Source: Streptomyces sp. SAI-127
Lineage (GTDB): Bacteria; Actinomycetota; Actinomycetes; Streptomycetales; Streptomycetaceae
Reading direction: 5' to 3'
Length of the DNA: 64,000 nt
Assembly: GCF_029894425.1 (NCBI RefSeq)
Contig: NZ_JARXYJ010000001.1
Coordinates: 496,001-560,000 of the forward strand
The notes below the pieces were generated by a model, which was not told the DNA's origin, searched no databases, and saw nothing but the letters and a program-made list of their open reading frames with translations. The position numbers and the translations under genes were made by a program. Below are positions 1-64,000 of the stretch, one piece after another; the first letter of the stretch is position 1; each line of letters opens with the position of its first letter.

Positions 1-886
1 CGAAGAGCAGCACGCCCACCGCGGATGCCTCGCCGAAGTCGAGCTGCTCGAAGGCCCTCTCGTAGATCACCATCACCACGGTGCGGGTGGCGTCGCCGGG
101 TCCGCCGTCGGTGAGGACGTAGGGCTGTTCGAAGACCTGCAGGGCATTGATGATGCCGACGACCGACGCGACGAGCAGCGTCGGCGACAGCAGCGGCAGC
201 GTGATGCCGAGGTGTTTGCGCAGGCCGGTCGCGCCGTCGAGAGCGGCGGCCTCGTGGATCTCCTTGGGGATGTTGTTCAGACCGCCGACGAACAGCAGGA
301 ACGAGAAACCGAACTGCTGCCAGACGTAGACCAGGATCACCGTGGCCATCGCCGCGTGCTCCGAGGTCAGCCAGGGCACGGGCGCGACGCCGACCAGGCC
401 GATCAGCCAGTTCACCACCCCGAAGTCCTGGTTGAACAGGTACTTCATCACCACCGAGATCGAAGCGGCGGACAGCACCAGCGGGAAGAAGAACGCCGAA
501 CGGAACACCGACCGCAGCCACACCGGCATCCGCCCGTTCAGCGCGAGGGCCAGCGCCAGCGCGATCAGCAGTTGCAGCGAGACCGCGAGGACCATGAAGA
601 GGAGCGTGTTGCGGAAGGAGACCAGGACGGTCGAGTCCGTGAAGGTCGTGCGGTAGTTGGCGCCGCCAGCGAAACGGGGCGGGTCGATCACGTTCCAGTG
701 GAACAGGCTCAGCACGAGGGACCCGATGATCGGCACGATCGTGAAGACGACGATGCCGACGACCGTGGGCGCCAGGAACAGCGCGGCCAGCAGCCGGGTA
801 CCGCGGTCGCGGACCGACGGCCGCACGGCGACGGCGGGTGGTGTGGCGGGCCGCGGACGTACGGCCGGGACCTGGGTGTTCGTCAT
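1..886 (-). CDS. Sugar ABC transporter permease, MalF type (3' end outside window)
   Basis: This is an inner-membrane subunit of a carbohydrate ABC importer. About 295 residues are visible, with several hydrophobic spans. Near the end lies the permease EAA loop (EAAALDGA followed nine residues later by an I-x-L-P motif), which contacts the ATPase. The ATG at 884-886 overlaps the stop of the solute-binding protein gene by four bases, so the two are translationally coupled. The C-terminus runs off the left edge, where a second permease would be expected. The divergent fructan hydrolase suggests fructo-oligosaccharide or sucrose as substrate; this is inferred from context only. Confidence 0.9.
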   Translation of the reverse strand, partial: MTNTQVPAVRPRPATPPAVAVRPSVRDRGTRLLAALFLAPTVVGIVVFTIVPIIGSLVLSLFHWNVIDPPRFAGGANYRTTFTDSTVLVSFRNTLLFMVLAVSLQLLIALALALALNGRMPVWLRSVFRSAFFFPLVLSAASISVVMKYLFNQDFGVVNWLIGLVGVAPVPWLTSEHAAMATVILVYVWQQFGFSFLLFVGGLNNIPKEIHEAAALDGATGLRKHLGITLPLLSPTLLVASVVGIINALQVFEQPYVLTDGGPGDATRTVVMVIYERAFEQLDFGEASAVGVLLF

Positions 887-2292
887 ACCTCACGCTCCAT
901 GGCCTGCTCCAGGTCGCCCTGCATCCGGCGCAGCGCGGGACCCACCGCACGCGGCGAGGCCAGCGCCGTGCCGGTGTACTTGAGCAGGACGTCGGTCACC
1001 TCGGCGACCTGCGGCGGCGCGGGGATCGGGCCGGTGTCGGGAAACCGGTCGAGGGTGTCGTAGAAGACCTGCCAGTGTGCCGGGCCGCTCGCGGCGTAGC
1101 GGGCGGCGTTCAGCATCGAACGCCGGGCCGGGGTGGTCTGGTTGCTCTGGAACAGCCGGGTCATGGTGTCCTTGCGCGCCGCGTACTTGATGAACTCCCA
1201 GGCGGCTTCCTGCTTCTTCGAGGTGCGCAGCAGCGCGTAGCCCGCCGCGCCGAACTGGTGGCGCTGGGTACGCCAGCGCGGGAAGTACTGCACGTCGTAG
1301 TCGGCGGCCCGCATGCCGGCCAGGTGCAGGCCGCCCGCCCAGAAGCCGCCCGCCGGTGTGACGCCGACGCGGCCGGTGGAGAACACGCCGACCAGATTGC
1401 TGCCGTTGCCGCCCTCGGGCCGGCTGCACAGGTTCTCCTGGACGAGGGAAGCGAGATAGTCGTACGCCTCCTCGACCCGGTCGGCGGTGGCCTGCGGGGT
1501 CGTCCAACGGAAGCCTCCGCCGCGGCCCTGCCGGTCGGCGGCCGGGTAGAAGGTGTCCCAGAGCCAGGAGCCGCCGGGCGCCTTCGACTCCTTCAGCAGG
1601 TTCGTGCCGTTCGCGAAGAGCCAGGGCATCACGCCGCCCCACAGCCGGTTGGTCCAGAAGTACGGCGTGAAGTGCGCATCGCCGGCACGTTTCATCTCCC
1701 GCAGCAGCGCGGTGAAGTCGTCGCGGCTCCAGTCGGCCGCCGGGAAACCCGCGCCTGCCCGTTTCAGCACCTGCTTGTTGAGGTAGATGTCGGCGGCGTT
1801 GAACTCCATCGGCAGCTGGTAGAGGTTCCCCTCGTACATCATCGACTCCACCAGCGAGGGGTGGACGTCGGCGAAGTACTCACGCAGCTCCGCCGCGTCC
1901 CGCCGCACCCAGCGGTCCAGGGGCACGCCGAGCCGTTGGGCGAACAACTGCACGCCCTCGGTTGCCACGTACACAAGGTCGGGGGCGGTGCCCGCGGCGA
2001 TCTGGGTGAGGATCTTCGCGAAGAAGTCCGACCAGTCGACGGCCTGCACCGCGTTCACCCGCAGCGGGATGTCGGGGTGGAGCCGGTGGAAGCCCTGGGT
2101 GAGGGCCTCGACGGTGGCCGGGTCGAAGGCGGAGCCGAGGGTGGCGACGACGAGGGAGCCGTCGTCACGGCCGGGGATGTCGGCTCCCGTGAGCCGTTCC
2201 CAGCTGGCGGCGGTCGCGGCCAGGGCGGCTGCTCCGGCCCCGTAGGCGCCGTACCGCAGCAGCGTGCGGCGGGGGACGTGCGAGTCAGTCAT
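883..2292 (-). CDS. Extracellular sugar-binding protein of ABC importer
   Basis: This 469-residue family 1 solute-binding protein delivers sugar to the downstream permease. The N-terminus carries a twin-arginine stretch (PRRTLLRYG) followed by an Ala-rich hydrophobic segment. No lipobox cysteine is visible, so export by Tat rather than lipoprotein anchoring is likely. The body has the usual features of the family (FHRLHPDIPLRVN, AAGTAPDLVYV). The ATG at 2290-2292 is preferred over an in-frame TTG one codon upstream. It is transcribed away from the GH32 gene, with an operator-like region between them. Substrate specificity is inferred from that neighbour. Confidence 0.88.
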   Translation of the reverse strand: MTDSHVPRRTLLRYGAYGAGAAALAATAASWERLTGADIPGRDDGSLVVATLGSAFDPATVEALTQGFHRLHPDIPLRVNAVQAVDWSDFFAKILTQIAAGTAPDLVYVATEGVQLFAQRLGVPLDRWVRRDAAELREYFADVHPSLVESMMYEGNLYQLPMEFNAADIYLNKQVLKRAGAGFPAADWSRDDFTALLREMKRAGDAHFTPYFWTNRLWGGVMPWLFANGTNLLKESKAPGGSWLWDTFYPAADRQGRGGGFRWTTPQATADRVEEAYDYLASLVQENLCSRPEGGNGSNLVGVFSTGRVGVTPAGGFWAGGLHLAGMRAADYDVQYFPRWRTQRHQFGAAGYALLRTSKKQEAAWEFIKYAARKDTMTRLFQSNQTTPARRSMLNAARYAASGPAHWQVFYDTLDRFPDTGPIPAPPQVAEVTDVLLKYTGTALASPRAVGPALRRMQGDLEQAMEREV

Positions 2293-2301
2293 CAAACGGG
2301 C

Positions 2302-2397
2302 CTAACTCGTGTTAGTTCAGGGGTGATGCCCCAGATGATGGGAACCGGGCGGCAGACCTGTCAAGGGGTCGGGAAGGCTTGACCTTTAACGAGTTAG
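2302..2397. promoter_or_regulatory. Paired operator sites between divergent sugar genes
   Basis: Two related sites lie in the 225-bp divergent spacer. CTAACTCGTGTTAG is at 2302-2315 and CTTTAACGAGTTAG at 2384-2397. They share the 9-mer CTAACTCGT in opposite orientation, and the first is an interrupted palindrome (CTAAC-4-GTTAG). Their placement suggests a repressor controlling both the importer and the GH32 enzyme. The regulator is not in the window; LacI or GntR type is a guess. Confidence 0.55.
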
Positions 2398-2517
2398 GTC
2401 TACAGTCCTCGTTTCACATGAGCCGAAATTTTCACGCCCTCGCGTTGTGAGCCGCACTCGCGTGCGTGACGAGCCGCCACGGGCCCTCATGGGCCGCCAC
2501 GAGAGGAACGATGCGTC

Positions 2518-4107
2518 ATGCCCGGAACATCGGGGATTTCCAGGAGGTCACTGTTCGCGGGATCGGCGGCGGGCACCGCCGCCGCGCTGCTGCCCACCGC
2601 AGCGGCCACGGCCGCCCCGCAGCCCAGGGCCGGGGCCACGGCCAAGAACAAGCCCAAGTCCGCGGCGAGCGGGGCGAGTTACCGCGCCGCGTACCACTTC
2701 ACGGTCCCCGACCAGTGGAAGAACGACCCGCAGCGGCCCGTCTGGATCGACGGCGAGTACCACTACTACTACCTCTACAACGCCGACTACTTCGCCGGTG
2801 ACGTCGGCACCGCGTGGCGCCTGGCCACCACCAAGGACCTGGTCTCGTTCGCCGACCGCGGGGTCGCCGTGCCCAAGGACACCACGGTCAACGGCGATCT
2901 CTGGTCGGGTTCGGCGGTGGTCGACACCGGCAACACGGCCGGATTCGGCGCGGGCGCGGTCGTCGTCATCGTCACCATGTCCCCCGGCGGCGGCACCGAC
3001 CACCAGGAGCAGTTCCTGTACTACTCGACCGACGGCGGTCTCACCTTCACCAACTACGGGACCGACCCAGTCCTGCCCAACCCCGGCGTCGCCGACTTCC
3101 GCGACCCCAAGGTGATCCGCGACGAGGACCGGGGCCGCTGGGTGATGGCCCTCGCCGAGAACGACAAGATCGGTTTCTATCACTCCGACGACCTCAAGTC
3201 CTGGACGTACGTGAACGGTTTCGTCCACGACGGCATCGGCGTTCTGGAGTGCCCCGACCTGTTCCGCATCACCGCCGACGACGGCACCGTGAAATGGGTG
3301 CTCGGCGTGAGCGCCAACGGGAAGGGCTCGGGGCTGCCCAACACATACGCCTACTGGACGGGTTCCTTCGACGGCAGCGCCTTCACCGCTGAGGCACGTG
3401 ACCCGCAGTGGCTCGACCACGGCTGGGACTGGTACGGCGCCGTCACCTTCGAGAAGCGGGACGCGAGCGGCGCGGTGGACACGGCCGCCCGGTACGCGAT
3501 CGGATGGGTGAACAACTGGGACTACGCCGACACCACCCCCACCATCGACTGCGACGGCTTCAACGGCACCGACTCCATCGTCCGCGAGATCACCCTGAAG
3601 AAGGCATCCGACAACACCTACTACCTCGCCTCCCGGCCCGTCGCCGGCCTCGACTCGCATGTCTCCCGCACCGTGAACCTGGGCGACGTGACCGTGGACG
3701 GCACGAAGGTGCTCGACTACACCGGTATCTCCTACGAGGTGACGACCGAGATCACCTGGTCCCAACTCACCGGCGCCGGCCTCCAGCTGAGGCGCTCACC
3801 CAACGGCGGCCGACACATCGACGCCGGGATCTACGCAGACTACGCCTTCCTCAACCGACGCAACACGGTGAACGCCGACACGTCCGGCAAGTGGCAGGAG
3901 AGCCACACCCCGTTCGACCCGACCGCCGGCACGGTGAAGTTGCGCATCCTGGTGGACCGCACGTCGGTGGAGATGTTCGTCGACGACGGCCGCTACGTGC
4001 ACACCAGCCAGGTGTTCCCGTACCTGCTGGACACCCGGCTCGCCCTGTTCACGATCGGCGGCAGCGCGGTGTTCCGCAACACGGTGATACGCGAGTTCTC
4101 GTTGTGA
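2518..4107 (+). CDS. Secreted GH32 fructan hydrolase (levanase/fructosidase type)
   Basis: This 529-residue glycoside hydrolase family 32 enzyme should cleave beta-fructosidic bonds in levan, inulin or sucrose outside the cell. A Tat-type signal (SRRSLFAGSAAG, residues 8-19) ends in an Ala-rich region near residue 33. The three GH32 landmarks are visible: WKNDP at 67-71, with D70 as nucleophile; RDP at 195-197; and ECPD at 244-247, with E244 as acid/base. A C-terminal beta-sandwich occupies roughly residues 380-529. GAGAGGAACG precedes the ATG. Divergence from a sugar importer with shared operators suggests coordinated degradation and uptake. Exact specificity cannot be read from sequence. 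Confidence 0.9.
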   Translation: MPGTSGISRRSLFAGSAAGTAAALLPTAAATAAPQPRAGATAKNKPKSAASGASYRAAYHFTVPDQWKNDPQRPVWIDGEYHYYYLYNADYFAGDVGTAWRLATTKDLVSFADRGVAVPKDTTVNGDLWSGSAVVDTGNTAGFGAGAVVVIVTMSPGGGTDHQEQFLYYSTDGGLTFTNYGTDPVLPNPGVADFRDPKVIRDEDRGRWVMALAENDKIGFYHSDDLKSWTYVNGFVHDGIGVLECPDLFRITADDGTVKWVLGVSANGKGSGLPNTYAYWTGSFDGSAFTAEARDPQWLDHGWDWYGAVTFEKRDASGAVDTAARYAIGWVNNWDYADTTPTIDCDGFNGTDSIVREITLKKASDNTYYLASRPVAGLDSHVSRTVNLGDVTVDGTKVLDYTGISYEVTTEITWSQLTGAGLQLRRSPNGGRHIDAGIYADYAFLNRRNTVNADTSGKWQESHTPFDPTAGTVKLRILVDRTSVEMFVDDGRYVHTSQVFPYLLDTRLALFTIGGSAVFRNTVIREFSL

Positions 4108-4499
4108 GGCCGGCCCGGGGAGCGGGTGCACACCATACGCGTGAACCCGATCGGCACCACCTGAACGGGCCGCCCGATCCTGGAAGGATCCTCGCTCCGC
4201 CCCGCTGACGCGGCGAAGCCGAACGTCCTCCGCGTCCGGGTCGCACGGCTCATGCCGACGAGGCTGTCCTGACCCCCCACCGCACTCCAGGATCAAACCG
4301 GTCGAACGTGGCTCTCCCCGGACCTTGCCCCGGCGGAACCCCTACGCGTGGGAAGGGGCATCCGCCACGGGCGAGCACGAGCCCCGTTCGCGAGCCGGCG
4401 AGACCCTCCCGCGCGGCGCTTGCCTGGCTCCGTGGGGCCTGATTGAGGCCGCGTCGAGGCCGCAAGGACAGGAACGGACCGTGGTGCTGTGGTCGATGA

Positions 4500-4545
4500 C
4501 CATGCTCTTGGCCTCCTCCCCCGCCTAGAGGCGGGGGGTTCCAGC
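4500..4545 (-). ncRNA. Hairpin resembling the 3' end of an IS605-type omega RNA
   Basis: A perfect 8-bp stem (CCCCCGCC at 4518-4525, GGCGGGGG at 4530-4537) with a TAGA loop overlaps the stop codon of a TnpB-like tail. Read on the minus strand it gives GGAACCCCCCGCCTC, then the second arm and GAGGAGGCC. From memory this resembles the right ends of actinobacterial IS200/IS605 elements, where the tnpB 3' end and the guide RNA scaffold overlap. No intact TnpB is present, so activity is not expected. Confidence 0.4.
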
Positions 4546-4755
4546 GGTCGCCCGCTGGGGTTGCTGCTTCATCGACGACCGCCCCGGGAGGACTCCCGTT
4601 GAGGTTCCGGATCGTCGCGCCCCGTTGGGCTGGGCCATCAGCCCGATGAGCACCTGCTCCCAGTGCGTGGCCCGCCCTTGTCCACACCCAGCTGCGAACG
4701 CGTCATCCGAGACCGCTGCCGGTGTTCGACTGAGTGGATGACGGGTGTCCCGCAC
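4525..4755 (-). pseudogene. Remnant of TnpB-like (IS200/IS605) C-terminus
   Basis: The minus-strand frame ending at 4525 closes with a tail rich in Gly, Thr, Gln and Arg (GTSTG, then KQQPQRATAGTPRL and a stop). This resembles the low-complexity tails of Streptomyces OrfB/TnpB transposases. The catalytic RuvC motifs and zinc ribbon are absent, so only the extreme 3' end would remain. The assignment depends on the tail plus the adjoining hairpin and is tentative. Confidence 0.4.
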
Positions 4756-4800
4756 GCGGACGGTCTCCGCGTGCGGGATCGGGTGCTCCCCTCGGGAGGG

Positions 4801-6870
4801 TCAGCTGGTCGTTACGGCGGTGTCGTCCACGACGAAGCTGGTCTGGAGGGAGGAGTCCTCCGCTCCGTTGAACTTCAGGGTGACGGTGGAGCCGGCGTAC
4901 GAGGACAGGTCGAAGGACTTCTGGGCGTACCCGGAGGCCTTGTTGAGGTTCGAGTAGGTGGCCAGGGTCGTCGAGCCCGCGGTGACCGTCAGCTTGTCGT
5001 ACGCGCTGCTGGTCGAGGTCTCCGCGGTGTCGATGTGCAGGTAGAAGGTGAAGGTGGCCTTGCAGCCGCTCGGCACGGTCACCGACTGGGAGAGCGTGTC
5101 GGTGTGCGCGGAGCCGTAGCCGTCCAGCCAGGCGTAGTAGGAACCGGCGTGTGCCGCCTCGCTGGTGGAGTTGGTGATGACCCCGCTGGACGCGGTCCAG
5201 GTGGTGTTGCCCGACTCGAACCCGGCGTTTCCGAGCAGTTGGGTCGAGGTGCAGGTACCGCTGCCGGAGCCGACGGTCCAGGTGAAGGACGTCGAGCCGG
5301 AGGCGCCGGTCGAGTCACTCGCGGTGACGGTGACCTGGTAGGTGCCCGCGGTGGACACCGTGCCCGTGATCTTGCCGGTCGAGCTGCTGATGGACAGGCC
5401 GGTCGGCAGCCCGGAGGCGCTGTAGGTGAGGGCCGCGCCCGCGCTGTCGCTCGCGCTGATCTGCAGGCTGACCGCGCCGCCGGTCGTCGTCGACTGGCTG
5501 CCCGGGTTGGTGACGGTGACCGTGTTGCCGGAGGTGCTGCCGGAGGCGAAGGCGGTGGTGCCGTTGGGGGTGCCCCAGCCGGTCGGGCCGTCGTAGCCGG
5601 TGGTCGCGGTGCAGAAGTACGACGGGGAGCAGGAGCCGTTGTTGCCGCTGGTCACGTCGTACAGGTTGGAGGTGTGGCTGTACGGGTACTTCGCCGGGTA
5701 GTCGCTGGAGCCCGGGGTGCCTGCGAGGGCGTAGACGCCGGCGACGATCGGGGCGGAGGCGCTGGTGCCGCCGTAGACCGCCCAGCCGGAGCCGCCGTAG
5801 GTGTCGTACACGGCCACACCGGTCGCAGGGTCGGCGACCGCGGAGACGTCGGCTTCCATCCGCTTGGTGCACCCGGTGTCGGTCTGCCAGCTCGGCTTGG
5901 GGTCGTAGGCCGAACAGCCGGAGCCGGCGCCCTCGGTGGAGCTGGTCTTCCACACGGACTCGGTCCAGCCCCGGGAGTTGGAGGACGTGGACAGGGCGGT
6001 GCCGCCGACCGCGGTCACGTACTGGGAGGTCGCCGGGTACTCGGCACCGTAGGCGGAGTCACCGGAGGAGACGGTGATCGCGACGCCAGGGTGCTTGAAG
6101 TACGAGGTGTCCTCGCTGGTCTGGGAGGAGGACTCGTCGCCGCCCCAGCTGTTGGAGACGAACTTGGCGCCGAGCGAGACCGCCTCGTTCTCGGCGATGC
6201 CGAGGTCGCTGTCGTTGGCGGAGGTGGCCTCGACGAGGATGATGTTGCAGTTCGGGCAGACGGCGCTGACCATGTCGATGTCGAGGGCCTCTTCGCCGGC
6301 CCAGCCGCTGTCGTTGGTCGGCAGCGAGGTGGTCGAACCGGTCTGGCTCACCTGCTTGAAGCAGCCGTTGGCCTTGGTGCAGGCGGACAGACCGTAGGTG
6401 GAGCGGTAAGTGGCGAGGTCCGACTCGGCGTTGGGGTCGTTGTAGGCGTCGACCACGGCGACCGTCAGGCCGCTGCCACCTGTGGTGGGCAGGTTGTAGG
6501 CGCTGTGCAGGTTGGCCGGGGAGAGGCCGGAGGGGGCCGCGGCCGCGAGCGCTGTGGCGAGGCGCTGCTTGATGTCGGTGCGGCGCTGGGCGAAGCAGGA
6601 CGCGTGGCCCGGCTCGGCGCTGGCGCACAGGTGAGTAGTGGGTACCTTCTGGCCCGCCTTGCCGGTGGAGTGGAAGGTCTGGGCCGCGGGGTCGGTCAGC
6701 GCCCTGTTGTTCTGCGTGACCTTGGTGGTGTGCGAGTGGGCTGCGGCGGGCTGGGCGCCGGCCGTCGGTGCCGCGACGAGTCCGGCGACGGTGAGGACGA
6801 GGGCCGGGATGGAGACGACGAGGAGTCTCCGCAGACTCCGTCTCCGCTTGCTCAGACGTGACTCACGCAT
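4801..6870 (-). CDS. Secreted S53 sedolisin-type serine protease with C-terminal accessory domains
   Basis: This 689-residue exported protease has a basic N-terminus and one hydrophobic signal segment (about residues 16-40). A short pro-region follows. The catalytic domain (about 130-430) shows the sedolisin triad: GEEALD with E193 and D197, oxyanion Asp in SSGD (D271), and GGTSASAP with nucleophile S370. After it come an Ig-like putative-polysaccharide-binding repeat (about 440-540) and a C-terminal beta-sandwich (about 545-689) like those of secreted streptomycete hydrolases. A strong GGAGG lies about 8 bases before the ATG at 6868-6870. Sedolisins are usually acid-active endopeptidases or tripeptidyl peptidases; which applies here is unknown. 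Confidence 0.9.
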
Positions 6871-7755
6871 GGGGTTCTGCCTCCGTAGACGTGGGGATGC
6901 GCACTGGATTGGCAGGCCCGTGACGCGCGTAGCGGCGGCGAAACCGCGCAGCCATGAGCATGACATTCGACTGACCCGAGATGCCGATGAACGTGACATG
7001 ACAGGGTGCGAGAGGAACCTAAATCCGAGGCGGGCGAACCGGCAGTGCCGCAAGGAATTCTTTGCTCCGCCATATGATGAGATGGCCACTTCATTGGAGG
7101 TAACTGGGGCGGGCTTGGCGCAGAGCAGAAGAAGACCGAGCCCGGCAGCCCCGGGGCTGACCTCCAAGGCACACGCGGGCGGCGCGGACGATGCAGCCGG
7201 TGATGAATTTCGCGATCCACAGGCAATGCGAAGTAGGCCCCGATGGTTTTGCAGAGATCAGGCTGAGACTACGACCCAGCCGTTCCCGAACTCTTCCTGG
7301 GAGCAGCCGCGCAGGCCCGGCTCCCAAGGGGGCAGGACAACCGCGACGGAGACGGGATGGGAGCCGCTGACCGGCGAGATGGCGCCGCAAGGGAGTACGG
7401 CCACACTCACCCGCTCGGGGATCTTCCCGAGTCGGCACCTCATCCCGGCTACGGACCTGATGCCGACGCGAGCCACCATCCCTCTCGGGGGCTGCAGGAA
7501 AAGTAGATGTCATCACGGCATCGTGCCGTCGAGCCGAGTCCGCAGTCGTTCCGTTGGCGGCCTCCGCCTCATGGACGGTCATCGACGTTCGCCGGTGGGA
7601 CCTGCCGGCGAAGACCGTCCGAGTGGTACCGCAGTACCACTCGCAGGCCGAAGATTCCCCTACGGTCCCAGAGTTCCGGTCTCAGGCGCTCGTAACTTCG
7701 AAGCAGACACCGCGGTGTTTCCGTGGCCGAGTTCGAGGCGGGAAGGTCCACACTC
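6871..7755. other. 885-bp intergenic region
   Basis: I find no gene with convincing family features here. The region separates the divergent protease and ABC-transporter operons. It holds their promoters and the inverted repeat at 7621-7642. Short open frames on both strands resemble nothing I recognise. Confidence 0.5.
7621..7642. promoter_or_regulatory. Perfect inverted repeat upstream of ABC/two-component operon
   Basis: GAGTGGTAC (7621-7629) and GTACCACTC (7634-7642) are perfect 9-bp arms with a 4-bp spacer. A TANNNT hexamer (TACGGT) follows at about 7658, and the operon start codon is 114 bp downstream. The position and symmetry suit a dimeric response regulator of the NarL type, such as the one encoded at the end of this operon. 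Confidence 0.5.
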
Positions 7756-8685
7756 ATGATCGAAGCACGTGAGCTGACGAAGCGTTACGGGGACAAGACG
7801 GTCGTCAACCACCTGAGCTTCACGGTCAAACCAGGCGAGGTGACCGGCTTTCTCGGCCCCAACGGCGCGGGCAAGTCCACCACTATGCGCATGATCATCG
7901 GTCTGGACTTCCCCACCGGAGGCTCGGTCACGGTCAACGGACGCCCCTACGCCAAGCAAGCCGCGCCGCTGCACGAGATCGGCACCCTGCTGGAGGCCAA
8001 GTCCGTGCATCCCGGGCGCAGCGCGTTCAACCACCTGATGGCCCTGGCCCATACGCACGGCATCTCGCGCCGCCGGGTGGAGGAGGTCATCGAACTGGCC
8101 GGACTGACCAGCGTGGCGGGCAAGCGCGTGGGCGCCTTCTCGCTCGGCATGGGACAGCGGCTCGGCATCGCGGCCGCCCTCCTCGGTGATCCGGCGATCG
8201 TCATGCTCGACGAACCGGTCAACGGCCTGGACCCCGAGGGCGTGTTGTGGGTGCGCAACCTGTTGCGCCGCCTCGCAGACGAGGGGCGGGCCGTGATGCT
8301 CTCCTCGCATCTGATGGGCGAGACAGCGCTGATCGCCGACCACCTGGTGATCATCGGACGCGGCCGGCTCCTCGCGGACACCACGGTCGACGACTTCGTC
8401 CGAGAGGCCGGGGGCGGTGGCGTGAAGGTCGTCACCGCCGAGGCCCAGAAGCTGCGCTCGCTGCTGGCCGGCCCGGATGTCATGATCAGCTCCTCCTCGG
8501 ATGAGGAGCTGCTGGTATCCGGACGCGACGCCCGGGAGATCGGGGCGATCGCCGGACAGCACGGGGTGACGCTGTACGAACTCACCCCGCAGGCGGTCTC
8601 CTTGGAGGAGGCCTTCATGCAACTCACCCACGACGCCGTGGAATACCACAGCGCTCCCGCCGACACCGCCCGAAAGGCCGCCTGA
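7756..8685 (+). CDS. ABC transporter ATP-binding protein, BcrA/DrrA type
   Basis: This 309-residue ATPase powers the adjacent membrane subunit. Walker A (GPNGAGKST) is at residues 34-42, a signature-like stretch (FSLGMGQRLGIAAAL) near 128, and Walker B with D-loop (VMLDEPVNGLDPEG) near 155. The C-terminal extension of about 90 residues is typical of bacitracin or daunorubicin export ATPases. ATG 7756 is chosen over an in-frame upstream ATG because GGAAGG sits 9 bases before it. The stop overlaps the permease start by one base (TGATG). With the kinase-regulator pair downstream, it resembles peptide-sensing or detoxification modules, but the substrate is unknown. Confidence 0.92.
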   Translation: MIEARELTKRYGDKTVVNHLSFTVKPGEVTGFLGPNGAGKSTTMRMIIGLDFPTGGSVTVNGRPYAKQAAPLHEIGTLLEAKSVHPGRSAFNHLMALAHTHGISRRRVEEVIELAGLTSVAGKRVGAFSLGMGQRLGIAAALLGDPAIVMLDEPVNGLDPEGVLWVRNLLRRLADEGRAVMLSSHLMGETALIADHLVIIGRGRLLADTTVDDFVREAGGGGVKVVTAEAQKLRSLLAGPDVMISSSSDEELLVSGRDAREIGAIAGQHGVTLYELTPQAVSLEEAFMQLTHDAVEYHSAPADTARKAA

Positions 8686-9518
8686 TGACTGCCACCGACC
8701 TTTCCGCGGTGTCCTCTCCCACGAGGGTGCAGAAAGTGACCGGCCGCCGGGTGCTGCGCTCGGAGTGGGGCAAGTTCTGGTCGCTGCGCTCCAGCTGGAT
8801 CACCCTGGCCGTCGCCCTGGTCCTGCTGGTCGCCTTCGGGGCGATCGCCTCTGCCACCTACAGCCCGGACGCCGCTGTGAACCAGGGGCCTCCCGGCCCG
8901 GGCTCCGGCGACAGCGACGCGGTCAGCCTGGCGCTGACCGGCGTGACCTTCGCGTCTCTGGCCGTGGGCGTGCTCGGCGTGCTGCTGTCCGCCGGCGAGT
9001 ACAGTACCGGGATGATCCGATCCACGCTCGCCGCGGTTCCGCGGCGGCTGCCGGTCCTGTGGTCGAAGAGCGCCGTGATCGGGCCCATCTCGCTGGTCCT
9101 CACCACGATCGCCGCGCTCGCCGCGTTCCAGCTGGGCACGCTCGGTCTGGACGGCGAGAAGATCGCCCTGTCCCTGGGCGACGACGGCGTCCTGCGCAGC
9201 CTGACCGGCGCCGGCCTCTACCTCGGCCTGGTGGCCGTGTTCGGCGTGGCCCTGGGCGTACTCATCCGCTCTTCCGCCGGTGCCATCGCCGCCCTGGTCG
9301 GCATCCTGCTCATCCTCCCCGGCCTGGCCTCGCTGCTGCCCGACTCGCTCTACGACAACATCAACCCCTACTTCCCCAGCAACGCGGGCTCGGCCGTCTA
9401 CGCCCTGCACCAGTCCTCCGATGCCCTCTCCTCCGGGGCAGGTCTCGCGGTCTTCGCCGGCTGGGTGGCGCTCGCCCTCGCCGGGGCCTCCTACCGGCTC
9501 CTGCGCACCGACGCCTGA
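8685..9518 (+). CDS. ABC-2 type transporter permease
   Basis: This 277-residue membrane subunit has about six hydrophobic segments. The first follows an N-terminal cytoplasmic stretch (RSEWGKFWSLRSSWITLAVA). The layout is that of ABC-2 permeases paired with BcrA-type ATPases. It begins within the stop codon of the ATPase gene and is followed 25 bp later by the histidine kinase. It is probably the membrane channel of an exporter; no substrate can be assigned. Confidence 0.88.
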   Translation: MTATDLSAVSSPTRVQKVTGRRVLRSEWGKFWSLRSSWITLAVALVLLVAFGAIASATYSPDAAVNQGPPGPGSGDSDAVSLALTGVTFASLAVGVLGVLLSAGEYSTGMIRSTLAAVPRRLPVLWSKSAVIGPISLVLTTIAALAAFQLGTLGLDGEKIALSLGDDGVLRSLTGAGLYLGLVAVFGVALGVLIRSSAGAIAALVGILLILPGLASLLPDSLYDNINPYFPSNAGSAVYALHQSSDALSSGAGLAVFAGWVALALAGASYRLLRTDA

Positions 9519-9543
9519 CCAGCGCACCGAGGACACTGAATCC

Positions 9544-10908
9544 ATGACTCCGGAACGCTCGGCAGCCGCTGCCGACAGCGGCCAGGGGGCGGCGGGAGCG
9601 CCGTCCCCTGGTCTCGACGCTGCCTGGTCGCACCCGGTCCTGGGCCGCCTGCTGCGCGGTCAGGGCCGCCATCAACGGCTGGACCGACGGTATCCATGGC
9701 TGCTGGACACCTCGGTGGTGCTGGTCGTCTTTCTCGTCAGCCTGCCCGACCTGCTCTCCGACAGCAGTAACGGCCCCTTCGGCGAGACGGGCAACCGCGG
9801 TCAGCTGTCGACCGCCGTCCTGGTCGTCTTCGCCGCCGCGCTCATCGTGCCCCTGTGGTGGCGTCGCCGGTCCCCGACCGTCGCGTTCTTCGTGATCCTG
9901 CTTGTGTCCTTCGTCCAGTGGTCGCTCGGAGTCTGGCAGCAGGCCGGCATCAGTGCGCTCGTCGCCCTGTACTCCCTGGCCCTGCACGGTTCGTTGCGGG
10001 TACTGGGCTGGGCTGCCGCGCTGACCTTCGTCGGGCTGGCTCTGTCCGTGTGCTTCCTGGTGCACGTCGAACATCCGCTGCTCGGTCTCTTCTTCCTGGT
10101 GGGAACCACGACGGCAGCCATCGCCGTCGGCCTGACGCTCCGCATCCGCAGGATGTACCTGGCGGCGTTGGAGGACCGTGCCAGGCGACTTGAGATCGAG
10201 CGCGACCAACGCGTCCAGCTCACAGCCGCTGCCGAACGCGCCCGGGTCGCGCGCGAGATGCACGACATCGTCGGCCACAATCTCTCCGTCATGGTCAGCG
10301 TCGCCGACGGGGCCGCAACCCTCGCTGCCAACCGGAGAGAGCAGTCCGCGGAGGCCCTGCGCATTCTGGGCGACACCGGCCGCCAGGCCATGAGTGAACT
10401 GCGCCGCGTCCTGGGGGTCCTGCGCGCGGAACAGGACGACGAACGGCTTCTCAACCCGCAACCGGGTATCCGTGATCTGGACCACCTGCTGGCCCGGGTC
10501 CGCGCGGCCGGGCTGAGGGTGACCTACCGGTCGGTGGGCGATGTCGACGCACTGGGCATCGGCGTACAGCTCACCGTGTACCGCATCGTCCAGGAGGCGT
10601 TGACCAATACGCTCAGGCATGCGGGAGCGGGCTCCGCCGCCGAGGTCACGGTGACCACCGACGTCGGCAGACTACGGATCCGGGTCACCGACATCGGAGC
10701 ACCGCCAGGAGCACACGTGCAGGCCGAGCCGGGCCCGCGGACCGGCGACCCCGGCCACGGCCTCGTCGGCATCCGTCAGCGGGCCGCCATGTACGGCGGG
10801 GACGTCACCATCGGACCACGCGAGGCCGGGCTCGGCTGGATCGTGGAGGTCGTGCTCGACGTGCCGTCCTCGACCGCACCAACGGTGTCAGGAGACCGTC
10901 TGCCATGA
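9544..10908 (+). CDS. Sensor histidine kinase, NarL/DesK (HisKA_3) class
   Basis: This 454-residue membrane kinase has about five hydrophobic spans between residues 50 and 215, with no large extracellular loop. It is therefore likely to sense the membrane or the transporter. The phosphoacceptor H240 lies in AREMHDIVGHNLSVMV, and a HATPase domain follows (IVQEALTNTLRHA, then GHGLVGIRQRA as the G box). Its stop overlaps the response regulator start by four bases. ATG 9544 is chosen because the frame opens 26 bp after the permease stop. In similar loci the kinase and regulator control the neighbouring ABC genes. Confidence 0.92.
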   Translation: MTPERSAAAADSGQGAAGAPSPGLDAAWSHPVLGRLLRGQGRHQRLDRRYPWLLDTSVVLVVFLVSLPDLLSDSSNGPFGETGNRGQLSTAVLVVFAAALIVPLWWRRRSPTVAFFVILLVSFVQWSLGVWQQAGISALVALYSLALHGSLRVLGWAAALTFVGLALSVCFLVHVEHPLLGLFFLVGTTTAAIAVGLTLRIRRMYLAALEDRARRLEIERDQRVQLTAAAERARVAREMHDIVGHNLSVMVSVADGAATLAANRREQSAEALRILGDTGRQAMSELRRVLGVLRAEQDDERLLNPQPGIRDLDHLLARVRAAGLRVTYRSVGDVDALGIGVQLTVYRIVQEALTNTLRHAGAGSAAEVTVTTDVGRLRIRVTDIGAPPGAHVQAEPGPRTGDPGHGLVGIRQRAAMYGGDVTIGPREAGLGWIVEVVLDVPSSTAPTVSGDRLP

Positions 10909-11573
10909 CCACCGTGCTGATCGCCGATGACCAACCCCTGCAGCGGATGGGCTTCCGCATGCTCCTGCACGGCACCCCCGGCCTGACCTCGGTCGGCGAG
11001 GCCGAACACGGTGCCGAGGCCGTCCGCCTGGCCGCAGAGCTGCGACCCGACGTCGTCCTCATGGACATCCGCATGCCCGGTATGGACGGCATCGAGGCGA
11101 CACGCCGGATCGTCGCCACCGGCGGCCGTACGCGCGTCCTCATCGTCACCACCTTCGACCTCGACGAATACGCATACGAAGGCCTGCGGGCCGGGGCAAG
11201 CGGCTTCCTGCTCAAGGACGCACGCCCCGAGGAACTCGTGGCCGGTATCCACGCGGTCGCAACCGGCGACGCCGTCGTGGCCCCCCGCCTGACCCGGCGC
11301 CTGCTGGATGCCTACGCCCACCAGGTGCTGGCACCGGCCGAGACGCCCGCGGCCGAGGACCCCCGGCTGCAGACGCTCAGCGACCGCGAACGCGAGGTAC
11401 TGGTCGCCATCAGCCAGGGCTGGACGAACACGGAGATCGCCGAACGGCTCCTCCTCACCGAGTCCACGGTGAAGAAGCACGTCGGGCGGGTCCTCACCAA
11501 GATCGGAGCGCGCGATCGCATCCAGGCAGTGATCATGGCGTACGACACCGGGCTGGTCAGGGCCAAGCCATGA
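10905..11573 (+). CDS. LuxR/NarL-family response regulator
   Basis: This 222-residue protein has a receiver domain (acidic DD near residue 8, phosphoacceptor D54 in VLMDIRMPGMDG, conserved Lys in LLKDA). The C-terminal LuxR helix-turn-helix (LSDREREVLVAISQG through TVKKHVGRVLTKIG) covers about residues 158-215. It is the partner of the overlapping kinase. A likely target is the perfect inverted repeat upstream of the operon. A 14-bp palindrome, TGATCCCGGGATCA, begins at the stop codon. Confidence 0.93.
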   Translation: MTTVLIADDQPLQRMGFRMLLHGTPGLTSVGEAEHGAEAVRLAAELRPDVVLMDIRMPGMDGIEATRRIVATGGRTRVLIVTTFDLDEYAYEGLRAGASGFLLKDARPEELVAGIHAVATGDAVVAPRLTRRLLDAYAHQVLAPAETPAAEDPRLQTLSDREREVLVAISQGWTNTEIAERLLLTESTVKKHVGRVLTKIGARDRIQAVIMAYDTGLVRAKP

Positions 11574-11742
11574 TCCCGGGATCACCCAGGGTCTCCCAGC
11601 GGCCCGACCGGCCCCACAGGTCGGCTCCGCTGTGACGGGACGGGGACCGGCAGACGACGGAGGTCAACTTGTTGCCGTCTGGACATCAGGGAGTGCGGTT
11701 CGGCCCCTGAGATGGCGGCCGGTGAGTCGAAGGTCGAACTGA

Positions 11743-11868
11743 CACCTGGCCTTCGCCCACCCCGAATCCGGCATTGCGTTCGCCTTCCTCACCAGCCGCG
11801 CCATCCCCGACCCCACGCCCCACACCCGACTGTGGCGCCTGCTCTCGGCAGTGGCTGCGGCCCTGTGA
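11743..11868 (+). pseudogene. C-terminal fragment of a serine beta-lactamase/esterase-family protein
   Basis: Forty-two codons read HLAFAHPESGIAFAFLTSR followed by a helix ending in a stop. This matches the typical last strand and helix of class C beta-lactamase-related hydrolases (usually GxxAFADPESGLAFGYV). The upstream part, including the SxxK and YxN motifs, is missing. An in-frame stop lies immediately before the fragment, so it is a relic. Confidence 0.55.
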
Positions 11869-11997
11869 TCAGTGCTTTACTCGCCGGCTCCCGCATCACC
11901 AGGTGCACCGCCTTGCCTCTCCGACATCGGTGACCTGCCCCTGAAGGGCCGACTGCACGCCACAATCCAGCGGGTGGGCGGATGCCGGATGGGAAGA

Positions 11998-12046
11998 GAC
12001 CCGGCCGCGGTCTCCCGGAAGGGAGCGTGGCCTCCGCGGCCGGGTC
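11998..12046. terminator. Large hairpin, terminator-like
   Basis: Perfect 13-bp arms GACCCGGCCGCGG (11998-12010) and CCGCGGCCGGGTC (12034-12046) enclose a smaller hairpin (CTCCC-GGAA-GGGAG). There is no T-tract, as is common in streptomycetes. It lies between convergent transcripts and could stop either. Confidence 0.5.
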
Positions 12047-12443
12047 GTTCATCGCACCGTCACCGTCCTCACGGGCGGTGCAAACTCGATACGCCACTCT
12101 GCGAACCCGGGGTCCCACCCTGCCCCCTTCAGGCCGAGAAACGGGGCAGTGTCTGCAGGGGGCAGGACACCGGCGAACGCCGGGGCCGACAGGGAGGCAG
12201 CTGTGCGGCGGAGGCGGCCTCTGCCGGGTTGGTGCCGGGGCAAGGTCGTGCTTTCTCTTGAGTGGTCGAATCCCGAGCCCAGGGTCATGTTGTTGCCTGC
12301 GGGATGCTCTTCACGGCGATGCCCTGCGCGGTCAACGCATGAGCGCCCCGCAGGGCAGCGGCGGTACCAGTGGTGACGGTGCTGTACGCCAACTGCACAT
12401 GATCACGTGTACAGCGCACGTCCACGACAGCCGGTGTGCTGCT

Positions 12444-13424
12444 CTACCAGCGGGTCTGCGCCAGGTTGGCGTTCGTCTTCGGGTGGTTCGCGCGAGTGTC
12501 CTGCACGTTCCCGGAGTCCGCGTGCCCGGCCTGCTGGTGTATGCCGCTCTGCGGTAGGACCGCCGCGAAGGTGCTTGCGATCACCTGGTGGCCTAGCGGA
12601 TTCGGGTGGGGGTCTGACATGGTGCAGGCCCAGGTCAGTTGGCAGATCTTGGCCAAGTTCGCGGGTACTTCGCCGTAGCCGGGCAGACTGACACGGGTGA
12701 CATCGTCCGAAGAGAAAGCTCCGGCCACGTCCGCGAGCTTGAATCCGGCGGCGGCGTACACCTGCGAGATGGCCGTGTTCTCGGACTTCACCAGGCCGAC
12801 GGAGTCCTGGGCGCGTTGCTGCCCGGCGGCGCCGCGGAGCCATTGCGCCAGGAACGGGTTGTAGTAGGTCGCACCCGCGTACCGGGTGCCTGGCGTACCC
12901 GCCTGGCGCAGTGCACGCGTGATCTGAGCCAGGTTCTTCGGGATCGCCTGAGCGGCACGGTTCACGCACGTCTGGTCGATGGCACCGGTCGTGTCGTCGG
13001 CGCATACCAGGATGTCGTTGGCCCCGATGTCGATCGTCACGTAGCTGACGTGGCCGCGGTGCATGGCCAGGGCCTTCGCGGCGGCGTCCAGCTGGGACCT
13101 GGCGTTCGGGTAGTGGCACGTACCGCCCTTGAGCAGCGATGCGGTGGTCTCCCCGGCGCAGCCCAGACGGATGTGCTTCAGACCTGGCTGACGCTGTTTG
13201 AGCTGTGCGTAGAGCCGGTCGGTGTAAGCGATATGGGTGTCCTGGTTGACGTCCGGCTGATAGCCGGAGGCGAGCGAGTCGCCGATGGAGATGTAGTACG
13301 TAGTGGCGGCTTTGCCGCTCGTCGGTGAGTCGGCGGCGGCCACCCCGGGCGCGCCCAGTACGACCGCCAGGGCAGCGGCGACGAGTTGGGGCGACTTGTG
13401 CGTGGTCCACACTGTTCTGCTCAT
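12444..13424 (-). CDS. Secreted SGNH/GDSL hydrolase (lipase/esterase)
   Basis: This 326-residue exported esterase has a signal peptide (about residues 1-31, ending VAAAD). Block I is YISIGDSLASG with nucleophile S50, the block III Asn is in IGANDI, and the Asp/His pair is in SDPHPNPLGH. Several Cys residues suggest disulfides, as in the Streptomyces coelicolor and S. rimosus lipases. A Gln/Asn/His-rich tail of about 40 residues follows the catalytic core and has no obvious domain. The start is 52 bp beyond the stop of the amidohydrolase relic, transcribed in the same direction. Confidence 0.9.
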   Translation of the reverse strand: MSRTVWTTHKSPQLVAAALAVVLGAPGVAAADSPTSGKAATTYYISIGDSLASGYQPDVNQDTHIAYTDRLYAQLKQRQPGLKHIRLGCAGETTASLLKGGTCHYPNARSQLDAAAKALAMHRGHVSYVTIDIGANDILVCADDTTGAIDQTCVNRAAQAIPKNLAQITRALRQAGTPGTRYAGATYYNPFLAQWLRGAAGQQRAQDSVGLVKSENTAISQVYAAAGFKLADVAGAFSSDDVTRVSLPGYGEVPANLAKICQLTWACTMSDPHPNPLGHQVIASTFAAVLPQSGIHQQAGHADSGNVQDTRANHPKTNANLAQTRW

Positions 13425-13476
13425 CGAGTACGTGTGCTCTCTCTATCTGGCTCTGTGGGGGTGGTTTTCTTGGGGC

Positions 13477-14653
13477 TCAGCGCACCCGGTGGCCTGCCCG
13501 ATACACCGCGCGGATATCAGCGATGGCGGAGATGTCGTCGATGGGGGAACTGCCGAGCACGAGGAGGTCGGCGTCCGCGCAGGGGAGCAGCGCGCCCTTT
13601 CGCCCTGCCCGGCCCACCGCTTTGGCGGCTTCGGTGGTCGCGCAGCGCAGCACTTGACGGTTCGGCATCCCCAGCTCGGCGAGCTGCATCAACCCGTACG
13701 GGTAGACGCCGTGCGGTTTGCCGGGACTGATGCCTGAGTCGGTTCCGGGAACGACCCGGGCACCCGAGGCGATGACCTTGGCCACGATGTCCATCAGGGC
13801 TGCGAAACGAGCGACCACGGCCGGAGGAGTCGGTGCCTTGCCGGGCCTCATGCCCACCGTGAGGCTGACGAAGGTTCCTCGCCGTACGACCTCGTCCAGC
13901 AGTTCCTGTCGCAGGCCGACGCCTTCGGAAGTGAAGAAGGAGAAGTGCTCGATGGTGTCGAAACCGGCGTCGAGGCTGTCCGCGATCGCCTGGACGCGCG
14001 TGGGCGTGGGCGGCCACGGTGAGTCCGAGCCGGTGTGCCTCGTCGGCGATCAGTCGCAGGTCCGATCGGTCGTACTGCTGATCAAGGGCGTTGGAGCCGG
14101 GTGTCATGGCCCCGCCGCTGGCCATCACCTTCACCACGTCGCAGCCGCGCTCGGCGCGTTCGCGTACCGCGGCCCGCAGCGCGTCGGCCCCCTCGGTCTC
14201 GCCGCCGAGGAACCAGCAGTGGCCGCCGCGGGCGGTGATCGGCGGGCCCGCGACAACGATGTCGGGGCGCTGCGTGGGCGGCACTTGCTCACGCAGCGCG
14301 AGGGTGAGGTAGTCGCGGTCGCCGAGGTCCCGGACGGTAGTGACACCCGCCGTCAGCGTGGCCGCCGCGGCAGCGCGTGCGGTCTTCAGCACGGTCTCGG
14401 GGGCGTCGGACGTCACATGCGCGACGGCGTCGTCGGTGGCGTCCCAACAAAGATGCACGTGCGCGTCGATCAGCCCGGGAAGCAGCCACGCCTCCGGCCC
14501 GAAGTCCGTCACCGTCGCGTGCTCCGGAGGTGCCGCTCCCGTGAAATCCACGTCACCGATCACGCCGTCCTCGATCAGCACCATGCCGGACGGCCTGACG
14601 TCCACGCCGTCGAAGACGTGCCCTGCTTTAAGCGCCAGCAGCTCGCTGCGCAT
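13477..14653 (-). pseudogene. Amidohydrolase (imidazolonepropionase/prolidase-like), frameshifted
   Basis: Two frames together encode one metal-dependent amidohydrolase of about 390 residues. The N-terminal frame shows the HxH metal motif (PGLIDAHVHLCWD), a KVMASGGAMTPGS segment and LTVAAHAH. The C-terminal frame resumes with VQAIADSLDAGFDTIEHF and runs through the metal Asp in VPGTDSG to the stop at 13477. The shift lies near 13994-14003, where GCGCG replaces what would be GGC, that is, one extra base. ATG 14653 has GGAG at a 9-base spacing. It may be a true null allele or a sequencing error; all other family motifs are intact. Confidence 0.8.
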
Positions 14654-15017
14654 AACCGTCATCTCCAAGAAACCGTAAAAAGTGGGGGGTGGGGGACGAG
14701 CTCGGTCGTTGCAGGCCGTGCCGCAGGCGGATGCGCCGTACCGGTCGATGGAACAACGGACGGCTCGTCGTACGCCAGTGGCGTGCTCGCGAGTCCAACT
14801 CTTGCTCTGACCAGGAGCTTTGGGAATGAGAGATCGCCGATGGCGGGCATAGACGGGATCAATACCGGCGCGCAAGCCTGGTTTCGGGAGCCCAGGCCCG
14901 GACCGGCTCAAGCCATGCTGGCGCTGCCGAAAGCGCACGGCGTGATGTCGAAGTCCCCCGCCCACAGCAGGTCCTGCCATGCCCTTCCGGAGTACAGGCC
15001 TGCCGCTTGATGTCCGG
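14654..15017. other. Spacer without recognised gene
   Basis: This 364-bp stretch lies between two minus-strand genes. It presumably contains the promoter of the amidohydrolase relic. I see no coding fragment or strong repeat. Confidence 0.4.
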
Positions 15018-15959
15018 TCAGCTGTGCGACGGGGCGTGATACACGGGAGGCTCTGCCTCACCGGCGGTGACCAGTTGGCCGACTTCGGCCGCGGTCTTCC
15101 TCAGCCAGATGTGCGCGGGGTCGCGGTCGTGCAGGGGGTGCCACCACAGGGATTCCACCACCCGCCCCGCACCGAAGGGCAGCTCGACGACTGTCGTGCC
15201 GCTGTCGGCGGGAAACAGGCGGGCGGCGCGTTCGGGGACCACGCCCACCCGGTCGGTGCCGGCGATCAGGTACGGCATGGTGAGGAAGTTCTCGATGGCG
15301 ATCTCGACCCGCGGTTCCAGGCCCTGGACGTGGAGCCCGTGCAAGGGCGAGAAGCCCATTGACGGGACGTGGTAAGGCAGCACCCAGGGGCGGGCAGCAA
15401 GTTCCTCGGGAGTCGGTGGCGGCGAGCCGACGGTGTCGGAGGAGACGACGCACACCCAGCGATCCTCGTACAGATCGATGGCCGGGACGTTCGCCAACAG
15501 GCCCTGCGGCAGCACCATGCCGTCAACAGTGCGCAGATGTTCCCGGGCGCGGCGGGCGATCTGCGGGGCGATGTGCTGGAACCGCAGCCGCACCCCCGGC
15601 GCCGCGTCGTGCACCAGGCCGGCCAGTGTCCGGCCGAAGGTGGCCAGATGCATATCGGCCACCACCAGGGTGAACTCGCGCAGCGCGTGGGCGGGGTCGA
15701 AGGCGGGGAGGGTCTGGAAGACCCGGTCCGCCGAGCCGAGCGCCTGCGCCGTGTGCGCCGCCAGGCGCTCGGCCAGCGGGGTGAGCTCATAGGTGTTCCC
15801 CACCCGGGTGAGCAGTTCATCGCCGAAGTGGCGGCGCAGCCGGGCCAGCGCGGAACTCACGGTGGGCTGGCTCAGCCCCAGCCTCTGGGCCGCCCGCGTG
15901 ACACTGCGCTCCTGCAACAGCGCGTCCAACGGCACCAATAGGTTCAGATCCAGACCCAC
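15018..15959 (-). CDS. LysR-family transcriptional regulator, NodD-like
   Basis: This 313-residue regulator has an N-terminal winged helix (LVPLDALLQERSVTRAAQRLGLSQPTVSSALARLRRHFGD, residues about 5-45) and an effector-binding domain. The pattern DLNLLVPLDALL, with a DELLTR segment after the DNA-binding helix, is typical of NodD/aromatic-responsive LysR proteins. GTG 15959 is chosen over an ATG 34 codons upstream because GGAGG sits 9 bases before it and the length then matches the family. It may control the amidohydrolase gene downstream, but no operator was identified. Confidence 0.87.
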   Translation of the reverse strand: MGLDLNLLVPLDALLQERSVTRAAQRLGLSQPTVSSALARLRRHFGDELLTRVGNTYELTPLAERLAAHTAQALGSADRVFQTLPAFDPAHALREFTLVVADMHLATFGRTLAGLVHDAAPGVRLRFQHIAPQIARRAREHLRTVDGMVLPQGLLANVPAIDLYEDRWVCVVSSDTVGSPPPTPEELAARPWVLPYHVPSMGFSPLHGLHVQGLEPRVEIAIENFLTMPYLIAGTDRVGVVPERAARLFPADSGTTVVELPFGAGRVVESLWWHPLHDRDPAHIWLRKTAAEVGQLVTAGEAEPPVYHAPSHS

Positions 15960-16407
15960 GACGCCAGGCCTCCGCGCACTATTGCTCTTGTCATGGCCAG
16001 CATAGGCGGTCTCGGATGTCCGAAACTCCTGGTAAGCGGCGGGAATTGCGCTCACAGGCACGCCGGCGAGGGTGAGTCGGTGCCCCGCGAAAGGCCGCGC
16101 CGAGAACGGAACCGAACCGCGGGGTTACCAGCTTCTTCGGGCTGGCTGCCCTCGCGGTATAGCCGGTCCCATACCACCGGCGTCCACCCCGGGGGTCCGG
16201 AGCCCAGTCGGCGGGACGGATCCGCCCTTCTCCCAGATCGACGAGGGCGAGTGGGAGGTGGCCGGGCCGGAAGGTCGAGTACGGGTCGAACTGCCGCGAA
16301 CTCACACCGTGACCGGGCTGGCTGCTACTCGCATCAAGTCGGTGACAAATGAACACGGTGGGGGCGGACCTGGCCGGCCCGTCCCCACCTTGCGGGGCAG
16401 GGGGGTG
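15960..16407. other. Spacer with no identifiable gene
   Basis: A plus-strand open frame runs from here into the TetR gene, but that is only an open reading frame read through the operator. The segment around 16225-16350 has coding-like composition (EGEWEVAGPEGRVRVEL) that I cannot assign. The hairpin at 16357-16389 ends the DUF1269 transcript. Confidence 0.35.
16357..16389. terminator. Imperfect hairpin after DUF1269 copy A
   Basis: GGTGGGGGCGGAC (16357-16369) pairs with GCCCGTCCCCACC (16377-16389), with two mismatches. It occupies the same position relative to the gene as the perfect hairpins following copies B and C and appears to be their diverged relative. Confidence 0.5.
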
Positions 16408-17049
16408 TTACCCCGCGTCTGTGTCGGCCGGGGCGAGGCTCGGCTCCGGCGTGTCGGCGCCATCCTTGCTCTTCCGCCCGCCTGCCTTGCGCTCGCGCTC
16501 GGCGCGCTTGCCGTCGCGCTTGTCCTTGGCCTCCTGCTTCCTGATCTCGTCGGCCGCCTTCTCCATCGCCTTCAGTTCGGCGCGCACGTCGTCGGCGGGG
16601 CGGCGTTCGAGGGCCGCACCGTAGCGCGTGGCCAGCAGGTCCAGAGCCTCGGTGCCGGCCTCCTCGACCCCGGCCAGGATGACGGTGCCGCCCGGCGGGA
16701 CATGCGGAGTGAAGGCACCGACCGCCCCGGTCGCTTCGGTGGCCCGCTTGTAGTCGTGGCCTCCGCCGATCAGCGCACCGATGCCCCAGCCCATCAAGAG
16801 GCCGAGGGGGCCGCCGAGGATGCCGACGAGCGAACCGATAAGCGAGCCGAGCGCGGTGCCGCGTCCGGACTCCGTGTCCATGCCCTCGGGGAAGTGGACG
16901 GTGCCGTCCTCCATGCGCTCGATCAGCACGGCGCCGCGGACCTCGGCGGTGGCGGAGTTGAGGTGCTTCAGCTCGCTGAGTGCCTGGTAGGCGGTGGCGC
17001 GGTCGTCGAAGCGGAGGGCGATGGCGTTCTCGTTCATGGTCACGGACAT
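16408..17049 (-). CDS. DUF1269-family membrane protein, copy A
   Basis: This 213-residue protein of unknown function begins with an alpha/beta segment (ALRFDDRATAYQALSELKHL). It then has a glycine-rich hydrophobic hairpin (GSLIGSLVGILGGPLGLLMGWGIGALIGGG, about residues 68-97, two membrane-spanning or inserted helices). It ends in a highly charged Lys/Arg/Glu tail probably forming a coiled coil. AAGGAG lies 8 bases before the ATG. It is divergent from a TetR gene across an operator shared with two other copies in this window (47713-48309 and 58862-59458). No biochemical role is known to me for this family. Confidence 0.88.
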   Translation of the reverse strand: MSVTMNENAIALRFDDRATAYQALSELKHLNSATAEVRGAVLIERMEDGTVHFPEGMDTESGRGTALGSLIGSLVGILGGPLGLLMGWGIGALIGGGHDYKRATEATGAVGAFTPHVPPGGTVILAGVEEAGTEALDLLATRYGAALERRPADDVRAELKAMEKAADEIRKQEAKDKRDGKRAERERKAGGRKSKDGADTPEPSLAPADTDAG

Positions 17050-17117
17050 GAGCTGTCTCCTTGGAGCCTCAAGGGATGGGTGACTTATGGACCCCGTGGA
17101 GCGGGTTCCCGGCCATC

Positions 17118-17166
17118 TGTGAGACAGTATGTATCAGAGCAAGCTTCTGAGTCAAGTCGTCTCACA
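17118..17166. promoter_or_regulatory. Shared TetR/DUF1269 operator-promoter, copy A
   Basis: TGTGAGAC (17118-17125) and GTCTCACA (17159-17166) are perfect inverted arms 49 bp end to end. Inside, read toward DUF1269 (minus strand), is TTGACT (17150-17155), 16 bp, then TACATA (17128-17133), a promoter. The same arrangement recurs at 47589-47637 and 59550-59597. It is the obvious site for repression by the divergent TetR protein. Confidence 0.8.
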
Positions 17167-17193
17167 AGCCGCTCGGAAAGGAGCGGTGCCCCG

Positions 17194-17778
17194 ATGCCCC
17201 CTACGAACGACGACCCCCGTGCCCGCCGCAGCCGCGCCGCGGCCCTGGCCGCTGCCACCGAACTTCTCGCGGAAGGAGGACCGGGACACATCACCCACGC
17301 CGCCGTCGCCGCACGGGCCAAAGTGGGCCGCGCCACCGTCTACCGGCACTGGCCCGACCTGCAGGCGCTCCTCCTGGACACCCTGACCGGCGCGGCCCAT
17401 CCCCTGCTCACCCTGGGCCACGGCCCGGTCCGCGACGAGCTGGTGACTCACCTGCAGCAGCAGACCGACTGGCTCAACCGTCCGGTCTCCGCTTCCGTCA
17501 TCGCTACCGTCATGCAGCGCGCGGAGTGGGACCCGGACATACGCTGCCTGCGCGACGAGATGTTCGGCCGCGGCGGCGAGCACCTCACCGACGCGCTCGC
17601 CGCCGCCGTCGCACGCGGTGAACTACGCGCCGGCATCGAAGAACACACCCGGGACCTGGCCTCCCGGATCCTCGGCCCCCTGCTCTTCCTGAGGCTCATG
17701 CTCGGCACGCAGCCGGACAGGAAAACGGTGGCCGACACGGTCGACGCCGCCCTGGCGACCTGGCAGCCGCACAAGTGA
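17194..17778 (+). CDS. TetR-family repressor, copy A (partner of DUF1269)
   Basis: This 194-residue regulator has an N-terminal helix-turn-helix (THAAVAARAKVGRATVYRHWPDLQALL, about residues 30-56) and an all-helical ligand domain containing SASVIATVMQRAEWDPDIR. It is divergent from the DUF1269 gene and likely represses it and itself through the intervening TGTGAGAC repeats. The paralogue at 46982-47566 has exactly the same length and begins almost identically (MPxxNDDPRARRSRAAAL). A decayed third copy lies at 59617. GGAAAGGAG precedes the ATG. The inducer is unknown. Confidence 0.92.
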   Translation: MPPTNDDPRARRSRAAALAAATELLAEGGPGHITHAAVAARAKVGRATVYRHWPDLQALLLDTLTGAAHPLLTLGHGPVRDELVTHLQQQTDWLNRPVSASVIATVMQRAEWDPDIRCLRDEMFGRGGEHLTDALAAAVARGELRAGIEEHTRDLASRILGPLLFLRLMLGTQPDRKTVADTVDAALATWQPHK

Positions 17779-17921
17779 CCGCCGCACACCGTCCGATGCC
17801 GAACGGACGGAACAGCAGCCCACCGGAATTCCGACTCCTCACGGCCGCGTCCGGCCTCATCCCCGGGCGTGCCACCGACGGCTGACCGACGTGCAGACCA
17901 GGGACATGCCTGCCGGCGCCC

Positions 17922-18464
17922 TCAGTGCCCAGTGATCACCTTCACCATCACCACGCCCGAGCCGATCGCCGCGTCCAACAGCCCCGCCACGCCGGAAAGC
18001 AGTACCCCACCGCCCATCCGCCGCCCTCCCGTGAAGCCCCAGACCGCCATCGAGACGACATCCACGCCAACCGCCGTCCACAGCGCGGTGGTCAGACCGA
18101 GGGCGCCGCCCGCCGACAGCGCAATCATCAGGAGCGGGCCCGCGGCGCAGCTGAGCAGCGGGCTGCTGACGAACAGCAGGTGCCTTACCTCGCGGCGGTT
18201 GACCAACCGTTGGTGAACGACGCGGTGGGACTGCAGGTCGGCCACCAACGTCGCCAGCCACAAGCCCACCGCGGTGCCCGTGACGTACAGCGCCGCCGTG
18301 CTGTGCCGGGTATGCGTGTTCTGCGCCAGGCCGACCATAACGGCGAGCATGGTGATCACCGCGTAGATCCGTTCCTTGAGCCGCTCGCCCAGAGCCTTGA
18401 GCCTCTGGGCAGAAGGTTCCGTGGAGCCGGAGGCCGACGGTTGCTGAGCGTCGAGATCGGACAT
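17922..18464 (-). CDS. Small integral membrane protein, VIT/DUF-type
   Basis: This 180-residue protein has a polar N-terminus (MSDLDAQQPSASGSTEPSAQ) and about five hydrophobic segments after residue 35, some Gly/Ala-rich (SGVAGLLDAAIGSGVVMVKVI at the C-terminus). An upstream in-frame extension is open but less likely. ATG 18464 is chosen because the residues after it look like a normal cytoplasmic N-terminus. I do not recognise the family with certainty. It may be a stress-related inner membrane protein. It lies convergent with the TetR copy A gene. Confidence 0.65.
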   Translation of the reverse strand: MSDLDAQQPSASGSTEPSAQRLKALGERLKERIYAVITMLAVMVGLAQNTHTRHSTAALYVTGTAVGLWLATLVADLQSHRVVHQRLVNRREVRHLLFVSSPLLSCAAGPLLMIALSAGGALGLTTALWTAVGVDVVSMAVWGFTGGRRMGGGVLLSGVAGLLDAAIGSGVVMVKVITGH

Positions 18465-18939
18465 GCCGGAACCGTATCTTGCTGCGGCGCGGGTGCTGCC
18501 CAGGCGGTGGGGTGGGGCGCATGAGACAGCCGGAAAGGGCTTCAGCCCGGAGCGGGAAGTGCTTGTCAGGAGCGCACGGCTGTTCCGGGAGGCGCTGTCG
18601 GCGGGCGCCGGTACCGACTGCCCCGGGCTGCGCCGTACCTCGTTTTCAATCATCGGAAGGTGTTGTTCCTCCCTGCGCCGGGGCCACGCAGCATTACACG
18701 TGCCCGGACGGGCCGGCCGCCGCCGATCCGCTCCGAGTGCCGCCGGCCGGGGAGGACGCCATGCCCAGCGAAGACCCGACCGCCGGGACGAGCCCGAGAC
18801 CTCGTGCCGCCCCTACCCGCTGCACGGACGCCTGCGGGACGAAGACACGCGCTTACGGATCAGGACCCGCAACATCGCGCTCGGGGACACCTGAATCCCG
18901 GCCGGTGTTTCCGTGCTGTGACTACAAAGGAGTTGTGTC
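18465..18939. other. Spacer with possible gene tail
   Basis: This region carries the promoter of the downstream SDR relic. A frame ending at about 18894 (PLHGRLRDEDTRLRIRTRN and a stop) has coding-like composition, but I cannot assign it. Otherwise nothing is recognised. Confidence 0.35.
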
Positions 18940-19456
18940 ATGGCTGGACGCTTGACGGACAGAATTGCCGGGGTGACCAGCGGTAGTGCCGGAATCGGCC
19001 AGGAGATCGCCCGAGAACTGGTGTCCGAAGCCGCCGACATCGCGGTTGCCGACATCAACGCGGCGGAGGAGACCAGGGCGCTCGTGGAAGCTACCGGGCA
19101 GCGGTTCTTCAGTGCGAAGGTCGACGTGTCCGACGAGGCGCAGGTGAATGTCTTCGCCGGGGAGGCCCGGGACGCACTGGGCCCTGCCGACATCCTCGTG
19201 GACAACGCGGCCATCGTGCCTCTCGCCGACTTCGACAACGCGACGTTCGAGCACTGGAAACACACCTTCGCGAAATGAAGAGTCCTTCGACCAGACCGTG
19301 CGGATGCAGGACCTGAAGCGGCGAGGGAAGCCGGAGGAGATCGCCAACCGCGTGGCATTCCTTGCCTCCGACGAAGCCGCGTTCATCACCGGTCAGCTCG
19401 TCGTCGTTGACCGAGGAATCACGCGCCGCCGACGTTGGTCTCGCACCTGCCGTTGA
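18940..19456 (+). pseudogene. Short-chain dehydrogenase with internal deletion
   Basis: The first 111 codons encode an SDR N-terminus closely resembling the intact paralogue at 44930-45676. The frame then hits a stop at 19278. The next frame resumes at ESFDQTVRMQDLKRR and continues to ITGQLVVVDRGITRR. Against the paralogue, about 100 residues are missing, including the Ser-Tyr-Lys catalytic centre. The nucleotide-binding motif has also changed from TGGSAGIG to TSGSAGIG. The start has its own AAAGGAG. It cannot be an active dehydrogenase. Confidence 0.85.
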
Positions 19457-19561
19457 ACCTCTGTCGACGCCGGATGAGGCGTTCACCAACCCTCCGGATC
19501 GGCTGTCCTCGATCCCTCACCGGTGCCTGAGCGCCTGGCATCCCACATCGAAAGGAAGAAT

Positions 19562-20923
19562 GTGGCACTCGCAGGAAAACTGGAGCGGAAGCTGCTTTGG
19601 TCGGAGGATCAGGGCTACGAGGAAGCTCGCCGCGACGCCGTCTGGAACGGCCGTAAGCCTCCAAGACGTCCGGCCGGAATCGTGCTGGCCGAGGACGCCG
19701 CCGACGTCGCGGCTGCGGTACGACTGGCGCAGGAGCGGGGGCTCCAGGTCTCCGTCCGCGCCGGCGGGCACAGCACCTCCGCCGCGGGTGTTCGAGAGGG
19801 CGCGCTCCTCATCGACGTGTCCCGCCTGTCGAGCATCGACGTCGAGGCCCGGGCCAGGACCGCGGTCGTCGGCCCCGGGGCCATCGGACGGGACCTCGAC
19901 CTGACGCTGGATCCGCTGGGGCTGTTCTTCCCCCACGGCCACTGTTCCACGGTGGCCGTGGGGGGCTTCCTGCTGGGTGGGGGCCTGGGATGGAACTGGC
20001 GTGCGTACGGTCCCGGGTGTGGCCTGGTCCGAGCCCTCGACGTGATCACGGCGGACGGTCAAGTGGTCCGGGCTGACGAGTCGCAGAACAGCGATCTCTA
20101 CTGGGCGGCCCGAGGCGCAGGTCCCGGGTTCTTCGGCGTCGTGACCGCCTTCCACCTGGATATGCAGCCGAAACCGGCCGTGATCAAGACCGCCGCACAC
20201 AACTATCCGCTCGCGGCGCGTGGTGAACTCCTCAGTTGGCTGCACGAGATGCGTCACGAGATGGCGCCGATCGTGGACCAGGCCCTCTGTGTCACCCAGC
20301 ACGTGACCCACTCGCCGGACGGGCCGACAATGCTGCTGGGCACAGTGGCCTTCGCCGACTCCGAGCGCGAGGCCGACGATGCCCTCGCGCTCTTCACGAA
20401 CGCTCCTCTGCGGGTGAAGGCGATCTGGGGCGATGACGGCACCACCGTCGGGAGCGTGCAGCACCTCACGGGCGTCGATGACCTGTACCCGGCCGGTCTC
20501 CGGTACGCGCACGACAACATCATGTCGAGCGCGGAGGCATCCGCCCTGTTGCCGGCCCTCGACGCGGCCCTCACCTCGCTCCCCACACCCCGGTCACACA
20601 TCAACTGGCAGAACCTCGCGGGGGTTCCGGAACTGCCGGACATGGCCTTCTCCCTGCTCGGCGACACCCTGATCGAGGTGGTCGCGGTGGGAGACGATCC
20701 GAGCCAGGACGCCCAGCTGCAGGCGTGGGTCACCGACCATGCCCGGCAGCTGGAACCGGTGGCCGTCGGAAGCCAGATCGGCGCCGACTCCATGGCGTCC
20801 CGCGGCTTGGGACCGGATTCCTACTTCTCCGCCGACGCGCTGTCCCGTCTCAACATCATCCGTGACCAGTGGGATCCGGACCACCGCTTCGTGTCGTTCC
20901 TGCTCCGCCGAGACACCGTCTGA
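19562..20923 (+). CDS. FAD-linked oxidase, BBE/6-hydroxynicotine oxidase type
   Basis: This 453-residue flavoprotein has the PCMH fold (about residues 35-210) and a C-terminal berberine-bridge segment ending RFVSFLLRRD. RAGGHSTSAAGV contains the His that normally carries 8-alpha-linked FAD. HGHCSTVAVGG supplies a Cys at the position used for a second covalent link in bicovalent members. Family enzymes oxidise alcohols, sugars or amines, reducing oxygen to peroxide. GTG 19562 follows AAAGGAAG; an ATG 13 codons upstream is the alternative. It stands alone downstream of the SDR relic; its substrate is unknown. Confidence 0.87.
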   Translation: MALAGKLERKLLWSEDQGYEEARRDAVWNGRKPPRRPAGIVLAEDAADVAAAVRLAQERGLQVSVRAGGHSTSAAGVREGALLIDVSRLSSIDVEARARTAVVGPGAIGRDLDLTLDPLGLFFPHGHCSTVAVGGFLLGGGLGWNWRAYGPGCGLVRALDVITADGQVVRADESQNSDLYWAARGAGPGFFGVVTAFHLDMQPKPAVIKTAAHNYPLAARGELLSWLHEMRHEMAPIVDQALCVTQHVTHSPDGPTMLLGTVAFADSEREADDALALFTNAPLRVKAIWGDDGTTVGSVQHLTGVDDLYPAGLRYAHDNIMSSAEASALLPALDAALTSLPTPRSHINWQNLAGVPELPDMAFSLLGDTLIEVVAVGDDPSQDAQLQAWVTDHARQLEPVAVGSQIGADSMASRGLGPDSYFSADALSRLNIIRDQWDPDHRFVSFLLRRDTV

Positions 20924-20971
20924 CCCTGACAGGCGTGATGGACATTGCACGACTGCGGACCTATCGTCATC

Positions 20972-21000
20972 CATAAAAGTCAGTTTTGTTAGATGAAAGT
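20972..21000. promoter_or_regulatory. Putative IclR half-sites before SDR gene
   Basis: CATAAAAGT (20972-20980) and GATGAAAGT (20992-21000) are direct repeats 20 bp apart, about two helical turns. They match the half-site ATRRAAGT seen in the palindrome at 22694-22712. They lie just upstream of the ribosome-binding site at 21001-21009. Confidence 0.4.
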
Positions 21001-21013
21001 AGAGGAGAGTGCC

Positions 21014-21769
21014 ATGGCTTGGTTGGGCTTGGAGGGCAGCCGGGCGCTCGTCATCGGGGCCGGCGGCCTGGGTGCCGCCTGCGCCCAAGGGTTCGCGGAT
21101 GCCGGGGCACAGCTGGCCGTCGTGGACGTCGACGAGGCGAAGCTCAAGGCTCTGCGGGACGATCCGGCGCTCGCGGACGTCGATGTGCACGTGATTCCGG
21201 CCGATGTCACGACCTCGACGGCCTGCGAGGAAGCAGTCCGGGCGGCGGCCGACGCGCTCGGCGGCCTGGACGTGCTGGTGCACGCGGTGGGAACCAACGA
21301 CCGCCGGGCGGTGGTCGACACACCGGATGAGACCTGGGAGCGGATCCTCGCGCTGAACCTGTCGAGCGCCTTCTACGCCGGGCGAGCGGCGGGACGTCTG
21401 ATGCGCCGGGCCGGGCGCGGGAGCATGGTGTTCTTCTCCTCGGTCTCCTCCCGGCTCGCCCACCCGCACCATGCCCCCTACGCCGCGACCAAGGGGGGAC
21501 TGGACCAGCTGGCGAAGGTGATGGCCCGGGAGTGGGCCGCCGACGGCGTGACCGTCAACGCGGTCGCCCCCGGCTACACGGAGACCGAACTGACTCGCGA
21601 GTACCTGGCCAGGCCAGGGATGCGCGAGGAGATGCTCGGCCTGGTCCCGGCCGGACGTCTGGGCACCCCTCAGGACGTGGTCGGCGCCGTGCTGTTCCTC
21701 GCCTCGTCGCGGGCGTCATTCATCACGGGGCAGGTGCTGTATGTGGACGGTGGCCGCACGCTCGTATGA
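21014..21769 (+). CDS. Short-chain dehydrogenase/reductase
   Basis: This 251-residue classical SDR has a cofactor motif variant (VIGAGGLGAAC), active-site Ser in FFSSVSS, catalytic YAATK and the C-terminal FITGQVLYVDGG. It should oxidise or reduce a carbonyl with NAD(P). ATG 21014 is preferred over ATG 20993 because AGAGGAGAG lies just upstream. It is the first gene on the left of the IclR-centred cluster and is convergent with the iclR-type gene. Substrate is unknown; the FAH-family genes downstream suggest a dihydrodiol-like or hydroxy acid intermediate. Confidence 0.9.
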   Translation: MAWLGLEGSRALVIGAGGLGAACAQGFADAGAQLAVVDVDEAKLKALRDDPALADVDVHVIPADVTTSTACEEAVRAAADALGGLDVLVHAVGTNDRRAVVDTPDETWERILALNLSSAFYAGRAAGRLMRRAGRGSMVFFSSVSSRLAHPHHAPYAATKGGLDQLAKVMAREWAADGVTVNAVAPGYTETELTREYLARPGMREEMLGLVPAGRLGTPQDVVGAVLFLASSRASFITGQVLYVDGGRTLV

Positions 21770-21815
21770 GCCAGGAGCCGAGCGGACAGGACGGCACCGC
21801 AGGCTGCCACATCCG

Positions 21816-22679
21816 TCAGCTTCCGCCGAGCAGCCGCGTGATCTCCTGACAGGTGCTCAGCAGCCGTGGGCGCAGCTCGTCGAGCAGGCGGGTGACGGGA
21901 AATCCCATCGCCGGTACGGCCACGTTGGCGGCGGCCACCACCGAACCGGAGGCGTCACGCAAGGGCGCGGCCACCGAGCGCAGCCCGTAGGCGAGTTCCT
22001 CGTCCTGCACCGCCCAGCCCCGTTCGCGAATATTCGCCAGCACCGGCCGCAGCTCTGCCAACGACCGGATCGCGTTGGGGCCGGTCGCCCCGGTGAAGGA
22101 CTCTTCGGTGAGGCGCTCCTCCAGCTCAGCGTCGTCCAGACCGCTCAACAGGACCTTTCCGATGGAGGTGTTGACGGCAGGAAGCCGCGAGCCCACCTGG
22201 ATGTTCGCGGTCACCAGGTCGTTGTTGCGCAGCCGGATCAAGTACAGCACCTGGTCGCCGGACAGGGTGCCCAGGTTGACCGTCTGACCCGTCGCCGCTG
22301 CGAGCCGGCGCAGCGGCCCGTCGGCGAGTTCCACCACGTCCATGCCGCGCAATGCCGCGAAGCCCAGCATGAGGACTTTGGGAGCCGGACGATAGGCGCC
22401 GTCCGGCAGCTGCTCCAGGAAGCCCTCGGTCACCAGGGTGGCGGCCATCCGGAAGGCGGTCGGCAACGGCACACCGGCCTCGGCGGCCATGTCTGTCAGC
22501 TTCATCGACGACCGCTGTTCGGAGAACTGACCGAGCAGCCGCAGTCCCTTGGCCAGCGCCTCGACGTGGTAGCTGCGTTTGGACGCCGCGGAGCCGTCGG
22601 CGGGGAGGGAACTGGGCGCTTTTTCACGCGGCGGCACGAAAGGTCTCGCTTTCTGTCTACTGGGCACGACGGACGCCAC
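21816..22679 (-). CDS. IclR-family transcriptional regulator
   Basis: This 287-residue regulator has an N-terminal extension of about 35 residues, a winged helix (MKLTDMAAEAGVPLPTAFRMAATLVTEGFLE, about 58-90) and an effector domain (LPAVNTSIGKVLLSGL, GYGLRSVAAPLRD-like). It is divergent from the carboxymuconolactone decarboxylase-like gene, with a near-perfect palindrome between them. It therefore probably controls the 21014-26069 cluster in response to a pathway intermediate. The GTG start at 22679 is uncertain; other GTG codons lie just downstream. Confidence 0.88.
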   Translation of the reverse strand: MASVVPSRQKARPFVPPREKAPSSLPADGSAASKRSYHVEALAKGLRLLGQFSEQRSSMKLTDMAAEAGVPLPTAFRMAATLVTEGFLEQLPDGAYRPAPKVLMLGFAALRGMDVVELADGPLRRLAAATGQTVNLGTLSGDQVLYLIRLRNNDLVTANIQVGSRLPAVNTSIGKVLLSGLDDAELEERLTEESFTGATGPNAIRSLAELRPVLANIRERGWAVQDEELAYGLRSVAAPLRDASGSVVAAANVAVPAMGFPVTRLLDELRPRLLSTCQEITRLLGGS

Positions 22680-22693
22680 GACGTAGCACCGCC

Positions 22694-22712
22694 ACTTTCA
22701 TTGTATGGAAGT
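22694..22712. promoter_or_regulatory. Palindromic operator, likely IclR site
   Basis: ACTTTCATTGTATGGAAGT consists of 8-bp arms with a 3-bp spacer and one mismatch. It sits between the divergent iclR-type gene and the CMD-like gene. Related sequence precedes the first FAH gene and the SDR gene. Confidence 0.6.
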
Positions 22713-22755
22713 CAGCATCAGACTCACCCGCCGTGGGGCGACAAGGAGGACGTAA

Positions 22756-23370
22756 ATGGGCGTGCGACTGGACGGGCTGCTGCCCGGTGAACTGGACGAG
22801 GAGCAGGCCGAGGTCTACCGGGCCATCACCGGCGGCGCCCGGGCCTCGGGCCCGCGCGCGTTCCCTCTGACCGACCAAGAGGGGCGGCTGCGCGGCCCCT
22901 TCAACGCCATGCTGCTGAGCCCTCCGGTGGGTCTCGCGACGCAGGCCCTCGGCGCGGCCGTGCGCTACAGCTCCTCGCTGAGCGATCGCGTGCGCGAAAT
23001 GGCGATCCTCACGGTGGCCGCCCACTTCGACAGCACCTTCGAGCGGGAAGCTCACGAGGCCGTCGGCCGCACCAGCGCCGGACTGGCCGAACCGGAGATG
23101 GCCGCACTGCGCGCCGGCGAGATGCCGGAGCTCACCGTGCCGGCCGAGCGCGCTGCCCTGCGGGCGACGAGGGCACTGCTGCGGCACGGCACGTTGAACG
23201 ACGACGAGTACGCCGACGCGCTGGCCGCGACCGGGGAGCGAGGCGTGTTCGAGCTGACGACGCTGGTCGGCTACTACTCGATGCTCGCCCTCCAGCTGCG
23301 GGTTTTTCTGGGCGAGGGAAGCACCTCCGGTTCCGATGCCTCCCGCTCTCAGCCCTGGGCAACGGCTTGA
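22756..23370 (+). CDS. Carboxymuconolactone decarboxylase-family protein
   Basis: This 204-residue protein belongs to the CMD/AhpD-like fold. The core RYSSSLSDRVREMAILTVAAHFDSTFEREAHEAVGRTSAGL (from about residue 75) carries the E-x-x-x-H pattern of decarboxylase-type members. It lacks the CxxC of AhpD peroxidase-type members. Family proteins decarboxylate lactones in aromatic catabolism, but many have no proven reaction. It is the first gene right of the operator, 82 bp ahead of the first FAH enzyme. Confidence 0.82.
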   Translation: MGVRLDGLLPGELDEEQAEVYRAITGGARASGPRAFPLTDQEGRLRGPFNAMLLSPPVGLATQALGAAVRYSSSLSDRVREMAILTVAAHFDSTFEREAHEAVGRTSAGLAEPEMAALRAGEMPELTVPAERAALRATRALLRHGTLNDDEYADALAATGERGVFELTTLVGYYSMLALQLRVFLGEGSTSGSDASRSQPWATA

Positions 23371-23401
23371 CACCCCACGGTGACCCTTCAATACTCAACT
23401 C

Positions 23402-23429
23402 AAGTTCATACAGTGAATGTAACTTTCAC
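23402..23429. promoter_or_regulatory. Second putative IclR site before FAH genes
   Basis: An imperfect inverted repeat (AAGTTCAT at 23402-23409, ATGTAACTT at 23417-23425) overlaps ACTTTCAC (23422-23429). That is close to the arm ACTTTCAT of the palindrome at 22694. It lies 24 bp ahead of the GTG start of the FAH gene, so that gene may have its own regulated promoter. Confidence 0.42.
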
Positions 23430-23452
23430 TCTTCGAAAGAGAGCAGGAAATC

Positions 23453-24325
23453 GTGAAGCTGATCACCTTCGACAATGGGCGGGTCGGCCGGCTGGAACTC
23501 GATGAACGGATAGTGCTGCCACTCGAAGTCCACAGCACCCGGGGGTACTTCGAGCGCGACGGCAAGGTCCTGGAGACGGGTGAGCGGCTGCGGCTGGACG
23601 ACGTGACGCTGCGCGCGCCGATCGTGCCGAAGAAGTTCTTCCACACGTCCGGCAACTTCCGTGAGCACGAAGACGAGTCGAAGCACGTCGACTGGTCGCA
23701 CCCCATGCACAAGGGCATCGTGTTCTTCCAGAACGTCGACGCGATCGTCGGCCCCGACGAGCCGGTCATCTACCCGGAGCACCTGACCAGCGAACTGGAC
23801 TACGAGTTGGAGATCGCCGTAGTCATCGGCAAGCCCGGCAAGTTCTTCGGCGTGGACGACGCGCACGACCACATCGCCGGCTATGTCGTCTTCAACGACA
23901 TCACGGCCCGCGACATCCAGCGCCGCGAGATGGAGTCCGGCGTCTTCTCCTTCTGCAAGGCCATCGACACCTTCTGCCCCGTCGGCCCCTACATCGTCAC
24001 CGGCGACGAGATCCCCGACCCGCAGAACCTCGACATGGAACTGCGGGTCAACGGCGTGGTCCGGCAGAAGTCCAACACCAGCCGCATGTCGGTCTCCATC
24101 CCGCACCTGGTCGCCTACCACTCCCCGCAGGGCTACAGCGCCGGTGACCTCATCACCACCGGAACCGTCCAGGGCGTGGCCGGCTTCAGCGGCGACCCGG
24201 ACATGTACCTCAAGCCCGGCGACGTCGTCGAGGCCGAGGTCGAGCGCCTCGGCGTCCTGCGCACCCCCATCGTCAGCTGGCAGGAGGGGCACGGGACCCC
24301 CGTACCCGCGAAGGTGGACTGGTGA
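23453..24325 (+). CDS. Fumarylacetoacetate hydrolase-family enzyme 1
   Basis: This 290-residue protein of the FAH superfamily includes hydratases, decarboxylases and hydrolases of 2-oxo acids from ring cleavage. Metal-binding acids appear in TSELDYELEIAVVIG (E-x-E) and downstream in VFNDITARDIQ. The C-terminal TTGTVQGVAG and YLKPGDVVEAEVERLG are family hallmarks. The start is GTG after GAGCAGGAAA. Its stop overlaps the next FAH gene by four bases, so the two may form a heteromer or act consecutively. Exact reaction is not assignable. Confidence 0.87.
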   Translation: MKLITFDNGRVGRLELDERIVLPLEVHSTRGYFERDGKVLETGERLRLDDVTLRAPIVPKKFFHTSGNFREHEDESKHVDWSHPMHKGIVFFQNVDAIVGPDEPVIYPEHLTSELDYELEIAVVIGKPGKFFGVDDAHDHIAGYVVFNDITARDIQRREMESGVFSFCKAIDTFCPVGPYIVTGDEIPDPQNLDMELRVNGVVRQKSNTSRMSVSIPHLVAYHSPQGYSAGDLITTGTVQGVAGFSGDPDMYLKPGDVVEAEVERLGVLRTPIVSWQEGHGTPVPAKVDW

Positions 24326-25185
24326 GGCTCGGCGTCCTCGACGGCCACGCCGTCGTGGTCAGCGGCGACCGGGCCGCGAACGTCCGCTGGGCCTCGCAGG
24401 GCAGGCTGCCCACCGACCCGATGGCACTGCTGCAGGACTGGCCACGCCTACGGGACTGGGCGGCCGGGCTGCCCGACGAGGCGTACGACATCCCGGTCGA
24501 CCCCACCGCACTCGGCGCGCCGGTGCCCCTCCCCCGCCAGGTCTTCGCCGTCGCCCTCAACTATCCACCGCACGCCGCGGAAGCGGGCTTCACTCCGCCC
24601 GAGGAACCGCTCGTCTTCACCAAGTTCCCGGCCTGCGTCACCGGTCCGCACACCAGCGTCGCCCTCCCCCCGGGCAAGGTCGACTGGGAAGTCGAACTCG
24701 TCGCGGTGGTCGGCCGCGAGACGTACCGGGTGAGCGAGGACCACGCCTGGGAGGCGGTGGCCGCCCTGGCCGTGGGTCAGGACCTCTCCGAACGGGTCAC
24801 CCAACTCCAGGGAAAACCTGCTCAGTTCAGCCTGGGCAAGTCCTTCCCCGGCTTCGGCCCGATCGGACCTGTCCTGGTCACCCCCGACGAACTCGACGAC
24901 CCCGACGACCTGGAGATCACCGGACTGCTGAACGGCGAGATCGTCCAGCAGGACCGCACCAAGTCCATGATCTTTCCGGTGCCGGAGCTCATCGCCCGGC
25001 TCTCGGCCGTGCTGCCGCTCTTCCCCGGTGACCTGGTCTTCACCGGCACCCCGGCAGGCGTCGGCAACCGCATGAACCCGCCGCGCTACCTCACCGATGG
25101 CGACGAACTCGTCAGCCGCATCGAGGGCATCGGCGAGATCCGCCAGCAGTTCACCGGCCCCGCCCGGCAGCCGTCCGGAAGCTGA
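24322..25185 (+). CDS. Fumarylacetoacetate hydrolase-family enzyme 2
   Basis: This 287-residue second FAH-family member starts at a GTG overlapping the previous stop. The metal-site segment KVDWEVELVAVVGRE, the VGQDLSERVTQLQ stretch and the terminal FTGTPAGVGNRMNPPRYLTDGDELVSRIEGIG are typical of 2-hydroxyhepta-2,4-diene-1,7-dioate isomerase-like proteins. It differs clearly from its neighbour, so the pair is not a recent duplication. It probably processes an open-chain oxo acid alongside the two SDRs. Confidence 0.87.
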   Translation: MRLGVLDGHAVVVSGDRAANVRWASQGRLPTDPMALLQDWPRLRDWAAGLPDEAYDIPVDPTALGAPVPLPRQVFAVALNYPPHAAEAGFTPPEEPLVFTKFPACVTGPHTSVALPPGKVDWEVELVAVVGRETYRVSEDHAWEAVAALAVGQDLSERVTQLQGKPAQFSLGKSFPGFGPIGPVLVTPDELDDPDDLEITGLLNGEIVQQDRTKSMIFPVPELIARLSAVLPLFPGDLVFTGTPAGVGNRMNPPRYLTDGDELVSRIEGIGEIRQQFTGPARQPSGS

Positions 25186-25265
25186 GAGCCGCGACAGCGC
25201 GCCGACTCTTCTCCGTCCCCCCGGCCCCCGGAACCCGCGTCCGACCATCGCAGACAAGGACCTCC

Positions 25266-26069
25266 ATGTCCGAGCGCATCCCCACCCACAGCACGCCGAT
25301 TCCCCGCCGCTTCGAAGGCCGCACCGTCCTGGTCACCGGCGCCGGCACCGGTTACGGCGCCGAGATCGCCGTCCGCGCCGCCCAGGAGGGCGCCAACGTC
25401 GCCGTCCACTACCGCAGCTCCGCCGCCGGAGCCGACAAGACCGTCGCCCGCATCAAAGAGGTCGGCGGCGAGGCGTTCACCGTGCAGGCCGACATCGCCG
25501 TCCACGCCGATGTGATCCGCATGGCCGAGGAGGTCTTCATCCAGTTCGGCGGCCTGGACGTGCTGGTCAACAACGTCGGTGACGTGGCGGGCGACCAGAT
25601 GTCCTGGCACGATCTCACCGAGGAGTCCATCGACCACGTGCTCGCCGTGGACATCAAGGGAACGATGCTCTGCACACACGAGTTCGGCTCCCGGATGCTG
25701 GACCAGGGCCATGGCGCGATCGTCAACATCGGCTCCACCGTCATCGTGCGCGGCAGCGCGCGGGCTCCGCAGTACGCCGCCGCGAAGTACGGCATCCTCG
25801 GCATCACCAAGTCCTACGCACAGGCGCTCGCCCCCGTCGTTCGGGTCAACACCTTCGCGCCCGGCTTCATCGAGACCGAGACGCTACTGGGCCGCGAGGA
25901 CTGGAAATCCGGCCGCCGCGAGGACATGATCGCCAAGACCCCGATGGGCCGCATCCCCGGGCCGGCCCAACTCGCGGGCACCGCGCTCTTCCTCGCCACA
26001 GACGACGCCGCCCACATGACCGGCGTCTACCTCAACGCCGACGGCGGCTTCAACATGATCGGCGCCTGA
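25266..26069 (+). CDS. Short-chain dehydrogenase/reductase
   Basis: This 267-residue SDR has the cofactor motif TGAGTGYG, the NNVGD segment, the active-site Ser in NIGST, and catalytic YAAAKYG. It ends in LNADGGFNMIGA. It is the last gene of the IclR-linked cluster, 80 bp after the second FAH gene and with its own AAGGA. It likely acts on a hydroxy or oxo intermediate of the same route. Substrate is unknown. Confidence 0.9.
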   Translation: MSERIPTHSTPIPRRFEGRTVLVTGAGTGYGAEIAVRAAQEGANVAVHYRSSAAGADKTVARIKEVGGEAFTVQADIAVHADVIRMAEEVFIQFGGLDVLVNNVGDVAGDQMSWHDLTEESIDHVLAVDIKGTMLCTHEFGSRMLDQGHGAIVNIGSTVIVRGSARAPQYAAAKYGILGITKSYAQALAPVVRVNTFAPGFIETETLLGREDWKSGRREDMIAKTPMGRIPGPAQLAGTALFLATDDAAHMTGVYLNADGGFNMIGA

Positions 26070-26195
26070 GACAGGCGCGCCGAATTCCCGGTCACCAGGA
26101 GCAGCACCGCGCAGGCCTGTCACGTCACCGACCACGGCCGGTCAACTATTTTGCCGGCGCTCCTGGGCGGAAACGAAGCTTCCAGAAGGACTCCT

Positions 26196-26330
26196 TGTGG
26201 ACAGCCCGGCGAGCGCTGCGTGCACCGGATGATCACCGACCTCGGCGTCCTCGACGTCACCACCTACGGCCTCGTCCTGGTCGAGACGGCACCCGGCGTC
26301 ATGGGTCACCTTTGCGGACGGGCGTCCTGA
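26196..26330 (+). pseudogene. C-terminal fragment of a CoA-transferase beta subunit
   Basis: The frame reads GQPGERCVHRMITDLGVLDV then GLVLVETAPGV, the conserved tail of 3-oxoacid/3-oxoadipate CoA-transferase subunit B. The catalytic Glu region and the alpha subunit are gone, and the last ten residues diverge before the stop. It marks loss of a beta-ketoadipate-type gene at this spot. Confidence 0.75.
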
Positions 26331-26387
26331 ATGAGGCTTCACACACGAGCGGGTGCGGTTCACCGCGATGAATGATGGGAGTCAACG

Positions 26388-27581
26388 ATGACAACGGCCG
26401 CTACTCCGGTGTCCGATGTGGACATCTTCGCCGACGAGGTCCTGACCGATCCCTACCCCGCCTACGCGGTGTTGCGGGAGGCAGGCGCCGCGGTGTACCT
26501 GGAGCGCTACGACTGCTGGGCCCTGCCCCGGTACGAAGACGTACGGGCGGCGCTGCGCGACCACGAACGGTTCTCCTCCGTGGACAGCGTGGGCTACGAG
26601 CCATCGCTGAACGAGGCCCGCCGGGGTGGTGTGCTGGCGACGGACCCGCCGGAACACGACGTGCTGCGCTCGGTGCTGTCGGAGAGCCTGTCCCCGCGCG
26701 CGCTGGCGGGCCTGAACGACGACATCGGTCGGCGCGCGACGGAACTGGTCGAGTCCGTGGTGGCCCGCGGTTCATTCGACGTCGTGGGTGATCTGGCGCG
26801 CGTGTTCCCGCTGACGGTGGTGGCGGATCTGATCGGGATGCCCCTCCGCGCGCGGGACGAGGTGCTCGTGTTCGCCGACGCGTTCTTCAACACCTTCGGC
26901 CCTCTCAACGAGCGGACGACGGCGTCGGTGCAGGTTGCCGACCGGCTGCTCGACGAGCTCATCTCGATGATGAACCGCGACAACCTCGTGCCAGGTGGCT
27001 GGGGCGAGGCGCTGTACCAGGCGGCCGACCGGGGCGTGATCGGGGAGCACCAGGTGGGACGGTTGTTGCGCGCGTACCTGGTGGCGAGCATGGACACGAC
27101 GATCAACGCGATCAGCAGCGCGCTGTGGTTGTTCGCCGAGCACCCGACCGCCTGGACGGCCCTGCGCGCCGACCGGACGTTGCTCCGTTCCGCTTTCGAG
27201 GAGGTCGTGCGGTTCGAGTCACCGGTGCAGACGTTCTTCCGCCGCACGACGCGGGCCGTCGAGATCGACGGCGCCACGATCCCGGCCGGGGCTCAGGTGG
27301 CGATGCTGTTCGGTTCGGCCAACCGGGATCCACGCAAGTGGCCGGAGCCGGACACGTTCGACATCGGCAGAGCGCCGATGGACCACGTCGGGTTCGGCTC
27401 CGGCGTGCACGCCTGTGCCGGCCAGGGACTGGCACGGGTGGAGGGCAAGGCGATCCTGTCGGCGCTGCTGGATCACGTAGAGGCGATCCATCTGACCGGC
27501 CCGCCACGGCGGCACCTCAACAACGTCATCCGGGGTCTGGATAGCCTCCCGGTCACCGTGACGTCGGGAGCATCCACGTAG
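26388..27581 (+). CDS. Cytochrome P450, CYP199-like
   Basis: This 397-residue soluble P450 has the I-helix LVASMDTTINAIS, where the usual Ala/Gly-Gly pair is AS-M. ExxR is in FEEVVRFESP, and the heme-ligand loop is FGSGVHACAGQG. The segment FADAFFNTFGPLNE recalls CYP199A enzymes, which demethylate or hydroxylate para-substituted benzoic acids. No ferredoxin or reductase gene adjoins it; redox partners elsewhere in the window (35014-36347) could serve. A strong terminator follows, so it is monocistronic. Confidence 0.92.
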   Translation: MTTAATPVSDVDIFADEVLTDPYPAYAVLREAGAAVYLERYDCWALPRYEDVRAALRDHERFSSVDSVGYEPSLNEARRGGVLATDPPEHDVLRSVLSESLSPRALAGLNDDIGRRATELVESVVARGSFDVVGDLARVFPLTVVADLIGMPLRARDEVLVFADAFFNTFGPLNERTTASVQVADRLLDELISMMNRDNLVPGGWGEALYQAADRGVIGEHQVGRLLRAYLVASMDTTINAISSALWLFAEHPTAWTALRADRTLLRSAFEEVVRFESPVQTFFRRTTRAVEIDGATIPAGAQVAMLFGSANRDPRKWPEPDTFDIGRAPMDHVGFGSGVHACAGQGLARVEGKAILSALLDHVEAIHLTGPPRRHLNNVIRGLDSLPVTVTSGAST

Positions 27582-27642
27582 AGGACATCGCGGCCGCCCG
27601 TGCTCCGTGCGGCCACGAGTCGTACGGGGCGTTGACCGCAGG

Positions 27643-27682
27643 ACCGAGCCCCCTTCCGCTGATACGCGGAAGGGGGCTCGGT
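27643..27682. terminator. Strong terminator after P450
   Basis: A perfect 17-bp stem (27643-27659 with 27666-27682; core AGCCCCCTTCCGC) has the 6-base loop TGATAC. It lies 61 bp after the P450 stop and between convergent genes. Confidence 0.85.
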
Positions 27683-27854
27683 CATCGGAGCGATCGTGGA
27701 TGTCTCGCTCGAAGGCGCATTGCCGATGAGGACGACCTGCCACCGGCCTGCGTCGGTTCCGTGTTCGCGGTCGCCGAACACCAGGAAGACCGCCCGTCTT
27801 CATGACCGGGTGATCCCTGCAGAAGACACCGACGAGGCGCGGGAACGAATCCGC

Positions 27855-28607
27855 TCAGACGAGGGTGGTGGCCCGGATGAACGCGATGACCTGGGGCCAG
27901 GACAGGTCGGTGGCCGCCTTGTTGACCGGATCGCCTTGCTGTGCCCGGCCCGTGAAGCCGTGCCCGGCGCCAGGGTAGACATGCGTGATGCTCGGCCCGG
28001 TGGTCCGCGAGTTCAGAGCGGCCTGCAGCCGGCGGAAGCTCTCGACCGACACCACCTCGTCCGCCCCTGGGTAGAGGATCATGGCAGGCGCGGCGATCCG
28101 GGCAGTGAACTCCGTGGCATCCAGGGTGTGGTTCGGAGCCGGGGTGTCCGGCACGGTGGGGTGATAGGCGACCACGTTCGCCAACCGGCTGTTCCGTCCG
28201 CCGAGCAGCAGCGCGAACCGACCGCCCACGCACCAGCCCATCACACCGACCTGTCGGCAGCCGAGCTCGTCAAACATGTGGTCGAGCAGCTGATCCATTT
28301 CGGTCAGACTGGACTCGTCATTCAGCTCCGACACCCACTGCAACTGGGTCTCCAGCTGTGACAGGTCATCGCTGCCCGGCCGACCGCGCCAGAGGTCCCA
28401 GGACAGCGCGGTGACTCCGGCGGCGGCCAGGCCGTCGGCGAACTCGCGCAACTGCGGAGAGATCCCGCTGACACTGGGCAACAGCAACATGCCACCTGTG
28501 GAGTCTCCCAGCGGGCGTGATTGATAGGCGTTCAGCCCGGCCACAGTGACGTTCTCACCGGTGAACGGGACGCCGGCAGCGCTGGGGGTACTGATCTCGT
28601 CGGCCAT
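27855..28607 (-). CDS. Dienelactone hydrolase-family protein
   Basis: This 250-residue alpha/beta hydrolase has the catalytic Cys in MGWCVGGRFALLLG, Asp in YPGADEVV and His in YPGAGHGFTG. These match carboxymethylenebutenolidase (dienelactone hydrolase), which opens lactones to maleylacetate in chloro- or hydroxy-catechol degradation. It is convergent with the P450 gene and stands alone. The ribosome-binding site is weak (GTGAGAG). Confidence 0.88.
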   Translation of the reverse strand: MADEISTPSAAGVPFTGENVTVAGLNAYQSRPLGDSTGGMLLLPSVSGISPQLREFADGLAAAGVTALSWDLWRGRPGSDDLSQLETQLQWVSELNDESSLTEMDQLLDHMFDELGCRQVGVMGWCVGGRFALLLGGRNSRLANVVAYHPTVPDTPAPNHTLDATEFTARIAAPAMILYPGADEVVSVESFRRLQAALNSRTTGPSITHVYPGAGHGFTGRAQQGDPVNKAATDLSWPQVIAFIRATTLV

Positions 28608-28933
28608 ACTCTCACTACTCTCTACCGAGCTTCATGGACAGTTGTCAGTAAGTGGGTCACCCTCAGGGCCCCAAGGCAGCCGCCCTGTTACGGCGCAGGC
28701 GGCCTGTCCTCCGCCAGGGCCACGCGGTGACGAGAGCGCCAGGGCCCGGCGGTGACGGTCCGGGCCGACCGGACGTACCAATGAGGCAGCGGCGGTGACC
28801 GGCGCAGGCAGCCGGGTTCGACCGGACGAGGGGGCAGGCAGGCACAGCCCCTACGTGGTCGGCACCGTGGGAGCGGGGCAGGGTCCGGCTCGATCGTCTC
28901 GCCTTTACGCGCCTGGGGCGCTCGCACCTGTGG
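28608..28933. other. Spacer without recognised feature
   Basis: This 326-bp gap lies between two minus-strand genes. It presumably carries the promoter of the dienelactone hydrolase gene and the end of the oxidase transcript. No gene fragment or hairpin stands out. Confidence 0.4.
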
Positions 28934-30163
28934 TCACGGGAAGCGGATCGAGACCTGCTCCGGGCGTAGTTCGGTGACGCTGTTGACCCCGAGCAGTGCC
29001 ATGGTCTGGACGACCTCACGCGACAGGATCTCCACGGCACGAGCGACTCCGCGCTGACCGCCGGCCATGAGGCCATAGAGGAAAGCACGACCCACCAGCG
29101 CGGCGTCGGCGCCCAGCGCCAGGGCGGCCACGATGTCAGCACCGGTCGTCATACCCGTGTCGACCAGGATTTCGGCCTGCCCGTCCAACCGCTCGCGCAC
29201 CGCGGGGACCAACTCGACCGGTACGGGGGCGCGGTCCAGCTGCCGCCCGCCGTGGCTGGAGAGCACGACGCCGTCCGCACCGGCGTCCACCACCCGCTGG
29301 GCATCGGACACCGACTGAATACCCTTGACCGCAAGACTGCCCTGCCAGTGGCCGCGGAGCCATTCGAGGTCGGCGATCGTGATCGCGGGATCGAAGACGC
29401 GGTCGATCTGGTCGGCGACCGTGCCCTCGGAAGCAGCCACGTTGGCGAAGGTGAGTGGCTCAGTGGTCAGCAGATCGAACCAGTAGCGAGGGTGAAGGGC
29501 ACCGTTGACGAAGGTGCGCAGCGTGAGCTGCTGCGGCACGGTGAGCCCGTTGTGGACATCGCGCAGCCGCGTCCCGGCGACCGGGGTGTCCACGGTGAGT
29601 ATCAACGTGTCGTACCCGGCCGCGGCCGCACGGTCGACCAGATCCTTGACGCGGCCCCGATCCCGCCACAGAAACAGCTGGAACCACTTCCGCGCCCGAG
29701 GGCCCGCCCTCGCGGTTTCCTCGATCGTGGTGCTGCCCATCATGGAGAGGGCGTAGGGAATCCCGGCCTTCTCCGCGGCGGCGACGACGGCTCGTTCCCC
29801 TCCGGTGTGCATCATGCGAGTAAGACCCGTGGGAGCGAACGCGAAAGGCTGGGCGGACGGCTTGCCAAGGATCATCGTCTCCGCGCTCACACGGGAGACG
29901 TCCCGCAGCGCCGAAGGATGGAACTCGATGCGCCGGAACGTCTCACGAGCTCGACGCAGCGCGAGTTCACCCACGCCGGCCCCTCCGTCGGCGAAATCGA
30001 AGACCGCCCTGGGCGCCCGTCGTCGCGCGAGCGCGCGAAGGTCGGCGATGGAAGCCGCTCGCGCCAATTGCCTTTCCAGGCCGTTGAGTTGGATCGGAGC
30101 GGGGCGCAACAGCTCACGAAGCTCGGCTGGGCGCAGCAGCCGACGGTGCACCTTCGCGGTCAA
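28934..30163 (-). CDS. FMN-dependent alpha-hydroxy acid oxidase/dehydrogenase
   Basis: This 409-residue TIM-barrel flavoenzyme oxidises an alpha-hydroxy acid such as lactate, glycolate or mandelate. Family hallmarks include the FAPTGLTRMMHTGGE segment, KWFQLFLWRDR, LTVDTPVAGTRLRD and the Lys in LAVKGIQSV. The catalytic His is in SSHGGRQLD, and the phosphate-binding GADIVAALALGADAALVGRAFLYG is also present. The N-terminal extension of about 45 residues is longer than in most lactate oxidases. TTG 30163 is used because no in-frame ATG fits; GTG 30148 is possible. It follows the HbpS/GlcG-like gene by 102 bp and is probably co-transcribed. Confidence 0.88.
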   Translation of the reverse strand: MTAKVHRRLLRPAELRELLRPAPIQLNGLERQLARAASIADLRALARRRAPRAVFDFADGGAGVGELALRRARETFRRIEFHPSALRDVSRVSAETMILGKPSAQPFAFAPTGLTRMMHTGGERAVVAAAEKAGIPYALSMMGSTTIEETARAGPRARKWFQLFLWRDRGRVKDLVDRAAAAGYDTLILTVDTPVAGTRLRDVHNGLTVPQQLTLRTFVNGALHPRYWFDLLTTEPLTFANVAASEGTVADQIDRVFDPAITIADLEWLRGHWQGSLAVKGIQSVSDAQRVVDAGADGVVLSSHGGRQLDRAPVPVELVPAVRERLDGQAEILVDTGMTTGADIVAALALGADAALVGRAFLYGLMAGGQRGVARAVEILSREVVQTMALLGVNSVTELRPEQVSIRFP

Positions 30164-30265
30164 TGTGATTCATCCCTTCTGCCGGCACGCCCTGGGCATA
30201 TCGCGTGCCATACCCTGCCCACGAGGACGTCCCCAAGCGCCCTCTTCTCCAGCTGCGGTCATCCC

Positions 30266-30688
30266 TCAGGTCAGTAGGTCGGCGACGCTCTTCAGCCCCT
30301 CGCCGACGACACGAGCGTCGACCTCTCCATGAGCCCCGCCCACCCCGATGCCGCCGATGACTTCGCCGTCGTCCGTGACGATCGGGTATCCCCCCGGCAC
30401 CGGGTGCAGCTGGCTGTCCACCAGATGAGGCGGGCACGCCTGCAGTACCGGCTCCGCGGCGAACTTGGCGAACTCGGCGGTCGATACGCCCATCACCGCG
30501 GCCGTGTAAGCCTTGAGGCGAGACGTCTCGACGGCGATCGGCCCAGCGCCGTCGTCAGCGAGTATGACCTTGGTGATACCGCTCCGGTTGGTCACAGAGA
30601 CGCAAACCCGCTCACCCTCGGCGCGTGCCGCTTCAAGGACCGCCTCCGCGGCCCGGCGCGCGATCTCATAGCTCAACGGTTCCCTCAT
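30266..30688 (-). CDS. HbpS/GlcG-family (DUF336) protein
   Basis: This 140-residue protein of the heme-degrading/heme-binding fold shows SVTNRSGITKVILADDGAGPIAVETSRLKAYTAA and PGGYPIVTDDGEVIGGIGVGGA, the two halves of the DUF336 motif. GlcG-type members accompany glycolate or glycerol oxidation genes. HbpS of Streptomyces reticuli binds heme and modulates a Fur/catalase-peroxidase locus. Both contexts fit here: an oxidase lies downstream and fur-katG lies across the divergent region. No signal peptide precedes ATG 30688. The frame is open for 90 more codons upstream, but those residues look non-coding. Confidence 0.85.
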   Translation of the reverse strand: MREPLSYEIARRAAEAVLEAARAEGERVCVSVTNRSGITKVILADDGAGPIAVETSRLKAYTAAVMGVSTAEFAKFAAEPVLQACPPHLVDSQLHPVPGGYPIVTDDGEVIGGIGVGGAHGEVDARVVGEGLKSVADLLT

Positions 30689-31019
30689 ATCGTTCCCTTC
30701 CCTGCGTGTTACCGGACTCACGACCGGTTTCGTGCGCTCAAGAGTGGTAAGTTCGCGCGCCTCCCGGCGCCAACGATGACGGTGGCGTTGTCGTTGACCG
30801 CCGGAGCCGGCAAGGGCATCGGTGTGCCGCTCGGCCGGCCGCCGTCGGGCGAATGGGATCAGGGCCAGAACGGCCGAAAGCCGCCGAACAAGCCCAACTG
30901 CTACCGCACCGACCAAGACGTAGTCGTGTCCCCGCTCACGGCGAGGTTCCGCCATCGTCACGCTCTCAGAGGACGACGTACCGAGGACTCGGTGCCGCCG
31001 GACGGGGGATCACCAACCG

Positions 31020-31092
31020 CCCCACTTCCGCTTCGTGAACAACGTAGCACCGCAATTCGCTTCACTGAACAGTTCTGACAAACTTTTGTCAG
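31020..31092 (-). promoter_or_regulatory. Palindrome-promoter element, copy 1
   Basis: The palindrome CTGACAAACTTTTGTCAG (31075-31092; 8-bp arms, 2-bp spacer) is followed on the minus strand by TTCAGT, a 17-bp spacer and TACGTT (31041-31046), then by AAGCGGAAGTGGGGCGG. Copies at 34524 and 40091 share the palindrome, GGTGCTAYGTTG and the downstream A/G-rich string. This copy reads toward the HbpS-like gene, leaving a leader of roughly 350 nt. Confidence 0.7.
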
Positions 31093-31651
31093 GAACGCTA
31101 TGGTTGCTATCGGTGGTCCGCGAACGACGGCGGAGCAAGCGGCACCGTCGCTCATCGATCGTTCCCCGTGTGTTGTTCGCCATCATGCCGCCGAAGCCGC
31201 ACGAGTCAGTGCCCCGTCGGCGAGCGACGAGGAGTGGGAGCATTGCGTTTCGATCATGAATCCCTGGCGCATCGAGGTGGAGCGTCCGCGCACTGGTTGG
31301 GCCTGGCCGCCATCGACGAGGAAGAGGCGAACGCGCTTTTGGTCGTCGCCCGGCAACTGTTCGGCCGCCGAGGCTCACCACCCCCGGCCGGCCGATCTGC
31401 TCCAGCCACCCGGTCCCCACAGCCATCCACTTCGCAGGCCGGGAGATGCCCAACCTGATGTCCCAACTCCGCTCCTCGCTGACGATTCCGGCTCGGAAGA
31501 CCCCGATCTTCGCCGGCCCCCCACGAGTGAGCGGACGGTAGCCGCCGACTGCAGGCGGCACGTGATGCCACGCCGACATGAACATCGTCTGACGCGACGC
31601 ACCAACCTTGAACCATTCGTTCACTGACTTCATGGAAGTAGATCCGGCGTC
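31093..31651. other. Spacer upstream of fur-katG
   Basis: This 559-bp region holds no recognised gene. Open frames such as the one around 31233-31372 lack family features. It should contain the fur-katG promoter; no clear Fur box was seen. Confidence 0.4.
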
Positions 31652-32089
31652 ATGACCACATCCCAGAATCCGGGCACGGCAGAGGAGCTGCGCCATGCCG
31701 GCCTGCGAGTGACGGCCGCCCGGGTCGCGCTGCTCGAGACCGTCCGGGCCGGTGACCACCTCGGCGTCGAGGCGATCGCCTGCGGGGCGCGTGATCGCCT
31801 GGGCCATATCTCTCTTCAAGCCGTCTACGAAGCCCTCCACGCGCTCTCCGCGGCGCGACTCATACGCCGTGTCGAACCGGCCGGCAGTCGCGCCCTGTTC
31901 GAGGGCCGCGTCGGGGACAACCACCACCACCTCGTGTGCCGGTCGTGCGGAGCCGTCGCCGACGTCGACTGCGCGGTCGGCGATGCCCTCTGTCTGACCG
32001 CGTCCGATGACCGCGGCTTCTCCATCGACGAGGCCGAGGTCATGTACTGGGGCTTGTGCCCCGACTGTTCCCCCGCCAGCAGTATCTGA
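31652..32089 (+). CDS. furA: Fur-family repressor (FurA/CatR/FurS type)
   Basis: This 145-residue metal- or peroxide-responsive repressor has a winged helix (ISLQAVYEALHALSAARLIRRVEPAGS). The metal-sensing HHHLVCRSCGAVADVDC motif and a C-terminal CPDC give two CxxC zinc pairs. It lies 33 bp before katG. In streptomycetes and mycobacteria the linked fur gene represses the catalase-peroxidase operon and is inactivated by peroxide. The gene symbol is by analogy. Confidence 0.9.
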   Translation: MTTSQNPGTAEELRHAGLRVTAARVALLETVRAGDHLGVEAIACGARDRLGHISLQAVYEALHALSAARLIRRVEPAGSRALFEGRVGDNHHHLVCRSCGAVADVDCAVGDALCLTASDDRGFSIDEAEVMYWGLCPDCSPASSI

Positions 32090-34342
<2,253 letters not shown>

Positions 34343-34358
34343 CCGTTTCGATCACGAC

Positions 34359-34390
34359 GTCAGGGTCGGCCGGCACGTGCCGACCCTGAC
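34359..34390. terminator. Terminator after katG
   Basis: Perfect 12-bp arms GTCAGGGTCGGC (34359-34370) and GCCGACCCTGAC (34379-34390) with an 8-base loop lie 16 bp past the katG stop. Confidence 0.85.
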
Positions 34391-34523
34391 GATTCGCATG
34401 TGCTGACGGCCTCGCCGACGAGGGGCGAGGCCAGGTACGCGGCGACAGGCCCCGCTCTGCCAACAGGTGGCGATCGCGAGGTCCGGGCCACCGCCCTCCA
34501 GCCTCGTCCCGCAGCAGACCTCT

Positions 34524-34600
34524 CTGACAAACTTTTGTCGAAGGTATTAATCAAAGCGCCATCTCGGTGCTACGTTGCCGGTCAAGCAGAGGTGGGGCGG
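34524..34600 (+). promoter_or_regulatory. Palindrome-promoter element, copy 2
   Basis: CTGACAAACTTTTGTC (34524-34539) lacks the last two symmetric bases of the palindrome. It is followed by GTATTAATCA, 17 bp, TACGTT (34571-34576) and a string ending AAGCAGAGGTGGGGCGG. This is the same layout as copies 1 and 3. It reads toward the ferredoxin-reductase-P450 operon at 35014, with the HbpS-like remnant in between. Confidence 0.7.
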
Positions 34601-34781
34601 CCGGTACGGCCGCTCGACAGACCCGCACGGTCGGCTGTCATCCCCTGCGGACAGAGCGGCATCGGGCACACCACACCCACGCAGGTGCACGAGGCGCAAA
34701 TCCCCGTCCGGACCTCGTCAGCGGCACGCGCGTGCTCGCCGGCCGAGAACCCACGATGCCGCCCGACGAAAGGGCAACGTC

Positions 34782-35012
34782 ATGAAGGCCTCCCCGAGTC
34801 ACGGCATCGCGCGCCGCGCCGCAGGCTGTTCGACACACTGGTCACTGCGAGCACGTAGACGCACCTCCTGGTCCACGGCGCCGCCCACGGTTCCCGAAGA
34901 GACGTCGCCCTCATCCTCGTCTGATCGAGCGGTTCTTACAGGGAGCGAAGCCGCGCCGCCGGGCTGGTTCCAGGCTTGCCGACCTCCGACCGTACGCGTG
35001 AAGGGACATTGA
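34782..35012 (+). pseudogene. Decayed HbpS/GlcG-like gene start, copy 2
   Basis: The frame begins MKASPSHGIARRAAG, which parallels MREPLSYEIARRAAE of the intact HbpS-like gene. Like copy 3 it starts about 210 nt after the promoter hexamer. Similarity is lost after about 15 codons and no DUF336 motif remains. The 77-codon frame runs to just before the ferredoxin gene and may be translated only as a leader peptide. Confidence 0.55.
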
Positions 35013-35013
35013 G

Positions 35014-35208
35014 ATGACCCGCATCGTGGTGGACTTCGACCGCTGCGAGGGCCATGGGCTGTGCGAGCAGACCGCGCCCGGGGTGTTCCGGCTCGACGAC
35101 GAGGGCGAGTTGCACCTGACCAGTGACGAGGTGGTCGCGGAACACGAGAGCGTCGTCGCGGCCGCGGTTCGGGTATGTCCCGTCGCGGCGTTGAAGGTCC
35201 AGCCGTGA
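35014..35208 (+). CDS. Ferredoxin, P450-associated, CxxHxxC type
   Basis: This 64-residue ferredoxin has the pattern CEGHGLC followed by a single downstream CP (AVRVCPVAA). A His stands where [4Fe-4S] ferredoxins have the second Cys. Such CxxHxxC proteins occur beside bacterial P450s, HaPuxC being the known example, and most carry a [3Fe-4S] cluster. It passes electrons from the overlapping reductase to the P450 at 36358. The GTGA overlap with the reductase gene indicates coupled translation. Confidence 0.93.
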   Translation: MTRIVVDFDRCEGHGLCEQTAPGVFRLDDEGELHLTSDEVVAEHESVVAAAVRVCPVAALKVQP

Positions 35209-36347
35209 GACGGATCGTCGTGGTCGGTGGGTCCATTGCCGCCGTCACGGCGGCGCAAAGCCTACGCACCGAGGGCTACGACGGTCAGGTGACCGTTGTG
35301 TCCGAGGAGCCTCATCCGCCCTACTCGCGCGTTCCCCTCTCGAAAGGCGTGTTGGCAGGCCGGGAGTCCGTGGAGTCGGCCCTGCTGCCGCTCCCGAGCG
35401 AGGACATCGAGTTCCGCGCCGGATCACGGGCAGCGCGGCTCGACACGCACCGCCGCCTGGTGACAACGGCCGACGGCACCGACGTTCCGTACGACGGGCT
35501 GGTGATCGCCACTGGCGCCCGGGCACGCCGCCTCACCGGTGACAGCGACCTGGTGGTGCGCACTCTGGACGAGGCCTCGACCCTCGCCGCCCGGCTGACC
35601 CAGGCCCGCAGTGCGGTCGTCCTGGGCGGTGGCTTCCTCGGCATGGAGGTCGCAGGCACCTGCCGCGCACTCGGCCTGGAGGTCACCGTCGTCGACCTCC
35701 TCCCGCCGCTGCTCAGGCTGCTCGGGCCGTGGCTGGCCGATCTCGCCGTCGCGGCCGCCCGTGACCACGGCATACAGGTCCGGGTCGCACCGGACGGCGT
35801 CGACGTACTCGATGAGCACCGTGTGCGCTGCGGGAAGTCGGTTCTGGAGGCCGACGTGATCGTCTGCGCGGTGGGCGACGTACCCAACACCGACTGGCTG
35901 AAGGACTCCGGCCTCCGTCTGGACGCCGCCGGCGGCCTGGTCGCCGACGCTCGCTGCCGCGTAGCTCCCGGCATCGTCGCCGCCGGAGACGTCGTATCTC
36001 GCGAGGGACGTCGAACTCCCCACTGGACCAACGCCGTCGAGCAAGGCCGTATGGCCGCGGCAAGCCTGCTGCACGGCGAGGCGGCGCGACCGTACCGGCC
36101 GGACCCCTACTTCTGGACCGAGCAGTTCGGACTCGACATCAAGATCAGCGGCGAACTCCCGCTCGCCGGAGCCCCCGAAGTCGTCGCCGGATCGGTGGAC
36201 GACCGCAGTGTTCTGCTCAGATGGCGCCACGACCGCGGCACAGCCACCGCCGTAGCCGTCAATCACCGACTTCCCGTCGTCAAACTCAAGCGCCTCGGAG
36301 CCGGAGTACCAGCACCGGTACCTGCCCGGACGAAAGCCCATAGGTAA
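35205..36347 (+). CDS. Ferredoxin reductase, FAD/NAD(P)-dependent
   Basis: This 380-residue flavoprotein is related to putidaredoxin reductase. The FAD motif is VVVGGSIAAVTAAQSL at the N-terminus, where the usual GxGxxG is changed to GGSIAA. A second Rossmann motif, VVLGGGFLGMEVAGTCRALG, binds NAD(P)H near residues 143-158. The second FAD motif is PGIVAAGDVVS, and HWTNAVEQGRMAA follows. GTG 35205 is chosen since it overlaps the ferredoxin stop. It supplies electrons to the ferredoxin and P450 on either side. Confidence 0.92.
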   Translation: MRRIVVVGGSIAAVTAAQSLRTEGYDGQVTVVSEEPHPPYSRVPLSKGVLAGRESVESALLPLPSEDIEFRAGSRAARLDTHRRLVTTADGTDVPYDGLVIATGARARRLTGDSDLVVRTLDEASTLAARLTQARSAVVLGGGFLGMEVAGTCRALGLEVTVVDLLPPLLRLLGPWLADLAVAAARDHGIQVRVAPDGVDVLDEHRVRCGKSVLEADVIVCAVGDVPNTDWLKDSGLRLDAAGGLVADARCRVAPGIVAAGDVVSREGRRTPHWTNAVEQGRMAAASLLHGEAARPYRPDPYFWTEQFGLDIKISGELPLAGAPEVVAGSVDDRSVLLRWRHDRGTATAVAVNHRLPVVKLKRLGAGVPAPVPARTKAHR

Positions 36348-36357
36348 GGACGCGACC

Positions 36358-37548
36358 ATGACGCTCCCGCACCTCGCCCCCTACGATCCACTCGATCCAG
36401 CCCACCACGCCGATCCCGCGGCGCGGCTCGCCGAAGCCCGCGACCGCTGTCCGGTGTCCCAGCCACGCCCCGGCGTGCACTTCCTCGCCCGCCACGACGA
36501 CGTACGAGACGTCCTCACCGCCCCCGAGACGTACTCGTCCGTCGACAACTTCGCCCTGGAAGGCGCCGCCACGACCGCCGACCTGCCGGCTGCCACGATC
36601 ACCCAGTTGGACCCGCCCGACCACACGGCACTGCGCGCCCGTCTCAGGCGCTGGTTCGCTCCGGCCGTGATCCGCAAGCAGGAACCGCGCGTCCGCGAGA
36701 TAGTGTCCGACGTCCTCGACGCGTGGCAGCCGGGCGAGAAGGCCGAGCTCCACCACGACCTGGCCCGTCAGGTACCGACCCGGGTGGTGTACGCCTTCCT
36801 CGGTCTGCCGGAGGAGGACTGGGAGCGCCTGCACCAGTGGGCCGACGCGATCGACGACATCCTCCCGAAGATGCCGATCGACATGCCGGAGTTCGTGGCA
36901 CTCACCCGCTACCTCGGAGAGCAGTTCGCCGCCCGGGCCGCCGCCCCGGTCACCGGGGATGGCGTCCTGGACGTTCTCGCGCACCCAGCCGACGGCGAGC
37001 CGCAGCTCACTCCGGCCGAAGCCGTCATCCACGCCTTCCAGCTGATCGTGGCCGCCACGGACACCACCGCCAGTCTGATCACCAACCTCCTCCACGAACT
37101 GCTCGCCGACCACAGTCACTGGGAACGGCTGCTCGCCGACCGGTCCCTCATACCCACGGCGATCGAGGAGTCACTGCGCCACGACGCACCCCTGCAGTAC
37201 GTGCTGCGCACCGTGAAACAGGAGCGGGAGATCTCCGGATGCCCCGTCAAACCCGGCGACCGCCTGGCCGTCAGTCTGCAGTCGGCCAACTGGGACGAAC
37301 GGGCCTGGGGCCCCGACGCCGCGGACTTCTCTCTCGACCGCCCGGCGGGACAGGCCACCACCATGGCCTTCGGGTACGGCATCCACACCTGCCTCGGCGC
37401 ACCACTGGCCCGGCTGCAGGCCCGCGTCGTCCTGGAACACCTGCTGGAACGCTTCCCCGGACTACGGCTCGTCCCCGGTTACCACCGCGAGGCGCCTGAG
37501 GGCCTCCTGCTGACCCGCCGCCCGGCTCGACTCGACGTCGTGCTCTGA
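36358..37548 (+). CDS. Cytochrome P450 (ferredoxin-dependent)
   Basis: This 396-residue P450 has I-helix LIVAATDTTASLI, ExxR in IEESLRHDAP and heme loop FGYGIHTCLGAPLAR. It forms a complete class I three-component system with the ferredoxin and reductase immediately upstream (10-bp gap). The sequence is not especially close to the two CYP199-like P450s in this window. Substrate is unknown; the surrounding genes favour an aromatic or terpenoid carbon source. Confidence 0.94.
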   Translation: MTLPHLAPYDPLDPAHHADPAARLAEARDRCPVSQPRPGVHFLARHDDVRDVLTAPETYSSVDNFALEGAATTADLPAATITQLDPPDHTALRARLRRWFAPAVIRKQEPRVREIVSDVLDAWQPGEKAELHHDLARQVPTRVVYAFLGLPEEDWERLHQWADAIDDILPKMPIDMPEFVALTRYLGEQFAARAAAPVTGDGVLDVLAHPADGEPQLTPAEAVIHAFQLIVAATDTTASLITNLLHELLADHSHWERLLADRSLIPTAIEESLRHDAPLQYVLRTVKQEREISGCPVKPGDRLAVSLQSANWDERAWGPDAADFSLDRPAGQATTMAFGYGIHTCLGAPLARLQARVVLEHLLERFPGLRLVPGYHREAPEGLLLTRRPARLDVVL

Positions 37549-37669
37549 GGTTCACCGCAGCGCCCCGACTCCGCTCCTGACGGACTCCGGTGACGAACTT
37601 CTCCGAAGAGCCCCGAAGGCTGTGACGTCCGCCTGCAATTCACTCTCCCTCAACGTCGAGGAGACGGAC

Positions 37670-38050
37670 ATGACTGAAACCACGCTGCGGCAGAACATGT
37701 CGGGCGAAATCTGCTGTGCGATCCAAGGGCCCCGGACGATCTCGGGCGAGGTCCATGCCGCGATCCTCGACGTGGACGCCGAGTTCGTGGGGCGCAGGAC
37801 GGGTGCGCGGATCACGATCTCCGGTTGCTACCACAGCCCGGTCAAGGCCTGGCGGGGCGAGGTAAGCGACTCCGGGCACGAGCTCATGGGGCGAGAAGTA
37901 CTCGGTGTGTTCGCCCAGTACGCCGAGCCCGGCACCAAGGGCACCGTCGGCTGGGGGCACGTGGGCGATCCTGAGAAGCGTGTCCGCGCCATCGTCGCGC
38001 CCACGTCCTCCAAGGCCGATCACCGACTGCTCCGCCTTCGAGCGGCCTGA
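37670..38050 (+). CDS. Hypothetical protein
   Basis: This 126-residue protein of unknown family has codon usage with high third-position GC, supporting translation. Its start region duplicates that of the Rieske oxygenase gene: the 19-mer TCCCTCAACGTCGAGGAGA at 37646-37664 and then ATGACTGAAAC recur at 40831-40865. Both proteins thus begin MTETT. No catalytic motif, signal peptide or membrane segment is visible. It may be a fusion of a captured start region with another gene's remainder. It ends 18 bp before the IclR gene. Confidence 0.5.
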   Translation: MTETTLRQNMSGEICCAIQGPRTISGEVHAAILDVDAEFVGRRTGARITISGCYHSPVKAWRGEVSDSGHELMGREVLGVFAQYAEPGTKGTVGWGHVGDPEKRVRAIVAPTSSKADHRLLRLRAA

Positions 38051-38068
38051 GCTGTCACCGGCGAAATC

Positions 38069-38827
38069 ATGCCCACCTCCAATGAGCCGGGCCGTAGCAG
38101 CACAAGCCGTGTCTTCGCGATTCTGCATGCCTGCCAACACGGCACCGCCCCGGTGACGCTCACGGACCTCGCACGCCGGTCACAGATCCCGGTGGCGACC
38201 GCCCACCGGCTGACACGCGAACTGATAGCCGAAGGCGCCCTGGAGCGGAACGACGACGGCACCCTCCAGATCGGAACCGCTCTGTGGGAACTCGGCTCCG
38301 CTGCACCACGACAGCGTGGCCTGCGCCGCGCGGCACGCCCAGTCATGCAGTCACTCGCGGGCCGTACCCACACCGTCGTTCACCTCGCCGTCGCCGGCCA
38401 CCATCAGGCCGTGTGCGTCGACAAGGTCAGCGGTCCCCGGGCGGTCGTCAACGTGGCGGAGGTGGCCGGCGGCCTCCCCCTGCACGCGACCGGCGTGGGA
38501 AAGGTGATTCTGGCCTACTCCGACGACGCCGGCGTCCGCACCGTCCTGCAGTCCGCATCGCTGCGCCGGTACACCGCAAGGACGATCGCCGACCCCGGCA
38601 GACTGGCCGTCGAGCTGATCAAGGTGCGGGACGCACGGATCGGATATTCACAAGGTGAACTCACGGCGGGAACAGCGTCGGTCGCCGCGCCGGTCTTCGA
38701 CGCCGAGGGCCGGTTCGTCGCTGCACTCGGCGTACTGGCACCGGAAGCGGAGCAGGTGGACCGGCTGGCACCCGCGGTGCGCCGAGCCGCGGACGCCATC
38801 TCACGGCGCCTTCCCACCAGCACGTGA
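38069..38827 (+). CDS. IclR-family transcriptional regulator
   Basis: This 252-residue regulator has the winged helix TLTDLARRSQIPVATAHRLTRELIAEGALE-like segment (about residues 30-60). The effector domain contains GLPLHATGVGKVILAYSDD and a GYSQGELTAGTASVAAPVFDAEG stretch. Its 3' third is partly duplicated as a broken copy at 44220-44530. Its position between the P450 and Rieske operons makes it a candidate regulator of one or both, but no site was identified. Confidence 0.9.
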   Translation: MPTSNEPGRSSTSRVFAILHACQHGTAPVTLTDLARRSQIPVATAHRLTRELIAEGALERNDDGTLQIGTALWELGSAAPRQRGLRRAARPVMQSLAGRTHTVVHLAVAGHHQAVCVDKVSGPRAVVNVAEVAGGLPLHATGVGKVILAYSDDAGVRTVLQSASLRRYTARTIADPGRLAVELIKVRDARIGYSQGELTAGTASVAAPVFDAEGRFVAALGVLAPEAEQVDRLAPAVRRAADAISRRLPTST

Positions 38828-38861
38828 CGCTCTCCCACCACTGAAGCGAAAAGAGCAACCG

Positions 38862-39743
38862 ATGTCCGCCAGCTGGCAGACCAGCCACATGCCTGACCTG
38901 ACCGGCCGCACCGCGGTCGTCACCGGCGCGAACAGTGGCCTGGGCATACCTACAGCCCAGGCGCTGGGGAAGGCCGGCGCGCACGTAGTGCTCGCCGTGC
39001 GCGACCTCGACAAGGGCAGGGAGGCCGCGGCCGCGGTCCCGGGCAGCCACGAGGTCCGCCGCCTCGACCTCGCCGACCTCGCGTCAGTGCGCCAGTTCGC
39101 CGCCTCCTGGGACGGCGACCTCGACCTGCTGATCAACAACGCGGGCGTGATGATGGCACCGGAGGGACGCACCAAGGACGGCTTCGAAACGCACTTCGGC
39201 ACCAACCACCTCGGCCACTTCGCGCTCACCAATCTGCTGCTGCCACACATCACCGACCGCGTCGTGACGGTCTCTGCCGCCGCGCACCGGTGGGTGAGCG
39301 GAATCGACTTCGACAACCCGAACCTCACCGGTGCCTACAACGCCCGGAAGGCCTACGGCCAGTCCAAGCTGGCAAACCTGCTCTTCACGCTGGAATTGCA
39401 GCGACGGCTCAGCGAGATCGGATCACCCGTGCGTGCGCTCGCCGCGCATCCCGGCCTCGCGGCGACAAATCTGCTGCGCACCCCGAACCCGATGCTGCGC
39501 ACGTTCATCCGGCTGGTCGCGCAGGATGCCGAGGCCGGTGCCCTGCCGACGCTCTTCGCAGCGACCGAGGACCTTCCCGGTGCGAGTTACGTCGGCCCGG
39601 ACGGCATCTCCGGGATGCGCGGCGGCCCGGCACTGGTCAGCCCGACCGCGGCGGCGAGCGATCCGGCGGCGGCGGGGCGCCTTTGGGCACTGTCCGAGGA
39701 ACTGACCGATACAAGCTTCGTCATGAGTCCTCGCTCGAGTTGA
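38862..39743 (+). CDS. SDR of the retinol dehydrogenase-like type
   Basis: This 293-residue dehydrogenase has TGANSGLG (cofactor), NNAGVM, NHLGHFALTNLLLP, active-site Ser in TVSAAAH and catalytic Y in AYGQSKLAN. This is the protochlorophyllide/retinol dehydrogenase-like branch common in actinomycetes. It follows the IclR gene by 34 bp and may be co-transcribed. Substrate is unknown. Confidence 0.9.
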   Translation: MSASWQTSHMPDLTGRTAVVTGANSGLGIPTAQALGKAGAHVVLAVRDLDKGREAAAAVPGSHEVRRLDLADLASVRQFAASWDGDLDLLINNAGVMMAPEGRTKDGFETHFGTNHLGHFALTNLLLPHITDRVVTVSAAAHRWVSGIDFDNPNLTGAYNARKAYGQSKLANLLFTLELQRRLSEIGSPVRALAAHPGLAATNLLRTPNPMLRTFIRLVAQDAEAGALPTLFAATEDLPGASYVGPDGISGMRGGPALVSPTAAASDPAAAGRLWALSEELTDTSFVMSPRSS

Positions 39744-40090
39744 ACTCGTGGACGCTGCGGGTGGGCGGCCGACCGGCCGACGCCGCGGTGGGTACGGCGT
39801 CGGCGGCGGGCGCGGCCCATTGCGCTCGGCCGGGCCGACGTCGCGGAGCGGCTGAGCCCTGCGTACTTGAGCGGCTGACGCGGGAGTTCAGACCCGCTCA
39901 GCTCACGCATGCCGTCGACGACGAATCTGCATGAGCCACCCTCGACGTGAGATGCCGTCAGCGGCGTCCCATCACTCTGCGGACGAGTGCCGAAAGTTCT
40001 GGCAGGGGAGCCAAGCAGGCACATGGCCTCTGAAGAGATCGCGCGTCCTGGACCGAGCGGCCACCCGAGCCGTCGACCCGAGCGAATTTT
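39744..40090. other. Spacer before element copy 3
   Basis: This 347-bp stretch follows the SDR gene. No gene or hairpin is recognised before the palindrome at 40091. Confidence 0.4.
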
Positions 40091-40165
40091 CTGACAAACT
40101 TTTGTCAGAAGTATTAGCAAAGGGACTTCGCGGTGCTATGTTGCCGTTCGAGCAGAGGTAGGGCG
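40091..40165 (+). promoter_or_regulatory. Palindrome-promoter element, copy 3
   Basis: The perfect palindrome CTGACAAACTTTTGTCAG (40091-40108) is followed by TTAGCA (40114-40119), 17 bp and TATGTT (40137-40142), then GAGCAGAGGTAGGGCGG. It is closest to copy 2 and reads toward the HbpS-like remnant at 40348 and the Rieske oxygenase at 40855. Confidence 0.72.
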
Positions 40166-40347
40166 GTCGACGAAGGCCTGCCCGACAGCGCCGCGTCGCC
40201 GGCTGTCCATCCCCCTGTGGTCACAGGTGTCGCGAGCTCCACAGCATGGAGCCGCGCGAGGTCCGAAACCCCCAGTGAACCTGATCAGCAGCACACAAGT
40301 GCGACCCGGCCGGGAATCCGCGATTCCGCCCGAGGAGAGGTAACGCC

Positions 40348-40620
40348 ATGAGGGAACCGCTCAGTTACGGCATCGCGCACAGTGCCACCGAGAGCGAACG
40401 AGCCGCCGACGTCGTGGTCCATCGCGGCGATGTCAGGAAGGTCGTGGTCGGTTCCGACGGCACCGGACCGAACCACGTCGACACTGCGAATCCTTGGTCG
40501 TCGCGTGATGCAACGGGCGCCGGGAGACGGGGTGTTGTCCTCACCCCGGTCTGCTCTTCGACCGGCACCTGCGCCAAGAGCTCTGGTATGCCTGCCATTC
40601 ACCGAACCGCATACATCTGA
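40348..40620 (+). pseudogene. Decayed HbpS/GlcG-like gene, copy 3
   Basis: The reading begins MREPLSYGIAHSATE, nearly identical to the start of the intact HbpS-like protein (MREPLSYEIARRAAE). After a gap of about eight residues it resembles the segment around VRKVVVGSDGTGP (ITKVILADDGAGP in the intact copy). The C-terminal half with the PGGYP and GGIGVGG motifs is missing. GAGGAGAGG precedes the ATG, so a 90-residue product may still be made, but it cannot fold as a full DUF336 domain. Confidence 0.7.
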
Positions 40621-40854
40621 GCAAGGGCATCGTGCCGACGTCGCCGCGCCGGCCGTAGCAGTGCCAGCAGGGTCCCCGGGCCCATGACCGTGGCCAGTGC
40701 CCATCCGAACCCGGCTCGCCGATGTGCCCTGCGACGGGCGGAACACCTGAAGAACCTCCCACTCGCCGGAGGACTACTCACCGTGGCGCTGGAAGCCGAC
40801 GGTGACGACATTTCCGTCGGCATTTCGCTGTCCCTCAACGTCGAGGAGATCGAC

Positions 40855-42147
40855 ATGACTGAAACAACTCCTGCGGACACCGGTACCGGTTACGGCCGCA
40901 AGGCACCGTCATACGACGCACGGCTGGCCGAAGTCGGCCCTGGCACGCCGATGGGTGAGCTGCTGCGGCGGTACTGGCACCCGATCGCGACGTCGGCGAC
41001 GCTCACCAGCGACGTTCCGCACCGTACGCGCGTCCTGGGCGAGAACCTGATCGTCTTCCGTGACGGTCAGGGCCGGCCCGGCGTCGTCTTCGAGCGGTGC
41101 GCGCACCGCGGCAGCAGCCTGTTCTTCGGTCGTGTCGAGCAGGACGGCATCCGCTGCTGCTACCACGGCTGGAAGTTCGACGTCCGGGGGAACTGCCTGG
41201 AGCAGGCCCTCGAACCCGACCGTGGCCGCCGCCGCGACGCCGCGCACCAGCCGTGGTACCCGGTCGAGGAGCGGTACGGCCTCGTGTTCGTCTACATGGG
41301 ACCGCCCGAGCGCAAGCCCGTCCTCCCCCGTTACACGGCCCTGGAACCCCTGGAGGAGGGCGACCAGTACTACGCCGAGTGGCCGATTCCCGGGCTGCCC
41401 CCGACCGGTCTGGTGTCCGACTTCAGCTGGCTGAACATGTACGAGAACGCGCTCGACCCCTCGCACGTCAGCTGGCTGCACTCCACGCACAGCGGCTTCC
41501 AGGCCCTGGGAACGGGGACCACCGGACTTCCCGAGAACTTCTACGATCCCGACGGCTTCCAGGACAGCATCACGTACACCAGGACGGAGTTCGGAGCGAA
41601 GTACGACGAGCTCATCCGGGACAAGGCGGAGAACGGCGACCCGCGGCTGCGGACCTTCCGCGTGGAACTTCACATGCCGAACGTCTTCGGGCTGCCGGAC
41701 TACGTGGACCTGCCCACCGACAAGCGGCCCGACCACATCATGTGGGTCGTCCCGATGGATGACACCCATCACCGGGTGTTCTTCTCCATCCGCGCCAGCG
41801 ATCCCGAGCGTCTGGCCCGGTTCGCCTTCGGCCTCAAGCAGAACGGCAAGGACCCCTGGGAACTGACAGAAGAGGACCGTCAGCGCTTCCCCGGTGACGG
41901 TGAGGCACAGGGCTCTCAGGGAGCGATCCCGATGCACTCCGAGGAGACCCTGGCGACCACCGACCGTGGCGTGGTGATGCTCCGCAGGATGCTGAAGTCC
42001 ATGATCGACGACGTGGAGGCCGGCCGGGACCCGTTGAACGTGAGCATGGCCGAGGAACCGCCGCGCCATGTGGACTCCGGGGTGTACACGGTGTCCACGG
42101 GGGCAGTGGAAGACACCGCGGCGGCTGTTCCCGCGACCGGAGCCTGA
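40855..42147 (+). CDS. Rieske non-heme iron oxygenase (phthalate/vanillate type)
   Basis: This 430-residue oxygenase subunit has a Rieske [2Fe-2S] site formed by C82-x-H84 (CAHRG) and C101-x-x-H104 (CCYHGWKF). The mononuclear iron site lies in WLNMYENALDPSHVSWLH. The single-subunit layout matches ring-hydroxylating or O-demethylating enzymes such as phthalate 4,5-dioxygenase and vanillate or phenoxybenzoate oxygenases. ATG 40855 follows GAGGAG; the frame is open further upstream. The phthalate dioxygenase-type reductase follows 14 bp later. Substrate is unknown. Confidence 0.93.
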   Translation: MTETTPADTGTGYGRKAPSYDARLAEVGPGTPMGELLRRYWHPIATSATLTSDVPHRTRVLGENLIVFRDGQGRPGVVFERCAHRGSSLFFGRVEQDGIRCCYHGWKFDVRGNCLEQALEPDRGRRRDAAHQPWYPVEERYGLVFVYMGPPERKPVLPRYTALEPLEEGDQYYAEWPIPGLPPTGLVSDFSWLNMYENALDPSHVSWLHSTHSGFQALGTGTTGLPENFYDPDGFQDSITYTRTEFGAKYDELIRDKAENGDPRLRTFRVELHMPNVFGLPDYVDLPTDKRPDHIMWVVPMDDTHHRVFFSIRASDPERLARFAFGLKQNGKDPWELTEEDRQRFPGDGEAQGSQGAIPMHSEETLATTDRGVVMLRRMLKSMIDDVEAGRDPLNVSMAEEPPRHVDSGVYTVSTGAVEDTAAAVPATGA

Positions 42148-42161
42148 GGGGGAACCCGGCC

Positions 42162-43112
42162 GTGACGTGGACGGAAGCGGTGGTGGTCTCCCACTTCCTC
42201 GCGACCCCGGATGTCGCGGTGATCGACCTCGCCCCGGGCGAGGGGGCCGAATTCCCGGCCTACACCGCGGGCGCGCACATCGACGTGCTGACCGACTCGG
42301 GACTGGTCCGCCAGTACTCGCTGTGCGGGCCGCCCGAGAGCGGACGGTACCGCCTGGCCGTGCTGAACGAGCCCCGGTCCCGCGGCGGTTCGCGGGCGAT
42401 GCACGCGCTCAGGGTGGGCGACCGGCTGCGGATCTCGGCGCCGCGCAACCGCTTCCCCCTCGTCACGGCCCAGCGGCACCTGCTGATCGCAGGAGGCATC
42501 GGGATCACGCCTCTGCTGGCGATGGTGCGCCATCTCGAGCAGGCGGGCGGCGACTACACGCTTCATTACTGTGCCCGCAGCCGCGCTCGCGCGGCCTTCG
42601 TGTCGGAGCTGACAGGCAACCCCCGCGTCGCCTTTCACTTCGATGACGAGCACCCGGAGCAGATGCTGGACATGGAACGTGACCTTGGCGGTCCGTACCT
42701 GGACACGGCGGCCTACGTCTGTGGTCCTGCGGGGTTCATGGACTACGTGCTGGGCCAGGCCGAGGCGCTGGGCTGGCCACCGCATGTCCTGCACAAGGAG
42801 CGGTTCAGCAGCGCTCGGCCCGTCTCGGAATCCGGTACAGCCGGCTCGGGCGGCTTCACCGTGCGACTGGCCTCGACAGGGGACGAGTACCTCGTCCCCG
42901 AGGGGCGCAGCGTGCTGGATGTGCTGCTGGAGAAGGGCGTGGACGCGCCGTACTCATGTCAGCAGGGGATCTGCGGGGACTGCGTCGTGCGGGTACTGGC
43001 GGGCGACCCCGACCATCGCGATGAGGTGCTCACCGCCGACGAGCGTGCAGAAGGCATGTTCGCGACCTGCTCGTCCCGAGCGCACTCCCCCATCCTGGAG
43101 CTGGACCTGTGA
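42162..43112 (+). CDS. Phthalate dioxygenase-type reductase
   Basis: This 316-residue electron carrier has an N-terminal flavin domain (RQYSLCGPPE), an NAD domain (LLIAGGIGITPLLAMV) and a C-terminal plant-type [2Fe-2S] domain (SCQQGICGDC, with a last Cys in FATC). It reduces the Rieske oxygenase encoded just upstream. Start is GTG 42162. The other reductase at 55498 has the same architecture but serves a P450-type neighbour. Confidence 0.94.
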   Translation: MTWTEAVVVSHFLATPDVAVIDLAPGEGAEFPAYTAGAHIDVLTDSGLVRQYSLCGPPESGRYRLAVLNEPRSRGGSRAMHALRVGDRLRISAPRNRFPLVTAQRHLLIAGGIGITPLLAMVRHLEQAGGDYTLHYCARSRARAAFVSELTGNPRVAFHFDDEHPEQMLDMERDLGGPYLDTAAYVCGPAGFMDYVLGQAEALGWPPHVLHKERFSSARPVSESGTAGSGGFTVRLASTGDEYLVPEGRSVLDVLLEKGVDAPYSCQQGICGDCVVRVLAGDPDHRDEVLTADERAEGMFATCSSRAHSPILELDL

Positions 43113-43337
43113 ACGAATCACCCACCATCCCGCCGACCGCACCGGACAGAAGTGTCACCGCCGTCGAACGGGCTGAAGCCGCGTGACTCGAAGCCGTGAC
43201 CGCCGCTGTGCCGCACGCGATGCGCCGCCGACTGACGCACGCCGCAGCAGAGCATGTCGGCGGCGCGGAGACCTGCCTCCAACTCACGGCCGACATGGAA
43301 GATGCAGGTCGCCTACTTCCCGACCGCGCGGATACAC

Positions 43338-44136
43338 AGTTGGGGCGGTGTCAGTTGCCGGGGTGGTCCTCGGCCTGCGTCTCGCCGGCGCCCTGCGGGG
43401 GGACCGTCCGGTTCCCCGGTCCGTCCTGGGGAACTTCGACGAGTGTATGGACCAGGCGGGCCAGTTGTTCGGCATAGCGGTCGATGAACTCCGCGGAAGC
43501 CGGATCCGCACCCGTGACGGTCGCGGCCAGCTGCGGCAGGATCTCCGGCGCCATCGCCGCGGTGAAGAACGCCAGCGTCAACGCGCCGACATCCAGATCG
43601 GCCCGGATCTCACCCCTGGCCTGCCTTCTGCGGGTTTCGTCGACGACATCGAGCAGCCGGGCCGCCCACGCCTCGGGAGGCGGAGGCTTGCCGTCGAGTT
43701 CCCCGCGGACCAGCGTGCGGATGATCGACACCTTCTCGTCGTGCTCCCAGCGCACGAAGTCCCGGACGATCTCGGCGAACGGCTCCGCACCGCTCATCAT
43801 GGTCGCGCCCTTGGTGATCCACCGCTCGGTGACAGCATCGTAAAGACCCTGCTTGCCACCGAAATGGTAGGTGATCAACGAATGGTTCACACCGGCCGCG
43901 GCAGCGATCCGCTCCACACGGGCTCCCTTGAAGCCGTGCTCGCCGAACTCCTCGTTCGCCGCGTCCATGATGCTCTGACGCGTCAGCTCCGGATCATGCC
44001 GACGGCTGGGATCAGCCGAGCGCCGATGACGCCGCCGCCCCGCCGACTCAGAAGCACGCCCATCCTTGTCGATCACCCTCCGAATATAACCGCCCTCCCC
44101 GATCCACCCGGCCCGACCAGCACAACATGAGCGGAC
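43338..44136. repeat. 799-bp direct repeat, left copy (TetR gene)
   Basis: This segment recurs at 46042-46840 in the same orientation, offset by exactly 2704 bp. I found only two differences, C/T at 43392/46096 and C/T at 43527/46231. Sequence similarity ends abruptly at both edges. It contains one complete TetR gene. Confidence 0.93.
43351..44076 (-). CDS. TetR-family regulator, duplicated copy 1
   Basis: This 241-residue regulator has a basic, Ser/Arg-rich N-terminal extension of about 25 residues and a helix-turn-helix (GARVERIAAAAGVNHSLITYHFGGKQGLYDAVTERW). A helical domain and a low-complexity tail follow. It differs from copy 2 by Ala versus Thr in PQLxATVTG and by Gly versus Ser near the C-terminus. 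The GTG start at 44076 is tentative, since GGAGG abuts it. Its target may be the Rieske operon upstream, but no operator matching the palindrome elements lies at its own promoter. Confidence 0.85.
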   Translation of the reverse strand: MIDKDGRASESAGRRRHRRSADPSRRHDPELTRQSIMDAANEEFGEHGFKGARVERIAAAAGVNHSLITYHFGGKQGLYDAVTERWITKGATMMSGAEPFAEIVRDFVRWEHDEKVSIIRTLVRGELDGKPPPPEAWAARLLDVVDETRRRQARGEIRADLDVGALTLAFFTAAMAPEILPQLAATVTGADPASAEFIDRYAEQLARLVHTLVEVPQDGPGNRTVPPQGAGETQAEDHPGN

Positions 44137-44219
44137 GGACCGACGGATTGCGGCCAGCGTGTCGCCACTGGGGCGAGCGGCACTGGCCGTGTCCTGTCTC
44201 CCCGGTGAGCAGCGGCTCG

Positions 44220-44530
44220 ATCCAGGGACGGCGGACGTGCCCGCCGCCCCGGCGTCCGCGTCGCTGTGTCGGTGCACCACGCGAACGACAACCGGCCCCG
44301 GAGGACTGGAAACCGAACTGGTCAAGGTGCGGGACGCACGGATCGGCTACTCACAAGGTGAACTCACAGCCGGATCACCGTCGGCCGTCGCGCCGGCCTT
44401 CGACGCAAGGGCCGGTTCGTCGCGGCACTCGGCGTTCTCGCACCGGAAGCGGAGCAGATGAACCGGCCGGCACCTGCGGTACGCCGTAGCCGCGGACGCC
44501 AACTCACGGCGCCTTCCCACCAGCAGCTCG
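44220..44530 (+). pseudogene. 3' fragment of IclR regulator gene
   Basis: This stretch matches the last third of the IclR gene at 38069-38827, including KVRDARIGYSQGELTAG. It has lost one base after the FDA codons (GCAAGG versus GCCGAGG), and the reading shifts there. The homology runs to the sequence just before the intact gene's stop. It is a partial duplicate, not functional. Confidence 0.85.
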
Positions 44531-44547
44531 GCGCACACCCCGGGGGG

Positions 44548-44842
44548 TCGGCCTCGGCTGGTCCCGGGATGCACCACGAGGTGTGCCACGAGCTCGGCGG
44601 CGCGTTCGTTCTCCCCCACACCACACTGCACGCCGCGGCACTGCCCTATGTTCTCGCGTTCAACGCGCCTGCTTCCCCACGGTCTTGGCACAGCCAACGC
44701 GCTGGACGGCCTTTCCGACCTGTACAACCGCACCGGCAGCCGCCGTCCGCTCCGTGATCTGGGGCTGTCGCGCGAGGGCATCAAAGCCGTGATCGACAGC
44801 GTTCTGGCCGCTGCTCCCCGCCCAACCCGCGACCGGCGATGA
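44548..44842 (+). pseudogene. C-terminal fragment of maleylacetate reductase
   Basis: Frames read GMHHEVCHELGGAFVLPH, with the metal-ligand His residues, then LPYVLAFNAP. After a frameshift they continue NALDGLSDLYNRTGS and PLRDLGLSREGIKAVIDSVL to a stop. This is the C-terminal domain of an iron-containing alcohol dehydrogenase of the maleylacetate reductase group, compare 60754-61824. The N-terminal nucleotide-binding half is absent. Confidence 0.8.
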
Positions 44843-44929
44843 GCATCTGGTGGCCGGAGGCTGTGGGACCTCCTCCGGCCACCTCCTTGTCTTACGGATA
44901 ACGGAAACGCGCGCTACGAAGGTGTGCTG

Positions 44930-45676
44930 TCAGCGACGCGTGAGCCCTCCGTCGACGGCGAGGATCTGGCCGGTGATGAACGCGGCGTCGTCGGAGGCGA
45001 GGAACGCCACCGTGTTGGCGACGTCCGTCGGACTCTGTCGTCGCTTCAGATCCTGCATCTGTACGGTCATGTCGAAGAACGCCTCGTCCGCGCTCCGGAG
45101 CGCCGCGGCTGTGGGGACCAGACTGGGAGCGACCGCGTTGACCGTCACATTGTGTTCCGCGAGGTTGGCCGCCAGCACGTTGGTGAACCCGTTGAGGGCA
45201 CCCTTGGAGGAGACGTACGCGACAAATGGTGGCGGGCTCACCCAGTAGCTCCCGGACGTTATGTTGATCACTCGACCGGCGGTGGACTGCCTGAGGTCCT
45301 CGAGAAATGCCTTGGCCATCAAGAAGGCTCCGGTCACGTTGACCGCGAAGGTCCGGCTCCACTGCTCGAACGTCACGTCGTCGATGCCGGCGAAGGGCAC
45401 GATGCCCGCGTTGTTCACGAGGATGTCGACTGGGCCGAGCGCATCCCGGACCTCCGCGGCGAAGGCATTCACCTGAGCCTCGTCGGAGACGTCGACCTTC
45501 GCGCTGATGAACCGCCGCCCGTACCCTTCGACAGCCCCCTGCGTATCGTCCGCCGCGTCGACATCGGCAACCGCGATGTCGGCCCCTTCGGACGACAGCT
45601 TTCGGGCGATCTCCTGACCGATTCCGGCACTGCCGCCGGTCACCACGGCAATTCTTCCCGCCAGACGTCCCGCCAT
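44930..45676 (-). CDS. Short-chain dehydrogenase/reductase
   Basis: This 248-residue SDR has TGGSAGIG (cofactor), NNAGIV, active-site Ser in ITSGSYW, catalytic YVSSKGA and a terminal FITGQILAVDGG. It is the intact relative of the deleted gene at 18940-19456, including the same GGAGTT-type ribosome-binding site region. It lies between the two TetR repeats. Substrate is unknown. Confidence 0.92.
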   Translation of the reverse strand: MAGRLAGRIAVVTGGSAGIGQEIARKLSSEGADIAVADVDAADDTQGAVEGYGRRFISAKVDVSDEAQVNAFAAEVRDALGPVDILVNNAGIVPFAGIDDVTFEQWSRTFAVNVTGAFLMAKAFLEDLRQSTAGRVINITSGSYWVSPPPFVAYVSSKGALNGFTNVLAANLAEHNVTVNAVAPSLVPTAAALRSADEAFFDMTVQMQDLKRRQSPTDVANTVAFLASDDAAFITGQILAVDGGLTRR

Positions 45677-46041
45677 GACTCAACTCCCTTTCCGTGGGGC
45701 CGGAGATATCCGTGAGTGCTGCCCGCACAGCCATCCGCGCGGCCCCTCAAGACCAGTGGCCCTGCGCGCGTTCCCCGGGCTCGATCGGCGGGAGCGACCG
45801 AACGCCGTGTCCTCGACGAACAACGCACTCCACCCCGCAGCCAGGCATGCGACGCAGCCCCTTGCCGGTCATGATGCGTGGCTTCCGCTTGCGGCGACAC
45901 GGCGGATTCCATTCAACGGAAAGCGTTTCGCACGCTCCGTTCAGACGTCGCCCACGCCAGCCCCTGTCCCATCAAAGGGACGCATCAAAGGGAACGAACG
46001 AACACCAGGTCGATGCCCTCAAGCTCTCATGAACTGCACGG
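45677..46041. other. Spacer between SDR and TetR repeat
   Basis: This region carries the SDR promoter. No gene fragment is recognised. It ends where the right TetR repeat begins. Confidence 0.4.
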
Positions 46042-46840
46042 AGTTGGGGCGGTGTCAGTTGCCGGGGTGGTCCTCGGCCTGCGTCTCGCCGGCGCTCTGC
46101 GGGGGGACCGTCCGGTTCCCCGGTCCGTCCTGGGGAACTTCGACGAGTGTATGGACCAGGCGGGCCAGTTGTTCGGCATAGCGGTCGATGAACTCCGCGG
46201 AAGCCGGATCCGCACCCGTGACGGTCGCGGTCAGCTGCGGCAGGATCTCCGGCGCCATCGCCGCGGTGAAGAACGCCAGCGTCAACGCGCCGACATCCAG
46301 ATCGGCCCGGATCTCACCCCTGGCCTGCCTTCTGCGGGTTTCGTCGACGACATCGAGCAGCCGGGCCGCCCACGCCTCGGGAGGCGGAGGCTTGCCGTCG
46401 AGTTCCCCGCGGACCAGCGTGCGGATGATCGACACCTTCTCGTCGTGCTCCCAGCGCACGAAGTCCCGGACGATCTCGGCGAACGGCTCCGCACCGCTCA
46501 TCATGGTCGCGCCCTTGGTGATCCACCGCTCGGTGACAGCATCGTAAAGACCCTGCTTGCCACCGAAATGGTAGGTGATCAACGAATGGTTCACACCGGC
46601 CGCGGCAGCGATCCGCTCCACACGGGCTCCCTTGAAGCCGTGCTCGCCGAACTCCTCGTTCGCCGCGTCCATGATGCTCTGACGCGTCAGCTCCGGATCA
46701 TGCCGACGGCTGGGATCAGCCGAGCGCCGATGACGCCGCCGCCCCGCCGACTCAGAAGCACGCCCATCCTTGTCGATCACCCTCCGAATATAACCGCCCT
46801 CCCCGATCCACCCGGCCCGACCAGCACAACATGAGCGGAC
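46042..46840. repeat. 799-bp direct repeat, right copy (TetR gene)
   Basis: This is the second copy of the segment at 43338-44136, differing at two positions. The 1.9 kb between the copies holds the IclR and maleylacetate reductase fragments and an intact SDR. Recombination between the copies could delete or invertibly amplify that interval. Confidence 0.93.
46055..46780 (-). CDS. TetR-family regulator, duplicated copy 2
   Basis: This 241-residue protein is identical to the product of 43351-44076 except for two substitutions (Thr for Ala in PQLTATVTG, Ser for Gly in PPQSAGE). Both changes are non-synonymous. The helix-turn-helix is unchanged, so both proteins should bind the same DNA. It reads away from the SDR promoter side and has the same unclear GTG start. 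Confidence 0.85.
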   Translation of the reverse strand: MIDKDGRASESAGRRRHRRSADPSRRHDPELTRQSIMDAANEEFGEHGFKGARVERIAAAAGVNHSLITYHFGGKQGLYDAVTERWITKGATMMSGAEPFAEIVRDFVRWEHDEKVSIIRTLVRGELDGKPPPPEAWAARLLDVVDETRRRQARGEIRADLDVGALTLAFFTAAMAPEILPQLTATVTGADPASAEFIDRYAEQLARLVHTLVEVPQDGPGNRTVPPQSAGETQAEDHPGN

Positions 46841-46981
46841 CGCGGTCCCCCTGATCCCGCAGGGGCTAGCTCCTGTGAGCGGCACCGGCGGCCACCTGCC
46901 TGGCTCTGCCGCCGATGTCAGGAGCACACTCCCCCGAGCTCTTCGAGCAACATGCGTGACGGCCCGCTCCAGATCGGGCCA

Positions 46982-47566
46982 TCACGCGTTCGGCAGCCAG
47001 GGAGCGAGCGCGGCGTCGACCGAGCCGATCACCATGTCCTTGTCGAGTCGCGCACCGAGCATGAACCGCTGGAACAGCAGGGGACCGAGAATCCGGGCAA
47101 CCACTTCTCTGGCGTGTTCCTCGACGCCGGGACGGAATTCGCCGCGTTCGACAGCGGCGGCGAGCGCGCCCGCGAAGTGCTTGTCGGCGTGGCCGAACAT
47201 CTCTTCGCGGATGCGCCGCACGTCCTCGTCCCGCTCGGCCCGCTCGACGATGGTGGCGATGACCGACACGGCGACGGGTTGGTTGAGCCACTCGGCCATG
47301 TGTTCAAGCTGGCTCACCAGTTGGTGGCGGATCGGGCCTTCGCCGAAGGTGAGCAGAGGGCGGACGTCGTTGGCGAGTGCGTCGAAGAGGAGGGCCTGCT
47401 GGTCGGGCCAGTGCCGGTAGACGGTGGCGCGGCCGACTCCGGCCCGTTCGGCGACGGCGGCGTGAGTGACGCGTTCGGGCCCTCCTTCGACGAGGAGTTC
47501 AGTGGCTGCGATCAATGCGGCTGCGCGGCTGCGGCGGGCGCGGGGGTCGTCGTTGATACGGGGCAT
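46982..47566 (-). CDS. TetR-family repressor, copy B (partner of DUF1269)
   Basis: This 194-residue paralogue of the regulator at 17194 has the same N-terminal pattern (NDDPRARRSRAAAL) and helix-turn-helix (THAAVAERAGVGRATVYRHWPDQQALL). It also shares the SVIATIVERAERDEDVRRIREEMFG segment. It is divergent from DUF1269 copy B, with the shared TGTGAGAC operator 23 bp upstream of its start. Autorepression and control of DUF1269 are inferred. Confidence 0.92.
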   Translation of the reverse strand: MPRINDDPRARRSRAAALIAATELLVEGGPERVTHAAVAERAGVGRATVYRHWPDQQALLFDALANDVRPLLTFGEGPIRHQLVSQLEHMAEWLNQPVAVSVIATIVERAERDEDVRRIREEMFGHADKHFAGALAAAVERGEFRPGVEEHAREVVARILGPLLFQRFMLGARLDKDMVIGSVDAALAPWLPNA

Positions 47567-47588
47567 CGGGACACCTCTTCCAGACTTC

Positions 47589-47637
47589 TGTGAGACAACT
47601 TGACTCACAACCTCTCTCCGATACATACTGTCTCACA
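47589..47637. promoter_or_regulatory. Shared TetR/DUF1269 operator-promoter, copy B
   Basis: Inverted arms TGTGAGAC (47589-47596) and GTCTCACA (47630-47637) span 49 bp as in copy A. Toward DUF1269 (plus strand), TTGACT (47600-47605), 16 bp and TACATA (47622-47627) form the promoter. Confidence 0.82.
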
Positions 47638-47712
47638 GATGAGGGAGACCTCGCCAACCCAGGCACCACCGGCCGTAGGTCGGGGAGACCTGCCGGCCCA
47701 AGGAGAGAGCTC

Positions 47713-48309
47713 ATGTCCGTGAACGAGAACGCCGTTGCCCTGCGCTTCGCCGACCGCGCCGCCGCGTATCAGGCGCTCAGCGAACTGAAGTACCTCAGCC
47801 CCGCCACGACCGAGGTCCGTGCCGCCGTCCTGGTCGAGCGCCTCCAGGACGGCGCGGTGCGCGTCCCCGAGGGCATGGACGGCGAGGAGGGGAGGAACAC
47901 CGCGGTCGGCGGGCTGGTCGGCTCGCTCGTCGGCATCCTCGGCGGACCCCTCGGCGTGCTGATGGGCTGGGGCGTCGGCGCGCTGATCGGGGGAGGCCAC
48001 GACTACAAGCGGGCCGAACAGGCCACCACCGCCGTCGGCGTCTTCGCCCAGCAGGTACCGCCGGGCGGCACGGCCATCCTGGCCGAGGTCAGGGAGTCCG
48101 ACACCCAGGCCCTGGACCAGCTGGCCATGCGCTACGACGCCGTCCTCGAACGCCGCCCCGCCGACTCCCTCCGCACCGAACTGAAGGCCATGGAAGAGGC
48201 CGCTGACCGGAGCAGGAGGGAGGAGGCGAAGCAGCGGCGTGAGCGCGAGCGCGCCGAGAAGAAGTCGAGGAAGGGCGGCGCGACACCGCCGCAGCAGGCC
48301 ACCGCATAA
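47713..48309 (+). CDS. DUF1269-family membrane protein, copy B
   Basis: This 198-residue protein is almost identical to copy C (58862-59458) up to about residue 165 and clearly related to copy A. The Gly-rich double hydrophobic segment GLVGSLVGILGGPLGVLMGWGVGALIGGG lies at about 67-95. The charged C-terminal tail differs from copy C. GGAGAG precedes the ATG. A perfect terminator follows. Function is unknown; the regulator next door implies ligand-induced expression. Confidence 0.9.
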   Translation: MSVNENAVALRFADRAAAYQALSELKYLSPATTEVRAAVLVERLQDGAVRVPEGMDGEEGRNTAVGGLVGSLVGILGGPLGVLMGWGVGALIGGGHDYKRAEQATTAVGVFAQQVPPGGTAILAEVRESDTQALDQLAMRYDAVLERRPADSLRTELKAMEEAADRSRREEAKQRRERERAEKKSRKGGATPPQQATA

Positions 48310-48340
48310 ACGACGCGGGCAGCTCCCCGCTGCTCCGTAT

Positions 48341-48374
48341 GGTGAGGGCGGGCCCGTGATGGCCCGCCCTCACC
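48341..48374. terminator. Bidirectional terminator after DUF1269 copy B
   Basis: Perfect 13-bp arms GGTGAGGGCGGGC (48341-48353) and GCCCGCCCTCACC (48362-48374) lie between the convergent DUF1269 and efflux genes. The same arms follow copy C at 58784. Confidence 0.88.
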
Positions 48375-48440
48375 GCTGTCACCCGGGGTTCTGTCCGGCA
48401 ACAGTTGCCCGTCCCCGGTCCGGTGACGGACGCGTGCGGC

Positions 48441-50362
<1,922 letters not shown>

Positions 50363-50953
50363 TCAGCGTGAACGCAGTCCGTCGAGGAGGAGGGTGCACA
50401 GGGCCTCCAAGGCGGCGTCCGCCCCGGGGGCCTGCCACCGGGCGGCGTGGACGGGGTGGTGGTAGCCAATGGTGGCTTCGAAGACGGTCCGCGCCGTCGC
50501 GGCAGGGTCGGCCGAGGTGAAGTCCCCGCTGCCGACCCCGTCGGCGATGATGACGCGCAGTTGCTCGATCAGGTCGGCTATGTGGTCGGCGACCGCGCCG
50601 CTGTGCTCGGCCTCCAGGACCCGGTACGTGGCAAACAGCTGCGGGTCCTCGGACGTCACCGCCCGTTTGGAGGCGAACAGCGCGGTGAGCCAGGCGCGCA
50701 GCCGCTCGGGCGCTGCGGAACCGGTGTCGGCCGCGACCGCCGCGAGGCTGCCGTGCGCGCGGCTGATCCAGCGCCGGGTGACGGCTTCGCGCAGTGCCGC
50801 CTTGGACGAGAAGTGCTTGTAGACGCTGGCGTGGCTGACCCCCAGAGCGCGCGCCACGTCCAGCACCGTCGCCTTCTCCGGCCCGTAGCGGCGCAGCACG
50901 TCCTCGGTGGCGGCCAGGATGGTCTCGGCGTCCAGCGTCGTGCGTGAACGCAT
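50363..50953 (-). CDS. TetR-family repressor of efflux
   Basis: This 196-residue regulator has helix-turn-helix TVLDVARALGVSHASVYKHFSSKAALREAV (about residues 28-57) and a C-terminal domain with TARTVFEATIGYHHPVHAARW, typical of the SbtR/TetR_C_7-like group. Its ATG directly abuts the stop of the aldo/keto reductase gene (TGAATG), so they are co-translated. The efflux gene downstream is the likely target. Confidence 0.9.
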   Translation of the reverse strand: MRSRTTLDAETILAATEDVLRRYGPEKATVLDVARALGVSHASVYKHFSSKAALREAVTRRWISRAHGSLAAVAADTGSAAPERLRAWLTALFASKRAVTSEDPQLFATYRVLEAEHSGAVADHIADLIEQLRVIIADGVGSGDFTSADPAATARTVFEATIGYHHPVHAARWQAPGADAALEALCTLLLDGLRSR

Positions 50954-51946
50954 TCAGCGCTCCCCGTCCCTCATGCCCAGCGCTCCGCGGTTGCCGGCGA
51001 CCGCGGAGATCGGCACCGCCTGTTCGATCGCTTCCAGCTCCTCCTCGGTCAGGACCAGTCCGGCCCCCGGCAGCGCCTCGGCCAGCTGCCGGCGCGTGCG
51101 CGACCCGACAATGGCGACGATGTCAGCCAGCCCGCGGCCCTGCGCGAGCACCCAGGCAATGGCCAACTGTGCCGCCGTGGCTCCGCGGGCGTCGGCGATC
51201 TCGTGAAGTGCCTGGACCAGCTTGAGGTTGCTCTCCACGTTGCCGTCCTGAAAGCGCGGCATCAACGCCCGAAGGTCGGTCGGTGAGGGGGCCTGCCGCG
51301 TCCAGTTGCCGCTCAGCAGCCCGTAGGAGAGCACCCCGTAGGCCGTGACGGCGATGCCCAGCTCCCGGCAGGTGTCCAGGACGCCGCCCTCGATGCCGCG
51401 GCTGAACAGGGAGTACTCGACCTGTAGATCGGCAATCGGGTGAACCGCATGAGCCCGCCGGATCGTCTCCGAGCCGACCTCCGACAGTCCGATCGCACGC
51501 ACATGCCCGGCCTGAACCATCTCGGCGATGGCCCCGATCGTGTCCTCGATCGGCACCGTCGGATCGAGGCGGCCCGGGCGATAGACGTCGACGTGGTCGG
51601 TGCCGAGTCGCTGCAGCGAGTAGGCCAGATAGTTCTTCACCGCCTGCGGGCGCCCGTCCATGCCGCCGAAGTGCCCATCAGGGTCCGTCATCGTGCCGAA
51701 CTTCACGCTGAGAACGGCCTTCTCCCGGCCCTCGGCGGACAACGCCCGGCGGATCAACTCCTCATTGTGGCCTGTTCCGTAGAAGTCACCAGTGTCCAGG
51801 AGGGTGACTCCCGCATCGAGGGCGGCACGGATCGTCGCAATGCCCTCCGCTTCATCTGCCGCAGCGGTGCTGTTCGACATCCTCATACAACCCAGACCGA
51901 ACGCCGAGACACGCGGACCACCGGCCCCCAGCTGCCGTGTTTCCAT
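50954..51946 (-). CDS. Aldo/keto reductase
   Basis: This 330-residue TIM-barrel NADPH oxidoreductase of the YajO/AKR13 type shows SAFGLGCMRMS, GVTLLDTGDFYGTGHNEELI (catalytic Asp and Tyr), and Lys in AVLSVKFGTM. The usual HRxD is replaced by YRPGRLDP, and the cofactor site SNxxLVQALHEIADARGATAAQLAIAWVLAQ is present. AGGAG precedes ATG 51946; a longer frame is open upstream but unlikely. It heads the operon with the TetR gene and may detoxify aldehydes or ketones exported by the adjacent pump. Confidence 0.92.
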   Translation of the reverse strand: METRQLGAGGPRVSAFGLGCMRMSNSTAAADEAEGIATIRAALDAGVTLLDTGDFYGTGHNEELIRRALSAEGREKAVLSVKFGTMTDPDGHFGGMDGRPQAVKNYLAYSLQRLGTDHVDVYRPGRLDPTVPIEDTIGAIAEMVQAGHVRAIGLSEVGSETIRRAHAVHPIADLQVEYSLFSRGIEGGVLDTCRELGIAVTAYGVLSYGLLSGNWTRQAPSPTDLRALMPRFQDGNVESNLKLVQALHEIADARGATAAQLAIAWVLAQGRGLADIVAIVGSRTRRQLAEALPGAGLVLTEEELEAIEQAVPISAVAGNRGALGMRDGER

Positions 51947-52511
51947 GACTCCTACCTCCCGGTGAACGAACATGTACTCAAGCCTGGCTGTGTGGCTGAA
52001 CTGTCGTGCCAACGGCCGGAGTACCGACGCTCCCCCTTGGTGCGACACAGGAGCGTCCACAACACCGGCCACCAGCTCCAACCGCGCACCAGCAGGCGCG
52101 CAACGGCGGCGAGGAGGCGAAGGCCGGCGCCGAGGGTACGGCTAGTCCGGCAGCGCATTGGTGGCCCCCCTGCCCCGGAAGCGGGTTTCCCCTGTGACGA
52201 GGTCGAGAGCTGCGCCACCTGGCCCACTTGCTCGAGAGGGCCGTCGCGCCACCCGTGGCGGCTCCTGGGACTCGTGCGTCCATGCTGCGACCCTACAATA
52301 TTGGGGTTACAGAATTCAAATCTTGTAACCCGTCAAACACAGTTGATCGAAGTCGGGCAGCCCTCGGTTGACGCGGCTGGTCACCCGACGCCTGGGGCTC
52401 GGTGCCCGCACGTCTGTAACCTCGCTCCGCGCCTGATGGTCCGACCCCACAGCAGATGGTCGGCCTCGTGTGGCGTCCTGCCATCCGGCGGAGGCGGCGG
52501 GTTCGCCGGAC
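51947..52511. other. Spacer with one inverted repeat
   Basis: This 565-bp stretch lies between two minus-strand operons. It contains the inverted repeat at 52304-52331 and the promoter for the aldo/keto reductase operon. No gene is recognised. Confidence 0.45.
52304..52331. promoter_or_regulatory. Inverted repeat, possible operator
   Basis: GGGTTACA (52304-52311) and TGTAACCC (52324-52331) are perfect 8-bp arms with a 12-bp AT-rich spacer. The repeat lies 358 bp upstream of the aldo/keto reductase start and stands out from the GC-rich surroundings. It resembles TetR or MerR-type operators. Confidence 0.45.
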
Positions 52512-53144
52512 TCAGTGGCCTCGGGCGATCCACTCCTGCAGGTGCGGGGCCTCGGCTCCGATGGTGGTCGACTCGCCGTGGCCGGTGCGGACCACGGTTT
52601 CCGGCGGCAGCACCAGCAGCCGGTCACGGATGGAACGGACGATCGTCGGGAAGCAGGAGTACGACCGCCCGGTGGCCCCCGGTCCGCCGGCGAACAGGGT
52701 GTCGCCGGTGAAGACGGTACCCAGTGACGGAGCGTGCAGACAGATTGCGCCAGGCGTGTGTCCGGGGCTGTGCAGCACGGTCAGTTCAAAGCCGGCCACA
52801 CGAAGTCGGCGCATGTCGGAGAGGTAGCCGTCAGGGTTCCGGTCCGGGTGGGTGTGCTTCCACAGCAGCCGGTCGTCGAGATGGATCAGGATCGGCGCAC
52901 CGGTCGCGTCGGCCAGCGCGGGAGCGGCGCCGATGTGGTCGTCGTGGCCATGGGTGCACACGATGGCCCGTAGCCGCCGGTCTCCGACGGCGGCGCCGAT
53001 GGCACCGGCGTCGTGAGAGGCGTCGATGACGATCACCTCGTCGTCGTCGCCCACGATCCACACGTTGTTGTCGACGTCCCAGGTGCCGCCGTCCAGGCTG
53101 AAGGTGCCGGACGTGACCAGGTGCTCGATGCGGGCGGCCGTCAC
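52512..53144 (-). CDS. MBL-fold metallohydrolase, mycothiol-pathway type
   Basis: This 210-residue zinc hydrolase has the [12 protein letters not shown] motif, [23 protein letters not shown] and a terminal [10 protein letters not shown]. Proteins of this kind are commonly encoded right after S-(hydroxymethyl)mycothiol dehydrogenase in actinomycetes and are thought to hydrolyse S-formylmycothiol. Its start overlaps the dehydrogenase stop by four bases, supporting this. The hydrolase role is family inference. Confidence 0.9.
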
Positions 53145-54226
53145 AGAACGACAACTGAGCGGAGCACGTCGCCCTTGTGCATCCGGGCGAAGGCGTCCTC
53201 GACGCCCTCCAGGGCGATCGTCTCGCTGACGAACGCATCGAGGTCCAGACGCCCCTGGAGATACAGATCGATCAGCAACGGGCAGTCTCGTGAGGGCAGA
53301 CAGTCGCCGTACCAGGAGGACTTCAGCGCCCCGCCGCGGCCGAAGACGTCCAGCAGTGGCAGTTGGAGTTTCATTTCGGGCGCGGGTACGCCGACGAGGA
53401 CGACCGTGCCGGCCAGGTCGCGGGCGTAGAAGGCCTGCCGGTATGTCTCCGGGCGCCCTACGGCGTCGATGACCACGTCCGCGCCGAAGCCGCCGGTCAG
53501 TTCGCGTACGGCCTCCACCGGGTCCGTTTCCCGCGAGTTGATGGTGTGTGTGGCGCCCAAGGATGCGGCAGTGGCCAGCTTGCGGTCGTCGATGTCCACC
53601 GCGATGATCCTCGACGCACCCGCCAGCTGGGAACCCACCACGGCTGCGGCGCCGACTCCCCCGCAGCCGATGACGGCCACGGAGTCACCACGGGTGACCG
53701 CACCGGTGTTGATCGCCGCGCCGATGCCCGCCATCACGCCACAGCCCAGCAGGCCTGCTGCGGCCGGCGACGCGGCCGGGTCGACCTTGGTGCACTGTCC
53801 GGCCGCGACCAGGGTCTTCTCGGCGAAGGCACCGATGCCCAGGGCCGGGGACAGCTCAGTGCCGTCGGTGAGGGTCATTTTCTGCCGGGCGTTGTGGGTG
53901 TCGAAGCAGTACCAGGGCCGGCCACGCAGACAGGCCCGGCACTGGCCGCACACGGCACGCCAGTTGAGGATCACGAAGTCGCCGGGCTCCACGTCGGGCA
54001 CGCCTTCACCGATCGACTCGACGATCCCGGCCGCCTCGTGGCCGAGCAGAAAGGGGAACTCGTCGTTGATGCCGCCATCGCGGTAGTGGAGGTCGGTGTG
54101 GCAGACCCCGCACGACTGGATCCGTACCACCACCTCCCCCGGCCCCGGGTCGGGGATCACGATCGTCTCGATGCCGACCGGCTCGCCCTTCGCCCTCGCG
54201 ACGACGCCTCGTACCTGCTGGGCCAT
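53141..54226 (-). CDS. mscR: S-(hydroxymethyl)mycothiol dehydrogenase
   Basis: This 361-residue zinc alcohol dehydrogenase oxidises the formaldehyde-mycothiol adduct with NAD. Catalytic-zinc residues appear in [15 protein letters not shown] and LGHEAAGIV. Structural-zinc Cys are in [15 protein letters not shown], and the cofactor motif is [14 protein letters not shown]. The overall sequence ([33 protein letters not shown]) matches the MscR/AdhE2 group. It sits in an operon with a P450 and its reductase, so formaldehyde from O-demethylation is the expected source. Confidence 0.93.
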
Positions 54227-54244
54227 TGCTGGATTCCCTCCTGC

Positions 54245-55456
54245 TCAAACGGGCTGGACGCCCAGGGGCAGAGACGCCCAGGAGCGCAGGGTGTTGTTGG
54301 GGTGGCGGCGCGGAGTGCCGGTCAGCTCGAACCGCTCGACGCGGCCGGCCAGCGCGGTCAGCAGCGCCTCGGCCTCCAGGCGGGCCACATGCTGGCCGAT
54401 GCACTGGTGGATGCCCATGCCGAAGCCGACGTGGCCGGAGGGGTCTCGAGTGGGGTCGAAGCGGTCGGGGTCGCTCCAGCGGTCCGGGTCGCGGTTGGCC
54501 GCGCCGAGGAACATGAGGATCTTCGCGCCCGCCGGGACGACCGTGCCGGCGATGGTGACGTCTGTGGTGGCGGTGCGGAAGAAGGTCTGCACCGGTGACT
54601 GCCAGCGGACCGCCTCGTCGAACGCGGCGCGGGCCAACTCCGGCCGCTCCCGCAGACGTTGCCACTCCTCGGGATGGGTGGCGAAGGCGTACAGGCAGGC
54701 TGCCAGACCATGCACGGTGGTGTCGACGCCGGCCGAGAGCAGGGAGCGCACCACCACCGGTGCCTGCTCGTGTGTCAGATCTCCACGGTCGACAGCCGCC
54801 CAGATGGCAGCTCCGAAGCTGTCCTCGCTCAACGCCTCCCGCCGGCATTGGGCATTGACCCATGCCGACAGCTCGGACAACCGGTGGGCGTCCGCCTTGA
54901 CGAGGTCGTTGCGAGGGCCGAAGGCGTTGAAGACCATGTTGCCGTACGGCAGGAGGTTCTCCCGGCCGTCCGGCCCGAGGCCCACCGCGTCAGGGAAAGC
55001 GCGCAGTGGGAACGCCTCCGCCAGCGCCGTGAAGCCGTCGAACTCGGCTCCTTGAGCGAGGACTTGCTCGACGAGTTCCTCCGCCACGTTGTTCCAGGTC
55101 TCGCGCAGGCGGCGCAAGGCGGGTGGGGCGAGGATCTCCCGCAGCACCCGGCGCGGGGCGTCGTGGCGGGGCGGGTCCGCCTCCAGCAGCAGGCTCGGCG
55201 GCCGCCACGGCTCCTCGTGCCGGAAATTGGCCAGGCCCACGCCCGAGCCCGACTCGAAGTGCTGCCAGTCCACCAGTGCGGCATGCACCTGCTCGTAGCG
55301 GGCCAGGGCGTACGCGTCATGGCGGGAGAGGTACACGACCGGACCGGTATCGCGCAGCGCCTCGTGCAGCGGTTCGGGGTCCAACAGGACGTCGTGGGCG
55401 AACGGGTCGACGTCACTTACGGGCGGCACGACGGAATGCTCCAGTGCCTCGGTCAT
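54245..55456 (-). CDS. Cytochrome P450, CYP199A-like (aromatic O-demethylase type)
   Basis: This 403-residue P450 has I-helix LLSAGVDTTVHGLA, ExxR in FDEAVRWQSP and heme loop FGMGIHQCIGQHVARLE. PYGNMVFNAFGPRND is characteristic of CYP199A, whose members demethylate 4-methoxybenzoate-type substrates. ATG 55456 is preferred to the adjacent GTG because of spacing from AAGGAG. The gene lies between a phthalate-type reductase and the formaldehyde dehydrogenase. This context strongly suggests a methoxyarene demethylase; the exact substrate is unknown. Confidence 0.92.
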   Translation of the reverse strand: MTEALEHSVVPPVSDVDPFAHDVLLDPEPLHEALRDTGPVVYLSRHDAYALARYEQVHAALVDWQHFESGSGVGLANFRHEEPWRPPSLLLEADPPRHDAPRRVLREILAPPALRRLRETWNNVAEELVEQVLAQGAEFDGFTALAEAFPLRAFPDAVGLGPDGRENLLPYGNMVFNAFGPRNDLVKADAHRLSELSAWVNAQCRREALSEDSFGAAIWAAVDRGDLTHEQAPVVVRSLLSAGVDTTVHGLAACLYAFATHPEEWQRLRERPELARAAFDEAVRWQSPVQTFFRTATTDVTIAGTVVPAGAKILMFLGAANRDPDRWSDPDRFDPTRDPSGHVGFGMGIHQCIGQHVARLEAEALLTALAGRVERFELTGTPRRHPNNTLRSWASLPLGVQPV

Positions 55457-55497
55457 CACGGCTCCTTCGAGAAGGTTTCAGCGAGCAGAGGTCGGTC

Positions 55498-56478
55498 TCA
55501 CAGATCGAGGACGAGACGGTCGCCGCAGGAGCGCGACACGCACAGGAACATGCAGTCGTTCGCGGTCCGTTCGTGGTCGGCCAGCACCGAGTCCCGGTGG
55601 TCCGGCCGCCCTTCCAACACGGGCGTCAGGCATGTGCCGCAGGTGCCCTGTTCGCAGGAGGACAGCACGCCCACGCCGGCCCTGCGCACCGCCTCCAGCA
55701 CGGACACGTCCGGAGTGACGGTGACCGTGCGTCCGGTGCGCCGCAGTTCTACCTTGAAGGGCGTCTTGCGGACTGGCGGGGTCTGCGCGGCGGCGGTGAA
55801 GCGCTCGGTGCGCAGGGCGTACGGCGGCCAGGCGGCGCAGGCCGCTTCGACGGCGGCGAGCAGCGGGGCGGGGCCGCAGCAGTACACCTTGGTGTCCGGC
55901 CGCGGTGTGCCCAGCCAGGCCTCCAGGTCCAGCAGCCCGAGTTCGTCCTGCGGGACGACGTGGACCCGCTCGCCGTAGGCCGCCGTCAGTTCCTCGCGAA
56001 AGGCCATTGATGACCGCGTACGCCCGCCGTACAGCAACTGCCACTCCGCACCGAGCAGTTCGGCCTGCCGCACCATGGGCAGCAGCGGCGTGATGCCGAT
56101 GCCGCCCGCGATGAAGAGGTACTTCTCCGACGGGACGAGGGGGAAGTGATTGCGCGGGCCGCCGACCCCGACGAGGTCCCCTGGGCTCAACCGGTCGTGC
56201 ACGTAGGCGGACCCTCCCCGGCCCACGGGCTCCCGCAGCACGGCGATCCGGTAGGTGTGCGCGTCCCATCGGTCGCCGCACAGCGAGTACTGCCGGGTCG
56301 TCCCGTCCGGCAGCACGAGGTCGATGTGGGACCCCGGCGTCCAGTCCGGCAGCCGTGCCCCGCCGGGGTGGGTGAGGGTGAGTGATACGACGCCCTCGGC
56401 GACGTGCTCCTTCGCGGAGACCGTCAGTCCCGGACCGACACCGGGACCTGCATCCGCCAGCGCACTGGTTCCGACCAC
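55498..56478 (-). CDS. VanB/PDR-type ferredoxin reductase
   Basis: This 326-residue single-chain electron supply has flavin domain RQYSLCGDRW, NAD domain LFIAGGIGITPLLPMV and C-terminal [2Fe-2S] domain SCEQGTCGTC with a final Cys in FLCVS. GTG 56478 has GGGAGG at 7 bases and gives the normal length; a longer ATG-started frame is possible. It is 41 bp upstream of the P450 gene. The pairing resembles other reductase-P450 demethylase pairs. Confidence 0.9.
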   Translation of the reverse strand: MVGTSALADAGPGVGPGLTVSAKEHVAEGVVSLTLTHPGGARLPDWTPGSHIDLVLPDGTTRQYSLCGDRWDAHTYRIAVLREPVGRGGSAYVHDRLSPGDLVGVGGPRNHFPLVPSEKYLFIAGGIGITPLLPMVRQAELLGAEWQLLYGGRTRSSMAFREELTAAYGERVHVVPQDELGLLDLEAWLGTPRPDTKVYCCGPAPLLAAVEAACAAWPPYALRTERFTAAAQTPPVRKTPFKVELRRTGRTVTVTPDVSVLEAVRRAGVGVLSSCEQGTCGTCLTPVLEGRPDHRDSVLADHERTANDCMFLCVSRSCGDRLVLDL

Positions 56479-56576
56479 GTTGTCGCCTCCCGTCGTTGGG
56501 TTGCACGCAGGATGCAGGGCGACGACGGACGAGCGCGACGGCATTCTCAATCAATGAGAGACGAACATCCGCCGGC

Positions 56577-57383
56577 TCATACGGCCGTTGTTCTACCGTC
56601 GCGTGAGTCACCGGGCTCTCGGCCCCGCCTCGGACCAACCGGTGCCCCGAGCGCACGGGAGACACCGCGTGCCGCCGTCCGCACCACGGGCACGACGGAG
56701 GAGGCCTCCGACGCGTTGGGGACGATCACCGCCAGAGCGGCCACTACCTCACCACGCGCGTCACGTACCGGCGCTGCCACGCCCAGGGCCTCCAGATGCA
56801 CATACCCCGGGCAGTACGCGTAACCCTGCTGCCGTACATCAGCCAGAACGGCCCGCAGCCGCGCGGCGGTGGCGGGGGTATTCGGGGTATAGCGGTGCAG
56901 GCATCCGTCAAGCACCCGTCGGCGCAGGTCAGCAGGCCCGTGGGCGAGGAGGACCAGGCCGATGGAGGAGGCGTGCAGCGGCAGGCGCCCCGCGACGCGG
57001 GTGTAGTTGATGACGGCACCCGGTGCTGTCAGCCGCTCCAGGAACAGTGCCTCGTCACCGTCCAGCACACCGAGCTGCACGTGGTGGCCGACGACGTCGT
57101 GGACACCCTCCATGAACGGCATGGCCGCGTTGCGCAGCGACAGGGTGGGCGAGGCTCGTGTGGCCAACTCCCACAGGCGCATACCGATCCGCACCCGGCG
57201 GTCGTCGTCCCGGATCAGGCAGCCGTACGACACCAGCTCGGCCACCAGACGCGACGCGGTCGCCACGTGCAGCCCGGAACGCCGGGAGATCTCCGAGACG
57301 GTCAGGGCGGGCTCCTCGGGCGTGAACGCGTCAAGGATCCGCACCGTCCTCGCCAGAACCGACTCGCCGTGTTGTGTCCTCAC
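56577..57383 (-). CDS. IclR-family transcriptional regulator
   Basis: This 268-residue regulator has winged helix LTVSEISRRSGLHVATASRLVAELVSYGCL (about residues 27-57) and effector domain with GRLPLHASSIGLVLLAHGP and YVHLEALGVAAPVRDARGE. Start is GTG 57383. It lies 98 bp ahead of the demethylation operon on the same strand and is its likely regulator, probably responding to a benzoate-type compound. Confidence 0.9.
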   Translation of the reverse strand: MRTQHGESVLARTVRILDAFTPEEPALTVSEISRRSGLHVATASRLVAELVSYGCLIRDDDRRVRIGMRLWELATRASPTLSLRNAAMPFMEGVHDVVGHHVQLGVLDGDEALFLERLTAPGAVINYTRVAGRLPLHASSIGLVLLAHGPADLRRRVLDGCLHRYTPNTPATAARLRAVLADVRQQGYAYCPGYVHLEALGVAAPVRDARGEVVAALAVIVPNASEASSVVPVVRTAARGVSRALGAPVGPRRGREPGDSRDGRTTAV

Positions 57384-57608
57384 CTGGCCATCACCGGACG
57401 CCTTCCAGACAGGTCAAGCCCTATGGTGCACGCGCCCGCGTAGTGGTCCACATCCTGATCGTGGGCACCCCTCGGACAGCTTCACAAAGCGGTGGCGCAG
57501 CCGAACCGCACCCTCGGCGCGGTCATCGTCGTAGCAGCGCTGGGCCCAACGCTGTGCATCGGCCGCCAGCATGTCGGTCGGCAGCCAGGGCGGGAGGTGA
57601 CACGGTGC
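57384..57608. other. Spacer with unassigned coding-like stretch
   Basis: On the minus strand about 57440-57600, a frame reads WLPTDMLAADAQRWAQRCYD and RLRHRFVKL. This looks like a protein tail of unknown family. It may be the relic of a gene lost between the IclR and glycosyltransferase genes. Confidence 0.3.
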
Positions 57609-58727
57609 TCAGCGCGCTGCCGTCGTCAGGTCCTCGATGTCGCCCACCAGGTCGGCCGGGGAGGGGAGCCCGGCGATCTCGTCACGCATGGCAAGGGCGG
57701 CCTTGCGCAGGGCGTCGTCGTTCAGGAGGGTGTCGAGCAGGTCGCCGTCCACCACCTGGGGCTCGGCGCGCAGGGCGAAGCCCTGCGCAGTGGCAGCCGC
57801 GGCATTGGTGAAGTGGTCGGCACCACTCGGCAGGAACAGCTGCGGGATGCCGACGGCCGCCGCGGCCATCATGGTGCCCGCTCCGCCGTGGTGGACCACG
57901 GCGTCGCAGCCGGCCAGCAGCTGGGCGAGCGGCACCCAGTCCGACAACGGCTTTACGTTGGGCGGCAGTTCGCCCAGCGGCGCGAGGTCGGCGCCGCCGA
58001 GGGCGAGCAGGAAGTCGGCGTCCACCGTGGCCGCCTGTTCGATCAGCCGGTCGACGTACCGCGCGCCTGCCGTCCGCGACAGCGCCGTGCCGAGCGTGAC
58101 CACGACCCGCTGCCGCCCGCCGCGCGCGACCAGGTCCGCCGGCACCGGGCCGCCGCCGTTGAACGGCACGTACCTGACCCGCCAGCCCGTGCCGTCGCCG
58201 CCGAGCGAGGCGGGGACCACGTCGAGCACGGTGCGTTCGGGCGGCCCGGTCACCCCGCGGGCCCGGTACTCGTCGGCCAGCTCGGCGGCCATTCCTTCGA
58301 CGTAGGGCAGGCCCGCGGTCACACCGAAGTTGTGGACCACTGTGGGGATGCCCAGCGCGGCAGCGACGAGTGGCGCCGTACCTTGCATCGTGGCGTGCAC
58401 GATCATGTCCGGCCGCCACGTCTCGGCCAGCCGGACCAGGTCGTCCAGGGCGGACCGGCTGTGCTCGGTGAAGCCGATCACGGCGAGGCGGTTGATCTCC
58501 TCCTGCGTGAGCTCCTTCGGCCCGTTCGTGCTGAAGCGAGCGAAGATCTCGGCCGTGGTGGTTCCGTCGCCCACCTCGACCAGGGGAAACCCGGTCGGCC
58601 TCAGCACGGTGACCGGGGCCTGCCCGGCGAACAGGACGTCGTGACCGGCCGACCGCAGGGCTTGGGCGGTCGGGACCATGGGGAAGACATGCGCGGCCGA
58701 GCCCGGGGCGCTGAACAGGATTCGCAT
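57609..58727 (-). CDS. Glycosyltransferase, macrolide/MGT type (GT1)
   Basis: This 372-residue GT-B enzyme has an N-terminal acceptor domain (MRILFSAPGSAAHVFPMVPTAQALRSAGHDVLFAG). The C-terminal nucleotide-sugar site is VHHGGAGTMMAAAAVGIPQLFLPSGADHFTNA. This is the pattern of antibiotic glycosyltransferases and macrolide-inactivating enzymes. ATG 58727 has GAGGAG about 9 bases upstream. No other biosynthetic genes flank it, so self-protection or inactivation of a foreign compound is as likely as biosynthesis. Confidence 0.88.
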   Translation of the reverse strand: MRILFSAPGSAAHVFPMVPTAQALRSAGHDVLFAGQAPVTVLRPTGFPLVEVGDGTTTAEIFARFSTNGPKELTQEEINRLAVIGFTEHSRSALDDLVRLAETWRPDMIVHATMQGTAPLVAAALGIPTVVHNFGVTAGLPYVEGMAAELADEYRARGVTGPPERTVLDVVPASLGGDGTGWRVRYVPFNGGGPVPADLVARGGRQRVVVTLGTALSRTAGARYVDRLIEQAATVDADFLLALGGADLAPLGELPPNVKPLSDWVPLAQLLAGCDAVVHHGGAGTMMAAAAVGIPQLFLPSGADHFTNAAAATAQGFALRAEPQVVDGDLLDTLLNDDALRKAALAMRDEIAGLPSPADLVGDIEDLTTAAR

Positions 58728-58783
58728 TACGTGTACTCCTCGTGGGGGGGTGAAGGGTGGCGGTGTCATCTCACGGCCCGGCG

Positions 58784-58815
58784 GGTGAGGGCGGGCGAGG
58801 GGGCCCGCCCTCACC
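58784..58815. terminator. Terminator after DUF1269 copy C
   Basis: GGTGAGGGCGGGC (58784-58796) and GCCCGCCCTCACC (58803-58815) form a perfect 13-bp stem with loop GAGGGG. The arms are identical to those after copy B. Confidence 0.87.
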
Positions 58816-58861
58816 AAGCGGGGCCGAGGGGAGTTGCCTCGCATCCATGGGCCCGCCCCGG

Positions 58862-59458
58862 TTACGCGGTGGCCGCCTGCATGTGCGTCGAGGCGCCGTG
58901 CCGCGCCTTCCGCTCCTCGCGCTTGCGGTCCCGCTCTTGCCGCGCCTGCTCCTTCCTCGCCTGCTCGGCGGCTTCTTCCATGGCTTTCAGTTCGGTGCGG
59001 AGGGAGTCGGCGGGGCGGCGTTCGAGGACGGCGTCGTAGCGTATGGCCAGCTGGTCCAGGGACTGGGTGTCGGACTCCCTGACCTCGGCCAGGATGGCCG
59101 TGCCGCCCGGCGGTACCTGCTGGGCGAAGACGCCTACGGCAGTGGCGGCCTGTTCGGCCCGCTTGTAGTCGTGGCCTCCCCCGATCAGCGCGCCGACGCC
59201 CCAGCCCATCAGCACGCCGAGGGGTCCGCCGAGGATGCCGACGAGCGAGCCGACCAGCCCGCCGACCGCGGTGTTCCTCCCCTCCTCGCCGTCCATGCCC
59301 TCGGGGACGCGCACCGCGCCGTCCTGGAGGCGCTCGACCAGGACGGCGGCACGGACCTCGGTCGTGGCGGGGCTGAGGTACTTCAGTTCACTGAGCGCCT
59401 GATACGCGGCGGCCCGGTCGGCGAAGCGCAGGGCAACGGCGTTCTCGTTCACGGACAT
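58862..59458 (-). CDS. DUF1269-family membrane protein, copy C
   Basis: This 198-residue protein differs from copy B by only a few residues before position 165. After that the charged tail diverges (ARKEQARQERDRKREERKARHG). The hydrophobic double segment and N-terminal domain are intact. The shared operator lies about 92 bp upstream. Its TetR partner is decayed, so this copy may be expressed constitutively or be controlled by the copy A or B repressors in trans. Function unknown. Confidence 0.9.
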   Translation of the reverse strand: MSVNENAVALRFADRAAAYQALSELKYLSPATTEVRAAVLVERLQDGAVRVPEGMDGEEGRNTAVGGLVGSLVGILGGPLGVLMGWGVGALIGGGHDYKRAEQAATAVGVFAQQVPPGGTAILAEVRESDTQSLDQLAIRYDAVLERRPADSLRTELKAMEEAAEQARKEQARQERDRKREERKARHGASTHMQAATA

Positions 59459-59549
59459 GAGCTCTCCCTCGGTCGACAGAGCCGCAACGGGCCCCTAGAT
59501 GACGGTGGGCGGCAGCGGCACCCGCCTGCACGGGACCTCCGCCCCATCT

Positions 59550-59597
59550 GTGAGACAGTATGTATCGAAGATGGTTGTGAGTCAATAAGTCTCACAG
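59550..59597. promoter_or_regulatory. Shared TetR/DUF1269 operator-promoter, copy C
   Basis: TGTGAGAC (59550-59557) and GTCTCACA (59590-59597) span 48 bp. On the minus strand TTGACT (59581-59586), 15 bp and TACATA (59560-59565) face the DUF1269 gene. The operator is intact although the divergent regulator gene is broken. Confidence 0.8.
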
Positions 59598-59616
59598 ATC
59601 GCGCGGGAGGAAGAGA

Positions 59617-59940
59617 GGTGACCGCCGCCACTTCACCCACGCTCCGTCGCCCAACGGGCCGGCCTCAACCGCGCCACCGTCCACCGACGCTGGTCCGGAC
59701 CAGCAGACCCTCTTCGTCGACACGCTCGCGCGCAGCGTCCGCCTTCGCTCGCCCGCCCCTCAGCCCCGTCCGCGACCAACTCGTCACCCAGCTCCAGCGG
59801 CACGCCGACTGGCTCAAACCAACTCGTCTCCCCATCGGTCATCGCCACCGTCGCCGAACGAGCCGAACTCGACGAGAACGCGCGGCACATCCACGAGCGC
59901 CCGGCATCCGGCACCGGACGGGACCCGGCAACGAAGTCAG
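59617..59940 (+). pseudogene. Decayed TetR regulator, copy C
   Basis: Pieces in different frames match TetR copies A and B in order: THASVAQRAGLNRATVHRRW (helix-turn-helix), PVRDQLVTQLQRHADWLKP, and SVIATVAERAELDENARHIHE. At least two frameshifts separate them, and the N-terminal residues before the helix-turn-helix and the C-terminal third are missing. It occupies the same position relative to the operator as the intact regulators. Confidence 0.85.
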
Positions 59941-59947
59941 GAGTGAC

Positions 59948-60149
59948 ATGGAAGAGACGAGCAACGGCTCGGGGCGCCCCATCACCAATTCGCGGCTACG
60001 GGCGGCGGTGATCGTGTCGGCGAGCGACAGGCTGACTCGAGCGCCGGTCCCTGGCGGGGAAGTCTCATCCTTGAGAGGCGCCTCCCCTCGGGCCCCCACT
60101 GGCGCAGGTATGAGCCCGCGCGCTTCGCTCCTCCCTCATCCGAACTGGT
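59948..60149. other. Spacer after TetR relic
   Basis: A short frame starting MEETSNGSGRP is open, but I see no supporting features for it. Nothing else is recognised. Confidence 0.3.
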
Positions 60150-60750
60150 TCAAGGCGTGCTCTTGTTGCTGTGCCCCGGGATCGGTTCAAGTCCCCAAGC
60201 GGCCGCTCGGGCGGCTGCTGCGGCGCGATTGGGAAGGTCCAGTTTGGCGAGAATGTGCTCGATGTGCGTGACGACCGTGCGCACTGCGATCGACAGGTTG
60301 CCGGCGATCTCGCGGTTCGTGCGGCCGCGGGTCAGTTCGGCCAGGACCTGGACTTCGCGGAGAGAAAGTCCGCCGGGACGAGCGCAAGGCCGACAGAGGG
60401 CTTGGGTCGCGGTGCCGGACCGTGTCAGACGCACTTCGAGCAGTTGCTGTGCGTGGATCACAAGGTCGTCGTCGGCAACGGCCGAGACCGTACCGTGGCG
60501 CGGATGAGATCGCTCAGCAAGACCCCGTCGGCCCCGGGACGCCGTAGCAGACCGCTGTTGACGGACACGAACGGCGCACCTGGGGAATCGGGAACGGTCA
60601 TGGCCCAGACGCCGTCGCCCGGTTCGGACGGCTGGTCGCCTGTGTCACTTTGCCGCAGGCCATCGACCACGGCGGCCAGGGAGTCGGTGAGCATGGTCAC
60701 CACCGGGCGGACCGGTAGGAGATGCTCGGGCGGCCGGGTCACTCCGATGT
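60150..60750 (-). pseudogene. LuxR-family regulator, frameshifted
   Basis: The last 90 codons encode a LuxR helix-turn-helix (LSLREVQVLAELTRGRTNREIAGNLSIAVRTVVTHIEHILAKL). Upstream, a different frame encodes a plausible sensor segment (MLTDSLAAVVDGLRQ, PGAPFVSVNSGLLRRPG) that stops at 60458. A single shift near 60460-60500 would join them. As written no complete regulator is encoded. It lies downstream of the maleylacetate reductase gene and may once have controlled the resorcinol operon. Confidence 0.6.
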
Positions 60751-60753
60751 TGG

Positions 60754-61824
60754 TCAGGGCGCGAGGGCGCCGTTCAACGCTGCCGTGAGCAGAAAGCGAA
60801 GGGCGTCGGACGTGACCGGGCGCGGGTTGGCGTAAGGCCGGCCCACTGCCTGGCCGATGACTTCGTCCACGTCGCCCTGGGTCAGGCCGAGGTCGGCGAG
60901 GGAGCGCGGGGCACCGAGCTCGACGCTCGTCCGGGCCAGGTGTCCCGGCACGTCGTCGGTGGCCAGGGCACGGCGTAGCGCCTGTTCGGCCGCCGGTGCC
61001 GCCGGGAGGTTGAAGGCGGCGACGTACGGGAGCAGGACCGTGTGGGTTTCGGCGTGGGGCAGGTCGAAGGTGCCGCCGAGGATGTGGCAGAGCTTGTGGT
61101 GCAGCGACATCGTGGTGGCCCCCAGGCAGGCGCCGCACAGCCAGGCCCCCCGCAGTGCGTCCGACCGCGCCTGAAGGCCCAGAGGGTCCTCGACGATGGT
61201 GGGCAGGGCGGCGGCCAGGGAACGGACACCGTCCTCGGCCATCAGGGAGATGATCGGTGAGGCGTCGGGGGCGTACAGGGCTTCGACGGCGTGGGCGACG
61301 GCGTTGAAGCCGCTGGTCACCGACATGCCGACAGGGAGACCGAGGGTGAGCTCGGGGTCGTAGACCACGCTGCGCGGCAGGACCGAACGGTCGCGTCCGG
61401 TCCGTTTGCGGCCGTTCTCGGTCACGCCCCAGATGGGGGTCATCTCGGAGCCCGCGTAGGTGGTCGGGACGCTGATCACGGGCAGCCCTGTTTCCAGGGC
61501 GATCGCCTTGCCCAAGCCGATCGTGGAGCCGCCGCCGATGGCCAGACAGCCGTCCGCGCCGGTCTCACGCGCGGCCTTGACGGCCGCCGCGGCGATGTCG
61601 GCGGGCACGTGCATCCGGGCTTCGGTGAAGCGGCCGACGCAGGCTTCTCCGAGCAGCGTCTCGGCTTGCTCGGCGAGCTTCTCCTGCGCCGGCGTGGACA
61701 GCACCAACAGCCTGCGCAGGCCGAGTCGCTCCGCCTCCTGCGGGATCTGCGCCATGCTTCCGGCACCGAAGACCACCCTCATGGGCAAGGCTTCGTAGGT
61801 GAAACTCGGCTGCTGGGTGGTCAT
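60754..61824 (-). CDS. Maleylacetate reductase
   Basis: This 356-residue iron-containing alcohol dehydrogenase-like enzyme reduces maleylacetate to 3-oxoadipate with NAD(P)H. Features are the nucleotide-binding GGGSTIGLGKAIAL, TTYAGSEMTPIWGVTE, HAVEALYAPDASPI, and the His-rich SLHHKLCHILGGTFDLPHAETH that in homologues binds metal or replaces it. Its start overlaps the hydroxyquinol dioxygenase stop by four bases. The pair is standard for hydroxyquinol degradation. Confidence 0.94.
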   Translation of the reverse strand: MTTQQPSFTYEALPMRVVFGAGSMAQIPQEAERLGLRRLLVLSTPAQEKLAEQAETLLGEACVGRFTEARMHVPADIAAAAVKAARETGADGCLAIGGGSTIGLGKAIALETGLPVISVPTTYAGSEMTPIWGVTENGRKRTGRDRSVLPRSVVYDPELTLGLPVGMSVTSGFNAVAHAVEALYAPDASPIISLMAEDGVRSLAAALPTIVEDPLGLQARSDALRGAWLCGACLGATTMSLHHKLCHILGGTFDLPHAETHTVLLPYVAAFNLPAAPAAEQALRRALATDDVPGHLARTSVELGAPRSLADLGLTQGDVDEVIGQAVGRPYANPRPVTSDALRFLLTAALNGALAP

Positions 61825-62690
61825 GGCGTGGCCTCCGGTGCTGTGGCCAGGACGATGTCGAACGTGGCATGGGTGAAAGGCACCGTCAAGCCGAAGCGTT
61901 CGGCGTCCCGCTCGTCAGGCGACTCGGTGAAGTCGGTGATGAGACCGCGTTTCACGACGAAGACCGCGTCGGAGTCGATGTACGGGCTGTTCGCGACGAA
62001 CGCGTGGGTGGTGACCGGCTGATGGCCGTCGGCACGCGCGATGAAGTGCACATGGGCGGGCCGGTAGGGATGCCGGCCGGTGGCGCGGAGCAGGCTGCCG
62101 ACCGGGCCGTCGGTCGGGATCGGGTAGTGCGAGGGGACGACGCTGCGGAACCTGAAGCGGCCCTCGTCGTCCGTACGGAACAGACCGCGCCCGTTGCCCG
62201 GTGGCTGGACGTCGGGCTGCTGCACGTCGTAGAAGCCGTCCTCAGTGCACTGCCAGACGTCGAGTTCGGCACCGGGCAGAGGTGTGCCGTCGGAGCTCAT
62301 CACCCGGCCGGAGATGACGCATGGGTGGCCGGTGCCCAGCAGGTCGATGGTGTCGCCGAGTTCACGGTGCGGCGAGGCGGTCATGTGGAAGGGGCCCAGG
62401 ACGGTGCTCTCGGTGCCGTGCTCGGCCCCGTTCAGGGTTTCGACGAGCATGGAGATCCCCAGGACGTCGGAGAGCAGGACGAACTCCTGGCGGGTGTCGT
62501 CGCATGTCTGGCCTACGGCGGTGAGGAACCCGATCGCGGCTTCCCATTCCTCCATCGTGGGTTCGATGTCCCGCACGAAGTCGTGGAGGTGGTGGGTGAG
62601 GCTTTCCATGATCTGCCGCAGCCGCTGGTCCTTGGTCTCCCGGAAACTGTCCACCACCGCGTCGGTGGCGGTCTCGACGGTGAAGTCCAC
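61821..62690 (-). CDS. Hydroxyquinol 1,2-dioxygenase (intradiol)
   Basis: This 289-residue non-heme Fe(III) enzyme opens hydroxyquinol between the two ortho hydroxyls to give maleylacetate. The N-terminal helical dimer domain is followed by the catalytic beta-sandwich. Expected iron ligands are visible: Tyr in DGFYDVQ, Tyr in SHYPIPTDG, and His pair in RPAHVHFIARADGH. LGPFHMTASP is also typical of the hydroxyquinol rather than catechol branch. Start is GTG 62690 with AGGA upstream. Confidence 0.93.
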   Translation of the reverse strand: MDFTVETATDAVVDSFRETKDQRLRQIMESLTHHLHDFVRDIEPTMEEWEAAIGFLTAVGQTCDDTRQEFVLLSDVLGISMLVETLNGAEHGTESTVLGPFHMTASPHRELGDTIDLLGTGHPCVISGRVMSSDGTPLPGAELDVWQCTEDGFYDVQQPDVQPPGNGRGLFRTDDEGRFRFRSVVPSHYPIPTDGPVGSLLRATGRHPYRPAHVHFIARADGHQPVTTHAFVANSPYIDSDAVFVVKRGLITDFTESPDERDAERFGLTVPFTHATFDIVLATAPEATP

Positions 62691-62699
62691 CTGGCGTTC

Positions 62700-63788
62700 C
62701 TAACTCTCGGAGGTGCCCCGGCCGACGAGGTGGTCGGTGAACCAGTCTCCGGTGAGCGCGTCGCGTTCGGCCGCGTGGTTGTAGAGGGTGTGCTCGCCGT
62801 CGGGCCAGATCCGCACCGTGGAGGCGGCGGGGTCGGCGGCGCGCAGGAACGGCTCCTGGTCCTCGTAGCGGGCGAGGGGATCCTGGCCGCCGTGCAGCAG
62901 GAGCAGCGGGCAGGTGATGCGGTGCTTGTCCGGGTGAAAGCGCAGGCTGTCCATGACCTCCGTCACCCGGCCCAGGTCGTCCGTGCCGACCACGGCTGAC
63001 AGCTGCTCGCGGGCGGTACGGAATTCCGGGACGGTCGGTACCGCCGGAGCACCGTTGACGACCACCGCGGCGACGCGCGAGTCCGCGGCGGCCAGATGGG
63101 CGGCGAACAGACCGCCGAAACTGATGCCCTGGACGCCGATCGGGCCGCCGAGGCGGGGATCGGCCTCGACCAGGTCGACGAAGCGGGCGAAGCCCTCGAT
63201 GACCTGCTCGTCGACGTACAGCCCGTGGCGCAGCCGTGACTCGCCCTGGCCGGGCCCTTCCACCAGCAGACAGGCCAGGCCGCGCGCGGTGTACGCGTCA
63301 GCCACCGGCAGATACGCCGCTCCCCAGCTGCTGAGCCCACCCCACGCGACCACGGTGGCCCGGGGTGTGCCGGCCGGCAGGCACAGCCAGCCGCCGAGAA
63401 CGCCGTCGCGGTGCGGGATCTCCACGCGCTGCACCTCGGGCGCGAGAGCCGCGACGGCGGCCGTGTGCCGGGCGTACAGCTCCCGTTTCTCCGGGGTGTC
63501 GGTCTGGTACGCCATCTGCGCGAACATCAGGGCCGCGGCGGCGAACCGGTATGCCTGCCGGGCGGTCGTGCGGTGTCCCGACTCCTGTGCGCGTCGGGCT
63601 CGTTCGAGCTGCGCCTCCGCAAGGGCCGCGGCGGCGTCCGGCCACGGGGTCCCGGCCGCGGTGTCGGTCAGCAGGCGGCGGGCGTCGGCGGGATCCATGC
63701 CGCAGTCGGTGAGCCGGGTGAAGGGCATGGCCCGGTGCTGGGCGGCGACCAGCGGCGGCAGCGTCGGTGTTTCCTGCTTCTCGGTCAT
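62700..63788 (-). CDS. Alpha/beta hydrolase, FrsA/dipeptidyl-peptidase-like
   Basis: This 362-residue hydrolase has an N-terminal helical cap-like region (about 1-130) and nucleophile Ser in VQGISFGGLFAAHLA. Asp is probably in LLLHGGQDPLARYED and His in WPDGEHTLYNH. Family members include 2,6-dihydroxypseudooxynicotine hydrolase and polyketide-type C-C hydrolases. Placed between a phenol hydroxylase and hydroxyquinol dioxygenase, it may release resorcinol from an acylated precursor. This is inference. Confidence 0.85.
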   Translation of the reverse strand: MTEKQETPTLPPLVAAQHRAMPFTRLTDCGMDPADARRLLTDTAAGTPWPDAAAALAEAQLERARRAQESGHRTTARQAYRFAAAALMFAQMAYQTDTPEKRELYARHTAAVAALAPEVQRVEIPHRDGVLGGWLCLPAGTPRATVVAWGGLSSWGAAYLPVADAYTARGLACLLVEGPGQGESRLRHGLYVDEQVIEGFARFVDLVEADPRLGGPIGVQGISFGGLFAAHLAAADSRVAAVVVNGAPAVPTVPEFRTAREQLSAVVGTDDLGRVTEVMDSLRFHPDKHRITCPLLLLHGGQDPLARYEDQEPFLRAADPAASTVRIWPDGEHTLYNHAAERDALTGDWFTDHLVGRGTSES

Positions 63789-64000
63789 GCCATCACCTTC
63801 ATGGGTGCGGTCAGCGCGGTGTCGAGGGCGTCGACGAGCGTGCCGATGTCGGTGCTGTCGGCGGCGGTGCCGAACAGGACGAAGTCGGGGCGGGCCAGAT
63901 ACGCGACCGCGCCGAGCAGGTGGAGGTACTCGCGGTGCCGTCCGTCGAGGTCGTCGACCGTGTCGAGGGCGACCACGGCGCAGCCCAGGAGCTCCAGCAG
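63785..64000 (-). CDS. C-terminal end of a FAD-dependent phenol/resorcinol hydroxylase (partial)
   Basis: Seventy-one residues to the stop read VVALDTVDDLDGRHREYLHLLG and YLARPDFVLFGTA. This resembles the thioredoxin-like C-terminus of MhpA/resorcinol 4-hydroxylase-type flavoprotein monooxygenases. The rest lies beyond the right edge. The four-base overlap with the hydrolase gene places it in the same operon. Resorcinol hydroxylation to hydroxyquinol would complete the pathway. Confidence 0.7.
   Translation of the reverse strand: MLELLGCAVVALDTVDDLDGRHREYLHLLGAVAYLARPDFVLFGTAADSTDIGTLVDALDTALTAPMKVMA

Follow-up and report, generated by a model that had tools for sequence, protein, structure and literature searches.

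Three DUF1269-like membrane-protein genes of Streptomyces sp. SAI-127 share an upstream element with two predicted TetR operators

Introduction

According to PMC3511530, a Streptomyces TetR protein is most likely to regulate a divergent gene when the two genes lie less than 200 bp apart, and all five that were tested repressed that gene. The same paper describes two palindromic operators for tetR/tetA, and QacR and CprB are reported in PMC4150764 to be TetR proteins that occupy long operators with two dimers. The 64,000-nucleotide stretch of Streptomyces sp. SAI-127 analysed here (the window) resembles tetR/tetA in having a divergent repressor and membrane-protein gene and, in the short gap between them, two palindromes that overlie the promoter; it differs in that the predicted operators are 21 bp long, against 15 bp in the tetA system, that the target is no pump and that one code is common to three copies. 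With QacR and CprB it has in common a long operator region and, judging by the spacing, possibly two dimers, whereas the present element consists of two palindromes 27–28 bp apart (centre to centre) and relatives have sites with one clear 21-mer. In the literature searched (without preprints and most subscription journals), GATACATACTGTCTC was absent, no paper was relevant by title to DUF1269 paired with TetR or to a Streptomyces TetR operator at a DyP-type peroxidase, none of the matches listed for TGTGAGAC with TetR was relevant by title, and no paper combined DUF4331 with DyP.

Results and Discussion

The three cassettes

The three cassettes with a common element proposed in the initial annotation are confirmed (Table 1): elements of 48–49 bp are found at 17118–17166, 47589–47637 and 59549–59596, each of them preceding a DUF1269-like gene. 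Both TetR A and TetR B match TetR_N (38.7 and 45.2 bits, Pfam cut-off 24) and TetR_C_11 (46.8 and 49.8 bits, cut-off 32), and the TetR ranking next in the genome has 33% identity to B. In both cassettes the divergent genes lie less than 200 bp apart with the palindromes over the promoter. The segment GRATVYRHW of the recognition helix is common to TetR A, TetR B and five aligned relatives of 42–46% identity; solved structures searched by sequence with TetR B yielded distant relatives only (best E 1.9e-11). Cassette C is without an intact tetR. Its relic retains a helix-turn-helix remnant in which residues 37–121 match at 38% by tblastn, with residues 78–95 in another frame, and residues 1–36, start included, are not recognisable, in agreement with the earlier view that one repressor gene is dead and its operator preserved. 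As for the terminator stem said to be identical in B and C, 13 bp are common to both, and A has a related, weaker stem.

Table 1. Features of the three cassettes in window positions; all operators are predicted from sequence.
Feature	Position	Strand	Basis
Terminator-like stem-loop after DUF1269-like A	16357..16389	-	sequence, ViennaRNA fold -26.6 kcal/mol
DUF1269-like membrane protein A, 213 aa, GxxxG-rich	16408..17049	-	68% identical to B
Operator O1 of A, over -10	17118..17138	-	predicted
Promoter of DUF1269-like A, TTGACT-18-CATACT	17126..17155	-	position; layout as in B promoter
Operator O2 of A, over -35	17146..17166	-	predicted
tetR A, intact, divergent, 144 bp from DUF1269-like start	17194..17778	+	TetR_N and TetR_C_11; 61% identical to tetR B
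tetR B, intact, divergent, 146 bp from DUF1269-like start	46982..47566	-	TetR_N and TetR_C_11
Operator O2 of B, TGTGAGACAACTTGACTCACA, over -35	47589..47609	+	predicted
Promoter of DUF1269-like B, TTGACT-18-CATACT	47600..47629	+	sole promoter-like match in 46900-48500
Operator O1 of B, TCCGATACATACTGTCTCACA, over -10	47617..47637	+	predicted
DUF1269-like membrane protein B, 198 aa, GxxxG-rich	47713..48309	+	homologues; model; hydropathy peak 65-83
Terminator-like stem-loop of B, 14 bp	48341..48374	+	-33.2 kcal/mol
Terminator-like stem-loop of C, 13-bp stem common with B	58784..58815	-	-30.2 kcal/mol
DUF1269-like membrane protein C, 198 aa, mosaic	58862..59458	-	coding start close to B, upstream DNA of another lineage
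Operator O1 of C, over -10	59549..59569	-	predicted
Promoter of DUF1269-like C, TTGACT-17-CATACT	59557..59585	-	position
Operator O2 of C, over -35	59576..59596	-	predicted
tetR C relic	59633..59897	+	tblastn; DNA match to B at 59633-59896

The DUF1269-like proteins

A, B and C are the only DUF1269-like genes in the genome at E ≤ 0.001. The family name first given to them holds in part: homologues at 42–49% identity bear a precomputed PF06897 label (P0089, for example, at 48% identity and E 2.6e-43, and further ones), and some NCBI/UniRef names read DUF1269, whereas none of the three window proteins matches the Pfam DUF1269 profile (PF06897) at E ≤ 1, and they are therefore called DUF1269-like. 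Repeated GxxxG motifs and a hydrophobic stretch at residues 65–83 can be read directly from the sequence; the Pfam Gly-zipper models gave 9.7–12.5 bits, below their cut-offs of 25–28.9, solved structures searched by sequence gave weak matches only (E 0.044 or worse), and the fold search matched common alpha/beta folds only. Gene A shares its branch with four other genes (LUP47B_2, SA15_2, G227_2 and flaveus), each with the same element upstream.

Architecture of the element

Scanning for TGTGAGAC-N28..40-GTCTCACA yielded three matches in the window against none in 100 dinucleotide shuffles, and the same three places were the only ones in the whole 10.72-Mb genome. They were again the only places recovered genome-wide with GATACATACTGTCTCACA and TRTGAGACNNNTTGACTCACA at up to three mismatches (reversed controls gave one match for the GATACATACTGTCTCACA search and none for the TRTGAGACNNNTTGACTCACA search). 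This three-site pattern is that of the local regulon proposed earlier, and the element occurs, within three arm mismatches, upstream of 24 of the 27 related DUF1269 copies examined. Identity among operators A, B and C is 82–88%, versus 54–63% for the adjoining 5'UTRs. Each element has two imperfect 21-bp palindromes (TGTGAGAC-N5-GTCTCACA), one at each end, O2 overlying the -35 and O1 the -10 hexamer of a TTGACT-17/18-CATACT promoter; the single match around B compares with a mean of 0.1 in shuffles. The promoter had been read as TTGACT-15/16-TACATA. CATACT, at 18 nt from TTGACT in A and B and at 17 nt in C, is the better -10 and TACATA the less likely one; at the same place the symmetric X operators of a related genome, G272, have CAATCT. 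A large share of the conserved sequence of the element coincides with the promoter hexamers, a point against the operator reading.

Regarding the two ends of the element, which had been taken for the arms of a single 48-bp operator, each proves to be a 21-bp palindrome of its own, and we predict two 21-bp operators per element, in the layout of tetR/tetA, and no single long-armed operator. Against this prediction, O1 is a poor palindrome (12/21 consensus positions). It might be argued that one repressor assembly bridges or loops a single operator whose arms lie 33 bp apart, as the outer arms, well conserved, are mutually symmetric and the consensus taken over all 49 bp pairs at 13 of 24 positions. 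We regard such bridging as highly improbable, given that O2 by itself agrees with its reverse complement in 16 of 21 positions, that the tetR genes of two relatives (G242 and G234) have a single 21-mer within three mismatches, so that the 21-mer looks like the operator unit, and that the 21-mer before a tetR gene of a second group in G272 has perfect 8-bp arms. The last site is not a clean single-operator case, because a weak second 21-mer with three mismatches lies 27 bp further on.

Proposed mechanism and the history of copy C

We infer that the cassettes are TetR derepression switches, with TetR A and TetR B repressing all three and C controlled in trans, as one regulon; we put the probability of this reading at about 0.6. 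A TetR dimer would sit on each 21-bp palindrome and shut off the promoter of the DUF1269-like gene and probably that of its own gene too. A ligand, for which a hydrophobic or aromatic compound (xenobiotic or metabolite) is the most likely candidate, would fill the TetR pocket, release the repressor and allow the membrane protein to be made. Both TetR proteins would probably recognise all three elements. The design of the switch is in itself ordinary. If correct, this reading offers a first way into the regulation and function of a DUF1269-like subfamily, with a defined operator and two candidate repressors, and a compact natural case in which a repressor gene is lost and its operator still used under a paralogue.

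Copy C is a mosaic, its first 444 coding bases being 98% identical to B, its coding tail 76% and its 5'UTR 54%; the last value leads us to reject a plain recent copy of B, although the coding tail, too, has its closest counterparts in B and LUP47B_1, with 76% identity to either. The 98% stretch agrees with an alternative without cross-regulation, in which A and B would each serve their own cassette, C would be constitutive and its element would persist through overlap with the promoter and through recombination with B keeping the locus young. Also in line with this alternative, the C gene is gone in LUP47B and an element relic with few changes is still there, so that decay of the element appears slow; LUP47B shares the island of the window at about 88–94% DNA identity and is thus not independent. 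Moreover, in the genome of S. griseoruber (G125), where no TetR of the group was found at E ≤ 1e-15, griseoruber_2 keeps the element with two changes; retention of the element therefore needs no repressor. On the other hand, griseoruber_1 in the same genome has lost the element, and the outer arms of C outside the promoter hexamers are exact despite the low 5'UTR identity to B, which argues that the element was not part of one copied block. On balance we consider the absence of cross-regulation unlikely. Regulation of all three cassettes by the two remaining repressors, as suggested initially, is made plausible, not proven, by five DUF1269 genes that have the element and no adjoining intact tetR; in view of the S. 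griseoruber case, the retention of such orphan elements is weaker evidence than it had seemed.

Occurrence of the element in other genomes

The search pattern suggested in the initial annotation matched 11 of the 392 genomes of the genus (reversed control: 4); in the ten besides that of the window, it lay between tetR and DUF1269 in five, at a gene termed X in one and near neither in four. With the tighter pattern TGAGACNNNTTGACTCAYA, whose reversed control gave no match, 32 sites were found in 18 of 644 genomes. Sixteen of them face DUF1269 genes, 12 face gene X/X' or DUF4331 (with a DyP peroxidase present at 8 of these), two tetR alone, one a P450 gene and one nothing recognised. The check proposed initially, whether the motif always lies between tetR and DUF1269 genes, thus has a mixed outcome: half of the sites face DUF1269 genes, and exclusivity can be discarded.

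In three genomes (G272, G040 and G465) an orphan DUF1269 gene with the element lies 9–16 kb from a TetR of a second group (42–46% identity), whose neighbourhood bears the same operators. The genes behind these operators are X-DyP-DUF4331 in G272, X-DyP in G465 and a P450 gene in G040; a DHA2 pump gene adjoins the second-group tetR. The operator code is the same as in the window; the two systems differ in that relatives have a symmetric double operator at gene X, whereas no X site of this type was recovered in the genome of the window with GATACATACTGTCTCACA/TRTGAGACNNNTTGACTCACA at up to three mismatches. One operator code across two TetR groups could tie together a scattered chemical-defence regulon (DUF1269-like, X, DyP, DUF4331 and P450 genes, with the DHA2 pump adjoining the repressor), which DUF1269-like genes would enter or leave with the operator kept and the repressor gene lost; we propose this only tentatively and think it somewhat doubtful. 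If it were true, the DUF1269-like proteins would, in Streptomyces, constitute a new class of membrane tolerance factor under inducible control, and if the operators are read correctly, the DyP and P450 genes behind them in relatives hint at the inducers.

Role of the DUF1269-like proteins

These associations suggest that the DUF1269-like protein may be an inducible membrane-stress or tolerance factor; the inducible stress function supposed at first is still a guess, for which some context now points to chemical or redox detoxification. Comparing 15 case with 13 control loci, DUF1269 recurred in 15/15 versus 0/13 and tetR, as whole ORFs, in 9/15 versus 0/13, followed by DHA2-type pumps as the next cluster (6/15 versus 3/13). 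Clear recurrence is limited to DUF1269 and tetR, and a conserved aromatic-catabolism island around the cassettes is not supported by these counts. The flanks being variable, the link to detoxification rests mainly on the shared operator. The lack of a clear detoxification enrichment among flanking genes would suit a developmental or general membrane protein, as would a S. griseus DUF1269 gene listed among membrane genes potentially tied to sporulation in PMC8914203. We judge such a role possible and less probable than one in chemical stress: membership of the S. griseus gene in the present subfamily is unsupported, the subfamily (at least 54% identity) is present in 9 of the 392 genomes of the genus, which is sparse for a core role, and a dedicated TetR together with operators common with DyP and P450 genes suggests chemical induction.

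OYE and nitroreductase genes occur near elements and, neither being traced to one, are left out of the count of targets. Protein X matched no Pfam or NCBIfam family, and its model is poor (mean pLDDT 43.6). The DyP assignment in relatives is illustrated by the copy in G372, which reaches 101.6 bits with TIGR01413 (cut-off 100.5), whereas Pfam DyP_N gives 22.4 bits, below its cut-off of 27.5. Single sites with two mismatches occur elsewhere, at G242:C1:6316335 and G040:C1:3486239.

Three elements and three genes

The pattern TGTGAGAC-N28..40-GTCTCACA was matched three times in the window against none in 100 shuffles, and no further match was found in the rest of the genome (10.72 Mb in 3 contigs). 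A search for GATACATACTGTCTCACA and TRTGAGACNNNTTGACTCACA, each with up to 3 mismatches, likewise finds only those three places genome-wide; reversed controls gave 1 match for GATACATACTGTCTCACA and 0 for TRTGAGACNNNTTGACTCACA. Each element stands 5' of a DUF1269-like gene, and the genome holds only three such genes at E<=0.001 (100, 89 and 68% identical to B), which bears out the three cassettes of the initial annotation; close homologues with source-given names are mostly from Streptomyces. This genome-wide confinement makes the local three-site regulon proposed there plausible, its binding and cross-binding being predictions from sequence.

Intact TetR proteins, each with TetR_N and TetR_C_11, are encoded in cassettes A and B; the two share 61% identity, the next protein in the genome reaching 33%. 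According to an excerpt of PMC3511530, Streptomyces TetR proteins encoded at less than 200 bp from a divergently transcribed neighbour are the likeliest to regulate it, and cassettes A and B, with 144-146 bp to the divergent DUF1269-like gene, fit this rule. The third copy is indeed dead: tetR C is a relic with a broken frame, in which residues 37-121 match at 38% and enclose a helix-turn-helix remnant, with residues 78-95 in another frame; residues 1-36 are not recognisable in the sequence comparison.

Each element as two putative operators

A single shared operator with arms 48-49 bp end to end had been proposed. Instead, alignment of 24 elements and 4 further sites gives two 21-mers separated by 6-7 bp, so that the element is best described as two putative operators, not one. 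The 24 elements were drawn from 27 upstream regions, the three misses being griseoruber_1 (a DUF1269 copy of S. griseoruber), its degenerate neighbouring copy and one partial copy from genome G260. The O2 consensus is TGTGAGAC-N5-GACTCACA and includes the -35 hexamer TTGACT, and O1 is TTCGATAC-ATACT-GTCTCACA, with a weak inner half overlapping the -10; 16 of 21 consensus positions in O2 and 12 of 21 in O1 match their own reverse complement. The 8-5-8 unit is supported by the site 5' of a second-group tetR in G272, TATGAGAC-GTGAT-GTCTCATA, whose arms are perfect (27 bp further on there is a second, weak 21-mer), by the sites at tetR in G242 and G234, where a single 21-mer passes 3 mismatches, and by the symmetric double sites upstream of gene X in relatives.

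Identity among operators A, B and C is 82-88%, against 54-63% for the adjoining 5'UTRs, and the elements are therefore conserved beyond their surroundings. Promoter constraint may account for part of this; a promoter scan of the B region gave one match only, TTGACT-18-CATACT (mean 0.1 in shuffles).

The switch itself is of a known kind. The excerpted PMC3511530 describes two 15-bp operators for tetR/tetA, and that of PMC4150764 the binding of TetR proteins as single dimers or pairs of dimers. In the one pertinent DUF1269 passage found, from PMC8914203, a DUF1269 gene of S. griseus is placed among membrane genes that may take part in sporulation. A literature search, with preprints and most subscription journals outside its scope, showed no paper on this TetR-DUF1269 pair among those listed. 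The novelty lies in the operator code, in its restriction to three copies here, in its placement before DyP and P450 genes elsewhere, and in the orphan operators.

History of the copies

By tree and identities, DUF1269-like A clusters with LUP47B_2, SA15_2, G227_2 and flaveus, and B with LUP47B_1, SA15_1 and G227_1. The 5'UTR of C is nearest to those of aurantiogriseus (76%) and hokutonensis (72%), with 54% to B; over the first 444 bases the C coding sequence shows 98% identity to B, and its tail is 76% identical to B and to LUP47B_1. On these identities DUF1269-like C is a mosaic. Its tail, at 63-64% to the aurantiogriseus/hokutonensis type, thus gives no support for an origin from that type. 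In our reading, an older C locus would have been overwritten from B by gene conversion. At the matching locus of Streptomyces sp. LUP47B the DUF1269-like gene is gone and an element relic with changes is retained. Judging by decayed second copies in other Streptomyces, local birth and decay of DUF1269 copies looks common.

Operator sites in other genomes

With the initial pattern, 11 of 392 genus genomes gave a match, against 4 with its reversed control. As to whether it always lies between tetR and DUF1269, five of the ten other genomes had this arrangement, one had the site at gene X, and four showed no such gene nearby. The tighter TGAGACNNNTTGACTCAYA matched 13/392 genomes of the genus draw and 9/382 of the order draw, with 0 reversed controls in either. 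These draws overlap and, counted by genome identifier, comprise 644 distinct genomes, 18 of which match (32 sites after merging paired matches); the 23 from outside the genus gave 0 matches.

Forty loci were tested with nine query proteins to classify the sites. Sixteen of the 32 point towards a DUF1269-like gene and 12 towards X, X' or DUF4331 (one of these also towards tetR, and 8 with DyP encoded in the region read), while 2 face tetR alone, 1 a P450 and 1 (L106) nothing recognised; the X, X', DUF4331, DyP, DHA2 and P450 queries came from the same loci, which makes their counts descriptive, not a test.

A tetR is adjacent at 11 of the 16 DUF1269 sites and absent at window C, griseoruber_2, G272, G040 and G465. 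At E<=1e-15 a TetR relative was found in 15 of 16 chosen genomes, the sole miss being S. griseoruber (G125), where one element is lost and another kept with two changes. Orphan elements can therefore persist, for some time at least, after every repressor of this group has been lost, which weakens the case for control of C in trans.

A possible link to detoxification-type genes

The DUF1269-like genes of G272, G040 and G465, 54-55% identical to B, carry the element with no tetR next to them; a TetR of the second group, sharing 42-46% identity with B, is encoded at a distance of about 13, 16 and 9 kb, respectively. Adjoining it is a DHA2 pump gene, which matches TIGR00711 in G272 and has 92-93% relatives in the other two genomes. 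In G272 the same operators are found ahead of X-DyP-DUF4331, in G465 ahead of X-DyP and in G040 ahead of a P450, and the recognition-helix stretch GRATVYRHW is common to both TetR groups, which together suggests that the DUF1269-like protein may be part of a chemical or redox defence response. This stretch is not rare among TetR proteins. When 15 case stretches were compared with 13 controls picked by hand, DUF1269 and tetR alone recurred clearly, and the neighbourhood alone is thus no proof of a defence role. Among the G372 copies, DyP matches TIGR01413 at 101.6 bits (cut-off 100.5) and DUF4331 matches PF14224. X/X' adjoins a DyP-type peroxidase at some sites, and the flanks in L103, L108 and L190 are without one. 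Several genes in the window look catabolic by eye.

Coordinates of features in the window and in loci (L) read around matches in other genomes
Location	Feature	Remarks
18926-19433 vs 45691-44929	Short-chain dehydrogenase remnant near cassette A	81-84% to gene near B, opposite strand
19523-27581, 35175-43112, 52512-63998	Catabolic-looking genes around the cassettes	P450s, fumarylacetoacetase-like, dioxygenase/reductase-like, IclR regulators; by eye, without family scan
31652-34342	Fur-like gene, then catalase-peroxidase-like gene	By eye
43338-44136 and 46042-46840	799-bp direct duplication, 99.75% identity	Recent; part of a second TetR-type gene lies inside it; adjoins the SDR gene and cassette B
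48441-50189	DHA2-family efflux pump gene, convergent with DUF1269-like B	TIGR00711, 255.8 bits (cut-off 230.2); S. spongiae and S. flaveus have 84-86% relatives close to cassettes
L021:1110-1635, L036:2449-3317, L019:858-1310, L087:2233-2667	Decayed second DUF1269 copies adjoining intact cassettes	Other Streptomyces; some retain the element
L130:5716-6348, L111:1605-2267	Protein X/X'	No Pfam or NCBIfam family matched
L131:3853-3873 (G372)	21-bp operator between OYE-type gene and second-group tetR	No recognised target
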